A program made the translations under genes and the position numbers. Of a stretch of 64,000 nucleotides of DNA, positions 1 to 64,000 are shown one piece after another. The notes under the pieces were generated by a model. That model was not told the DNA's origin, did not search any database, and saw only the letters and a list, made by a program, of their open reading frames with translations. The stretch comes from Antedon bifida (lineage: Eukaryota; Echinodermata; Crinoidea; Comatulida; Antedonidae): contig OY727098.1 in NCBI GenBank assembly GCA_963402885.1, positions 5,451,001 through 5,515,000 on the forward strand, written 5' to 3'. Numbering within the stretch: the stretch's first letter is position 1; each line of letters starts with the position of its first letter.

Positions 1-1039
1 AGTTTATAGCAGGAACATTTCCAAGTACAAATCCAACAATTAACATTCCTAAAATGAACAATCAATAAGCGAAATATAAAACATTTTAATATTGATAGAT
101 AACAGTGTTTCCTAAAAAATAATGTATTATTATAATTAGCTATTAAGCCATTCAAATTCTTTATATTAATCTTTTAAAATAGGAGCATATAATAATTATG
201 ATAATGCTGGTTTTTAATTCAGTTTTTAAAACATAAAATAACAATTCACCTTCAGGCAGAATTAAAGATGGAATAAATAATAACATAAATAATGATGCTG
301 ATATTGATGATGTTGAGAAGGATGAGGGTTAACAATGGCTTAATACTTTTAAACTTCCAGTCTAAGGTCTGTCTACACTATCAAACTAGTTTGAAAATGT
401 GCCCAATTATGGTAGTGATAATATGACAACATCATTATATCCATACATGGGCACATTTTTTTGTCACATAAAGTTTGATAGTGGAGACAGAGCTTAATGT
501 AATATTTCAAGGAAAATATTTTTGTCTCTTTATCACACAGATCATATTTTAATCTAAAAAATCCAGAACATAATCCATTGTTCTTCTTTAAAAATAAACT
601 TACCAAGAAGTTCGGGTAGCCTAATCAGTTGTATAAGAACACCACCAAGTTGACAAAGAACAACCAAAAGAAAGAGTCCAAATAGGTTTCCTCCAGGAAG
701 AGCCTCCTCTCCTGTTATTGCCCACAGCATGCCCCAGCTTACACCTAATAGCAGTACACACAGCAAGAGGTTAGCAAATGTTCCATGAGGAGGGCACATC
801 ATTGAATATTTCAGCCGTTGCATTATGGTGGGATTTTGTCTGGGTTTATAATACTTTGACATCCATGGCTTAAAAGCAACCTTACAAGATTGTTTACAGT
901 TATCGCAGCAACCGCTCTTGTCATCCTTTGCATTTTCGTTTAATTTTATGTTTCTTTCACAATTTATTTGCCCATCATCACTAATTGTGGACAATCTATT
1001 TTGTATAGTATTTATTGTGTTGGTAACTGTCTCCTCCAT
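1..1039 (-). CDS. SLC9B2-like: SLC9B-type Na+/H+ exchanger, N-terminal part (partial, two exons)
   Basis: Cation/proton antiporter of the SLC9B (NHA) family, which exchanges Na+ or Li+ for H+ across membranes. Two exons are visible: 604-1039 (start codon at 1037-1039) and 1-48, which continues beyond the window. The donor GTAAGT (603-598) and acceptor TTTTAG (54-49) define a phase-1 intron, and the joined reading gives LPELLG followed by MLIVGFVLGNVPAIN, closely resembling the LLGMLLAGFLIRNIP segment I recall from vertebrate SLC9B2. The N-terminus is hydrophilic and Cys-rich (residues about 40-55). CPPHGTFANLL then leads into the first membrane helix (about 88-108), followed by the family-like ITGEEALPGGNLFG and a second helix. 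A possible acceptor (TTTTCAG, ending at 1075) lies 35 bp upstream of the ATG, so a 5' UTR exon is likely. Family call strong; SLC9B1 versus SLC9B2 cannot be decided. Confidence 0.85.
49..603 (-). other. Intron of the SLC9B-type gene
   Basis: The intron is bounded by GTAAGT at 603-598 and TTTTAG at 54-49 on the minus strand. It is AT-rich and contains the small hairpin element at 364-495; no other feature was seen. Confidence 0.8.
364..495. mobile_element. Small hairpin MITE in the SLC9B intron
   Basis: Outer inverted repeats of about 24 bp (364-387 and 472-495) share CTACACTATCAAACT with one mismatch, and an inner pair reads GAAAATGTGCCCA / TGGGCACATTTTT. The 132 bp palindromic unit has no coding capacity and looks like a short MITE. 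No target duplication was assigned. Confidence 0.6.
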
Positions 1040-1074
1040 CTCATAGATGCAATATCTTTGTTAAAATTCAGTCA

Positions 1075-1235
1075 CTGAAAATAATTTTAAAAAAATTTAT
1101 CAACCAATAAGCCACTAAAGCCTGTCTGTGAAACTAATAATAAACGTGGCGGCGCACTGGGTATTGGAACACATGACTTAATTAAAAGCTTATATAATTA
1201 TCTTTAAAATAATTATGTTCATCATAGATAGATGA
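1075..1235. other. Upstream of the SLC9B exon, nothing recognised
   Basis: AT-rich sequence before the putative splice acceptor of the first coding exon; no coding or repeat signal was recognised. Confidence 0.4.
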
Positions 1236-1329
1236 TATAGATCTGATAAAAACTTTATTGCAATTTATAAAACAAAAATTGAAATACAAATTGAAGTTGA
1301 ACAATTCAACAAATTAAGAAAATATATAC

Positions 1330-1692
1330 AAAACTAGAGGGTACTCTGAGAGTACAAACCTCCGCCTACTGTAAAATTTCCCTACATAAAATGTCCCCGG
1401 AAAATATATATATATATTTTTTTACATTTTTTGTTATAAGTTCTAAGTGTAAATAGGCTAAATGTACACTACAAAGTTGTGGATGAGAGTTTGATCATTG
1501 TGGCTAAGTTTGGTGAGAATCGGATAAAAACTGTGGTCTCTAGGCAGTAAAATAGTTTTTTATTAGTTGTGACCTTGACCTATGACCAAATTTAATGAGA
1601 ATCGGATAAAAACTGTGGCCTCCAGGCTGTTCACAGACAGACACACAAACATACAGGGGTGAAAATATAACCTCCTTGGCAGAGGTAATTAC
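1330..1692. mobile_element. MITE-like repeat with CCTCCGCC / GGCAGAGG ends
   Basis: The left end begins ACTAGAGGGTACTCTGAGAG and soon reads ACCTCCGCC; the right end reads CTCCTTGGCAGAGGTAAT, an imperfect complement of the left. Inside, a segment beginning TGAGAATCGGATAAAAACTG occurs twice (about 1511-1547 and 1599-1630), and a CAGACAGACACACAAACA tract precedes the right end. This build is familiar from noncoding repeats of marine invertebrates. It appears to sit in the 3' region of the LINE described next. Confidence 0.55.
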
Positions 1693-1699
1693 GAATTAT

Positions 1700-3870
1700 A
1701 TAAGTTATAAATAAGGGAACTATTACAATATAAATCTTAGTATAAATCTTATTATAAATCTTAGTACCCGACTGCGCAAGAAAAACCATCTACCAACCAT
1801 TAAAAATACCAGTGTTAATAATGAAGTTCTGATGTATTGCAGTTTGGTAGAGGAAATTTATTGACTGATCTTAATTTATATGGTACATGACGCGGTTGTG
1901 GCAGTAGGTTGTGGAGAATATGGCTAGGAATTTTCTGTTTTGGAAAGTATTCCTTGGACAGTCGGGTACGTCGGTCCTCAAGCAAAGAAATATTTAAAAA
2001 ATAAAGTGCCTCATTATACAAAAACCATGGGGTTATAACTCTAAAAGCCCTCCTCTGAAGTTGTCCAATAGTATTGATTTGTAAGCGGGTCAAACAAGTA
2101 TCCTACACTGGTGCAGCATATTCAACTACAGGCCAGACAATACTACAATAAAAAAAAACTTAATTCGTCAAAGACCTGCTCTACGCATTTGCCTTAGGAA
2201 ATAAAGTCTAGAATTAGCCTTCCTACACATGCAATCGACTTGGACATTCCAAGTCAGATTAGCAGTGAGGGTAACACCCAGAAGTTTGGTTTGATCTACA
2301 CATTCGATGGGGGTTCCATTTAGGATCAATGGGTCAAAATTTGATTTAACCATTTCGCAGCTAACTCGAAACGCGACAGTTTTTTTTTAGTTTAATTCCA
2401 TATGATTATCATTAGCCCAAGCGGTGTCAGCAAGTGGCTGGAGCCCACTCATACCATCCTTACCAATGCGCTCATAGACGGTGGTGTCGTGTGGCACCAC
2501 CGCCATAAGATCATCAGCAAAGAGAATGGGCCCCAGCCACAAACCTTGGGGGATACCACCATTTACACCCTTCAAATATGAAAAAAAGGCGTTACCTATC
2601 TTTACACGTTGTTGGCAATGGCAAAGGAAAGCTCTAATCCAAGATAGAAGGTAGGAATCTATCCCAAGTTTCCTAATTTTTTTAATAAGTGTTCCATGAT
2701 CTATCAGATCCCAAGCTTTGCAAAAGTCTAACAGAAGTGTACGAACTTCTTGTTTTTTATCCGTCGCGGAAAAACATTCATTTAAAAATGTTATAAGGGC
2801 ATCAAAAGTTGACACTCCTTTGCTGCATCCAAACTGATTAAGATTAATTTTATATTTAATTTGGGCCCAAATTTGTTCTCCAATTAAACTTTCAAAAACG
2901 TTCATTGTTGTAGACGTAAGTGAATGGGGTGAATATCATTCTCAATACTTCTAGGTGGACTAGCTTTCGGGAGAGGCACTACATTTGCGCATTTCCAAAT
3001 ATCAGGTATAACCCCTTCCCTGAGACTAGAATTAAAGATAACACATAGAAGGCCTGCAATTATGCTACTGTTATCTTTCAGAAACCATGGGGGAATCATG
3101 TCCGGCCAAGGTGCTTTATTGCACCTAATCTGGTTGAGTTTAGCTCAATACTATCTCTCTCAATAATCAGATTCAGGGGAACTAGCTCATTTAACATACT
3201 AGTATCTCTAACTATAAAGGCAACAGTTTGTTAAATCAGGACGTTAGTGAAATAAAGAAATCATTAATAGTATTAGAGAGAACATTAAGGTCACCCCGGC
3301 ACACTTCATTAGCTAAATTAGTAATCCATTTATCTGAACCACCAAGGTTTAAAAATCTCTTAACGCCACTCCAACAAGTACAACTATCGGATCTGAAAAA
3401 GAACTGATCTCTATAATGCTCTTTATGCAATAGTTTAGCTTCACGATTGACTTGGTTCCTAAGTTGGCAGAATTCAACGAATGCTGCTTGGCGTTTACAA
3501 ATTAGCTTTTTAAACCTTGGTGTAATCCAGGGTTTACTACAACTCTTATATACAGTCCATGGGAAATGTTTATTGATAAGTTCATTCACTTTTCCACTAT
3601 AATATACAAATTGACTTGCACAATCATTCAGCCTATAAAGTTCTTGCCATCTAACACATGCTCCATGTTGATGATCCGTTTATATTTGGTAACAAAGGTA
3701 ATACCATTCCTAACAGGATTCACCAACGGTTGAAATAATACAACATTATGGTCTGAAAGACCGAGGGAAGCTATTCCTTCAGGAATGCATCATACAAGTT
3801 ATATATATGATCCAGCGTAGCACCTCCTCGAAATATCCTCGGAATGGATAGCGAATCAACTCGAGCATCA
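1700..3870 (-). mobile_element. 5'-truncated non-LTR retrotransposon (CR1/Jockey-like LINE)
   Basis: Fragments in several frames follow LINE order on the minus strand. The end of an endonuclease domain (IFRGGATLDHIY and SDHNVV, about 3860-3720) is followed by a linker with KPWITPRFKKLI (3589-3236), reverse transcriptase (2905-2387: LLLDFCKAWDLIDHGTLI, then GGIPQGLWLGPILF), a thumb with KLLGVTLTANLTWN and LYFLRQMRRAGL (2353-2168), and a C-terminal part with QRRAFRVI and LLPQPR (2093-1815). The catalytic FxDD box is damaged: the reading goes directly to PHDTTVYE. The copy is interrupted by frameshifts and dead. A 3' tail of short ATAAATCTTA repeats lies at 1725-1765. The 3' UTR may reach about 1240, where a CAATAAAG-like signal occurs, with the MITE at 1330-1692 inserted into it. 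Confidence 0.8.
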
Positions 3871-4139
3871 TAATGTTAAAGACAGGCCAATTTTCTTTAA
3901 AAAATACTATTTTGATAGATTTAATATATGTTTATACAAATGTATTGATTTGCGATGAATGGAACATTCTAATATTACTATTTGGTTTAACACAAGTACC
4001 TGTAGGTAAATTTATGGGCCCTTGGGGAATTAACCGAAAACCTTTAGATAGTATTGCAATACTTGGACATTAAACTGTAAATACGTATACTGTGAGTGTG
4101 GTTACTGATATATAAACAGATGTACAAACTAGACATGAA
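3871..4139. other. Spacer between LINE and tandem elements
   Basis: No gene was recognised. TACTGTGAGTGTGG followed by a TATATAAACA segment (4088-4119) recurs at 7331-7372 on the far side of the tandem elements, so the whole array may be flanked by a direct duplication. Confidence 0.4.
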
Positions 4140-5674
4140 ACTCGTCACTTTGACGAGTTAGTTATCCGCACAACGACAAACGCCACGTGCACGTCATACG
4201 TTGGAATATTGCACACAGATAAAGATTATGGCATTATGACAAGAACTGAAGAATATGATATGCTGTTAGTGCTGAATTCTGTCAATTTGTGTCATATAGT
4301 ATATACATGCAAACAGTATAATCTGTATACATATTACATACAGTGTAGAATAGGTGAAATTACGGGACCCGCCATTTATTCCAATTTTTAACATGGCGAC
4401 GGTATCAAAATGAAACACTTAAATAGCAATTTCTGAAGGAAATTATCTCAGGAACAACATATTAACGTGTAGAAGAAATTTGAATACGTAAAATATAGAT
4501 GCGCACCCTTTTAAATGTGATGAACTATTACGCAAAATATGAAAATACGACTTTTTTTATTCAACTGGCCATATGATGACGTCACAACATCCGATTGGCA
4601 AAATGTTTACATGAATTCGTATCTACAATCCAATAGCTTCCAGAAAACGTTTTAATCGTGATTATCACATTTTATTCTTACGAGCTATTACAGATTAAAA
4701 TTTACTGTAAAGATGAAATTAATGACCCACGTAATTAAAATTTTTAGGCATGATGACGTCATAAAAATTAAAATATTTTTATCTCATGCTAAAGAAAGTT
4801 GATTGACCTACACAATATATAAATTTAGGAGAAAAAGGAATACAGATAAGCGTGATGCGCTCCATTGAATGTGATGAGCAATAACGAAAGAGACAAAAAT
4901 CCTATATTTTACATTCGTGTGGCCATACGATGACGTCACAATGTTTTTTTAGCCCTATCGATGCATGATCCGATATCTACAACTCATCAACTTCTAGATT
5001 TTGTAATAAAAATAAACGGTTCACGGTTTACTTTAGAAACTATGACTGTTTAAAAAAAGACATAATTTTGACAATTTTTTAAGCTTTTTCATAAAAAACG
5101 CGCACGAATTGTCTTATTCAACGTGTTCGTATGGCGTTATTTAAACTGGAAAAGGTCTAAATTGTTTTCAAAATTACTAGGAAAGACTTGAAAAATATAA
5201 TTCAAGAGAAAAAAATATGTTTTTAACGCTACGTGCGCACCGCGTGCGTAAAAAATTGCGCGCCCGTGGGAATTTTTGACATGCTCAAAATGACAAGAAA
5301 CGCATAAAAAGTTGATTAGAAATTAATTTTGCGCATTTTGAAATTTTAAATGCGCGTGCGCGCGTAACTTCTTGTGAAACATGCCATTTTTAATCCGTAG
5401 AAAGTTTGCCCCTGATATGACTTAAATTTTGTCAAAGTGTCAATACTAAATGACTTTTGGTTTTTAATCTATAATCAATCATTGAAATTCATAAAATTGC
5501 GCGTAAGTCACGTTGCGCAACTATGACGTCATTCAAAAATAGGAGGTGCACAACTTCACGTAAATGCCCATATGTTGTCAAAGTTATGAAATGTTATGTT
5601 TACACATTTTAGAGAAACGCGACTCACAAAAAGGAAGGAAGGAAAGAAGAATAATACAGAAAAACTAGATTTAA
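4140..5674. mobile_element. CGCG-rich noncoding element, copy 1 of a tandem pair
   Basis: It starts with the hairpin ACTCGTCACTTTGACGAGT followed by GTTATCCGC. It repeats at 5675 with a period of about 1535 bp. Perfect TGACGTCA octamers lie at 4577, 4754, 4931 and 5524; the first three are exactly 177 bp apart. The flanks of the octamers are partly alike (TGGCCATAYGATGACGTCACAA at 4577 and 4931), so the element has internal repeats of about 177/354 bp. The right half carries CGCG-rich tracts (TGCGCGTGCGCGCGTAAC near 5350) and ends in GGAAAGAAGAATAA. No reading frame of note; probably a nonautonomous DNA transposon. Confidence 0.65.
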
Positions 5675-7260
5675 ACTCGTCACTTTGACGAGTTCGGGTT
5701 ATCCGCGCAAACGCAACATGCACATACGTTTAAAATATATGAACGCCGACAATTATTGTGCCATCCTATGACATGAATTAAATATGTTTACAGTGCTGAA
5801 TTGTACCTATTTTGTAGCATACAGCATATTAATTACAGTATTTACAGAATACACTGTATTATGTTATATACAGTGTAGCATAGACGAAATTACGAGACCC
5901 ATCTTCTAAATCCAATTATTAACACGATGACATCATCAAATTGACATATAAAGATAACAATTTTAGAAGATAATTATCTAAATAATTACATTAAAACAAA
6001 TTTGAAGAATTTTGGGTACGTAAAAGTGAGATGCGCTCTCGTTTAAATGCAATTAACTTTTACGCAAGAGATGAAAATATGACTTTTTGAATTCAACTGG
6101 CCATATGATGACGTCACAACATCTGATTGGCAAAATATTCACATACATTCGTATCTACAATCCAATAGCTTCCAGAAAACGTTTTAATCATGATTATCAC
6201 TTTTTATTCTAACGAGCTATAACAGATTGAAATTTACTGTAAAGATGAAAATAGGGGACCCACGTTATTTACTTTTTTATACATGATGACGTCATAAAAA
6301 ATAAAATATTTTTAACTCATGCGAAAGATAGTTGATTGACCTAGAGAGTATTAAAATATCTGTGGAAATGGAATACGTATAAGCGAGATGCGCTCTATTT
6401 AATGTGATGAGCAATAACGAAAGAGTAAAAAATCCTATATTTTACATTCGTGTGGCCATACGATGACGTCATAACATTCGAGGGGTAAAGATTCTGCATG
6501 AATTCATATCTACAACATATCTGCTTACATATTAAATTAAAAAAATTGGGGGTCATGGATGATCCGGAGGAGCTATAGAAGATTAAAAATAGGCATAATT
6601 TTGACAATATGTTGTCACTTTTGCAACTAAAACGCGCGCAAATGGTCTCAATCAACGTGTTTGTATGACGTCATTTTAATTTGAAATGATGTCAATCTTT
6701 TTTAAAATAACTAGGAAAGACTGTAAAATCTTAATTCAAGAAAAAAACACATGATTTTCATGCTCCGTGCGCACCTTACGCGTAATTTTTTTCGCGCGCG
6801 TGGGAATTTTTGACATGCTCAAAATGTCATGATCAGCGTAGAAAGTTGATTAGAAATTAATTTTGCGCATTTTGAAATTTTAAATGCGCGTGCGCGCGTA
6901 ACTTCTTGTGAAACATGCTATTTTTAATCCATAGAAAGTTTTCCCATGATATGACTTAAATTTTCACCAAGTGTCAATACAAAATGACTTTTGGTTTATA
7001 ATCTATGATCAATCATTGAAATTCATAAAATCGCGCGTAACTTACGCTGCGCGACTCTAACGTCATATAACGAAGTTTCTTGCACATCTACAGCTGCAGG
7101 CCAATCATTTGACAAAGTTATACAAAGTTACGTTCACAAGCAATAGGGGATATGCGACACACAAAAATCCGGGAAAGAAAGAAGAATAACAAAGAAGATG
7201 ATGAAGAAAAAGATATTTACAATCACATGGGTTATCCTGCAACTAAGTTGCGGATAACCA
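5675..7260. mobile_element. CGCG-rich noncoding element, copy 2 of a tandem pair
   Basis: Colinear with the copy at 4140-5674, including the starting hairpin (5675-5693), GTTATCCGC, TGACGTCA at 6109, 6287 and 6465 (178 bp spacing) and the TGCGCGTGCGCGCGTAAC tract near 6885. A further TGACGTCA is at 6666. The right end carries an imperfect palindrome at 7229-7259 built on GGTTATCC and GGATAACC. Long stretches are nearly identical to copy 1 (for example 6100-6240 against 4568-4708), while others carry scattered differences. Confidence 0.65.
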
Positions 7261-7288
7261 AAAATATTGATCTCATACAATAACAAGG

Positions 7289-7320
7289 AGTTATCCGCTT
7301 GGTATACCAAGCGGATAACT
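7289..7320. repeat. Perfect 32 bp palindrome with GTTATCCGC
   Basis: The half site is AGTTATCCGCTTGGTA, followed by its exact complement. The GTTATCCGC core is the same motif that opens both tandem elements, so this is probably a terminus of the same family. Confidence 0.7.
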
Positions 7321-7391
7321 AATAAACTTATTACTGTGAGTGTGGGTAGGCCCTACTGTTAGTTATATAAACACACAATATACAAATAAGC

Positions 7392-9392
7392 TTTATTACT
7401 GACAGTTGCTTCTCAACGTTTGTATTAATCCTTTAATTACTCATATTGCTAACTGCTCTTATGTGTCGGGGAGTTTCCCTCTGATCTAAGAATGGCAGCA
7501 ATAAATCCTATAATTAAGAAACCATCTCTCGACAGTATCCAACTTAGTAACTATAGACCCATATCGAATTTGCCAACGTTGAGTAAGATCATTGAACGTC
7601 CAATTGTTAAGCTATTTAATGATCATCTGCAGAAGAATAATTTAAATGAACCCCTCCAATCGGCGTACAAATTAGCACATAGTACCGAAACGTCTCTATA
7701 AAAAGTTAAGACTGATATTCTAAATGAATTTGATAAATCTCGCGTGGTTATTTTAGTTTTATTAGACATGTCTTCAGCGTTCAACACTATAGATCACGCT
7801 ACCCTGGTTGATAGATTGAAAAATGATTTTAATATTAAAGACAAAGCTTTAAACTGGTTCTAATCATCTGTAGTGAAACGAAACCAATCTCTGACATAAT
7901 GCAATTACATCATGTATCATACCATCTATACGCGGATGATACTCAGATGTATGTCAGTTTTGATCCCAGAAAACCATGTGATTTGAACGCAGCAGTAAGC
8001 AGGCTGAATAAATGTATTGAAGATGTAAGGAAATGGATGTGTTAACAAGCTAAAATTAAATGACTCTAAAACTGAATTAGTAATCTTATGTCCACCAAGG
8101 TGTAAGTTTGATAGGACTAATATTGAAATTAGGGTGGGTGAACTCATTATAAATTCCAACAAATCTGATCGCAATCTCGGGGTTGTATTTGATGAAGGAC
8201 TTAACATGACTGCCCATGTTAGTTCAATCTGCCGTAGTGTTAACAACTGTCTTCGAGGACTAGGAAAAATTCGCAAATACATTGATGCTGAATACATGTG
8301 CCCATGCTGTCCGTTCTGTTGTATTGACCAGGCTTGACTATTGCAATTCTCTCCTTGGCGGCGTCACTAAAGATAACATTAAAGATGTATTGTCCCTTGA
8401 AACACAAAAAAATGAAGGTCAAAATATTCTAAATTTAAATTGGCCATATCAAAGTAATATTAAAGTTATTCACTTTAAGTCGAAAATTCAAGCCAAAAGC
8501 AACAAGTTTACGTAATTAACAGGTAAATTAGTTTGATTACATATCGTCTTGAAAATCGTCGCGAGTGAAAGTAAACAAAGATTTCAAACCACGAGTATGC
8601 ATTATGCATATGCTAATTAGGATTGTTTACAACTCGTCACGGTTGAGAAGGTATTTTCACACAGATCGTGAGGAAGTTTTATGATTATGCTGCATACAGA
8701 GTAGCCAAACAAGCGCGTTTCATTATGGGATATGTTTTGATTGAAAACTTTGACTGGAACAAAAAAACGTCTGTATTTCAGTTAAATGATTTTTTTTTCG
8801 ACAAATTTTTGGTGATAGTTAATAACTATTATGATACTTCAAAATGACCCACCTTTTTTTTAAATCTGTTATTTTTATTTTTTTGGAATTAGTCAAAGGG
8901 ACAATACATCTTTAATCGTTTACAGAAAATTCAGAATCGTTCGGCAAGATTGGTTTACAGTGTACCACGGCGTACTCATACTAGCCCGTTTCTGAAAGAA
9001 TTGCATTTTGGTTGCCAGTTGAACAAAGGGTTAAGTTTAAAATTTTAGTTCAAGTTTATAATTGCGTAAATGGTCAAGCACTGGTTTACATGTGTGACTT
9101 AATTAGTAGGTACAATTGTCAAAGAGCAGGTCTTAGGTCAGAACACGATCCGACTAAACTCAATGTTCCTCGTGTTCACCGATCATCTGGTGAACATTCA
9201 TTTTCAAAGCTAGGCCCAGACCTTTGGAATAACCTTTCAAGCACAATTCGTGACTCATCTTCAATTATAATTTTCAAAAAACTCTTGAAAACCCATCTTT
9301 TCCCGAAATAATTATGTTCACCAGATGATCGGTCATTGTAGCTCGCTTTGATCCTTGTAAAGGCGCTATATAAATTGAAATGTTACTGTTAA
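7392..9392 (+). mobile_element. Non-LTR retrotransposon, L2/CR1-like, 5'-truncated and split by a MITE
   Basis: Reverse transcriptase motifs run in order: NCSYVSGSFP, KKPSLDSIQLSNYRPISNL, QSAYKLAHSTETSL, LVLLDMSSAFNTIDHATLV, YADDTQMYVSF, WM, KLNDSKTELVI, NLGVVFDEGLNM, VVLTRLDYCNSLLGG. The C-terminal part ends with LGPDLWNNLSSTIRD and KKLLKTHLF, with a stop at 9309-9311. The 3' UTR holds AAGGCGCTATATAAATTGAA (9358-9380), a usual L2-type end. Several stops and frameshifts plus a deletion between the AFNTIDH and YADD motifs make it dead. The MITE at 8383-8911 interrupts the frame between TKDNI and NRLQKIQNRSARLVY; the flanking reading is continuous once the insert and one TTAA are ignored. Confidence 0.85.
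8383..8911. mobile_element. 529 bp MITE with TTAA target duplication
   Basis: The terminal inverted repeats AGATGTATTGTCCCTT / AAGGGACAATACATCT are perfect. They are flanked on both sides by TTAA (8379-8382 and 8912-8915), the target duplication typical of piggyBac-superfamily elements. The interior has no coding capacity. Its insertion point is fixed precisely because it splits the LINE reading frame. The TIR does not begin with the CCY seen in most piggyBac elements, so the superfamily is inferred from the target site only. Confidence 0.85.
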
Positions 9393-10291
9393 TTAATAAT
9401 TACAAAACCTATAAACGTTGTAGTGGTGTATCGTTACATGTACTTTACTATTTCAATTCAATTCAAGAAGCATTTATTGACCAAAAATATTATATCGTAA
9501 CATTAACAATGGTTGGCATATAATATATATATAGTCGAGAGATGGGCCTGTCGCTGTAGTCCCTCTTTACTAATTATACAAATAATAATAATACAACACT
9601 TAGGCTAATCTTAATTAGCCGTTACGTACATTATATATAAAAAAAAAGAATACAGTATCTTCTTAATTAATTTGGTTACCATCTGAGGTATACTTTAATA
9701 AAAGATATTCTTTAATGGACCTTTTTAAACTTTTGCCATGCTTATGCATGCTTATTTCAATCGACTATGACAGTGACAGTGTCTATTTGAAATCGCCAGT
9801 TTTTTAATGCTGAAATTATACAATTATAACAAAATTGAAACGTTACATTACTAGCCTCCATTTTATAAATCAAATGTTTTCAGAATACATTAAGATCAAA
9901 TGAAACACAAAATTGGAACTGCCCGATCTAATTAAATTATCTGAAAAAGGATGTATTCCTCAGACTCAGTTTATAAAAAGTTATCTGTCTGTATCCGGAA
10001 GTTTATTATTATACAGGCATTCTTTGGGCCTTCCGGGCGGGTTTTAGTAGGACCATCCTAAACTACTACAGGATCCCCCACTACCTAGGCCTATACTATA
10101 CTACTAGCTAGGCCTAGCCTATATCCTGGCCCTAGTAGGCTCTAGCCAGCCTACCTAATCTCTAGCCCTACTACTACTATGTACTACTACTAGCCTAGGC
10201 ATACTACTACTACAGGCACTAGCCTAGGCTAGGGCTAGGCCGGCCTAGAATAGCTTGCCTCTAGCTAGAGGTAGGGCATAGGATTGACTTG
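9393..10291. other. Intergenic, AT-rich then CTAGGCCTAG-rich
   Basis: 9440-9480 (CAATTCAATTCAAGAAGCAT) resembles a reversed LINE tail. 10040-10265 is saturated with CTAG and AGGCCT motifs and ACTACT runs. No gene was recognised. Confidence 0.5.
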
Positions 10292-11364
10292 ACAGACGAT
10301 CGGGGCCAAATGATCAGGCTTTTTTAAAGACGATCGGGTACAAACGCGTGCAGCCCAAATTTGTGGACGATCGGGCCAAACGTATAAGACGCAAATAAAA
10401 AAATGGGCCCAATCGTCGGCGCTAGTTCCGTTTCGCACCTGTCGTTTATTTCGACTCAAAATTGGTTAAGTAACTTTATCGTGAGTACCACACCTTAGAA
10501 TTAGGCCTCAAAAATACTTTTACGAAGGAGATCACACAGAAAGTAAAAAATAAATCCTTTAAATTGATGAATTTACAGACGTGTTTCTCGCACATCGGTT
10601 CGTGAATTTCGCATACTCCATGTTCAATGTTGTTGTTTCTATGGAGCGCCAAAAGAGCAATCATAATAGAGGGCTAAAAACTCAGTAAATTGCGTATATT
10701 TAATGCATTTATTGGTGAAAATTACGTTCAATTCTATCATATTTTGTCAATGTCAATGCAACAAAAATATTACTGTTGATACTGTACATGGTTTTTGCAG
10801 GAACTTTTAGGAATGAAAATCGACAAATTCATCATCATATTACATGTACTGTAGGGGTATACCTGATCTAAATAATATTCCTCTTACTTAGTCTTACTCT
10901 CTTACTCTTAGGCCTAGGGTTGGTTGCTATTTGAAAACAGCAAATTATTAGCAGTAAAATGTTACAGCATTTTTATTGACAAAATATATTAAAATTAAAC
11001 GTGTATTTCAATAATAAATACATTAAAAGAAGACGCATTCCACTGAGGTTTTAACCATCTATTGTTGTTGCTCTTTTGGCGCTCCATAGAAACGAAAATA
11101 TTGAACTTCGAGTATGCTAAATTCGCGAACGGTATGCGAGAAACATGTCTGTAAAATCATCAATTTAAGGATTTATTTGTTACTTTTTATGTGATTCTTC
11201 TTCATAAAAGTACTTATGAGGCCCAATTTTAAGGTGTGGTATTCACAATAAGTTGCTTAACAATTTGGAGTCAAAAGGAAGTCGAAATAAAAACAGGTGC
11301 GAAACGGAACTAGCGCCCGATCTCTATATGATAACCCCGATCGTCCGTGGCCCCGATCGTCTGT
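10292..11364. mobile_element. 1.07 kb foldback element with GACGATCGGGG termini
   Basis: Perfect 16 bp ends ACAGACGATCGGGGCC (10292-10307) and its complement (11349-11364) enclose long subterminal inverted arms (about 10405-10665 and 11068-11325). The arms share TCCGTTTCGCAC, TAAGTTACTT-like, TTAGGCCTCA-like and GGCGCTCCATAGAAAC stretches with a few percent divergence. The central 400 bp is unique and AT-rich. There is no coding frame and no clear target duplication. A related terminal fragment (GGTCCGATCG ... CCCGATCGTCTAAG) occurs at about 12960-13004. Confidence 0.75.
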
Positions 11365-11466
11365 TCACCGGGCATAGTAGTAGTCTAGGCCTAGCTATGC
11401 TAGAGCCTCCTCTAGCCAGGGAGATCTCCCTGCTCTAGCTAGGCTAGGAGGCCTCAATGCGGTAAC

Positions 11467-11940
11467 GGGACGATTCGGCCCTGAGACTATTCGGCCCGGG
11501 ACGATTCGGCCCTGAGACGATTCGGCACACTTACATTTATCGGCTTTATTTTCAGAGAGACTATGGGGCAGCACCACTAGGGATAAAGATGCAATAAAGC
11601 AAACATTTTGAAAACATTGTCGAAAATGATGATTTTTTAGTCACGCGAACGATGTAAACAAGTTACGCCCTCTGTTGGCCGCTTGGCGAATGCACGAAAT
11701 AAACATGGTTTTCGAAGTAATAAATTGAAAAAATTACGTTTTTTTAGTAATTTATTATATATATTATATCAACTTTGTCAATATCAATAAAATACGGATT
11801 GTTAAACACCTTTAAAAATTTGATAAATACCAAAAAAAATGAATATGAATTTGGTCTAAAGTGAGACGTTTCGGCCCGGCCCACAAAGTGGGATGTTTCG
11901 GCCGAAAAGTGGGCCGAATAGTCCCGGGCCGAATCGTCCC
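11467..11940. mobile_element. 474 bp inverted-repeat element with GGGACGATTCGGCCC ends
   Basis: The left end has GGGACGATTCGGCCC, GACTATTCGGCCC and GGGACGATTCGGCCC in series. The right end mirrors this with GGGCCGAATAGTCCC and GGGCCGAATCGTCCC. The interior holds ACGCCCTCTGTTGGCCGC and GTTTCGGCC motifs. A piece of the interior (about 11600-11715) recurs inverted at about 43465-43555. Noncoding. Confidence 0.7.
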
Positions 11941-12233
11941 TGAATCCCCGGCTAGGCTAGTCTACCCTACACGGGTGGTAGGGATCAACCCAGGCCTAGC
12001 CTAGTTAGTATTTTAACTAGGTTGTTATAGTTATTATAGTATTATTATTATTATATTCACAAATATTAATAACAAGGCTTACACAGATGACAAATTGTTT
12101 ACGATAATAATTATGAAGAATCACATCCTTTAAAAAAAAAAAAATAGGCCTAGGCTAGCTAGGCTAGGCACACACGTACGCCTGAATTTTGTTTTGATTT
12201 TGACGCCCTCTTTTGTTGTAAAGCGAAGTAAAC
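11941..12233. other. CTAG/AGGCCT-rich spacer
   Basis: Contains several AGGCCTAG motifs, short (ATT)n runs and a poly(A) at 12132-12145. Nothing coding was seen. Confidence 0.5.
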
Positions 12234-12237
12234 TTAA

Positions 12238-13846
12238 AGGGGGATTCTGGGTTTAAAATTGCTTTTAAATATCGTTTATTTATTAAATAAAAAATATTAT
12301 AACAATATAGACATGTCAGAATGAAGAAGTAATAACGAGAAATTAAAAAATTAAATTTCATATACATTTTAGGGTAAATTCATGGAAAGTCTGTTTTTCA
12401 GCAGCTTAGGGAAGCTCATTAATATTCATGAGATATTCACAAAATCACGTCATCAGTGGATTCCAAACTCGCGACGTCATGTAGGTTGTGTTTGGCAACT
12501 AATTTACATCTCTCTCCCCTGTCAAACCACGACCACCCGATCATTGTGAAATACATTTTTTGTAGATTTTCTAAGCTAGGCCTAAAGTGTAATAATAACA
12601 GTAGTAGCATATATTTATTTGACATTTAATGAAATACAAAATTTAGTACAGATTACTCCATGGTACAGATTATATATAGATTATATACAGTTATACTATT
12701 TTTATACCTCGAATAGTTCAGATCGTATTATCGGCTTCAAGTACTAGGCTAGGCCTAGCCTAAATCATTTTTTCATGCCACGATGGCTACCCTACGTTTT
12801 AAAACATTGGGGCCCATCATGGGCCTAGCTAGCCTACTACTAAACGATTGGCCCATAAATAACAAAACTCAGTGGATCCAAACCCATCCTATCAACCAAA
12901 CTCCTAAACAATCTAAACCTAAAACGTTCTACAAAATCGGCTGTAAATATTGAGGCAAAACAAGGTCCGATCGCCGTCCGCACGTATGGTGTCCCGATCG
13001 TCTAAGTAGGCCTAAAATAGGCCTAGTTTACTCTCCAAAAAATAAGATACTGCATCAAGCAAGTAGACCAGGTAGTAGGAAGGAGACCTGGCCGATCCGG
13101 CCCAGTTAAAAATTGAGCTAGCTAGTGTAGTAGACCCTATTCGAATTGATACTACCAGGCCTTTTACTATAGGCTACACTTGTTAAAATTAGCAATACTT
13201 ATGTTTACAAATATTCCAACTCTCTCATTCGAGCTATGTTATCTATACCATTCCGGTAGGTCGAGTCGACCTTCAATCAAATACTGTACATCGTTTATGT
13301 TGTGATTATAAACGGGGTATACTCGACCCGACCAGTTTGGTATTGTATACTGTATCTGCTTATCACGTGACGATGCCAAGCATGGGCAGAGAGAGCACGT
13401 GTATCATCGTCTCGCTCTCCTAGCTCGCTCAGCAGGAATGTATACGTTACGCTTCATTGATTTTGAAGGCTTTCCCTAAGTCAGTGCGAAAATCGGCAAA
13501 CGTAAAGTGCAAACATATCTAAGTTTTCACTGTTTTGATAAATTTTCATAGAAAATTGACTTCATAAATGGGAAGACCGACTAAAATTACATCAGATAAG
13601 TATAATTTTACAAAAGTAATTGATATGGTTAATGATAACGAGTCGTCGGAAGATTGACCATTTCACGAATTTCCTATTCTGTAACACAGTGTCATATCGC
13701 CGTAGCTGCACTTGTAATCTGGCCTCATTTCACAGCCTTCGTTCTGCTTCACTGGGCGCTTATATAAATTGAAACTTTTACCGTTCAAGAGACAAACAAA
13801 TATATTTTACATTTTTTACTATTCATTTTAAACCCGGAACCCCCCT
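12238..13846. mobile_element. 1.6 kb TTAA-flanked element with GGGGG...GGGTTTAAA ends
   Basis: The left end AGGGGGATTCTGGGTTTAAA and right end TTTAAACCCGGAACCCCCCT are complementary apart from a few mismatches. TTAA lies directly outside each (12234-12237 and 13847-13850), pointing to a piggyBac-type target duplication. Inside are CTAG-rich sequence, a fragment of the GATCGTCT family (about 12960-13004), a small frame at 13568-13657, and an L2-type tail (GGGCGCTTATATAAATTGAA, 13755-13774). It may be one old element that collected insertions, or the matching ends may be two separate repeats. Confidence 0.5.
13568..13657 (+). CDS. Small open frame, 29 residues, unknown
   Basis: The frame begins MGRPTKITSDKYNFTK and ends in the acidic NDNESSED. 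It lies inside the TTAA-flanked element, 190 bp from its right end and pointing outward. Upstream (13375-13440) are CACGTG and a CTCGCTCTC-rich stretch. An acidic N-terminus is seen in some transposases, but nothing here proves that; it may be a chance frame or an exon remnant. Confidence 0.2.
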   Translation: MGRPTKITSDKYNFTKVIDMVNDNESSED

Positions 13847-13860
13847 TTAAATTATTAGAA

Positions 13861-13962
13861 ACAAGGCCAACAGCCATTAAGTCGCGTGCTACAATGCATA
13901 GTGATACCGGACCGACAGACAGACCGACCGACCGACCGACCGACATAGTGAACTATAGAGCA
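13861..13962 (-). repeat. Fragment of CGCGACT-family repeat with (GACCGACC)n
   Basis: ACAAGGCCAACAGCCATTAA, GTCGCGTGCTACAATGCATAG and GATACCGG are followed by a CCGACAGACAGACCGACC microsatellite and CATAGTGAACTATAGAG. The same order is found at 29753-29889 and, reversed, at 35765-35890. The terminal hairpin present in the other copies is missing here. Confidence 0.7.
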
Positions 13963-14189
13963 AAAATTTAAAATGTGTGTTTACCCACACGTCACACAGT
14001 TATTTAATGTATTAGATTAAACAAAGGTAATAGCTTTCAACAAAAAGTAATCAAAAGAAATCTTACACCTCAATCATGAACACTCATATTAAAATGATAA
14101 CGTTGTTTTTTAGCCAATGACTAGGCCTAAATGATTAATTCAGCCCACCCAACTATCAAATTTACAGCTACTAAATCCACTAGGCCCTA
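13963..14189. other. Intergenic, nothing recognised
   Basis: AT-rich sequence with no coding or repeat signal recognised. Confidence 0.4.
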
Positions 14190-14345
14190 GTAGCGTTGAC
14201 TTTTTGGACACTATAGTGACCATAGAAAATGGTACACTCAAAACTGACCTATTCCGTAAACCCACGGATAAAAATATGTACCTGCTCCTTAGCAGTTGTC
14301 ATCCCCGACACTGTACTAAAACATATCGTACAGTCAAGCATTACG
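14190..14345 (+). mobile_element. Penelope-like reverse transcriptase fragment
   Basis: The plus-strand reading VDFLDTIVTIENGTLKTD, then LFRKPTDKNMYLLLSSCHP, then RHCTK, matches the pattern FLD-x-x-V...LYRKPTDxNxYLxxxSxHPxH seen in reverse transcriptases of Penelope-like retroelements. Only about 50 residues remain; both sides are lost. Confidence 0.6.
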
Positions 14346-14408
14346 TATCAGACGCGTTGTGTGCGAGAGCTCCTCGCCATTACGGGTTCAAATCTAGTTA
14401 GTATTAGG

Positions 14409-15414
14409 CTAATTTGTTTTTACTTTATTTAATGTTTCTTCATCGCGGGGTCCTGTTAGTGTTAGCCAGTTAGCGCTCAGAGCCGTTGCAACACTGAGTC
14501 GGAGCATTTTAGAACAATTTGTGTAGACCTTGTGCGTTGTTTTTTTTTTTATATATAGGCCTAGTCCTAAACTAACCAGTGACATTAATATCAAACCAAT
14601 AATAAGTATTAATCTGATATCGTAGTCAATTATCACTGGTACATTAGTAAGTCTATTTGTTGTTGTCAGTGAAACAGGTCTGGAGGTAACAGACGACATC
14701 ACGCCAGTAGTTTCCTTTAAATCTTTGTTTATGACGGAAAGTGGTTCGCTTTCAGCATATCTTGGAGCAACTTCATCTGGTACTTTTAATCTACAAACGT
14801 AGGAAGAGCCATTTGTAAGCTTAGACGCTGTTTCTGATTGTTCAATCCAAATGTGTGTATTATTATTACGTAAAACATGAAATCGTGATTCGAAATCCCA
14901 TTCTAACTCTGGTTCAGGGTTTGTCTTTTCACACAAGCAAGTCACAATGGCAACTTCTCCAATCTTATAAACTGACTTTTTAAACCTAACAATTGGATAT
15001 TCATCTGATGGTATCTCACGTACAGTAAGCTTCCCAATTCTGGAAGTTAGCAGGATATTGCCATTATATTGTAAAAAGCATTGGTAATCTCCTGCATCTT
15101 CTCTCTCTACTGGATCAATCCTTAAAAAGTGTTTTGCATTGCCATATTGATTGTGAATACTAATGCGGTCCAGATCAAAACCATTACTTGGTTGGTTGAT
15201 AATGTAAGACCCTTTGGTCCAAATGATTTCATATTTTTGTTTCATGTCTTTCGGAACATCTTTAAAGATACAATTGACATATGCTTCACTTCCTTCTACT
15301 GCTGAATTGTCCATTGGTTGATAAAGAAACTTGACCGCAAAAGTTTTATGGAAAAATAGTACAATGATAAATATGACGTATTTGTACATTGTCGTCTGTG
15401 CTCGGTGCGTTAGT
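14409..15414 (-). CDS. Ig-family receptor G1 (two Ig domains, single-pass membrane protein)
   Basis: The likely start is the ATG at 15387-15389, giving 326 residues. The frame is open further upstream, but a splice acceptor (TATTTTCAG, exon from 15414) lies 25 bp before this ATG, and a signal peptide MYKYVIFIIVLFFHKTFA follows. Ig domain 1 spans about residues 24-124 (Cys40, Trp57, Cys104, DAGDYQC). Domain 2 spans about 134-220 (Cys151 or 153, Trp164, Cys199). A Thr/Ser-rich stalk follows, then a helix at about 258-280 and a basic KKK stop-transfer. The tail is encoded partly over A-rich low-complexity DNA and contains AATAAA within the frame near the stop (TAG, 14409-14411), so the true 3' end is uncertain. 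A surface receptor or adhesion protein is inferred; ligand unknown. Closest relatives in the window are at 26739, 30145 and 45493. Confidence 0.8.
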
Positions 15415-15479
15415 CTGAAAATACCAAACAATGTATTTACTGGAAAGGCTAACCAATACGTTAGATGTAAATAATTCAA

Positions 15480-16429
15480 TTATTGAAATATATCACTAGT
15501 CTGATCCTCAATAATTAAATTTAGTAAACTACACGTTGTATTTTATTTTATTCAGTCAAAACCAACAGCAATAAATACCGCCACTAACAGGTTTGAAACA
15601 TACAAAACAATACAACATCAAAAACGGTTAACAATAAAATACAAATAAATAAAAAAATATATATAACATAGATCAGCATGCCATAAACAATTTCAATTTA
15701 AAATTTATATACTTGTTAATACTTGTTTCAGGACATTTTATTCTTTGGTAACATATTATTTATTACAGATAATTGGACGGAAAGAGGTACAATATGAATA
15801 TAATATTGTATAAAGTAACACTACATACCTTGGAGTTGATAATGAATGTTGACTCTTTGAATTGCAGTAACACAATGTAACTAACTCGAATGCTGAAGTC
15901 ATATTAAATCAAACATGTTATGTTTATCTTATCAAACAGGTTACACCGATAGGTTAATATGTTTATATTTTTTAATGGACAACGTTAAATTAGGTACGTT
16001 ACATAAGCAGCAGCGTGATTATGATAGTATCTGTTATTTATTTTTTGATAATGGCCTAGCCAGGTTGTTTGATCTTTCTCTGAATAAGTGTCGTTGACTT
16101 TAATATTATTTTATTCTGTATTATATCATATCATATCATATCACTATCATTATTGCCTTTTTCATTATTTTTTCTTTATTCTCACAATCAACAAGGCAGT
16201 GCAAGGCATCAATTATACAGGTTGATCAAACAAAATATGCATTTAAAAACAAAGAAATTTATAAAGCAATCATAATCAAGATCACCACCAACAAAATCTT
16301 ACAGGCTGAAAACTATTACTTAATAGTCTTATGACCTAGGCCAGATATGACCTGGGCCAGATTTGTATGCATTTAAAGGGAGAATATTATATCTCAACTG
16401 TTATAGGATAATTTTACCTCAAGTAATAA
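15480..16429. other. Intergenic; simple repeats only
   Basis: AT-rich, presumably the 5' intron of the neighbouring minus-strand Ig gene. A TATCA microsatellite lies at about 16118-16145. Nothing else was recognised. Confidence 0.4.
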
Positions 16430-16700
16430 CATGGGATGTGTGACAAATATTATGATCCACCGTATCAAACGCAGCACTCATTTTCCGACATCCATCGCAC
16501 GGAGGATAGTTGTTAACACGCAGTACAGAGCAGTTTCAATACTGTGATGTGCTTTATACGATGATTGAAACGGATCAAATTTTCGATTACTTTTCCAAAA
16601 AAAATACAGATTTGATACTAGTCTATAATAAAATAGGTTCTCTGGATCAAACCCCGATTTCTTTAATAGAAATAGACCAGTTTCCAAAGATAAGTTAACA
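16430..16700 (-). mobile_element. LINE reverse transcriptase fragment
   Basis: The minus-strand reading has FQSSYKAHHSIETALYCV and, after a frame change, MSAAFDTVDHN, the same RT blocks as in the LINE at 7392-9392 (QSAYxxxHSTETxL and SAAFDTIDH). About 270 bp are left and both ends are missing. Confidence 0.65.
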
Positions 16701-17924
16701 ACGCGTGTAATTAGTTGAAAAACACAGTCGACGTTTTAATTAACAAAGTGGGAATTGGATCTGCAAGATTTAACAGACTAGTTCTTTTCCAAAATGTCTC
16801 TTTTATCACTTCCAGGTTCGAAGCTACAAAGAAAGAGGGACAAGTATAACCAAAGCCGAATAATACTAGTCTAATAGTTGAAAAAAAAATATAGGCCCTA
16901 CCCTTAGCGTTTTCGACGAGCATATTGACACACACACACCGCTGATGTAAATATTTCTGTCTATGAAGTTCTTAATTTTGTACGATGTAGTAAGTGTCGT
17001 GTCCAGATATTGTATGAAAGAAAAAACATCTGGAGATATGTTGCTGTGCAATACTTTAAGAGGTGCCAGCCATCATCCATAATGTACTGTAACCTCTATC
17101 AAAATGATAAAAAAGCGCGAGAAATACATTGATGTATTTACATTATGTTTGATTGATACATTCTTGGATCTATTCAAGCGAACGCTTTATAATAATAATA
17201 TAAACCACCATTTACATCAAAAGAAGAATTGAATACTCAAATAACGTTTCCTCATCAAAATGGCAACAATCATTATCATTTACCTCTGAATTAAACTTAA
17301 GTTGAATACATTGCATATAAGTGCAATTGAATTCAACTTAACTGCTTTTAAGTCGTCATTTTTGTTGTTCGTAAGTTAAAAAGCCAAAGTTTGAACAGTG
17401 TTCTTACCCAAGTCCGCTTATTGACATTTGAGTTCTTGTTCAAAGATGAAATTGTTTGCATTATAATATTACACTAGATGGTTTTTATTTATTTTATCCA
17501 TTTACTACCATCGATCTTTAATGAGGGTAGATTTTTCAGTTCCAGTGAAGAAACTGACCACTAAGAGCCCTCAATACATACAAATACAAACATATAAGAT
17601 ATAAAGTATTCAGAAAAAGTTAAGTATATAAAATATGCACATTGAAAATCAAAATCGTTAAAATTCTACTGATCGTTATCTCCATTCGTTTATACCTACG
17701 GGCATTAAGCTTTTTTTTTGCAATTTTAAGTAGGTCTACATGAGATAACGTTTCCTTTTGTTTACTGTAATATGAATTTTATTAATTTGAAAATAACGTC
17801 AGTTGATGAAACTTTTAATTTCATAGTTAGTAAGTGAAATGGAATGGAGAAAGTGGGACGAATATACGAAAGACAACATAATTAATGCTAAATAATGTCT
17901 CAAAGAATTCTTGCCTGTTAAATG
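16701..17924. other. Intergenic, nothing recognised
   Basis: AT-rich sequence downstream of the truncated H1 frame. I see no gene, RNA or repeat here beyond short A/T runs. Confidence 0.4.
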
Positions 17925-18692
17925 CTATTCGTAGACAGATACGGATTTGGTTATTTTTTCGAAATATCTCAGACACTGTAAGCTGGTAATTAGAATAATA
18001 TATAGAAACATAATTGACTGAACTGATAAGAGAAGTATTGTAATAATAGGATTAACGACAGTTTTAGATTTTTCAGAGGGTCGAGACTCATCAGAAATTA
18101 GAATTTCATTCGTTATATCAGTATGTATTCTGTGAACTTCTGCGGTAGTTTCGTATGTCAAGCATTCTTCAATTTGGATCGTCATATTCGTTGATTTCAA
18201 AATATCACCAGCGTTCACTGTACACGTTATGTTTTCTCCATGCAATTTACAAGAAACACGTCTGATGAACAACTTGTGAGATAAATTAGCTTGTTGTATT
18301 GACTCATTAAAAATTGCATCATTCGTTGAATTCCATCGAAATTGGATTTCTTCTTTGAGTATCTCTTCAACATGTGTAGGCATGCTGCTTTGAACATTCA
18401 ATGAACTTCCGCGATTCCGCCATTCAAACGCTTTGCACCAAATGTCTGCAGATTGGTTAACCATAAATGCAGTTGCACTGATGTTGACCACAATATGACG
18501 TTTAATAACAACGGTAGATGTACACCAATGTACGTCTTTCGTTTCCATTGTGCATGTGTAATCAGTTTCCTCATCTCTATCCATTGCTATGAACATAGCA
18601 CTACTAATAACCTTGTTCTTATTTGTAGTATTAGTAAAAACTGCGTGTTTAGGGAAATTTTCAACATCCCAGTACAGCTTCAAAGTTGGATA
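17925..18692 (-). pseudogene. Ig-family protein H1, 5'-truncated copy
   Basis: About 255 residues align throughout with the intact relative at 40973-42154. They run from the middle of Ig domain 2 (LYPTLKLYWDVENFPKHAVF) through domain 3 (IWCKAFEW ... FRWNSTNDAIF ... NITCTVNAG) and the stalk to the membrane helix (IITILLLSVQSIMFLYI) and the short tail LRYFEKITKSVSVYE. The signal peptide, domain 1 and the first Cys of domain 2 are missing. The frame stays open upstream to 18770, but that part is not Ig-like; it matches the noncoding block at 34738-34790. The breakpoint is therefore a rearrangement, and the copy is most likely nonfunctional although its remaining frame is undamaged. Confidence 0.75.
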
Positions 18693-18696
18693 CAAT

Positions 18697-19140
18697 TTAC
18701 TTTTTATGATCTTCATTAAAGAAAAGAGAAAGTTTAAAATGGTTTTTTTTGTATAAACTAAACACTTCAAGTAAATAAAATAAAGAGCAAAATATTACAA
18801 TTATTATGCAAAACAAAAATTGGTTAAACATACAAATAAAACAATATACTTGGTGGTAGGTAAATAGGTCACATATTTTTGTAAAACCTGTTCCTATAGA
18901 CCCAAGAAGTGGTCAGATATTGCTTACAATGATGGTCAAAAATATAATTGTCAAGGAACAAGTAGTGTTTATATACAATAGTCCGATGGAGTCCGCAGTA
19001 ATTTATAGTTTGTTTTTAAGTTCATTTTACAACTCATCTTTTATTTGTGCAAGTCCAGCGCAATCAAAAATAAAGTGGTCAACTGTTTCTTTTTTATTAT
19101 TTTCATTGCACAATGTACATTATGCCAGTAAATTCAGCTG
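18697..19140. repeat. Duplicated noncoding block, copy 1 (other copy 34738-35133)
   Basis: ACTTTTTATGATCTTCATTA, TTGTATAAACTAAACAC, AATATACTTGGTGGTAGGTA and GACCCAAGAAGTGGTCAGAT occur in the same order in both copies. On the minus strand 19030-19117 reads like the Cys/His end of a non-LTR retrotransposon (ETVDHFIFDCAGLAQIKDEL), so part of the block is an old LINE tail. Confidence 0.7.
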
Positions 19141-19239
19141 ACCACTTGCATAATAGCCTTTAATAACTTTGGCCATCTAGATAAATTAGCTCCGTTAAAC
19201 TTTCTTATCGGTTATTATTGTTTGGTCATACACTTTTAT

Positions 19240-20206
19240 CTATTAGCTTACGTCATGGTTTACTGTAGTGTCAACAGAGACAGATATTATTGGCAGATAC
19301 ATAGATTTGTTTATTTTTCAGGGAAGTGTTTTTTTAATGTTCATTTTATTGACATTATTTTCCAAATTAGCAGTATGTAGGCTTATGTAGCCTATTACGA
19401 GAAACATTGTAATGAAAATAATTTAGAAAACCATTTTATAAGAGGCATTTTACAATACCAATTTCCTTATTTGACTCGATTAGTTGTACCTTGTGTTTTA
19501 AAGAATTGTTTGGTTTTGTCTTTTTAAAATTAATTAATTGTAATGGTGTGATCTTGATTACAAATGATAGCTGATGATGACGATGATGATCATGACTGGT
19601 ATTATAAGCATTATGGCGACGAAATGGCAATGACGATAATTTATCATGTCCCAACGATACTACAGAAACATTAATAATGTGCCTGCAATAGATTGACTGA
19701 TCTTGTAACACTGAATACTGTGTACGAAAACACTAATAAACTAATTAACGAATAAACTGCCGGTGGAAACGGCGTTTAACCGATTCCACTCGAGAAAAAT
19801 TAACCGACAATTATCTCATTCAAATTATCGGATAAATGCAATAATTTTTAATCTTTGACCTGAAGGACAAATTGTTACGTTTGATGGGCACCTGGTTATT
19901 TGGTAATGACTGATCATGCGCACTTTTAATTACTTACCTGATAACCGATAACTTTGTTTTGGCTGCCGAGACACGGCCTCAAAGTTGACAGATAAAGGTC
20001 ATAATCACGTTGCTATTCCACTTCTTTGAATAAAAAAGTAAACATATTAATGACGTTATTAGGTGCCTCGGATCATATGAAAAGGTTTTATTGAGAACCT
20101 TGTAATCAATTTTCTGTATTGGAAAATAAACAATTTATTACATTGTTAATTCCGAAAAAAGGTAACCTTTAACAAAAAAAAGTAAACATATTCCTATCAT
20201 GATTGC
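19240..20206. repeat. Duplicated block S, copy 1
   Basis: It matches 36525-37500 closely, and 24560-25209, 36035-36165 and 38930-39390 in part. Landmarks: TACGTCATGGTTTACTGTAG, GTTTATTTTTCAGGGAAGTG, a GATGATGACGATGATGATC run, and GGCTGCCGAGACACGGCCTC. Noncoding. Confidence 0.7.
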
Positions 20207-20639
20207 TGTAACATGTTTGTTGTCACCTTTGTTGACACTTTATTGACGTTGTCAGGAGCCTCCGATCACATGAAACGATTTTATTGAGAATCTCGTGAAA
20301 GAAGTAATAATGTGCAGTAATGTCAGTTTTGTTTTCATTTTATATTCGGTATCTATTATCAATAAAAAGACATTGACTAACAATACATCGAATGAAATAT
20401 ATCGCTGTCACTGCTCTGTGTATTTTCTCTATAGGCTCAGACATTTTTATTATTATTTTGAAATAAGCGAAATGTCACCCGCACACACAATAAAAGTTAA
20501 ATTACTAAAACAAATTGTAGTTCACGTAAAGTAAATGCCTTTAATCAATATAATTGATTAGTTGAATATCTGAAACAAATTAATTTCAGTAGTTCACGAT
20601 ACGTTGAACCACTAAAATATTTTTTTATTTAATATTGAA

Positions 20640-20760
20640 TGGCGCCACCAACGGCCATTTTGCCGGAAGTGACGGACCCGGAAGCCAGTTGAACAACAGC
20701 GCGAGTGTGTGAAAATAACCCTGTGATATCCACAAATTTCGATAGGTAACGCTAAATTTT
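20640..20760 (+). promoter_or_regulatory. GC-rich promoter-like island with ETS and YY1-like sites
   Basis: Within 55 bp are GGCGCC, CGGCCATTTTG (YY1-like on the minus strand), CCGGAAGTGACG (a strong ETS/GABP-type site) and a second CCCGGAAG, in sequence much richer in CpG than its surroundings. A possible donor GATAG/GTAACG follows at about 20746. This is the make-up of TATA-less housekeeping promoters in animals, but no gene is seen downstream. Confidence 0.35.
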
Positions 20761-20787
20761 GTCGTTGTAAATAGCATCGATGTGAAA

Positions 20788-20924
20788 ACTAATGTTATCA
20801 AATCTACGTTTCGCGGTACATCTGAGATAGATAAGGTAGGTATCCAAGGCGGAGATTTGTACCGAAGTTTTTGCATTGTGCTCGCCTATGTCAGAATTAA
20901 CCATAATTTATATATAGATGAAAA
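20788..20924. repeat. 130 bp repeat, copy 1 (other copy 23492-23622)
   Basis: Starts TTATCAAATCTACGTTTCGC and includes GGTAGGTATCCAAGGCGGAG and TTTTTGCATTGTGCTCGCC; the two copies look nearly identical. Both strands are open over this stretch, so it could be an exon remnant (a GATAAG/GTAGGT donor-like site is present) or a transposon piece. Confidence 0.6.
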
Positions 20925-21307
20925 GGAAAAATCATGGAGTAACTTATTCTTTACTCCATGGAAAAATACACGAAGAAAAATAGTTTAGATAATATAATAT
21001 TTCGATGAAAATTACCCAGAAATTGTAATGTAAAGCAAGTGGTAAACCACAATAAGGTATTGTACGGTATGCTATAAGGATATGTTGCTAAAAAACTCGC
21101 TTAAATTTAATATAATATAAACAAATATTAGAAGGGTTGAAATACTGTATGATGTTTTAATTTTACTTGACAATGTGAAAGTTCAGAAAAGAGGGCGCCA
21201 TATATTGTTTGGATTTCTAAATAATAATACTGCGTATGAATTCTATTTATAAATCCTTACTAAAATGTGTTTTTTTTATCTTCACTTAATTATTAATATA
21301 AGGAATA

Positions 21308-22340
21308 TGGGTAACATGTTTGTTGTCACCTTTGTTGACACTTTATTGACGTTGTCAGGAGCCTCCGATCACATGAAACGATTTTATTGAGAATCTCGTA
21401 GAAAGAAGTAATAATGTGCAATAATGTCCAGTTTTGTTTTCATTTTATATTCAGTATTTATTATCAATACAAATGAATTGACTAACATTTCTCTATGTAT
21501 TTTCTGTATAGACATTTTTTATTAGGATTATTTTACAATGTGTTTAAATCATCCGCGCAATAGTGAGGAGTAGGCCTACCTTTAAATTACAAGCAGTCAT
21601 AAAATACAAAATTAAATACACACGCAAAAAAAAGATACAAAAGAAACAATGCTTTTAGCAAGCCTTTTATTTCGTGGATACACAAATATAGAAATAAAAA
21701 ATGTTTGGCCTAACAAGAATATTTCATCCAATGAACAGCATAGGCCTACAATATTCTACTTATAAATGCAACAGATTAAAAAATATACTACATTTCTACA
21801 GAAAATACGTAGGCCGATATTATACAAAATTATAACAAACACAACAATACTAATAAAAGAATTTACAAAATGAAAAGACAAAATACACGAAGAAAAATAG
21901 TTTATATAATATAATATTTACAATGAACATTAACCAGAAATTAAAGTTAAAATTGTAATGTAAAGCAAGTGGTAAACCACAATAAGGTATATTACTGTAT
22001 GCTATAAGGATATGTTGCTAAAAAAGTAAGTAACCCGCTTAAATTTGATGTAATATAAACAAATATTAGGAGGGTTGAAATACTGCATGATGTTTGATTT
22101 TACTTGACAATGTGGAAGTTCAAAAAAGAGGGCGCCATATATTGTTTGAATTTCTTCATAATAAATACTGCATATGAATTCTATTTATAAGGCCTTACTC
22201 AAATTTAAATTTAAATTTTTTTATCTTCACTTAATTAATAATATAATAGTTTTCATTCAGATTTAAAATAACAAGTTACTAGCACTTTCTAAACAAAGCT
22301 TTTGTATATAACCTGCAAGATATTCCAGATTATTTTCTTT
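21308..22340. repeat. Duplicated block R, copy 2
   Basis: Uninterrupted copy, used here as reference for the family. It starts ACATGTTTGTTGTCACCTTT, contains CACGAAGAAAAATAGTTTA and AGAGGGCGCCATATATTG, and ends past CTAGCACTTTCTAAACAAAG. Noncoding. Confidence 0.75.
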
Positions 22341-23491
22341 TAAGCAAAAACAAAAATTTAGTTGATAAAAGTAATATAAACAATTATTTAACATTGAAAT
22401 TTATATTTAGAAAAAAAACCAACAATAATTTAAATCACTACTTGCCAAACAAAATAATTATAATTGATTTAATTCTCTAAATTCATCGAATAAAAAAGGT
22501 CAAAACTTAAGTTAATATGACAAATTTGGGAATTATTAAGTAAAATTATCACTTACTAGAGGGTGAGCTCGCTTCGCTCGCTCCCCCTCTAGGAAGTGTA
22601 GACGATGGTTCCCGGAATGATAATGTTCTTCTTTTACGTTTTCTGTCGGTTACCATTATTGAAAATGCGCTTGACATTCGTTTCGGGGGGGGGGGGGAGG
22701 GGGGTGAGGGTGATTATTATTCAAAGTGATGTTTTATTGGAGAGGCGTTTATTCAAATAAATATCATCCTAATAAGTATTAATACATTATTTAATTTAAA
22801 CATCTTTTGAAACTAACTGCCGTGACAGAGTGGGCCATTTCGGCCCAAGAAAGAAGACATTACGGCTTGCAACATGGGCAGACATCTCGGTCCTAACAGG
22901 ACACAGATAGCCTACAGTTATTCCTGCCAGCTTACCTAATAAAACTCAGCTATCGGTATTTCACTCGATTAATGTCTTATCATCAAATCTCCCTATGTAA
23001 TTTTATAATACTATTACCCACAATATATTCCGATTCTTTATGGCGTATATTTAATTTGATCTTTATTAATTAGCAGTATAATTTTTATTTTTTAACTACT
23101 GTACCTTTCACAGGCGCGGTCCGTTCCTAAAATAAACAAAAAACTAAAATGGCTATGACTAATGGCCAACTTAAGCTCCAGTCCTACGATAGTATCTGTT
23201 TTTTTCTTCCGTCTTCCAAAGGGACACTGTATTGATTGATGGAAAGTGCCTGTTTCCAGTCACCGTTAGGGTCAAATCTATTATTTTAACTGCTCCCTTG
23301 TGTATAAAAGAGAGAAAATAGTTGAAACCAAGTTGCTGCAAGGTGAACTTATCATAAACCCGGAAATAACTTGACCGCCAAGAATTGAAATTGAGTAGAA
23401 AATCTACTGTTGAAATCATAAATGTTGTTAAAAAACTCTTTATAATATCTTGCTAAGATAGAAATATGGAAAAATAGCGTCGAACTGCACA
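22341..23491. other. Intergenic with a G-run and a small hairpin
   Basis: CTAGAGGG...CCCTCTAG around GAGCTCGCTTCGCTCG forms a hairpin at about 22556-22593. An uninterrupted G-run with two A/T breaks sits at 22686-22711. No gene was recognised. Confidence 0.45.
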
Positions 23492-23622
23492 TTAATGTTA
23501 TCAAATCTACGTTTCGCGGTACATCTGAGATAGATAAGGTAGGTATCCAAGGCGGAGATTTGTACCGAAGTTTTTGCATTGTGCTCGCCTATGTCAGAAT
23601 TAACCATAATTTATATATATAT
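23492..23622. repeat. 130 bp repeat, copy 2
   Basis: Same content and orientation as 20788-20924. It directly adjoins the Gln-rich remnant that follows. Confidence 0.6.
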
Positions 23623-23639
23623 GTGATATGACGCAGTAG

Positions 23640-24180
23640 TTGTTGGTAGAGATGTGACAACCTCTACCGTTTGCATCAGTGCATCTGTCTCCGACAGCTC
23701 AATTTACATCAATACAACTGGTGTTCTGTTGTCACAAGCTCTTGAGGGGCGGATTGGGTGACACTGCGCTCTGAATTCGTCTGCAGGTTTTGCTGGGAAT
23801 ATACGGTTACTTCTGGTGTTGTATCAACCTCTGTGGTGATAACTTGTCGTTGTAGTACAATTTGATAGCAACTTGTTCCTGCTGAGGTGCTTGTGGCAGA
23901 GCAATCGGTTGCGGCTGTTGTTGGCTGTGGCAGAGGACCTTGCTCAAGAGCTTGTTGCTGCTTGTCTTGCATAATTCCCATAAATCGGAACAGTCTGTTG
24001 AGCCTGATACATTGCTGTGTGTCAATGCTGTCTGCAGAAGAGCAGATATCGGTGGTGCAATATTCTGTGGCACTGCTGTTTGCAAAAGAGTAGCTGTCTG
24101 AGGCATCGCATTTTTTGTCACTACCGTCTGAAAGAGCGTTGAAGTCTGGGACATTGTAGAAATTGCACCAAGTGCATATT
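23640..24180 (-). pseudogene. Gln/Thr-rich coding remnant, unrecognised
   Basis: Minus-strand frames covering 24154-23807 and 23981-23709 have coding-like, higher-GC composition quite unlike the AT-rich surroundings. The first contains three diverged repeats of about 16 residues (STLFQTVVTKN, ATLLQTAVPQN, SALLQTALTHSN). Gln-rich stretches such as SQQQPQPIALPQAPQQEQ follow. No start, domain or splice site could be fixed, and the frame changes at least once. It resembles the low-complexity activation part of a transcription factor, but no family can be named. It may be a processed or duplicated fragment of a gene elsewhere. Confidence 0.35.
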
Positions 24181-24559
24181 CTACAGAACCAGGTTATAAT
24201 GTGACTGTCTGTAGAGGAACTGCAGTATGCTCTGGTAACGGAATACTTTTATATATTGTAATTTCTTGATTGTGGAAATAAGGTTGGCTGCTGTGCTGTG
24301 AATTCTGTTTTTTTTTAAAAATCCGTATAAGTTTTAAATCATAATCAAAATGTCAAAAAGACTGTGAAATACTGGAATAAGCAAAATATGGCCTGATACG
24401 AACAAACAATTAGCTGCGGACATAAGAAATAATAAAATGATAAAAGAAATGCACACTGAGGAAAGTTTCTACATGTTCTTTTTAGGAATATTTTACAACA
24501 ATCACCGAATATCTTCACTAATGCTTTATCTTACCACCACTACTGCATGATTATTTCCG

Positions 24560-25209
24560 TTTTATCTACTAAATTACGTCATGGTTTACTGTACTGTGTC
24601 AACGGAGACAGATATCACTGACAAATATTTATATGCATTACATTTGTTTATTTTTCAGGGAACTGTAAAAATAATGTTCATTTTATTGAAGTTAAGATTC
24701 CAAATTAGCAGTAATGTAGGCTAATGCACAGATTACGAAGAAAAAAACATTCTTTTTATAATATATATATATAATAATAATAATTTTATTTTATATGAGG
24801 CATTTTACAATACCAATTTATTTATTTTAAGACTCGGTTTGTCATCAGGGTGGTGATCTTGATTACAATGATAGCTGATAGCTTTGATGATGATGATGAC
24901 GACGACGACGATGACGACGGCGATGATGATGATGATGATGACTGGGGTTATAAGAATTATGACGAGGATGAAAATGACGATACCCATTGTGACAGAATAG
25001 AATTATAGTATAACGTATTGATGCTAGGAATTATTAGAATTTGTCCTGTCACAATACTACTACAGACACATTAATAATAGACCCAGCAATAGGTTGTTTA
25101 ATCTTGTGACAATTTGTGTACAAAAACACTTAAAAGACAGATAAGGATCATAATCACGTTGCTATTCAGCTTATTTAATATTATACCTTATCCTTTGACC
25201 TAAAAAAGT
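24560..25209. repeat. Duplicated block S, copy 2, with (GAT/GAC)n microsatellite
   Basis: Diverged copy of 19240-20206. The GATGATGACGACGACG-type microsatellite is expanded at about 24878-24942. Confidence 0.65.
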
Positions 25210-26140
25210 AAACATATTCATATCATGATTGCTGTAACATGTTTGATGATGGGATAAAAATAACATGTTTGTTGTCACCTTTGTTGACATTACCAGGTGC
25301 CTCGGATAACGGTTTTATTGATATATTACTCGCAGAAAGAAGTAATAATATGCAGTAATGTCAGTTTTGTTTTCATTATATATTTAGTATCTATCAATAA
25401 AAACGAATTGACTAACAATAAATCGAATAAAATATATCGTTGTCACTGCTTTGTGTATTTTCTCTATAGACATTTTTTATTATGATTATTTTAAAATGAG
25501 CTTTTAAACTTAAATGTCACCTGCAGTATTGAGGAGTAGGCCTACCTTTAAATTACAAGCATATAATACAAAAATTAAACAAATTCTAAAACACACACAA
25601 AAAAAGATACAAAAGAAACAATGCTTTTGGCAAGCCTTTTATTTCGAGAAAAGAAAGAAATAAAAATGTTTGGTCTACAAGAATATTAACATTGGATTAT
25701 GGATGCAGTCACCTCAATATCCAAATCCAATGAACAACATACAGTATTCTACTTATAAATGCAACAGATTAAAAAAATATATACCACTACGTAGGCCGAT
25801 ATTATACAAAATTATGACAAACACAACAATACTATTAAAAAGAATTTACAAAATGAAAAGGAAAAATACACGAAGAAAAATAGTTTAGATAATATAATAG
25901 TTACAATGAACATTACCCAGACATTAAAGTGAACATTGTAATGTGAAGCAAGGGGTAAACCACCTAAAGGTATATTACGGTATGCAATAAGTATATGTTG
26001 CTAAAAAACAAAAAGTAACCCGCTTATACTTGATTTATAAACAAACATTATAAGGGTTGAAATACTGATGATGTAATAAATGTTTTTTTACTTGACAATG
26101 TGAAAGTTCAGAGAATTGAAGAGGGCGCCACATATTAATA
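25210..26140. repeat. Duplicated block R, copy 3
   Basis: Colinear with 21308-22240, with indels; carries ACACGAAGAAAAATAGTTTA and GAGGGCGCCACATATTA. Noncoding. Confidence 0.7.
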
Positions 26141-26712
26141 TGTTCGTTATCAAAATATATTGGAACATTATTTTAGTACTTACAATACCAATTTTATTAC
26201 TTTAAAAAATGTAATAGTTCCCTGTTTATTGCAGTAGTTATTGTAGTCGTTTACGATTGTTAAAACACTAGAAGTTGTGTACAAAAACATTGCCAAAGTC
26301 ATTTTCAAAAGAAATGTTTACAGACTATGATAAACGATCATAATCACAATGAATACCATTATTAATCTTTATGGACACCTTGGAAAAAGTAAACATGCTG
26401 TAAAGGATTTGTCCTATGATAAACATTTTTTATTTAATGTGACTTGAATATTACTTTAGGTTGGTTACATTTTTTTTTTTTTTTTTCAAGAGTCAACTAC
26501 ATTGATTGTCTAATTCAAGGTATGTGGAACTTTTTAGAATAACTTATATTCAGTGTGTATGTTATCATTGATCTGACTTCAAATAACAAAAGGGGAACCA
26601 TGATTCGATCTTTATTTGAAAAAAAAATACATTGGAAGTGTAAAATAACATTGTATTACTTGTTGGTTGGTATGTCCACTGTGTATGCCTAATCAATTGT
26701 TTTGTATTTTCA
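26141..26712. other. Upstream region / 5' intron of the Ig gene at 26739
   Basis: AT-rich, with a poly(T) at 26471-26487. It ends in a good splice acceptor TTTGTATTTTCAG at 26713, equivalent in position to the acceptor before the relative at 15389. Confidence 0.5.
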
Positions 26713-26738
26713 GTCAGTCTGAAAACATATAGGTAACA

Positions 26739-27815
26739 ATGTGCAAAACTAGATGTAAATATGGTTTCGTACTTTTCATTGTACTATTATGCCAGAACAG
26801 TTTTGCGGCAAAGTTTGCTTATGAACCAATGGACAATTCAGCAGTTGAAGGAAGAGAAGAATACGTGACTTGTATTTTTAGAGACATCCCAGAAGACATG
26901 AAACACAAATATGACGTCATTTGGACAAAAGATTCTTATGTTATCAGTCAACCAAGTAATGGATTTGATCTGACAAGATTTACATTTCACAATAGATATG
27001 AAATTGCAAAACACTTTTTAACTATTGATCCAGTCAAGAGAAAAGATGCTGGAAGTTACCGTTGTTATCTAAAATACAATGGCAATATCCTTCTTACTTC
27101 CAGAATTGGCAAGCTTACTATACGTGAAATACCATCCGATAAATATCCAATTGTCCGGTTTAAGAAGTCAGCTTACAAAATTGGAGAAATTGTCACTGTG
27201 ACTTGTTTTTGTGAAAAAACAAACCCTGAACCGGAGTTGAAGTGGAACACAAATATACGATTTGGTTTGTCTGACGACAATTGGCCGATTGAATCAAATA
27301 CTACACACATTTGGATTGAAGAATCTGTAAAAGCAACTGTATCTACAAATGGCTCTTACTATGTCTGTCGACTAAAAGTAGAAGATGAAGTTGCTCTAAG
27401 ATATGGTCAAAGCAAAAAACTTTACATCATGAAAAAAAAATCTAAAGATACAAAGACTGTATTATCAGAAACAATATCCGTTAACACCAGACAGGTTTTT
27501 TGGACGACAAAGAGAGACAAAGTACCAGAGAGAATTGACCTTCAATATCCTTACTATTTCGAGAGAAAAGGCCTAATCGTCATTATTGCTTTCATATTAT
27601 GCCTATTATGCCTATACTGCCTAGTAATATTACTATTAGTTAGTCCCCTAATGTTGTATAGGTTGTCTAGGTCTGAGGTAAACATACAAAAGATGATAGT
27701 AGACTATCAAGCGATGTTGTCCCAAGAGACCAGCTCTACCGAAACCCGGAAGAATAATTATCCCCTTCGTCGAGTCGGGAGTTTTCATCGGAAAATTAAA
27801 CAAGAAGATGATTGA
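26739..27815 (+). CDS. Ig-family receptor G2 (two Ig domains, YxxM tail)
   Basis: The 358-residue frame starts at the first ATG after a splice acceptor (26713). The signal peptide is MCKTRCKYGFVLFIVLLCQN plus SFA. Ig domain 1 spans about residues 27-130 (Cys45, Trp62, DAGSYRC with Cys109). Domain 2 spans about 138-230 (Cys156/158, Trp169, Cys210). A Lys/Thr-rich stalk leads to a helix at about 278-306. The cytoplasmic tail of about 50 residues contains IVDYQAML: Tyr323 in a YxxM context (PI3K p85-type docking) that is near an ITIM but has Met at +3. Other family members lack it. N-glycosylation sequons are present. Intact; most similar to the broken copy at 30145-31102. A type I cell-surface receptor is inferred. 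Confidence 0.85.
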   Translation: MCKTRCKYGFVLFIVLLCQNSFAAKFAYEPMDNSAVEGREEYVTCIFRDIPEDMKHKYDVIWTKDSYVISQPSNGFDLTRFTFHNRYEIAKHFLTIDPVKRKDAGSYRCYLKYNGNILLTSRIGKLTIREIPSDKYPIVRFKKSAYKIGEIVTVTCFCEKTNPEPELKWNTNIRFGLSDDNWPIESNTTHIWIEESVKATVSTNGSYYVCRLKVEDEVALRYGQSKKLYIMKKKSKDTKTVLSETISVNTRQVFWTTKRDKVPERIDLQYPYYFERKGLIVIIAFILCLLCLYCLVILLLVSPLMLYRLSRSEVNIQKMIVDYQAMLSQETSSTETRKNNYPLRRVGSFHRKIKQEDD

Positions 27816-28039
27816 TTTTCTTCTTTGGTAAACCAAACCAGCAAAATGCAATTACAAATGTAATTTTACTCCTCTCTGATCAAACGACTAAGAAATAATA
27901 ATTATCATTAGGCGCGGTATACATATCCATAGTTAGGGTTAAAAACAAAATGGAACATTTTGTCCAATTGTGACAGAAAGTGTTGTTATTGACCTTTGAC
28001 TTTGGGAAAAAATCCCCATTTTAAATAAATTTTATTTTT
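27816..28039. other. 3' flank of the Ig gene
   Basis: Probable 3' UTR. AATAAA occurs at about 28024, just before a mobile element begins. Confidence 0.35.
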
Positions 28040-28455
28040 AGTCGCGTGCAACGCGACTCTACAGCTCACTATGTCGGTCGTTTGGTCGGTAAACATTAAC
28101 TTGTATGGCCTTGTCTTGAAATCAGTTTCATCTAGCTAAGTCAATTTTTCAGAGTATATTCACATGGCCACGAATCGATTACATTTTTCAAAATTGTCAA
28201 AAATTATTTTCGATGAAATTAGAGTACGTTTCAGGCAATTTTAAGCGTTTAAAAAATTGCCATGAGTGCGCAGATTGTTGCACGCGCACTGCGCGTTAAA
28301 CGTTAATACGCACTCCTTTTGCACGATTTCTGTTTTACAACCTTTCTTTATTAATATCATCATATTTGATTCACTTTTCAACTCGAAATTACGTTATACG
28401 AGCACATCAAAAGTGACAGACTACGCACGTGTAAGTTAACAAAATGGTGAAAATA
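28040..28455 (+). mobile_element. CGCGACT-family element, diverged copy
   Basis: It opens with the hairpin AGTCGCGTGCAACGCGACT (28040-28058) and CACTATGTCGGTCG. It then follows the 35134 copy: CATCTAGCTAAGTCAATTTT, GAGTACGTTTCAGGCAATTT, GCCATGAGTGCGCAGAT, CGCGCACTGCGCGTTAAA and CTACGCACGTGTAA. The (GGTCTGTC)n part is almost absent and the right terminus was not found. Confidence 0.65.
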
Positions 28456-28849
28456 TGCTAAATTTTTAAATTAATATAGATCGTCAGAATGCTTGGGAAC
28501 ACCTATTTTGCATTTCATTTTCTTAAAGTGTATCATATGTATGATTTATTATGAAATTAAGAAAACAAAAGTTGATTAAGTCATCATTAATCGCATATTA
28601 AATTTGTTTTTAATAATTTCGACAATCAAACATTTTTTCTTAGGCCGAAATAACAAACTTAACATTAACTTTCTTTCTTAATATGTTCATATATTAAATT
28701 TAAAAGTATATAGTTTGACAGTGCATCATTTTTTTATATTTTTAACGATGTCATCATAGTAAAAAATTATAATTCATTGCGGTATGTAATAATCTATCTG
28801 CACCAAAGTGGTTACTGCATAGTAAATACACGGAGGAATCTTTCTACAA
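28456..28849. other. Intergenic, nothing recognised
   Basis: AT-rich sequence without coding or repeat signals that I can name. Confidence 0.4.
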
Positions 28850-29195
28850 CTTTTAGTCAGTTGTGTATGGCTCGGTGGTACCGAAATCGAGTCTCACCTT
28901 GGGAAACGAAACGAAATAAGAAGCTTAGAGACATAACAGCTTCCTCAATATGTGTGCTGTTTCCAGGATGGCCGACATCTGAGCTCTTAACTTGTCATGC
29001 CATTGTGTTTGCATTTTTTTAAATTGTTCCAAGAGCGCCAATTACATATTGGTATTTTCTGCCAATGTCCCAGTGTACCCGCAATGCCACCTTATCATGA
29101 GGCTCCCTACACTCTCTCTGGGCGAGCATCTTACATCCACTAATAATATGTCTTACAGTTTCAGTAGAGTCTCCACACAATCTATATAACGGTGT
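28850..29195 (-). mobile_element. C-terminal fragment of an R2-type non-LTR retrotransposon
   Basis: The minus-strand reading LYRLCGDSTETVRHIISGCK, then MLAQREC, HDKVALRVHWDI, VIGALGTI and, after a gap, LETAHILRKLL matches the Cys/His segment (CGxxxETxxHxxxxC...HDxVAxxxHW) and the last residues (IGALGT...LGTARILRKVL) of R2-like retroelement proteins. The endonuclease region between them is deleted. Confidence 0.65.
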
Positions 29196-29752
29196 TTCTG
29201 ATCTATACTGCTAAATTGAAGAAAGGTTTAGGAATAATTCTATAATTTTCGTCAATAGTATCGTTTTCGTCAGTATGTAATTGTATAGTTATTGTAATAT
29301 TTTACTGATCAATCACATTAACATTTTATGTTATTTATAACTATTCTGAATAAAAGTTGCTGTGGCATTGAATCTTATCTTCTTGGTGGATATTACTTAC
29401 CTTTTTTTTAACTGTTTATACAATGGCTACAAATTATAGTAAAAATTATTCTTAAATAGAAAATATCGTCACATGATTAATCAGGAAAATTAAAAAGAGA
29501 CCTAACAGTGCCGTATTCAAAAAACGTTATATACAAATAAATATGATATAATTAAAAATTACACGAATTTCTCCGTTATAAAATATACAATCTTTCTTGA
29601 AAACAGTAAAAAGAAATCATGTATTAGTATGAATGCAACAAATAAATGTAAATCAGAGAATACATTTTTGTCTTGGTAGAGCAGGTATTTAGTTGTTCTT
29701 GTTAACTTGTGCAACCAGCATATAGGCGTATATTGATACAAAACAATAAAAA
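29196..29752. other. Intergenic, nothing recognised
   Basis: AT-rich; no gene or named repeat was seen. Confidence 0.4.
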
Positions 29753-29889
29753 AACAAGGCCAACAGCCATTAAGTCGCGTGCTACAATGCATAGTGATAC
29801 CGGACCGACAGACAGACCGACAGACAGACCGACAGACCGACAGACAGACCGACCGACATAGTGAACTATAGAGTCGCGTCCACGCGACT
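29753..29889 (-). mobile_element. Short CGCGACT-family element, both ends present
   Basis: Reads from AACAAGGCCAACAGCC through a (CCGACAGACAGA)n microsatellite to CATAGTGAACTATAGAG and the hairpin AGTCGCGTCCACGCGACT. It is a 137 bp internally deleted version of the 757 bp element at 35134-35890, in reverse orientation. Confidence 0.75.
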
Positions 29890-30144
29890 AAAAACATTGA
29901 ATTCATGGAATTTTTTAAAATTACATAGATAATAAAATTAAGCATTTGGTACTTTAATGACTAACATTTTCGATCTAAGTTCACGACCTAGAATATAATT
30001 GAAAATATAGCAACATAAAATCAGAAACAATTTCTAAGTAATAATCCTTAAAACTTTGTAGTTTGAAATATACTAGCCAAGATACACCGAGATATGGGTT
30101 GTCAAGAAACCTATTACACACTTACCTCAGATTAACCGCATTAC
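29890..30144. other. Upstream of the broken Ig copy
   Basis: It does not resemble the 5' flank of the relative at 26739, so the duplication did not include that gene's first exon and signal-peptide segment. Confidence 0.4.
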
Positions 30145-31102
30145 ACATCACATTTTTGCGGTAGAGTTTGCTTATGAACCAATGGACGATTCAGCAGTTG
30201 AAGGAGGAGAAGCATACGTGACTTGTATTTTTAGAGACATCCCAGAAGACATGAAACACAAATATGACGTCATTTGGATCAAAGATTCTAATGTTATCAG
30301 TCAACCAAGTAATGGATTTGATCTGGCAAGATTTACATTTCACAATAGATATGAAATTGCAAAACACTTTTTAACTATTGATCCAGTCAAGAGAAAAGAT
30401 GCTGGAAGTTACCGTTGTTATCTAAAATACAATGACAATATCCTTCTTACGTCCGATAAATATCCAATTGTCCAGTTTAAGAAGTCAGCGTACAAAATTG
30501 GAGAAATTGTCACTGTTACTTGTTTTTGTTAAAAAATAAACCCTGAACCGGAGTTGAAGTGGAACACAAAGTCACGATTTCGTTTGTCTCAGGACAATTG
30601 GCCGATTGAATCAATTAATACTACACACATTTGGATTGAAGAATCTGGAGAAGCAACTGTATCTACAAATGGCTCTTACTATGTCTGTCGACTAAAAGTA
30701 GAAGATGAAGTTGCTCTAAGATATGGTCAAAGCAAAAAACTTTACATCATGAAAAAAAAATCTAAAGATACAAAGACTGTATTATCAGAAACAAAATATG
30801 TTACCTCCAGGCATGATTTATTGAAAACAAATACAAAAGGATCCGAGAGAATTGACAATCAATATCTCAATGTCAAAAGAACAAGCCTAATCTTCATTAT
30901 TGCTGTTATATTAGGCCTAATAGTAGGCATAGTTATTTCCCTCATTTTGTATAGGTTGATTTATAGGCCTGAGGTACACAGCAGACAGAAGGTGAAGGTA
31001 GAATTAGAAACAGTTCTGTCGACACAGACCAGCTCTACCGAAGCCCGGCTTCGAGCAGGGAATGTTCACCGGAAAATTCAACCGGAAGAAATTGTATTTT
31101 AG
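30145..31102 (+). pseudogene. Ig-family receptor G3, broken copy of G2
   Basis: Nearly identical to the gene at 26739-27815 through both Ig domains. Homology starts at FAVEFAYEPMD, with no signal peptide and no initiating Met in context. An in-frame deletion of about 36 bp removes the linker residues SRIGKLTIREIP after NDNILLT. A TAA at about 30530 replaces the Glu codon after FC in domain 2. After the stop the frame continues to the membrane helix (LIFIIAVILGLIVGIVISLI) and a tail ending EEIVF. That tail differs from its sister and lacks the YQAM motif. Most likely a recent dead duplicate; an assembly error could explain the stop, but not also the missing signal peptide. Confidence 0.85.
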
Positions 31103-31895
31103 GTCTTCTGTCTGCTTGGTAATTACTGTATTACCAAATATTTTGTACCTAAATTTAATTAAACGGTCGTTAAAAAAAACTTCTTTTTGTAGGCCTAATA
31201 ACTTCGCGAATGATTAATCAATTTTTTTGGTGGAAAAAATAAAACTGATCGAAATTTAATTATCTTTACAGCAATTCTAATTTTATACTTGTAATCATAG
31301 CACATTATCGGACTTTTGGTTTTTATCGCACCTGGTTGTGTTTTTCTTCAGCGTAAAAAAAAGTTAAATCGGCCGAAATTACTTGCTGTCTTTAACACAA
31401 ATCCCTCTACAGTCAAAAGTTGTAGGTCGATTTTCACCGGGAAAAGTCAATTAGAAAGCATAAGTTGTCTTCTACATTGCTACTTATTATGGAGTTGATT
31501 GGTTAGCTAGTTCTATCGGACTAATCAGATTTATGAAATCCCTTCGAACCTCCTCCTTCGACGCTTATGCATTTCGAACATAGCGGTATCTGATGTTCAA
31601 GCCCGAAATGTACTTCAGACATTCCATTTTCCTATATGTTTGATACGTGAATGTGGTGCAGTAATAGCTAGTAATCTAGCATATCGTTTAGTTGTGATAT
31701 CGAATCATATTAGATAATCGCGAAAATGTTTTTTGAATTAAAAATAGAATGCTTTTTAACTTGTTTAATTTGTTGTTTTTTACGCACCCTATTTTGTGAA
31801 CCATTCCAAACTTATTACACGCTTGACTGACCGTCGACTGTGAAGTCGAATTCAGTGAATAAAATTGCACTGCCAGCGAAATATTGTCGTATAAG
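31103..31895. other. Intergenic, nothing recognised
   Basis: AATAAA at about 31238 could serve the upstream copy. No other features. Confidence 0.4.
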
Positions 31896-31896
31896 C

Positions 31897-32015
31897 GACA
31901 GAGGGCGCCACATTTCAAAGGTCAATCGGGACAAGTTCCATCGAGGCGATGATCGCAGGCTGCTAGCTGCTGATTTTTGTCCCGATTGACCTTTTAGATA
32001 TGGCGCCCTCTGGAG
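31897..32015. repeat. Short inverted-repeat element with AGGGCGCC ends
   Basis: CAGAGGGCGCCACATTTCAA, GGTCAATCGGGACAAG and, after a 45 bp loop, TTTGTCCCGATTGACCTTTT and ATGGCGCCCTCTGG form arms of about 33 bp with few mismatches. Noncoding; MITE-like hairpin. Confidence 0.7.
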
Positions 32016-32556
32016 TTATCGAAGTCGCTTCATGCTGCCACTCCAAATGATATTCTATTACAAGGTTCCAAAGTTAAGGTTCTAAAATTAAATGTTAGTG
32101 ATTGAAAAATAGTATTAAAATACAACGCGTTAGTTTTATTATACATCATTACATCAATAACTGATTTTCTATCTAATCTAAACAAAAGTGACTTAGTCAT
32201 GTTCGGCACTGATTATTATTAATTTGATTTCTTATATAGAGCATTACATTACAATTCTCAACGTACTGTACAGTAGAAAATTTTATATTATTTATTTTAA
32301 TTATACGATTAACAAATTTAAAAATATATATATAAGTTGAAAAACACATAGTTTAACCTTAATAAAACGTCGAGCTTTATTCTCGTTCCCATTGTTTGAT
32401 ACTGCTTAGGGATGTTTTGGTATTTTGCATTTTTTTTCTGCAATTCGTTTTTATAATATTTTTGATCAATATCAGTTTCTTTCAAACCATTTATGTTAGT
32501 ATCTACTGAATAATTCCACTTCCACGGTAGAGAGGTTGTTTTGTGTATTTGTTTTT
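32016..32556. other. Intergenic, nothing recognised
   Basis: AT-rich spacer with no identifiable content. Confidence 0.4.
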
Positions 32557-32662
32557 AGTCGCGTGCAAACGCGACTCTACAGCTAACTATGTCGGTTGGT
32601 CGGTAAACACTAACTCAAATCTGAGCACGCGACTGCAGCAATGTATATGGCCTTTATAATGT
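32557..32662 (+). mobile_element. CGCGACT-family element, short copy
   Basis: The hairpin AGTCGCGTGCAAACGCGACT is followed by CTATGTCGGTTGGTCGGTAA and GAGCACGCGACTGCAGCAA. Internally deleted. Confidence 0.6.
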
Positions 32663-32943
32663 TTAGAGATATACATATATTTTTCACTAAAATTATCCTT
32701 TCTTCAATCCATGTTTGACTATATTTGTATCTGTTGTATCATACAATAGTTTTATTTTTAGTCTCATTAACTCATCTACGGTTCCTTACAATTTATGTTG
32801 TTATTTACAAATAATTATATCTTTATGTAAGTTCGGTATATCGTTAATCTGTTTAACATTCTATACTAAAGTAGAACACAAAATGGAGATTTTGATTTCA
32901 TTCTCCTGGGTCTGGACTTCCACCTACAATTCCTTCTTGTCTG

Positions 32944-34219
32944 TTAGGCCTCAGTGCTAGTCGAATAATACACAGATTCGGATTTAGTAATTTTATCAAA
33001 ATATCTCAGACACTGTAAGCTGGTAATTATTATAAGGTATAGAAACATGATAGACTGAACTGATAAGAGAAGTATTGTAATAATAGGATTCACGAAAGTT
33101 TCAGATGTATGAGAAGGCTGAGATTTATCAGAAGTAAGAGTGTTCTTAGAAGTGTAAGGATGTGTTTCTGCCGCCATCATACCAGTGCCTTTTTTGTGAA
33201 CTTCAGTGCTGGCTGGCTGGCTTTTGTGAACTTCGTACGCTAAACATTCTTCTATTTGAATTGTCATCGTTGTTGATTTCAAGATATCACCAGTTACATG
33301 TTATGTTTTCTCCTTTCATTTCACTAGAAACACGTCTGATGAACAACATATTTGATAAATTAGCTTGTTGTATTGCTTCGCTAAAAATCGCATGATTTGT
33401 TGATTTCCATTGAAATTTGATTTGTTCTTTGCGTATATTGCTGTTTTTAACATTCAATGAAGTTTGGAATTTCCATTCAAATGCATAGCACCAAATTGTT
33501 GCATATTGGTTTACAATAAATTCAGTTGCGTTAATGCTGACCACAATATGAGGTTTTATAACAATGGTAGATGTACACCAATGTACGCCATTCATTTTCA
33601 TGTTGCATGTGTAATCAGTTCCCTCATCTCTATCCATTGCTATGAACATAGCAATACTAATAATCTTGTTCTTATTTGTAGTATTAGTAAAAACTGCGTG
33701 TTTTGGGAATGTTTCCGTATCCCAGAAAAGCTTCAAAGTTGAATATGGGTATGTTTCACAATTTAATGTGACATTGTCACCAACGAAGTACTCTGATTTT
33801 GAAGGGCTACATACCGGTTCTGAAGGTATAGGCAGCACTACTAGTTCTTTTTTACCAAAATTAACAAGTAATTCATCGCCTTGATATATACATTCGTAAA
33901 CGCCACTGTCTGTTTCCTTTAGGTCTGAGAGAACAATTGCTAGCCGCTGTGTGTCCTCTGCCATGGGTAAAGCTGTATAGTTGATTTCAACATCATCGTT
34001 TTTCTTCCAAATGGTATTTTCAATGATGATTTGTATTTCAGATCCTTTATCAATATAAAAATCACAATAAAATGTAAACGATTTGCCAACAACAGCATAA
34101 CTAACATCATTTCCAGGATAGCACTGCAAATTTGGAGTTGATTTAATTAAGGTAAAGTGAAGGAACGGGTAAATAAGAACATTTAACAAACGACTCATAT
34201 TGAATAAATGGAAATGCAT
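32944..34219 (-). pseudogene. Ig-family protein H2, frameshifted copy
   Basis: The first frame (from 34219, or more likely the ATG at 34198) encodes a signal peptide MSRLLNVLIYPFLHFTLIKS and three Ig domains: D1 with FTFYCDF and DSGVYEC, D2 with VTLNCETYPYSTLKLFWD and TDYTC, and D3 with IWCYAFEW and FQWKSTNHAIF. It breaks after NITC. The stalk, membrane helix (IITILLLSVQSIMFLYLIII) and tail LRYFDKITKSESVYY continue in another frame (33282-32944). Alignment with the copies at 17925 and 40973 shows an 8 bp deletion near 33290. The splice acceptor before the ATG of the intact relative (TTTCCAG) reads TTCAAT here. Both points suggest a recent pseudogene, though an allele or sequencing error is possible for the deletion. 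Confidence 0.8.
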
Positions 34220-34737
34220 TGATTACTTGATATAGTCAATGGTGACTATGCTCTTATGTCTGTGCTCTTCCTTTTTATTAATTAGTAATAGTAAGTAATT
34301 AGTTGTTTCATAAAACTGCACTACTGTTAATGTTGTTTATGTTTTCTTTGCATTCACAATGAGTTTCAATTATTTTATTTGAGTGAATCAACAATCAACT
34401 CTTTATTATATATAGAAACACAAATTCGATTTTCCAGTTTTTAAAGTATTAAAAACAAACTTGATATGGTTCAGACCATTTGATAGTAAGAAAATGCCTA
34501 AAAGTCAATAATGATAGCAATAATTATATTACGATTTTACCCATTTTGTTACACTAATTGATATTTTCAAATCCATTTTCAGTAATTACATAATACATAT
34601 GAAAACTTTATTATCCAATCAGAAGACATTACAGTACTTTGCAGTCAAAAATACAACACAAATTTACAGATAAAAATAATAAATATGAACAATATAAAAA
34701 GTGTGAAATACAGAAAATTTAAACAAACGTAAACAAC
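34220..34737 (-). other. 5' flank of H2, with a block shared by H genes
   Basis: ATGAGTTTCAATTATTTTAT and GTGAATCAACAATCAAC (about 34358-34398) match the 5' flank of the intact H gene at about 42350-42395, at a similar distance from the start codon. Probably the original promoter or 5' intron region. Confidence 0.5.
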
Positions 34738-35133
34738 TTACTTTTTATGATCTTCATTAAAGAAAGTGTCCTTTTTTTGTATAAACTAAACACATCAAGT
34801 AAATAAAATAAAGAACAAAATATTACAATTATTATGCAAAACAAAAATTGGTTAAAAATACAAATAAAACAATATACTTGGTGGTAGGTAAATAGGTCAC
34901 ATAATTTTGTAAAACCTGTTCCTATAGACCCAAGAAGTGGTCAGATATTCAGTGCTTACAATGATGGTCAAAAATTGTCAAGGAACAAGTGGTGTCTATA
35001 TACAATAGGTCCCTTATCAAAGTCTTCCCAAGTAGAGTGGAGTCCGCAATAATTTATAGTTTATTATACAACTCGTCTTTTATTTGTGCAAGTCCAGCGC
35101 ATTAAAAAATAATGTGGTCAACTGTTCCTTTTT
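34738..35133. repeat. Duplicated noncoding block, copy 2
   Basis: Colinear with 18697-19100 and cut at its right end by the mobile element at 35134. The remaining part resumes at 35891. Confidence 0.7.
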
Positions 35134-35890
35134 AGTCGCGTGGACGCGACTCTATAGTTCACTATGTCGGTCGGTCTGTCTGTCGGTCTGTCGGTCTGTC
35201 TGTCGGTCCGGTATCACTATGCGTTTTATCGCTTTCTGACCTTATCTTGATATCAGTTTAATCTAGCTAAGTCAATTTTTCACAGTATATTCCTTATGGC
35301 CAGGAATCGATGTGGTTATGTTTTCACGGTGCGCAATAAAAAATCACGCGGTCTACGCACGATTTGACGAAATCACGTTTGTAATCATATCTTCACAACC
35401 ATGAATCACAATTAAATAAAATTTGGTACTCATAAATTTCAGGGCATAAATCATCATATGGCAATACAATTACGTGCGTAGCGCATGTAAGAAAATTTAT
35501 TTTCGATGAAATAAGAGTACGTTTCAGGCAATTTTAAGCGTTTACAAAATTGCCATGAGTGCGCAGATTTTTGCGCGCGCACTGCGCGTTAAATGTTATT
35601 GCGCACTCTTTTTGCCCGATTTCTGTTTTTTTGACTTACTTTTCAACTAGAAATTACGTTATACGAGCACGTCAAAAGTGACAGGCTACGCACGTGTAAA
35701 TTAAAAAAATATAAATGTTTTTAAACATTTCAACATTTTTAAACATGTTCAGTAATTTCGGTCAGTATAGTTCACTATGTCGGTCGGTCTGTCGGTCTGT
35801 CTGTCGGTCTGTCTGTCTGTCTGTCGGTCTGTCTGTCGGTCCGGTATCACTATGCATTGTAGCACGCGACTTAATGGCTGTTGGCCTTGT
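35134..35890 (+). mobile_element. Full-length 757 bp CGCGACT-family element
   Basis: It starts with the hairpin AGTCGCGTGGACGCGACT and TATAGTTCACTATGTCGGTC, followed by a (GGTCTGTC)n microsatellite and TCCGGTATCACTATGC. A unique interior of about 520 bp with CGCGCACTGCGCGTTAAA follows. Then come a second TATAGTTCACTATGTCGGTC, microsatellite and TCCGGTATCACTATGC, and the end GTAGCACGCGACTTAATGGC and TGTTGGCCTTGTT. The uninterrupted paralogous block at about 19088-19110 serves as the empty site and fixes both ends. No coding frame. Confidence 0.8.
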
Positions 35891-36399
35891 TTATTATCGT
35901 TGCACAATGTACATTATGCCAAAAAATTCAGATGACCACTTGCATAATAGTCTTAAATAATAATTTTTGCCGTCTAGATAAATTAGCTCCGTTAAACTTT
36001 CTTATCGGTTATTATTGTTTGGTCATAAGCTTTTCTCTATTAGCTTACGTCATTGTTTACTGTAGTGTCAACAGAGACAGATACATTATTGGAAAATAGA
36101 TAGATTTGTTTATTTTTCAGAGAAGTGTTTCTTTAATGTTCATTTTATTGACGTTATTTACCAAACTACTATTCCACAGTGAAAAACAGCTCTATTTTAT
36201 TTTGTAGCCCAATGTGACTGCATGCATAGATTTCAATGAAAACCAGGCTTTAAACTTTAATCTTAAATTATTAGTATAAGTATACACTTTATGTATTATA
36301 CTTGGTGTTATTATTTAAATTCATCCTGTCTTCAATAATTTGACTAATACGCTTATTAGAACAAATCTCAGCACATTCAAAAACTTTTTTTATTATCGT
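35891..36399. repeat. Duplicated block S, partial copy 3
   Basis: 35905-36165 repeats the left part of the S block (TTAGCTCCGTTAAACTTTCT, GTTTATTTTTCAG). The rest is AT-rich spacer. Confidence 0.6.
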
Positions 36400-37500
36400 T
36401 GCACAATGTACATTATGTCAGTAAATTCAGCTGACCACTTGCATAATAGCCGCAATCTAGATAAATTAGCTCCGTTAAACTTTCTTATCGGTTATTATTG
36501 TTTGGTCATAAACTTTAAATTATTAGCTTACGTCATGGTGTACTGTAGTGTCAACAGAGACAGATATATTATTATTGGCAAATAGATAGATTTGTTTATT
36601 TTTCAGGGAAGTGTTTCTTTAATGTTCATGTAATTGACATTATTTTCCAAATTAGCAGTATGTAGGCTTATGTAGCCTATTACGAGAAACCATTGTATTG
36701 AAAATAATTTAGAAAACCATTTTCCAGTTAAGCTTGAGGTCAAATTTACCTTTACCTTTACCTTTACCTAAAGAGGCATTTTACTTATTTGACTCGGTTT
36801 GTTGTACCTTGTGTTTTAAAGAATTGTTTGGTGTTGTCTTTTTAAAATTAATTAATTGTTAATGGTGTGATCTTGATTACAAATGATAGCTGATGATGAC
36901 GATGATGATCATGACTGGTGTTTTAAGCATTATGACGACGAAATGGCAATGACGATAATGATACAGAATACTTATTATTGATGCTCTCAATTGTTTTTGA
37001 TTTATCATGTCCCAACGATGCTACATAAACATTAATAATGTGCCTGAAATAGATTGACTGATCTTGTAAAACTGAATACGGTGTACGAAAACACTAATAA
37101 ACTAATTTACCGATAAACTACCTTTGAAAACGGCGTTTAACCGATTATTGAATTATCTCATTCAAATTATCGGATAAATGCAATCATTATTAATCTTTGA
37201 CCTGAAGGACAAAATTGTTGCGTTTGATGAGCACCTGCGCACTTTTAATTACTTACCTGATAACCGATAACTTTGTTTTGGCTGCCGAGACACGGCCTCA
37301 AAGTTGACCAAAGATCATAATCACGTTGCTATTCCGCTTCTTTGAATAAAAAAGTAAACATATTAATGACGTTATTAGGTGCCTCGGATCATATGAAAAG
37401 GTTGTATTGAGGATCTTGTAATCAATTTTCTGTATTGGAAAATAAATAATTCATTACATTGTTAATTCCGAAAAAAAAGTAACCTTTGACAAAAAAAGTA
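36400..37500. repeat. Duplicated block S, copy 4
   Basis: Closest copy of 19140-20206, including GGCTGCCGAGACACGGCCTC. A (CTTTAC)n run at about 36748-36770 is specific to this copy. Confidence 0.7.
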
Positions 37501-38460
37501 AACATATTCCTATCATGATTGCTGTAACATGATTGATGATGGGATAAAAATAACATATTTGTTGTCAACTTTTAAACTTTTTTGACGTTGTCAGGAGCCT
37601 CGGATCACATGAAACGATTTTATTGAGAATCTCGTAGAAAGAAGTAATAATGTGCAGTAATGTCAGTTTTGTTTTCATTTTATATTCAGTATCTATTATC
37701 AATAAAAAGGAATTGACTAACAATAAATCGAATGAAATGTTGTCACTGCTCTGTGTATTTTCTCTATAGACATTTTTATTATTATTTTGAAATGAGCGAA
37801 ATGTCACCCGCACACACAAAAAAGATACAAAAGAAAAACTGCTTTTGGCAAGCCTTTTATTTCGTGGATACACAAAATAGAAATAAAAATGTTTGGTCTA
37901 CAAGAATATTAACATTGAATTATGGATGCAGTCACCTCAATATCCGAATTCAATGAACAGCATACAGTATGAATGCAATATAAATAAATAATGATAATAA
38001 ATGCAACAAATTAAAAAAAATAAACGTAGGCCGATATTATACAAAATTATGACAAACACAACAATACTAATAAAAAGAATTTACAAAATGAAAATGCAAA
38101 ATACACGAAGAAAAATAGTTTAGATAAAATAATATTTACAATGAAAATTACCCAGAAATTGTGATGTAAAGCAAGTGGTAAACCACAATAAGGTATATTA
38201 CGGTATGCTATAAGGATATGTTGCTAAAAAAAAAAAAAGTAACCAACTTGAATTTTATGTAATATAAACAAATATTAGAAGGGTTGAAATACTGTATGAT
38301 GTTTTAATTTACTTGACAATGTGAAAGTTCAGAAAAGAGGGCGCCATATATTGTTTGGATTTCTAAATAATAAATACTGCGTATGAATTCTATTTATAAA
38401 TCCTTACTAAAATTTGTTTTTTTTTATTTTCACTTAATTATTAATATAATGAATATGGGT
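37501..38460. repeat. Duplicated block R, copy 4
   Basis: Colinear with 21308-22250 and closest to the copy at 20207-21250. It shows the uninterrupted state where that copy carries the 400 bp insert. Noncoding. Confidence 0.7.
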
Positions 38461-38929
38461 AATTACTATCAGACAAAGAAGGATATATACATATTTTTAA
38501 ATTAAAAACTTCTTATTACAATCAAAGAGTGAATAATTTAATCTAAAAATCTGTTTAAAGAAATTTGTTTCTCACCATTTTTCCTTTAAAACCTAGAAAT
38601 TCAAAATATACAGATTAGAATTAAGGTTTATCATAAAGTTGAAACAGTTAAAAAATACGAGAGAAATATATACATTATTGTAATGCTTACACAGGCTACA
38701 AATATATTATTACTTATTGAATAGAGAAAAGCGAAATGTACAGCGAATACAGAGTCTGGTTTTCTTAAAATTGGGTTCTTAATTTCATAAGAGATGCTTC
38801 ATAAATGTGAGTATGAATTGTTATCAAGTGCAACAAGTATAGCATTGACTATGCATTGACGATGAAAACCAGGCAACTTTAATCTCAAATTATTAGTATA
38901 AGTATACACGTTATGTATTTTGTTTTGTC
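38461..38929. other. Intergenic, nothing recognised
   Basis: AT-rich spacer between two duplicated units. Confidence 0.4.
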
Positions 38930-40420
38930 GTCATGTACCCTGTGTTTTAAAGAATTGTTATTATTATTTTTATTTTATTAAAACATATTTAGGCAGGATA
39001 ACATAATTCAGAAAAGAAAAGATCACAACATTCCTGTTTAAAAAAATTAAAATTGTTTAGTTTTGTCTTTTAGTAATAGTAATCTAGAGGAGGTATTATT
39101 GGTGGTGATCTTAATTACAATAATAGCTGAGCTGATACTCATTATGATACAAAATACATTATAATGTATTGATGCTATCAATTTTTAGAATTTGTCATGT
39201 CACAATACTACAGACACATTAATAATAGGCCTAGCAATATGTTGTTTGATCAGGGATGTAAACATCTCTCTGGTTTGATCTTGTGACACTGAATGTTGTG
39301 TGCGAACAGAATTGTCAAATTGAAAGACAGATTAAGATCATTATCACGTTTCTATGCGGCTTATTTGCCATATACCTTATCCTTTGACAAAAAAAGTAAA
39401 CATATTCCTATCATGATTGCTGTAACATGTTTGATGGGATATAAATAACATGTTTATTGTAAACTTTGACACTTTATTGACGTTGTCAGGAGCCTCTGAT
39501 CACATGAAACGGTTTTTATTGATAATCTCTTAGAAAGACGTAATAATGTGCAATAATGTCCAGTTTTGTTTTCATTTTATATTCAGTATTTATTATCAAT
39601 ACAAATGAATTGTCTAACACTTCTATATGTATTTTCTCTATAGACATTTTTTATTATGATTATTTTACAATGTGTTTAAATCATCCGCGCAATAATAGAT
39701 TATGAAAAATACACACACAAAAAAAGATACAAAAGAAACAATGCTTTTGGCAAGCCTTTTGTATCGTGGATACACAAAGATAGAAATAAAAAATGTTTGG
39801 CCTAACAAGAATATTACATCCAATGAACAGCATAGGCCTAGTATTCTACTTGTAAATGCAACAGATTAAAAAAATATACTACATTTTACAGAAAATACGT
39901 AAGCCGATATTAAACAAAATTATGACAAACACAACAATACTAATAAAAAGAATTTACAAAATGAAAAGGCAAATTACACGAAGGAAAATAGTTTAGATAA
40001 TAATATTTACAATGAACATTAACCATAAATTAAAATGAAAATTATAATGTAAAGCAGGTTGTAAACCACCAAAAGGTATGTTACGGTATGCTATACGGAT
40101 ATGTTGCTAAAAAGAAACAAAAAGTAACCCGCTTAAATTTGATGTAATATAAACAAACAAATATTAGAAGGGTTGAAATACTGTATGATATGTGTTTTAC
40201 TTGACAATGTGAAAGTTAAGAAAAGAGGGCGCCATATATTGTTTGGATTTCTACATAATAAATACTGCGTATGAATTATATTTGTCTATCTATTTAAGTC
40301 CTTACTAAAATTTGGTTTTTTTTATCTTCACTTAATTATTAATATAATAATTTTCATTCAGATTTAAAGTAACAAGTTACTAGCACTTTCTAAACAAAGC
40401 TTTTGTATATAATCTGCATG
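38930..40420. repeat. Duplicated blocks S (partial) and R, copy 5
   Basis: 38930-39390 is a reduced S block. 39390-40420 is an R block with TTGACGTTGTCAGGAGCCTC, AGAGGGCGCCATATATTG and CTAGCACTTTCTAAACAAAG. Confidence 0.65.
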
Positions 40421-40972
40421 AAATTGCTGCTATGGAGCAAGCAAAACGTAAGGGTCAACTAATAATGGGCGTGACATTACCAAAAATAAAATACTTTATT
40501 TTATGAGTTTCTGGTATTTAGTTTTTATGAACCATTAGCATCAACTATTTATTAGAAATAGAGACACTAAGTCTTTTGATATATTTATAAAAATTTTCAA
40601 ATAATTGTTTCAGTTAAATTTTATTGCATTGCAAAATTTAGTGATGTGTCAAAAACTCAGTACGAGGAAGCCTATGACCGTCAATAGAGGAATAAGTTAA
40701 ACCAAATAAGATGTTGTAATTCAGTTGCTTATTGAATGATGGAAATGAAAACGTAAAATAGTTTTAAAATTTTAAGATTATACGCCTCTGCTTTTAAAAC
40801 AGCGACTCAGCGACTGCAGTTTAACAAACTATTAAACTTGAAATGACTACTAAAACGCATTGAAACAAAAAACATTTGTATTTAAAATACTACGTACGTT
40901 CATATCAGTAATGTCAATTTAACGTACACACTTAAAATCAACTTTTACATTTAAATACAAATTATGGATACT
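40421..40972. other. 3' flank of H3 with an orphan copy of the H 5'-flank block
   Basis: About 40485-40620 (TTATGAGTTTCTGG ... CATCAACTATTTATTAGAAA) resembles 42340-42470, upstream of H3. It may be the remains of the 5' region of another, lost H gene. Confidence 0.5.
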
Positions 40973-42154
40973 TTACGGACTTGTAATTTTGGAAAAATAT
41001 CTCAGACACTGCAAGCTGGTAATTATGATAAGATATAGAAACATGATTGACTGAACTGATAGGAGAAGTATTGTAATAATAGAATTCACAAAAGTTTTAG
41101 ATGTCTGCAGAGGCTGGGATTCATCAGACGGGACAGTTTTCTCAGAAGCGTAAGGAACTTTAGTACTGGTTTCTTCGTACGCTAAACATTCCTCTATGTG
41201 TATGGTCATCGTCGTTGATTTCAAAACATATCCAGCGTTCACTGTACACGTTATGTTTTCTCCTTGCATTCCACAAGAAACATGTCTGATAAACGTGTTG
41301 GATAAATTAGCTTGTTGTATTGCCTCGCCAAAAATTGCATCATTTGTTGAATTCCATCGAAATTGGATTTCTTCCTTGTTTATCTGTTTATATTTGCTAC
41401 TTTTAGCTGAGGTTTGTTGTTTCCATTCAAGGGCATTGCACCAAATTGTTGCCGACTTATTAATCATAAAATCTGTTGCGTTAATGTTAACCACAATATG
41501 ACGTTTGATAACAACGGTAGATGTACACAAATGTGGAACGCTATCCGTTGTCATTGTGCATGTGTAATCAGTTCCCTTATCTCTATCCATTGCTATGAAC
41601 ATAGCACTACTAATAACCTTGTTCTTATTTGTAGTATTAGTAAAAACTGCGTGTTTAGAGAATTGCTGCTCCGCATTATCCCAGAATAGCTTCAAAGATG
41701 GATACGGGTATGTTTCACAGTTTAATGTGACATTGTCACCAACAAAGTACTCTGACTTCGAAGAGACACATACTGGGTCTGAAAGTTTTGGCAGCACTAC
41801 TAGTTCCATCTTGCCGGAATTAGCAATTAATCCATCGCCTTCATATATGCATTCGTATACGCCACTGTCTGTTTCCTTTAGGTTTGAGAGAACATTTTCT
41901 AGCCGCAGTTTGCCCATTATCATTGAAGAACCAGTAGAGTTAATCTCAACATGATCATTTTTCATCCAAATGGTATTGTCAATGATGGTTTGCACTTCAA
42001 ATATTTTAGAAATATCAACATCACAATAAAATGTAAATATTTTGCCGGCAACAGCATAACTAACATCATTTCCAGGATAGCATTGCAGAACATCATTTGA
42101 TTTAATTATGGGGAAGAAGAGAAACAGGTACACGAGAAACGTATACTGACTCAT
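40973..42154 (-). CDS. Ig-family protein H3 (three Ig domains, short tail), intact
   Basis: 393 residues. A splice acceptor TTTCTTTCCAG sits one base before the ATG, so a 5' UTR intron is likely. The signal peptide is about 1-19 (MSQYTFLVYLFLFFPIIKS). Ig domain 1 spans about 25-122 (Cys44, Trp63, DSGVYEC with Cys102). Domain 2 spans about 127-217 (Cys146, Trp158, TDYTC with Cys199, and an additional Cys129/Cys210 pair). Domain 3 spans about 220-321 (Cys239, Trp267, Cys303). A Ser/Thr-rich stalk precedes a helix at about 354-380, and only 12-14 cytoplasmic residues (LRYFSKITSP) remain, without a recognisable signalling motif. Many Asn-X-Ser/Thr sites. The short tail suggests a ligand, decoy or adaptor-dependent receptor; function unknown. 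The other two H copies in the window are damaged, so this may be the only working one here. Confidence 0.85.
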   Translation of the reverse strand: MSQYTFLVYLFLFFPIIKSNDVLQCYPGNDVSYAVAGKIFTFYCDVDISKIFEVQTIIDNTIWMKNDHVEINSTGSSMIMGKLRLENVLSNLKETDSGVYECIYEGDGLIANSGKMELVVLPKLSDPVCVSSKSEYFVGDNVTLNCETYPYPSLKLFWDNAEQQFSKHAVFTNTTNKNKVISSAMFIAMDRDKGTDYTCTMTTDSVPHLCTSTVVIKRHIVVNINATDFMINKSATIWCNALEWKQQTSAKSSKYKQINKEEIQFRWNSTNDAIFGEAIQQANLSNTFIRHVSCGMQGENITCTVNAGYVLKSTTMTIHIEECLAYEETSTKVPYASEKTVPSDESQPLQTSKTFVNSIITILLLSVQSIMFLYLIIITSLQCLRYFSKITSP

Positions 42155-43454
42155 ACTGGAAAGAAAGAAATGTATTTAGGACCACGTGTATGTCGGTTTA
42201 AAAAAACAGTTGTTCTGAACACCGATTTCTTGAACATAATTTATGCCATACCAGTCAATGTTAAAACATACAATGCTTTAAACAAAATGTGAGGGTTCAT
42301 TGTATTAATACTAATGATGTATCCTTTATGGGTACTTTATTTTTATCATGAGTTTCAATAGTTGTGTTTATTTCTAATGAATCAACGATATCAACTATTT
42401 ATTAGAAATAGAAACGATTATAAAGTCTTTCAATTTTATTTATAAACTTAATTCAATTAAATTCAATTAATTTTTTTCCAGAATAATACGGTATTTATTC
42501 CAGTGGTTTAGGAAAAAAGGTTAAAATTACCAATTATAGGAACTCCAACAACAGTCAGCATTTAAAGAAGCCGCCAAATAAAGTCTTGAATAAAGTAGTT
42601 TGATTAATTTGATACCAACCTCCCCTACAATAAAAAAAAGAAAGAAATGAGAACATATCTACTATTCTTTAGATATCGAGTTATGTTTATTAAAAAAGTT
42701 AGACAATGTTCAAACACGTTCTAACGGTACAAACTGCATTTGTATCGTTCCAGTAGAATGTTGTATTATTATTAATAATTCCCGCTATTTATTATGCACG
42801 TATTATTGAAACATTCATTTTATTATTTTGTTGTAATTAACTGAAATTGATGGAAATTCGTCCACATTAAACATCGGAAGGTTAGCCTCTTGTTAACGCG
42901 GGTGTTAACATCGTTTTGAAGAAACGGTTGGACGAGTAAATGGTGTTTGAAAATGCCATGGAGGCCATGGCATGGCCTAGCTAGGCCTTTTTAGTAGTGA
43001 CTGCAGCTAGCTGGATACGGTAAATTAATTTTACCATATCCAGAAAATTTATTTTATACCACCATGGTCTGGGTATATAAACAAATAAACGACTACTGTA
43101 ATTCTTTTTTATTTATTTAGCCAAATACTATGTACAATGGACATTTATGAAAGAATCCATCATTTGAATATGATGGAGCTGACTGGTGTTGATAGAATTA
43201 AACTGACTACTGTCTCACTCAGGTCTCAAAAGTAATTTATGTCCTGGTTGTTCCAAACTCATTTTTATACATTTGTTCAATAAAATTTATTCCACACACT
43301 ATTTCTGCCATATAATTTGTTGATGTTTACAATTTTATTACTAGTACTATTACAGCAAAGCCATCTCATGTACTGTTGACTCCATAAATCTGCAAAGATA
43401 AGACCAATAAACGGATGGATATGTACTATTATTTTTATTCAATTCTACCTAGGC
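42155..43454. other. 5' flank of H3 and intergenic
   Basis: The conserved H-flank block lies at about 42340-42470. 42950-43000 has CATGGAGGCCATGGCATGGCC and CTAGCTAGGCCT motifs. No gene was recognised. Confidence 0.4.
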
Positions 43455-43560
43455 CCTATTGTTTATTTCGTGCATTCGCCAAGCGGCCACTTGTTTACAT
43501 CGTTCGCGTGACTAAAAAATGATCATTTTCGACAATGTTTTCAAAATGTACTGTAGGCCT
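43455..43560 (-). repeat. Fragment related to the element at 11467-11940
   Basis: TTTATTTCGTGCATTCGCCA, AGCGGCCA and GTTTACATCGTTCGCGTGAC correspond, inverted, to about 11600-11715. Neither terminal repeat is present. Confidence 0.65.
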
Positions 43561-43879
43561 AACCTAGTAGTTAGCGAATTTAGAAGAAACTATAGTCTAC
43601 TAGACCTAGCCTACTTTGTAGTCTGCGTGAGTGGTTTAGTGTGAGATGTACAAATACACCTGTCACGATAAATATGGTCCGGGGCCAAAATTAGTCCGGC
43701 CGGTCAAGTTTTAGCAGCCATAAATGGTCTCCCGGACTGATTTTGGTGTGACACACCCTTTCTTCTTTTTACGTACAATCTTTGCAGACACAACTTTTTA
43801 TTGATTTGTGAAATATCGATATTTTCTACGACTGCAGCAACAGGGAGCTTGCAACACGTGAGTCTCGTGTATGATGGGT

Positions 43880-44075
43880 TTGTTTATTTTGTTTACACAC
43901 CGTGTCCGCGAACGAGGCAAGATTGTGATTGGCCTGTATTAAAATTCATTAACCAATCACAAAACGACTGCTGCCGTGGCTACAACCCCGGGTGTTTCAA
44001 ACTCTAAACTTGACGATCTCGTACGTGCGTATAGAACGTTCATAAAAATTAAGATGGCGTACCAGTTGATCGGCC
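43880..44075 (+). promoter_or_regulatory. CCAAT-box/CpG-containing promoter-like segment
   Basis: Two inverted CCAAT boxes (GTGATTGGCC at 43925-43934 and AACCAATCAC at 43951-43960), CpG-containing sequence (GTGTCCGCGAACGAG) and AAGATGGCG (44053-44061, YY1-like) fall within 200 bp. The gene at 45493 starts 1.4 kb downstream behind a probable 5' UTR intron, so this could be its promoter; inference only. Confidence 0.3.
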
Positions 44076-44229
44076 ATTTTGCGGACGTTTTATACAAAAA
44101 TTAAATTTGTTTATTTCTCAAGTTCTACTAGGTATTTGAATCTAATTTGTTGTGTATTGTTTATTAACATTAAAAGGATTCATACAAAGTCATTTTTTGA
44201 AAGTTTAAAATCCTTTCATATCCATTTTA

Positions 44230-44960
44230 AGGTAAGGTAAGCAGAGAACAGCGTAGGATACAGTATTCTACTCTATTAAATATATTACATTTCTATAGAA
44301 AATGTGTAGGCCGATATTATACAAAATTATGACAAACACAACAGTATTATAATAATAATTTTTAACGGAGTGGAGTTGTGGCTTGGTGGTTATGATGCTT
44401 GGCTACCACTCCAAGGGTCCTGGGTTTTAGTCCCGTCACATGTCAGGATTTTTTATAAGGACAAAATTACAATTCCACTCCCAAAGACTTGTAATAAGAC
44501 TTTGTTTATGTAGAGCGTTTTATGTTTGTCTTGTGAACCTCTGAGGATCATAATGATCAGCAATTTCTGGATGGATCACGCTCATTAAATATGGTAAAAA
44601 AAATACTTATAGGCTACAATAATATAATTTACTAAATGAAAATGCAAAATGCAAAATCTAGTTTAGATAATATAATTTACAATGAACCTTAACCAGTGGG
44701 GTACAATAGTCCGCATAGTAGAATTTATAATCGATTGCTGTGCGTCGCCAGATATTTTGGGGTTTCAACAGTAATTTAATCAATATTTCTTATGAAGTCT
44801 ATAGGTTATTTATAAACATTTTAAAATGTATATTTACTTAGGCCTATTTATTAAAATAATAGTTTTTATTCAGATTTAAAATAACAAATTACTTAATCCT
44901 ATAGCACTTTCTAAACAAAGCGTTTGTATAAATAACCTGCAATATATTCCAGATTATTTT
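44230..44960. repeat. Duplicated block R, copy 6, interrupted by a SINE
   Basis: 44270-44360 and 44640-44960 match the R block (GTAGGCCGATATTATACAAA, TTTACAATGAAC, GCACTTTCTAAACAAAGC). The GGGCGCC part is lost. Confidence 0.6.
44373..44605 (+). mobile_element. tRNA-derived SINE
   Basis: A tRNA-like head with box A-like TGGCTTGGTGG and box B-like GGGTTTTAGTCCC about 45 bp later is followed by an unrelated body and a LINE-like tail (ATCACGCTCATTAAATATGG) ending in an A-run. It is absent from the other copies of the duplicated block, so it is a later insertion. Confidence 0.7.
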
Positions 44961-45463
44961 CTTGCGACATTTAATTTGTGAACGAATAACACTTTTGTCA
45001 AACACAGTTTACAAAATACGATCATACCTGTACCATAAACCATATCCTTATCTTTTTAAAAACCGTACTTTGTCCTTCCAAACATGTATTAACCTAGCAG
45101 TAACGTAGGCCTATTTGTTATATGATAAAAGTAACATTTCTTATTTAGCATTCGAGCTGATTACAGTGCGTTACTGCAAAATAAAAGTCAACTGCAATGA
45201 TAATCAATTACATGTATGTACTTACAATTGTTTTAAATCATATATTCATTTTCATCCTTCCATCGTCGCATTTTTAGATAAATATAGTTAGAAGTGAATA
45301 ATTTCCAAACACAAGTATTATTCTTACATACTCAATTCAATTTTAATATTACGTCATCGTGAAGATGTTATTTTCATATTTAAAGTGTTAACATCACTAA
45401 ATACTTTTTCGCTTGTTTGTGTGTATTGTATTGTAATACATATTAACTAATATACTTGTTTTA
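44961..45463. other. 5' flank / probable 5' intron of the Ig gene at 45493
   Basis: AT-rich. It ends with CTTGTTTTAAG before 45464, a weaker but plausible acceptor at the place equivalent to its relatives. Confidence 0.4.
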
Positions 45464-45492
45464 AGGTTAAATATCTGAGAACAGAGGCGACA

Positions 45493-46506
45493 ATGTGCAA
45501 CGCTAGATGTAAATATGGTGTCATACCGGTAGGCCTACTTATCATTGTACTATTCTGCCAGACATGTTTTGCAGTGAGATTTGTTTATCAACCAAGAGAC
45601 CATTCAGCAGTAGAAGGAAACGAGGCATATATAACCTGTATCTTCAAAGATATCTCAGAAGAAATGATATATTCTTATGACGTAATCTGGACCAAAGGGT
45701 CTTACATTATCAGAGAACCAATCAATGGATTTGATCTGGAACGTATTACTATTCACGATCAATATGAAAATGCAAGACACTTTTTGAGGATTGATCCGGT
45801 CAAGAGAGAAGATGCAGGAGATTACAAATGTTATTTGAAATATAACGGCAATATCCTGCTTACTTCCAGTATTGGGAAGCTTATTGTGCGTGAAATACCA
45901 TCCGATAAATATCCAATTGTCCAATTTACGAAGTCAGCATACAAGATTGGAGAAATTGTCGTTGCGTTCTGTTTGAGTGAAAAGACAATCCCTAAACCAG
46001 AGTTAGCGTGGGACAAGCCATCAGACGCACAAGAACATTGGCCAATGGAATCAAATAACACACACATTTGGATTAAAGAGTCAATAACGGCCTCTACCTC
46101 AACAAATGGCTCTAAATACGTGTGTCGGTTAACAGTACCGGATGAGGTTGCTCCGAGATATGCTGAAACTGAACCACTTTACGTCACAAACAAAGATTTA
46201 AAGGAGACAAGTACCTCTACTGTTTTGACTTCACCAGAACAAAAACATGTTACTTCTAAACCTAATTTGTTATCAACTGTAAACCAGGTGTTAGTACGTG
46301 GGGATAACAATGTATATTATTTCCTATTTGCAATTACAATATTAAGCATACTAATTCTACTCTTAATAATAATGGTCATGAAACTATTTTATGAACAAAA
46401 AGTAATAAAGGAAGTAATGAAACAACTTAAAACACCCACTGATACAAACAACATAACAACTAGGCGTAGGAGAATCGACCGAAGCAATCAAACCACAAAC
46501 GAATAG
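45493..46506 (+). CDS. Ig-family receptor G4 (two Ig domains), intact
   Basis: 337 residues. The signal peptide starts MCNARCKYGVIPVGLLIIVL and ends about FCQTCFA; it keeps the MC...RCKYG beginning of the relative at 26739. Ig domain 1 spans about 30-132 (Cys49, Trp66, DAGDYKC with Cys113). Domain 2 spans about 140-231 (Cys160, Trp173, Cys211). A Ser/Thr-rich stalk leads to a membrane helix at about 275-296. The 40-residue basic tail (FYEQKVIKEVMKQLKTP, then TTRRRRIDRSNQTTNE) has no ITIM or YxxM. The ectodomain is well conserved with the gene at 14411-15389, including VPDEVAPRYAE-EPL. The second-domain Cys pair CxC seen in its relatives is reduced to a single Cys. Confidence 0.85.
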   Translation: MCNARCKYGVIPVGLLIIVLFCQTCFAVRFVYQPRDHSAVEGNEAYITCIFKDISEEMIYSYDVIWTKGSYIIREPINGFDLERITIHDQYENARHFLRIDPVKREDAGDYKCYLKYNGNILLTSSIGKLIVREIPSDKYPIVQFTKSAYKIGEIVVAFCLSEKTIPKPELAWDKPSDAQEHWPMESNNTHIWIKESITASTSTNGSKYVCRLTVPDEVAPRYAETEPLYVTNKDLKETSTSTVLTSPEQKHVTSKPNLLSTVNQVLVRGDNNVYYFLFAITILSILILLLIIMVMKLFYEQKVIKEVMKQLKTPTDTNNITTRRRRIDRSNQTTNE

Positions 46507-46622
46507 AATAGTAAATTGTACTCTCCAGTTATAGAAAGTGAAACAAATAACTTCGTTATTAATCAAAGGCACAGTGAAAAAATTAGCCCGATTAAAGTAA
46601 TTGTATAAACAAAAAGGAATCG
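46507..46622. other. 3' flank between the Ig gene and the palindrome array
   Basis: Short AT-rich stretch; the palindromic repeat begins right after it. Confidence 0.5.
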
Positions 46623-49600
46623 TATGGCAAGCCTCAGCTGTCTGAAGTATTCAAAATATTATATTATTATATCATTTTTTTATTATATTATATATTGTAT
46701 TGTAATGAATTATAGGTTTTGCGTTATATTACTTGGTTTTAGCATTATATTATATCTATTTCTAATATATTATGTGAAAAATGTAACAAATTATTGACTT
46801 TTTGTATTATATTATTGGGTTTTAGCATTATATCATCAACATTTACTATTATATTATTAATAAAATACATTATATTATAATATAATTGTATTATATTAAA
46901 CGCATTTACCTTATTTTATAACATACAACATTATTATATTATACGGATTCGTTAGTTATATTATTATTTTGTATGATGTTATTTATACGTCACGGCTTAT
47001 TTCACTTCTTCTAACTCTTTCTCTCCCTCCCCCTGTTCACTAGCAATCAGCGGCAGAATCTGAATTGTGTGACTGTTGAAGAATAACTAATTATCTTTAC
47101 TACGTACTAGGCCTAGGCCTACTATTAGGGGATCTAGCCTAGACGTAGCTAGTTAGACAAGTGACCAAGGACCACCGGACAGCTATAACTAATACTACAA
47201 TACAATAACACTACTACAATAACTACAACTGCTACTACCTAGGCCTAGCTAGTAGAGTACTAGGTAGCCTACTACTAGGCTCTAGGGCGTATGTTATGAT
47301 ATTAACTACTAGGCCTAGGCCTACTAGTACTAGGCTAGGCCTAGACTTAAGGTGTAGTAGGCTAGGGCCGGGCCTGCTGCCTTAGGCTAGGCTACTACTG
47401 TACTACTACTACTAGGCAGCCAGCCCATGATGGGTACGAGTAAGCCAAAATGTTGGATTTATAAGTAAACCAAAATTTGGGTACGAGCGAGTTGGCATGG
47501 CCCGGGTACAGGTTGACCTGTATCCTTCTAGCTAATCGTACTAGGCCTAGTCCTCAAGTACTGTAAGTCTACGCTACCCAGTCCGGCTACAATATGGTCT
47601 ATTTTGTTTTACAGCTTTATTAATAGCTGGGTTCAAATCTGGGTTGGGACGGCTTTTTCTCATTCTAAAACAGATTTCCTTATCATAAAATAATATATGA
47701 ATTTATTTGTAATATTGTAATGTATACATAATATAAGTAATTGCCATTGCATTTATTATTATTAATTATATATTATACGGTTACCCCTTAATTATACTAT
47801 AGTATAATTTCCTTGTTATATTTTACAATATTTTCTTCATAATTCTACAATTTTGTCTTTCACAGCACAAATTTATCATACTGAATCATCACACACCAAG
47901 TCTCATAAATCTCTACTGTATTTGTCCAAGCTACTCCAGCTACATGGTATTGCCTTGAGGCTAAACTACACACGGTATACTGGCACTACCATCATTCCTG
48001 GCTCGTCAACCTGGACAACATAAGCACAGTTTCAGTTTATTTACCATTTCAATTTCTGAACATAAGAGATGAACAACTTATATGGATGGATAACCGTAAG
48101 ACAGGACAAAGGTGCAATACATAACAAGACATGTGAACACTTGTGTTTGCAACCCCTTGGATAAAATAATATATTTATATAAAGGAGAAAGTTAGATATT
48201 ATAATATTTCTTTTCGATCATAAAATGATAATTTTAAAATTACTTCCTAAGAAGTCATACTACTGATTCAAAATAGTGACTTACACCCTGTGGTCAAGGC
48301 TTTATTTTCTCTTATGCTTATTTCCTCCAACATACAGAGTACATAGGACTTTTTTTATTCATAACTGTTGAATTGCATCCCAATACATAGTACCTATTGG
48401 TATTATATCTAAAAATACAAAGGCGGCTAACACAGATAGTTCCATATACAGTACTCTTTTATAAATAGATGTATCTCTCCAAACTACTCCCAACTACCTA
48501 ATCTAATAATAGTAATATTAGCATACTACTATACACTTTGTAGACAAGAAATAAGTTGTATACACCTAGAGGACTTATGGTAGTACAGTCGATCGCCCTC
48601 TCACTGGCTCGGTCAACATAATCTATGCCTAGATTATTACAGTAATTAAAGTACATTATTACAGAGATTTTGTTTTTTGTTGTTGCAGAAATCAAAGTTA
48701 TGTGTTAGAAAGCAGTACTCGTATTAAAAACTAAGCATTTTGCAGGTCTTGAACGCAAACTGGCAGGATATTTTTTATTGTTGAAATGAATTGAATCCTA
48801 ACTTATTTTCTACGAACTGGAGACGAAGACATATTATGACCCTTTTATTTAAATTTATTTGAATAGACCTCCATGTAAAGTCATTAAAGGCTACATGATT
48901 GTTTTATATTTTAATATGTGATAGTAGAAAATCATTGTGTATAATGAGGACTATGAATCTTATATTTACTTGCATTCTCATCTTTTTAAAATATTATTTA
49001 TAATGCTGGTAATGAGTTTAAAATTTAATTATATTGACTATTTTTGATAATCATCATGTCCTTATAAATTCATTTATATTTCTTTTGTGTAATATATTTC
49101 ATATATTATGTATTAAATAAATTGGTAAGGCCCTATACTATTACTATTTAAGAAAAGTTTATATACACTATTATTTAAATGCCTACCAATATTAGTATTA
49201 ATTGTTTATGTAAATATTTTGTCTAGTTGTCTTGATTTTTTGTATAGGCCAATGGCATCAATGTTTTTCTCAACGCAAATTAGCCTAATAATGCCACATT
49301 TAGACACATGATTCATTGATTTCTGATATTCTGTACTTGTGTTTGCATTACTAAAATAGTAGTTAATATGTTTTATTTATAATGTATGTATAAACATATA
49401 TTCATATTTTTTTAAACATTGTTAATACCTATCTACCTTTCTGATATTGTTACTGTTATATAATATTTGTTGAGGCAGCAATAAAAAGAAAATTAAAACA
49501 TTTAATTTGACCTATACTGTACTATGTTAGTTCAGGAGATAAAGTGTGTTTGGGCAGAAACTAGTGTGTTGGAAGTTGGTGGTGTGAGGTGTATAGTTGT

Positions 49601-50095
49601 CACTTTAAGACCTAAATTAGATGTTTTCTGAAGAAAAGAAGTAAGCGGATACGCTTTCAAACAACTCCAAGAAGATTCACACAAAAATAATTACTTTCCA
49701 ATAAAATAGTATAACAGTGTATATTACAGTAGGCCTACATTGAATAAACTCGAGCGGAAAAATAACGCACATAAAAAAACGTTCATTTTCTTGTCGAAAA
49801 GTGCCCTCTCTAGTTTTCTATTAATTTATTAATAATTATTATTAATTAATGAGTAATATGAATATATTTTTAACATTCAATGCTGGAAGCTGGTTCTACT
49901 CCTAACAAAGTTTCATACCTCCAAATTTCATCAACGTATTCAAAGCACTTCAATTTTAAATATCACATTTAACATAAAAAATCGGGTTTTGGATAGAATT
50001 TTGCTTAAAAACATATACAAAAAACATCGATAAAAAATACTTTTCGTATTCAAAAACATTTGATACTTGGTATAAATGTTCAATATAGGTTGCTC
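46623..50095 (+). repeat. Palindrome array, arm A1 (forward unit)
   Basis: It starts TATGGCAAGCCTCAGCTGTC, then a (TATTATA)-rich 350 bp, a CTAGGCCTAG/ACTACT-rich segment (about 47100-47420), GCCAAAATGTTGGATTTATA, GGGTTCAAATCTGGG (47640), and AT-rich sequence to GGTTGCTC at 50088-50095. This 3.47 kb unit recurs at 53418 and 60667 in the same direction and inverted at 50279 and 56932. Compared with the others it lacks about 55 bp after GGATAACCGTAAG (48100) but keeps a 160 bp stretch (about 48220-48380) lost from the two later forward units. Confidence 0.85.
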
Positions 50096-50278
50096 TATTC
50101 ACAGAAACAAAATTGCATCCATGAACGTTTTTTGTTGGTTGTTTTTTCAAAATCGTTATTAGCTTGAAAAAAATGAGTTGGAATTGTATGGTCTTTCATA
50201 AGTGTACATTTTGTAAAAACGTAAATTAAAAAAATCAGTGATATGGCTTGATAGTAATTTTTTTTTGCAATATGGATG
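50096..50278. repeat. Loop between arms A1 and A2
   Basis: 183 bp of unpaired spacer at the centre of the palindrome. The equivalent loop at 56738-56931 has nearly the same sequence and orientation. Confidence 0.8.
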
Positions 50279-53200
50279 GAGCAACCTATATTGAACATTT
50301 ATACCAAGTATCAAATGTTTTTGAATACGAAAAGTATTTTTTATCGATGTTTTTTGTATATGTTTTTAAGCAAAATTCTATCAAAACCTGAATTTGTAAT
50401 GTTAAATCTGATATTTATTTAAGTGCTTTGAATACGTTGATGAAATTTGGAGGTATGAAACTTTGTTAGGAGTACATACAGCTTCCAGCCTTAAATTTAA
50501 AAAATATGTTCATATTACTCATTAATTAATAATAATTATTAATAAATTAATAGAAAACTAGAGAGGGCACTTTTCGAAAAGAAAATGAATATTTTTTTAT
50601 GTGCGTTATTATTCCGCTCGAGTTTATTCAATGTACTGTAATATACACTGTTATACTATTTTATTGGAAAGTAATTATTTTTGTGTGAATCTTCTTGAAG
50701 TTGTTTGAAAGCGTATCCTTTTACTTCTTTTCTTCAGAAACATCTAATTTAGGTCTTAAAGTGACAAATATACACCTCGCACCAGATTCTGCCCACACAC
50801 ACTTCATCTCCTGAACTAACATAGTACAGTATAAGTCAAAATAATTGTTTAAAATTTCTTTTTATTGAAAACAATCTGCCTCAAAAAATATTATACAATA
50901 GTAAAAATATCAGAAAGGTAGGTATTGTAATAATGTTTAAATTTAAAAATGTGAAAAAAAAACTAAATGTTTATACATACATTACAAATGAAATATATTA
51001 ACTACTAGGTTATTTTAGTAATGCATACACAAGTACAGAATATCAGAAATCAATGAATCATGTTTCTAAATGTGGCATTATTAGGCTAATTTGCTTTGAG
51101 AAAAACATTGATGCCATTGGCCTATACAAAAAATCAAGGCAATTAGACAAAATATTTATATAAACAATTATACTAATATTGGTAGGCATAAAATAAGTGT
51201 ATATAAACTTTTCTTAAATAATAACAGTATAGGGCCTTACCAATTTATTTAATACATAATATATGAACTATATTCCACAAAAGACATATACATGAATTTA
51301 TATGGACATAATGATTATCAAAACTAGTCAATATAATTAAATTTTAAACTCGTTACCACCAGCATTATAAATAAAATTTTAAAAAGATGAGAATGCAAGT
51401 AAATATCAGATTCTTAGTCCTCATTATACACAATAATTTTCTACTATTAGTATCACATATTAAAATATAAAACAATCATGTAGCCTTTAATGAATTTACA
51501 TGGAGGTCTATTCAAATAAATTTAAATAAAAGGGTCATAATATGTCTTCGTCTCCAGTTCGTAGAAAATGAAGTTAGGATTCCATTCATTTCAACAATAA
51601 AAAATATTCAAAATATCCTGCCAGTTTGCGTTCAAGAGTACAACCTGCTTAGTTTTTAATACGAGTACTGCTTTCTATACACATAACTTTTATTTCTGCA
51701 AAAAAAAATAAAAAAATCTCTGTAATAATGTACTTTAATTACTGTAATAATCTAGGTATAGATTATGTTGACCGGGCCAGTGAGAGGGCGTTCGACTGTA
51801 CTACCATAAGTCCTCTAGGTGTATACAACTTACTTCTTGTCTACAAAGTGTATAGTAGTATGCTAATAGTACTATTATTAGATTAGGTAGTTGGGAGTAG
51901 ATTGGAGAGATACATCTATTTATAAGAGAGTACTGTATATGGAACTATCTGTGTTAGCCGCCTTTGTATTTTTAGATATAATACCAATAGGTACTATGTA
52001 TTGGGATGCAATTCAACAGTTATGAATAAAAAAGTCCTATGTACTCTGTATGTTGGAGGAAATAAGCATAAGAGAAAATAAAGCCTTGACCACAGGGTGT
52101 AAGTCACTATTTTGAATCAGTAGTATGACTTCTTAGGAAATAATTTTAAAATTATCATTGTATGATCGAAAAGAAATATTATAATATCTAACTTTCTCCT
52201 TTATATAAATATATTATTTTATCCGAAGGGTTGCAAACACAAGTGTTCACATGTCTTGTTATGTATTGCACCTTTGTCCTGTCTTTATGTTGTCTGTAAT
52301 GTCACTGCACTAACGGGTGACCGGTAAACGAGCTTCGCTCTTACGGTTATCCATCCATATAAGTTGTTCATCTCTTATGTTCAGAAATTGAAATGGTAAA
52401 TAAACTGAAACTGAAACTGTGCTTATGTGGTCCAGGTTGACGAGCCAGGAATGATGGTAGTGCCAGTATACCGTGTAGTTTAGCCTCAAGGCAATACCAT
52501 GTAGCTGGAGTAGCTTGGACAAATACAGTAGAAATTTATGAGACTTGGTGTGTGATGATTCAGTATGATAAATTTGTGCTGTGAAAGACAAAATTGTAGA
52601 ATTATGAAGAAAATATTGTAAAATATAACAAGGAAATTATACTATAGTATAATTAAGGGGTAACCGTATAATATATAATTAATAATAATAAATGCAATGG
52701 CAATTACTTATATTATGTATACATTACAATATTACAAATAAATTCATATATTATTTTATTATGATAAGGAAATCTGTTTTAGAATGAGAAAAAGCCATCC
52801 CAACCCAGATTTGAACCCAGCTATCAATAAAGCTATAAAACAAAATAAACCATATTGTAGCCGGACTGGGTAGCGTAGACTTACTTGAGGCCTAGGCCTA
52901 GTACGATTAGCTAGAAGGATACAGGTCAACCCGTACCCATGCCAACTCGCTCGTACCCAAATTTTGGTTTACTTATCCAAAATTTTGGCTTACTCGTACC
53001 CATCATGGGCTGACTGCCTAGTAGTAGTAGTAGTAGCCTAGCCTAAGGCAGCAGGCCCGGCCCTAGCCTACTACAACTTAAGTCTAGGCCTAGCCTAGGC
53101 CTACATATGAATCTCTTGGTGCAAATTTTGCAACCAAACAGTGATTTTTAATATGTACCTAAGCGAGCTGTTTATCTACTTATAGGTTCATACCAAGTTC

Positions 53201-53417
53201 ATGAAACCCAAGTCTTGTCATCGTCCATTATATAGGGGGGTCAACCATTATGACTAAAACTGAATTTCCACAATTATTGATTACATTTTTTAATCAAAGA
53301 AATTAAAATGACATAAACTAGTATAGTATGAGCATTTCCATACTTTGTAATAATTACCATCTATTCATTAATAATAAAAAAATGATATAATAATATAATA
53401 TTTTGAATACTTCAGAC
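50279..53417 (-). repeat. Palindrome array, arm A2 (inverted unit)
   Basis: Inverted counterpart of A1 from GAGCAACC onward, closest to the arm at 56932-60453. Near its outer end 53105-53380 is unrelated to the other arms and replaces their AT-rich and TCACTAGCAATCAGCGG-containing part; homology returns for the last 40 bp (TTTTGAATACTTCAGAC). Confidence 0.85.
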
Positions 53418-54205
53418 TATGGCAAGCCTCAGCTGTCTGAAGTATTCAAAATATTATATTATTTATCATTTTTTTTTTATATTATATATTGTATTGTAAT
53501 GAATTATACGTTTTGCATTATATTACTTGGTTTTAGCATTATATTATATCTATTTCTAATATATTATGTGAAAAATGTAACAAATTATTGACTTTTTGTA
53601 TTATATTATTCGGTTTTGGCATTATATTATGAACATTTACTATTATATTATTAATAAAATACATTATATTATAATATAATTGTATTATATTAAACCCATT
53701 TACCTTACTTTATAACATACAACATTATTATATTATACGGATTCGTTAGTTATATTATTATTTTGTATGATGTTTATTATACGTCACGGCTCATTTCAGT
53801 TCTTCTAACTCTTTCTCTTCCTCCCCCTGTTCACTAGCAATCAGCGGCAGAATCTGAATTGTGTGACTGTTGAAGAATAACTACTACGTACTAGGCCTAG
53901 CCTAGGCCTACTAGGGGATCTAGCCTAGACGTAGCTAGTTAGACAAGTGACCAAGGACCACCGGACAGCTACAACTAATACTACAATACAATAATACTAC
54001 TAATGCAATAACTACTACTGCTGCTAATACTTAGGCCTAGCTAGTAGAGTACTAGGTAGGTTAGCTACTACTAGGCTCTAGTGGGGTTAGGGCGTATGTA
54101 TGATGTTAACTACTAGGCCTAGGCCTACTAGTACTAGCCTAGGCTAGGCCTAGACTTAAGTTGTAGTAGGCTAGGGCCGGGCCTGCTGCCTTAGGCTAGG
54201 CTAGG

Positions 54206-54241
<36 letters not shown>

Positions 54242-56737
54242 GGCAGCCAGCCCATGATGGTTACGAGTAAGCCAAAATTTTGGATATAAGTAAACCAAAA
54301 TTTGGGTACGAGCGAGTTGGCATGGGTACGGGTTGACCTGTATCCTTCTTTCTAGCTAATCGTACTAGGCCTAGGCCTCAAGTAAGTCTACGCTACCCAG
54401 TCCGGCTACAATATGGTCTATTTTGTTTTATAGCTTTATTGATAGCTGGGTTCAAATCTGGGTTGGGACGGCTTTTTCTCATTCTAAAACAGAGTTCCTT
54501 ATCATAATAAAATAATATATGAATTTATTTGTAATAGTACCTAGGCCCTAATTGCCATTGCATTTATTATTATTAATTATATATTATACGGTTACCCCTT
54601 AATTATACTATAGTATAATTTCCTTGTTATATTTTACAATATTTTCTTTATAATTCTACAATTTTGTCTTTCACAGCACAAATTTATCATACTGTATTTG
54701 TCCAAGCTACTCCAGCTACATGGTATTGCCTTGAGGCTAAACTACACGGTATACTGGCACTACCATCATTCCTGGCTCGTCAACCTGGACCACATAAGCA
54801 CAGTTTCAGTTTCAGTTTATTTACCATTTCAATTTCTGAACATAAGAGATGAACAACTTATATGGATGGATAACCATAAGAGCGAAGCTCGTTTACCGGT
54901 CACCCGTTAGTGCAGTGACATTACGGACAACATAAAGACAGGACAAAGGTGCAATACATAACAAGACATGTGAACACTTGTGTTTGCAACCCCTTGGATA
55001 AAATAATATATTTATATAAAGGAGAAAGATAGATATTATAATATTTCTTTTTTATCATACAATACATAGTACCTATTGGTATTATATCTCAAAATACAAA
55101 GGCGGCTAACACAGATAGTTCCATATATACAGTACTCTCTTATAAATAGATGTATCTCTCCAATCTACCTAATCTAATAATAGTACTATTAGCATACTAC
55201 TATACACTTTGTAGACAAGAAGTAAGTTGTATACACCTAGAGGACTTATGGTAGTACAGTCGAACGCCCTCTCACTGGCCCGGTCAACATAATCTATACC
55301 TAGATTATTGCAGTAATTAAAGTACATTATTTTTTTTTTTTTTGCAGAAATCAAAGTTATGTGTATAGAAAGCAGTACTCGTATTAAAAACTAAGCAGGT
55401 TGTACTCTTGAACGCAAACTGGCAGGATATTTTGAATATTTTTTATTGTTGAAATGAATGGAATCCTAACTTCTTTGCAACAACTGGAGACGAAGACATA
55501 TTATGACCCTTTTATTTAAATTTATTTGAATAGACCTTCATGTAAATTCATTAAAGGCTATATGTTTGTTTTATATTTTAATATGTGATAGTAGAAAATC
55601 ATTGTGTATAATGAGGACTAAGAATCTGATATTCACTTGCATTCTCATCTTTTAAAAATTTAATTTATAATGCTGGTAATGAGTTTAAAATTTAATTATA
55701 TTGACTAGTTTTGATAATCATTATTTCTTTTGTGTAATATAGTTCATATATTATGTATTGAATAAATTGGTAAGGCCCTATACTGTTATTATTTAAGGAA
55801 AGTTTATATACACTTATTTTATGCCTACTTAGTATTAATTGTTTATATAAATATTTTGTCTAATTGCCTTGATTTTTTGTATAGGCCAATGGCATCAATG
55901 TTTTTCTCAACGCAAATTAGCCTAATAATGCCACATTTAAACACATGATTCATTGATTTCTGATATTCTGTACTTGAGTATGCATTACTAAAATAACCAA
56001 GTAGTTAATATATTTCATTTGTAATGTATGTATAAACATTAAGTTTTTTTTCACATTTTTAAATTTAAAATTTATTACAATACCTACCTTTCTGATATTG
56101 TTACTATTGTATAATATATTTTGAGGCAGCAATAAAAAAAAATTAAAACAATTAATTTGACTTATACTGTACTATGTTAGTTCAGGATATGAAATGTGTG
56201 TGGGCATCTGGTGTGTTGGAGGTTGGTGGTGTGAGGTGTATATTTGTCACTTTAAGACCTAAATTAGATGTTTTCTGAAGAAAAGAAGTAAGAGGATACG
56301 CTTTCAAACAATTCCAAGAAGATTCACACAAAAATAATTACTTTCCAATAAAATAGTATAACAGTGTATATTACAGTACATTGAATAAACTTGAGCGGAA
56401 AAATAACGCACATAAAAAAACACTCATATTCTTGTCGAAAAGTGCCCTCTATAGTTTTCTATTAATTTATTAATAATTATTATTAATTAATGAGTAATAT
56501 GAACATATTTTTAACATTCAATGCTGGAAACTGGTTCTACTCCTAACAAAGTTTCATACCTCCAAATTTCATCAACGTATTCAAAGCACTTCAATATTAA
56601 ATATCACATTTAACATAAAAAATTCGGGTTTTGGATAGAATTTTGCTTAAAAACATATACAAAAAACATCGATAAAAAATACTTTTCGTATTCAAAAACA
56701 GATGATACTTGGTATAAATGTTCACTATAGGTTGCTC
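53418..56737 (+). repeat. Palindrome array, arm B1 (forward unit)
   Basis: About 3.32 kb. It shares indels with the unit at 60667: no AATCATCACACACCAAG segment near 54690 and the 160 bp deletion near 55055. Its outer end abuts A2 directly, forming a second inverted junction around 53401-53450. Confidence 0.85.
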
Positions 56738-56931
56738 TATTCACAGAAACAAAATTGCATTCATGAACGTTTTTTGTTGGTTGTTTTTTCAAAATAGTTA
56801 TTAGCTTGAAAAAAATGAGTTGGAATTGTATAGTCTTTCATAAGTGTACATTTTGTAAAAACGTAAATTTAAAAAATCAGTGATATGGCTTGATAGTTAT
56901 TTTTTTTTTGCAATATGGATGGAGCAACCTA
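56738..56931. repeat. Loop between arms B1 and B2
   Basis: 194 bp spacer, homologous to 50096-50278. Confidence 0.8.
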
Positions 56932-59900
56932 TATTGAACATTTATACCAAGTATCAAATGTTTTTGAATACGAAAAGTATTTTTTATCGATGTTTTTTGT
57001 ATATGTTTTTAAGCAAAATTCTATCAAAACCTGGATTTGTAATGTTAAATGATATTTATTTAAGTGCTTTGAATACGTTGATGAAATTTGGAGGTATGAA
57101 ACTTTGTTAGGAGTAGAACCAGTTTCCAGCATTGAATGTTAAAAATATGTTCATATTACTCATTAATTAATAATAATTATTAATAAATTAATAGAAAACT
57201 AGAGAGGGCACCTTTCGACAAGAAAATGAATGTTTTTTTATGTGCGTTATTTTTCCGCTCGAGTTTATTCAATGTACTGTAATATACACTGTTATACTAT
57301 TTTATTGGAAAGTAATTATTTTTGTGTGAATCTTCTTGGAGTTGTTTGAAAGCGTATCCTTTTACTTCTTTTCTTCAGAAAACATCTAATTTAGGTCTTA
57401 AAGTGACAAATATACACCTCACACCAGATTCTGCCCACACACACTTCATCTCCTGAACTAACATAGTACAGTATAAGTCAAAATAATTGTTTGTTAAAAT
57501 TTTTTTTTATTGAAAACAATCTGCCTCAAAAAATATCATACAATAGTAACAATATCAGAAAGGTAGGTATTGTAATAATGTTTAAATTTAAAAATGTGAC
57601 AAAAAAATGAATGTTTATACATACATTACAAATGAAATATATTAACTACTAGGTTATTTTAGTAATGCATACACAAGTACAGAATATCAGAAATCAATGA
57701 ATCATGTGTCTAAATGTGGCATTATTAGGCTAATTTGCTTTGAGAAAAACATTGATGCCATTGGCCTATACAAAAAATCAAGGCAATTAGACAAAATATT
57801 TATATAAACAATTATACTAATATTGGTAGGCATAAAATAAGTGTATATAAACTTTCCTTAAATAATAACAGTACAGGGCCTTACCAATTAGTTTAATACA
57901 TAATATATGAACTATATTACACAAAAGAAATGTAAATGAATTTATAAGGACATAATTATTATCAAAACTAGTCAATATAATTAAATTTTAAACTCATTAC
58001 CAGCATTATAAATAAAATTTTAAAAAGATGAGAATGCAAGTGAATATCAGATTCTTAGTCCTCATTATACACAATAATTTTCTACTATTAGTATCACATA
58101 TTAAAATATAAAACAATCATGTAGCCTTTAATGAATTTACATGGAGGTCTATTCAAATAAATTTAAATAAAAGGGTCATAATATGTCTTCGTCTCCAGTT
58201 CGTAGAAAATGAAGTTAGGATTCCATTCATTTCAACAATAAAAAATATTCAAAATATCCTGCCAGTTTGCGTTCAAGAGTACAACCTGCTTAGTTTTTAA
58301 TACGAGTACTGCTTTCTATACACATAACTTTGATTTCTGCAAAAAAAAAAAAATCTCTGTAATAATGTACTTTAATTACTGCAATAATCTAGGTATAGAT
58401 TATGTTGACCGGGCCAGTACAGTGAGAGGGCGTTCGACTGTACTACCATAAGTCCTCTAGGTGTATACAACTTACTTCTTGTCTACAAAGTGTATAGTAG
58501 TATGCTAATAGTACTATTATTAGATTAGGTAGTTGGGAGTAGATTGGAGAGATACATCTATTTATAAGAGAGTACTGTATATATGGAACTATCTGTGTTA
58601 GTTGCCTTTGTATTTTTAGTTATACTGTAATACCAATAGGTACTGTGTATTGGGATGCAATTCAACAGTTATGAATAAAAATAGTCCTATGTACTCTGTA
58701 TGTTGGAGGAAATAAGCATAAGAGCAAGTCTTGACCACAGGGTGTAAGTCAGTCACTATTTTGAATCAGTAGTATGACTTCTTAGGATTTAATTAATTTT
58801 AAAATTATCATTGTATGATCGAAAAGAAATATTATAATATCTAACTTTCTCCTTTATATAAATATATTATTTTATCCAAGGGGTTGCAAACACAAGTGTT
58901 CACATGTATTGCACCTTTGTCCTGTCTTTATGTTGTCCGTAATGTTACTGCACTAACGGGTGACCGGTAAACGAGCTTCGCTCTTACGGTTATCCATCCA
59001 TATAAGTTGTTCATCTCTTATGTTCAGAAATTGAAATGGTAAATAAACTGAAACTGAAACTGTGCTTATGTGGTCCAGGTTGACGAGCCAGGAATAATGG
59101 TAGTGCCAGTATACCGTGTAGTTTAGCCTCAAGGCAATACCATGTAGCTGGAGTAGCTTGGACAAATACAGTAGAAATTTATGAGACTTGGTGTGTGATG
59201 ATTCAGTATGATAAATTTGTGCTGTGAAAGACAAAATTGTAGAATTATGAAGAAAATATTGTAAAATATAACAAGGAAATTATACTATAGTATAATTAAG
59301 GGGTAACCGTATAATATATAATAAATAATAATAAATGCAATGGCAATTACTTATATTATGTATACATTACAATATTACAAATAAATTCATATATTATTTT
59401 ATTATGATAAGGAAATCTGTTTTTGAATGAGAAAAAGCCATCCCAACCCAGATTTGAACCCAGCTATCAATAAAGCTATAAAACAAAATAAACCATATTG
59501 TAGCCGGACTGGGTAGCGTAGACTTACTTGAGGCCTAGTACAATTATCTAGAAGGATACAGGTCAACCCGTACCCATGCCAACTCGCTCGTACCCAAATT
59601 TTGGTTTACTTATCCAAAATTTTGGCTTACTCGTACCCATCATGGGCTGACTGCCTAGTAGTAGTAGTAGTAGTAGCCTAGCCTAAGGCAGCAGGCCCGG
59701 CCCTAGCCTACTACAACTTAAGTCTAGGCCTAGCCTAGTACTAGTAGGCCTAGGCCTAGTAGTTAACATCATACATACGCCCTACTACTACTAGAGCCTA
59801 GTAGTAGCTACCTAGTACTCTACTAGCTAGGCCTAGGTAGTAGCAGTATTAGTTATTGTAGTAGTATTATTGTATTGTAGTATTAGTTGTAGCTGTCCGG

Positions 59901-60476
59901 TGGTCCTTGGTCACTTGTCTAACTAGCTACGTCTAGGCTAGATCCCCTAGTAGTAGGCCTAGGCCTAGTACGTAGTAAAGATAATTAGTTATTCTTCAAC
60001 AGTCACACAATTCAGATTCTGCCGCTGATTGTTAGTGAGCAGGGGGAGGGAGAGAAAGAGTTAGAAGAACTGAAATAAGTCGTGACGTATAATAAACATC
60101 ATACAAAATAATAATATAACTAACGAATCCGTATAATATAATAATGTTGTATGTTATAAAGTAAGGTAAATGCGTTTAATATAATACAATTATATTATAA
60201 TATAATGTATTTTATTATTAATATAATAGTAAATGTTCATAATATAATGCCAAAACCGATTAATATAATACAAAAAGTCAATAATTTGTTACATTTTTCA
60301 CATAATATATTAGAAATAGATATAATATAATGCTAAAACCAAGTAATATAATGCAAAAAGTATAATTCATTACAATACAATATATAATATAATAAAAAAA
60401 TGATATAATAATATAATATTTTGAATACTTCAGACAGCTGAGGCTTGCCATATCAGACAGCTGAGGCTTGCCATAT
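56932..60476 (-). repeat. Palindrome array, arm B2 (inverted unit)
   Basis: Complete inverted unit of about 3.5 kb, including the CTAG-rich and AT-rich outer parts that A2 has lost. The terminal CAGACAGCTGAGGCTTGCCA is present twice in tandem (60431-60453 and 60454-60476). Confidence 0.85.
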
Positions 60477-60666
60477 ATTATAATAACGTAGTTTATGTGT
60501 TATTCATTAATGTAACATTTTGACGTCTTGATAACGTACCAATATAACATTTATACAACGTTCAAGACAAACGTTCAGAAATACGTTATACAAACGCAAA
60601 ATACAAACTATAAACTAACGTTAATTTAAGATGTAATAATAATGTTATAAAAACGTATTATAATAA
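60477..60666. repeat. 190 bp spacer between units B2 and C1, ACGT-rich
   Basis: Not found elsewhere in the window. Its edges are partly inverted (ATTATAATAACGTAG / ACGTATTATAATAA), and it holds at least seven ACGT cores in AACGTT-like contexts. Confidence 0.6.
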
Positions 60667-63600
60667 TATGGCAAGCCTCAGCTGTCTGAAGTATTCAAAA
60701 TATTATATTATTATATCATTTTTTTATTATATTATATATTGTATTGTAATGAATTATACGTTTTGCATTATATTACTTGGTTTTAGCATTATATTATATC
60801 TATTTCTAATATATTATGTGAAAAATGTAACAAATTATTGACTTTTTGTATTATATTATTCGGTTTTGGCATTATATTATGAACATTTACTATTATATTA
60901 TTAATAAAATACATTATATTATAATATAATTGTATTATATTAAACTCATTTACCTTACTTTATAACATACAACATTATTATATTATACGGATTCGTTAGT
61001 TATATTATTATTTTGTATGATGTTTATTATACGTCACGGCTCATTTCAGTTCTTCTAACTCTTTCTCTCCCTCCCCCTGTTCACTAGCAATCAGCGGCAG
61101 AATCTGAATTGTGTGACTGTTGAAGAATAACTATACTACGTACTAGGCCTAGCCTAGGCCTACTAGGGGATCTAGCCTAGACGTAGCTAGTTAGACAAGT
61201 GACCAAGGACCACCGGACAGCTACAACTAATACTACAATACAATAATACTACTAATGCAATAACTACTACTGCTAATACTTAGGCCTAGCTAGTAGAGTA
61301 CTAGGTAGGTTAGCTACTACTAGGCTCTAGGGGGGTTAGGGCGTATGTATGATGTTAACTACTAGGCCTAGGCCTACTAGTACTAGCCTAGGCTAGGCCT
61401 AGACTTAAGTTGTAGTAGGCTAGGGCCGGGCCTGCTGCCTTAGGCTAGGCTAGGCTACTACTACTACTACTACTACTAGGCAGCCAGCCCATGATGGTTA
61501 CGAGTAAGCCAAAATTTTGGATATAAGTAAACCAAAATTTGGGTACGAGCGAGTTGGCATGGGTACGGGTTGACCTGTATCCTTCTTTCTAGCTAATCGT
61601 ACTAGGCCTAGGCCTCAAGTAAGTCTACGCTACCCAGTCCGGCTACAATATGGTCTATTTTGTTTTATAGCTTTATTGATAGCTGGGTTCAAATCTGGGT
61701 TGGGACGGCTTTTTCTCATTCTAAAACAGAGTTCCTTATCATAATAAAATAATATATGAATTTATTTGTAATAGTACCTAGGCCCTAATTGCCATTGCAT
61801 TTATTATTATTAATTATATATTATACGGTTACCCCTTAATTATACTATAGTATAATTTCCTTGTTATATTTTACAATATTTTCTTTATAATTCTACAATT
61901 TTGTCTTTCACAGCCCAAATTTATCATACTGTATTTGTCCAAGCTACTCCAGCTACATGGTATTGCCTTGAGGCTAAACTACACGGTATACTGGCACTAC
62001 CATCATTCCTGGCTCGTCAACCTGGACCACATAAGCACAGTTTCAGTTTCAGTTTATTTACCATTTCAATTTCTGAACATAAGAGATGAACAACTTATAT
62101 GGATGGATAACCATAAGAGCGAAGCTCGTTTACCGGTCACCCGTTAGTGCAGTGACATTACGGACAACATAAAGACAGGACAAAGGTGCAATACATAACA
62201 AGACATGTGAACACTTGTGTTTGCAACCCCTTGGATAAAATAATATATTTATATAAAGGAGAAAGATAGATATTATAATATTTCTTTTTTATCATACAAT
62301 ACATAGTACCTATTGGTATTATATCTAAAAATACAAAGGCGGCTAACACAGATAGTTCCATATATACAGTACTCTCTTATAAATAGATGTATCTCTCCAA
62401 TCTACCTAATCTAATAATAGTACTATTAGCATACTACTATACACTTTGTAGACAAGAAGTAAGTTGTATACACCTAGAGGACTTATGGTAGTACAGTCGA
62501 ACGCCCTCTCACTGGCCCGGTCAACATAATCTATACCTAGGTTATTACAGTAATTAAAGTACATTATTACAGAGATTTTTTTTTTTTTTTTTGCAGAAAT
62601 CAAAGTTATGTGTATAGAAAGCAGTACTCGTATTAAAAACTAAGCAGGTTGTACTCTTGAACGCAAACTGGCAGGATATTTTGAATATTTTTTATTGTTG
62701 AAATGAATGGAATCCTAACTTCTTTGCAACAACTGGAGACGAAGACATATTATGACCCTTTTATTTAAATTTATTTGAATAGACCTTCATGTAAATTCAT
62801 TAAAGGCTATATGTTTGTTTTATAGTTTAATATGTGATAGTAGAAAATCATTGTGTATAATGAGGACTAAGAATCTGATATTCACTTGCATTCTCATCTT
62901 TTAAAAATTTTATTTATAATGCTGGTAATGAGTTTAAAATTTAATTATATTGACTAGTTTTGATAATCATTATTTCTTTTGTGTAATATAGTTCATATAT
63001 TATGTATTGAATAAATTGGTAAGGCCCTATACTGTTATTATTTAAGGAAAGTTTATATACACTTATTTTATGCCTACTTAGTATTAATTGTTTATATAAA
63101 TATTTTGTCTAATTGCCTTGATTTTTTGTATAGGCCAATGGCATCAATGTTTTTCTCAACGCAAATTAGCCTAATAATGCCACATTTAAACACATGATTC
63201 ATTGATTTCTGATATTCTGTACTTGAGTATGCATTACTAAAATAACCAAGTAGTTAATATATTTCATTTGTAATGTATGTATAAACATTAAGTTTTTTTT
63301 CACATTTTTAAATTAAAAAATTATTACAATACCTACCTTTCTGATATTGTTACTATTGTATAATATATTTTGAGGCAGCAATAAAAAAAAATTAAAACAA
63401 TTAATTTGACTTATACTGTACTATGTTAGTTCAGGATATGAAATGTGTGTGGGCATCTGGTGTGTTGGAGGTTGGTGGTGTGAGGTGTATATTTGTCACT
63501 TTAAGACCTAAATTAGATGTTTTCTGAAGAAAAGAAGTAAGAGGATACGCTTTCAAACAATTCCAAGAAGATTCACACAAAAATAATTACTTTCCAATAA

Positions 63601-64000
63601 AATAGTATAACAGTGTATATTACAGTACATTGAATAAACTCGAGCGGAAAAATAACGCACATAAAAAAACACTCATATTCTTGTCGAAAAGTGCCCTCTA
63701 TAGTTTTCTATTAATTTATTAATAATTATTATTAATTAATGAGTAATATGAACATATTTTTAACATTCAATGCTGGAAACTGGTTCTACTCCTAACAAAG
63801 TTTCATACCTCCAAATTTCATCAACGTATTCAAAGCACTTCAATATTAAATATCACATTTAACATAAAAAATTCAGGTTTTGGATAGAATTTTGCTTAAA
63901 AACATATACAAAAAACATCGATAAAAAATACTTTTCGTATTCAAAAACAGATGATACTTGGTATAAATGTTCACTATAGGTTGCTCTATTCACAGAAACA
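60667..64000 (+). repeat. Palindrome array, arm C1 (forward unit) and start of the next loop
   Basis: The unit ends at GGTTGCTC (63979-63986), again about 3.32 kb, and differs from B1 only by scattered small changes such as the length of the ACT run near 61455. The last 14 bases are the start of the loop, so a further inverted unit probably follows outside the window. Confidence 0.85.

Follow-up and report, generated by a model that had tools for sequence, protein, structure and literature searches.

Short-tailed immunoglobulin-domain genes clustered in the crinoid Antedon bifida: probable members of a receptor family organized like the vertebrate paired receptors

The window analyzed here is a stretch of 64,000 nt from Antedon bifida (assembly GCA_963402885.1, contig OY727098.1, positions 5,451,001-5,515,000 of the forward strand), and its chromosome is denoted C11; the mitochondrial genetic code and the order of the mitochondrial genes are indicative of a crinoid. 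The window contains a cluster of immunoglobulin (Ig) domain genes that are probably short-tailed representatives of a large family of single-exon crinoid Ig receptors, organized like the paired receptors of vertebrates. The best reading of the genomic data is that this receptor superfamily diversified by duplication and gene conversion.

Organization of the window cluster

The preliminary description reported seven interleaved Ig genes or gene remnants at positions 14409-46506 of the window, each from family G, which has two Ig domains, or family H, which has three; their order and strands were all confirmed. Four copies are intact, with signal peptide, Ig domains, transmembrane (TM) segment and tail all within one ORF. 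G1 (14409..15389, minus strand) has two Ig domains and a short tail, and is 63% identical to G2 (26739..27815, plus strand), in which two Ig domains and a TM are followed by a tail of about 58 aa. G4 (45493..46506, plus strand) has the same layout with a tail of about 41 aa, and H3 (40973..42154, minus strand) has three Ig domains, a conserved TM (SVQS) and a 14-aa tail.

The other three copies are disabled. H1 (17925..18693, minus strand) is a 5'-truncated remnant whose homology with H3 ends at 18693; its signal peptide and domain 1 are gone, and part of domain 2, domain 3, a TM with Gln and a short tail are left. H2 (32983..34198, minus strand) is a pseudogene split by a frameshift near 33287-33294 into two pieces (33293-34183 and 32983-33294), the 3' one retaining the conserved TM with Gln. 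The coexistence of intact, truncated and frameshifted copies had been noted before, and this holds for H1 and H2; G3 (30150..31102, plus strand) is not frameshifted, being a pseudogene with an in-frame TAA at 30530-30532, a 12-codon gap and neither signal peptide nor start.

A profile scan of six window ORFs bore out the Ig domains beyond chance in H3, H2, G1 and G2 (best Pfam E-values of 3.1e-13, 2e-11, 3.1e-8 and 3.4e-7, respectively). The best value of G4, 8.1e-7, corresponds to 29.9 bits where the cut-off is 30, and its 'ig' match is over threshold (22.7 vs 21.8). H1, having lost domain 1, reached an E-value of just 0.11 and was assigned to H because it is 71% identical to H3; G3, which was outside the Pfam scan, is 77% identical to G2. 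No sushi domain was matched in the proteins scanned (the six window ORFs and five relatives or parts of relatives), and no chitin-binding domain in the six window ORFs.

Each coding region had also been proposed to lie in one exon with a splice acceptor just before the ATG. The single ORF stands for the four intact copies, and a pyrimidine-rich stretch ending in AG mostly precedes the ATG: by eye, it lies about 20-30 nt upstream in 12 of 12 printed G loci and 0-1 nt upstream in 6 of 8 printed H loci, the two exceptions (L006 and L007) having TATAAAAG farther upstream. From this sequence context we infer a 5' intron before the coding exon of the G and H genes.

Copy number and mode of duplication

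The cluster extends past the window to C11:5,584,484, covering 119 kb and 15 merged loci, and a hand-made union, which is a lower bound, gives about 178 related loci on seven contigs. Birth and death of copies, as suggested earlier, is supported by the three disabled copies out of seven, the high copy number and close duplicates: the DNA of G2 and G3 agrees at 96% over 305 bases of domain 1, and a copy of H3 with 93% identity lies at C11:5548937 in the opposite orientation. The non-coding flank of H1 (18744..22324) is copied in pieces at 34772-40425 (82-93%) and 24560-26136 (76-81%), and therefore the copies arose by segmental duplication together with their flanks; because the flanks were duplicated as well, retroposition is not favored as the copying route for the window cluster. 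The cluster is repeat-rich, and a high-copy element adjoins it.

Short- and long-tailed pairs in related arrays

Two related arrays on C11, 17-20 Mb from the window cluster, contain short- and long-tailed genes with very similar ectodomains and different TM and tail regions, the best short/long pairs having 92-99% identity per domain. In the array at C11:22.777-22.788 Mb, the short L006 and the long L043 are 99/92/98% identical in domains D1/D2/D3 and 44% in TM plus tail, while the short L005 and the long L008 are 73/88/93% and 24% identical, respectively. In array J (C11:24.77-24.97), the adjacent L053 (short) and L054 (long) are 92/83/76% identical over D1/D2/D3, and from the TM onward the identity is 31%. 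In the window cluster itself no long-tailed counterpart was seen, and the H and G copies read there have short tails.

In 100-base steps, the DNA of L006 and L043 is 94-100% identical between a point about 500 nt 5' of the ATG and late D3; identity then falls to 88, 60 and 58%, and to below 52% farther on. L006 and L007, in contrast, match at 97-100% from late D1/D2 onward, including about 1.4 kb of 3' flank. Thus, L006 reads as a chimera, L043-like up to late D3 and L007-like from late D1/D2 into the 3' flank. The DNA identity of L053 and L054 also breaks at the TM, and since the profiles break there, the switch is placed at this point, as expected of intra-exonic recombination or gene conversion. 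An origin of the short forms as truncated long forms is not favored, because the DNA of L005 and L008 beyond the TM is just 34-63% identical per 100-base step.

The four long forms do not group together in a 17-row ectodomain tree (the fewest changes are 3, at least 2 of them forced by starred branches), and 0% of 200 bootstrap trees unite them; resolution is poor, with 2 of 14 inner branches starred and 10 open, and 103 of 500 label shuffles need as few changes.

Transmembrane residues and tail motifs

Short modules combine a polar TM (Arg in arrays J and C16, an invariant Gln in H) with a tail of 6-33 aa. Long modules lack charged residues in the TM core, and their tails, of up to about 380 aa, contain several YxxI/L/V motifs. 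The TM core, taken as residues 4-18 of the 21-residue window that scores best for hydrophobicity, contains Arg in all 10 short-tailed loci examined from the J (7/7) and C16 (3/3) arrays and in 0/46 of the other loci examined. None of the seven H short loci has a basic TM residue; Gln stands in its place in 7/7 and is present in H1 and H2 too. Among the short forms, the H TM module is 76-97% identical except in pairs with L002 (70-81%). The G loci have neither TM charge nor tail motif, with a basic TM residue in 0/11 loci and YxxI/L/V in 0/11 tails.

Yxx[ILV] occurs above the shuffled-tail expectation in 7/7 long tails tested: 8 times vs 3.6 expected in L008 and 6 vs 2.4 in L043 (30/2000 shuffles as high in each), 6 vs 1.2-1.5 in L045-L047 (at most 5/2000), 6 vs 2.5 in L052 (126/5000) and 7 vs 2.0 in L054 (3/5000). 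Strict ITIMs, taken as [SIVL]xYxx[ILV], are few and present in 4/7 long tails: three in L008, one in L043, three each in L052 and L054 (139/2000, 968/2000, 119/5000 and 127/5000 shuffles as high, respectively) and none in L045, L046 or L047. Two C7 relatives with shorter tails, L028 and L033, have no Yxx[ILV] enrichment over shuffles.

As for candidate signaling partners, SH2, SH2 and phosphatase exons follow one another in this order at C7:23,229,063-23,234,240, a set that by its sequence looks like an SHP gene. A search for FcRgamma/zeta-like adaptors (PF11628) returned 18 weak matches, the best scoring 19.5 bits where 25 is the cut-off, and one for ITAMs (PF02189) returned no match; both are weak searches, in which the control genomes had no match either.

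Selection, structure comparisons and alternative readings

Mean dN/mean dS is below 1 in every region and 0.34-0.67 in the Ig domains. Pairs with dN>dS number 2/34 in D1, 4/33 in D2, 0/34 in D3, 14/35 in the stalk and 2/20 in the short TM plus tail of H, and 0/91, 0/91 and 14/87 in G, the last count being for the stalk to tail. A search for positive selection over whole domains gave no sign of it, and diversifying selection is not supported because the ratio is below 1 in every domain. A sequence search of solved structures gave generic IgSF matches only, mostly to adhesion members (CEA, DCC, contactin, NCAM) and also to FCRL5. Structure predictions had mean pLDDT values of 38.2 for H and 36.7 for G, too low to use, probably because just 3 and 4 window sequences, respectively, were aligned.

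These results bear on the strongest of the alternatives, an unlikely one, by which G and H are freely duplicated cell-adhesion or gamete/tissue-recognition proteins whose short tails merely anchor them, the tyrosine tails of their relatives serving adhesion signaling, not immunity. The adhesion matches, the purifying selection on average and the motif-free G tails agree with it, but generic Ig matches are weakly informative on function, and the high copy number, the disabled copies and the ectodomains common to both tail types are unusual for housekeeping adhesion.

Less probable again is an allorecognition or histocompatibility cluster like Hydractinia Alr or Botryllus fuhc: crinoids are solitary and not known to fuse, no sushi domain was found among the scanned proteins, and the loci are spread across seven contigs, not one complex. 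In its favor, the known layout of those systems, according to excerpts of PMC12065747 and PMC11999971, is one of IgSF receptors that are clustered and bear tyrosine motifs.

A relic cluster, in which repeats and gene conversion maintain the likeness of duplicates that have little function and are mostly not expressed, would fit the three disabled copies and the repeat-rich surroundings with their high-copy element, but is very improbable given the intact ORFs of four copies, signal peptide and TM included, the dN/dS of the Ig domains, the conservation of the short H TM module and the related C7 array, in which 20/21 head-to-tail copies have no stop.

Proposed function

The immune or self-recognition role put forward in the preliminary description remains plausible for a family organized like paired receptors; it is strengthened by the short/long-tail pairing in the related arrays, although diversifying selection was not seen. 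In the related arrays, one kind of ectodomain is mounted on two alternative TM/tail modules. Once phosphorylated, the long forms would recruit SH2 phosphatases, for example the product of the SHP-like gene of this genome, leading to inhibition, while the short forms may pair via their polar TM residue with a putative signaling partner, leading to activation, or serve as decoys. On immune cells, both forms would recognize the same fast-changing ligands of pathogen or self origin. The H genes of the window would then be short forms of the Gln type, and the G genes a second recognition family in the same cluster, devoid of signaling motifs.

A bolder version, which we hold tentatively and lean slightly against, is a full paired-receptor system outside chordates. 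It would comprise at least two single-exon Ig families with the same ectodomain on either a short polar-TM module (Arg in one family, adaptor-coupled and activating) or a long multi-tyrosine inhibitory module, the pairs being homogenized by gene conversion and the window cluster being a Gln-type offshoot. If true, the paired-receptor layout is older than the echinoderm/chordate split or evolved independently. An echinoderm with Arg-TM/short-tail and tyrosine-tail versions of one intronless-coded ectodomain would then be a tractable outgroup, in which one could ask whether fast receptor turnover outside vertebrates is driven by common ligands that elicit opposite outputs.

Comparison with known systems

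The window cluster resembles the KIR/FcR and the FcoR families but is a member of neither. Sea urchin TLRs are likewise large tandem echinoderm families with intronless coding regions, but they are LRR/TIR and not Ig proteins. VCBPs have a chitin-binding domain behind their V domains, unlike the six window ORFs. The Hydractinia Alr genes are multi-exon and lie in one complex, whereas the crinoid genes are single-exon and lie in many arrays. The partial likeness is that of a large invertebrate IgSF membrane family with tyrosine motifs, since excerpts of PMC11999971 and PMC12065747 describe 41 Alr members, with such motifs on candidate members.

In the fester/FcoR system of Botryllus, as described in a portion of PMC12065747, receptors without known signaling domains stand beside IgSF receptors bearing ITIM, hemITAM or core YxxI/L/V motifs, and this side-by-side presence of motif-less and motif-bearing receptors is common to the crinoid. 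FcoR proteins have V-Ig, sushi and C2 domains, whereas Ig domains only were found in the crinoid, in which, unlike FcoR, the ectodomain is common to short and long forms.

No specific sequence kinship was seen with the vertebrate paired Ig receptors (FcR/FCRL, XFL, KIR, LILR/PIR), which are multi-exon, whereas each intact crinoid gene read is a single ORF from signal peptide to tail. Furthermore, the long tails of the crinoid can be about 380 aa long and contain as many as 8 YxxI/L/V motifs. Vertebrate activating receptors have an Arg in the TM of their short forms, as do the J and C16 short forms, whereas the H short forms have Gln. Both groups are clustered multicopy Ig-domain type I membrane receptors; near-identical ectodomains on different TM/tail regions are a partial likeness, found in the two related arrays and not within the window cluster. 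In Xenopus XFL, according to sections of PMC2413239, tail exons are separate from TM exons. By the same sections, the vertebrate receptors have YxxV/L/I motifs in their long forms and evolve by birth-and-death and domain shuffling (PMC2413239), features in which the crinoid arrays are like them.

Gene Copies and Gene Form

The assembly searched comprises 315.6 Mb in 27 contigs, with the window at C11:5,451,001-5,515,000. The preliminary description had placed seven interleaved copies of families G (two Ig domains) and H (three Ig domains) in the window, and every one of them was found. G1, G2, H3 and G4 are intact, each as a single ORF; H1 no longer has a signal peptide or domain 1 (D1), G3 likewise lacks a signal peptide and carries an in-frame stop and a 12-codon gap, and H2 is frameshifted. 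In a Pfam scan of six window ORFs, five matched Ig models well beyond chance, and the Ig match of H1 was not beyond chance.

One ORF spans the signal peptide to the tail in the intact G, H and relative genes that were read. By eye, all 12 printed G loci and six of the eight printed H loci show a pyrimidine-rich AG site ahead of the ATG, which makes a 5' non-coding exon upstream of the ATG-bearing exon likely. Two H loci, L006 and L007, have TATAAAAG upstream and no pyrimidine-AG site adjoining the ATG, and a third, L043, has TATAAAAG upstream too; the gene start of these three is unlike that of the other H genes.

Genomic Extent

The cluster of G and H genes extends past the window, occupying 119 kb (C11:5,465,583-5,584,484) with 15 merged loci. 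Five further H copies form an array at C11:22.777-22.788 Mb, four G copies lie at C7:5.40-5.42 Mb, and single G copies occur on C1, C8, C11 and C15. Together with distant relatives, the families were matched at no fewer than 210 places, which merge into at least 178 loci spread over seven contigs (C1, C7, C8, C11, C14, C15 and C16), this being a hand-made union and a rough lower bound in which some single matches may be ordinary Ig exons. Among the matches listed, large groups are found at C7:18.39-18.55 Mb (45 loci), C7:24.70-24.83 Mb (24), C11:25.73-25.79 Mb (18) and C1:30.76-30.84 Mb (13). At C7:24694622-24729732, 21 three-Ig genes stand head-to-tail at a spacing of about 1.67 kb; 20 of the 21 rows have no internal stop (TAA in the other), and tails of 87-89 aa are conserved in the seven genes read.

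Two Transmembrane and Tail Modules

The same ectodomain type is mounted on two transmembrane (TM)/tail modules. In the H array at C11:22.78 Mb, L008 and L043 are ORFs of 784 and 741 aa with long tails carrying eight and six YxxI/L/V motifs, respectively, whereas the tails of L005-L007 have only 14-15 residues. L006 and L043 are 99, 92 and 98% identical in D1, D2 and D3 but 44% identical in TM and tail; likewise, L005 and L008 share 93% identity in D3 and 24% in TM and tail. In DNA identity profiles, the break between short and long forms falls at the TM, and L006 reads as a putative chimera whose 5' part resembles L043 and whose 3' part resembles L007.

Of the 11 merged loci of the related J array (C11:24.77-24.97 Mb), ten were read. 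Seven of them have short tails and carry a TM Arg, L060 among these being interrupted by a stop toward its 5' end. Two have long tails (356 and 364 aa) and lack this Arg, and the tenth, L056, ends before any TM. The neighbors L053 and L054 are 92% identical in D1 and 31% from the TM onward. A similar TM Arg occurs in the C16 array, where four of five merged loci were read, in all three whose ORF reaches the TM; L061 ends before it. In the ten genes read among the 18 loci of the C11:25.7 group, the tail measures 80-290 aa and contains 1-6 YxxI/L/V motifs, and none of the ten shows a basic residue in the TM core. Window-type H genes have SVQS in the TM, the Gln being encoded by CAG in seven of seven, and this Gln looks as if it occupies the Arg position of the other short forms, a positional homology that we infer.

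Duplication and Selection

Non-coding flanks were copied together with the genes, and G4 and H3 seem to have an inverted counterpart in the G copy L022 and the H copy L002. A high-copy repeat adjoins each of L022 and L002; it is the young repeat of window positions 46623-64000, present there in direct and inverted copies of 91-99% identity. A 1.28 kb piece of it occurs near full length at 43 or more places on ten contigs, 39 of those listed being 96-100% identical. The window also contains a 1.5 kb tandem duplication (4126-7196, 78.5% identity) and a reverse transcriptase fragment (2387-2935, RVT_1, E 3.3e-11). At C16:17409300-17411900, the 594-aa ORF of L062 has D2-D3 apparently duplicated.

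As mean dN over mean dS per region (NG86), H gave 0.67 for D1, 0.62 for D2, 0.46 for D3, 0.70 for the stalk and 0.49 for the short TM and tail; G gave 0.34 for D1, 0.48 for D2 and 0.60 from stalk to tail. These ratios point to moderate constraint, loosest in the stalk, and do not indicate overall diversification.

Proposed Mechanism

Short forms in three arrays conserve a polar TM residue, the long tails contain more tyrosine motifs than expected from shuffling, and an SHP-like gene with SH2-SH2-phosphatase order lies at C7:23.229-23.234 Mb. The long forms would signal inhibition, the short forms would couple to an adaptor or act as decoys, and the ligands may be immune. Against this mechanism count the TM Gln, rather than Arg, of window H, the small number of strict ITIMs, the lack of a long-tailed partner in the window cluster, and the failure of weak searches of this genome to find a signaling adaptor for the short forms. 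Tyrosine-phosphatase exons also stand in dense runs at C10:6.40-6.82 Mb and C11:23.41-23.53 Mb, which suggests expanded phosphatase genes there.

Mitochondrial Genome

The mitochondrial contig has 15,844 bases (GC 26.9%), and an AT content and length similar to those of Comaster schlegelii (PMC8820819). Conserved COX1 stretches, judged by eye, give the best reading when AAA codes for Asn, ATA for Ile and AGA for Ser, which is the echinoderm code. In the frames as read, nad1, nad2 and nad6 are opposite in strand to the remaining protein genes. Of the 12 tRNAs assigned to the light strand in the crinoid Thaumatocrinus naresi (PMC10013537), 11 are on the nad1/nad2/nad6 strand here; no trnF was detected, and some additional ARAGORN calls are doubtful. 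Here nad4L lies between trnH and nad5, and the title of a paper cited by PMC8820819 names a unique nad4L rearrangement within crinoids. We conclude that these features indicate a crinoid.

Comparison with Known Systems

Among the open-access papers listed by title and start of abstract, most subscription journals lying outside them, none was seen to describe a paired-tail Ig receptor family from crinoids or other echinoderms. In invertebrates, Botryllus and Hydractinia are known to have IgSF receptors that bear ITIM or hemITAM motifs (PMC12065747, PMC11999971). Given these precedents, motif-bearing invertebrate receptors are a kind already known, and it is their paired-tail crinoid version that looks new.
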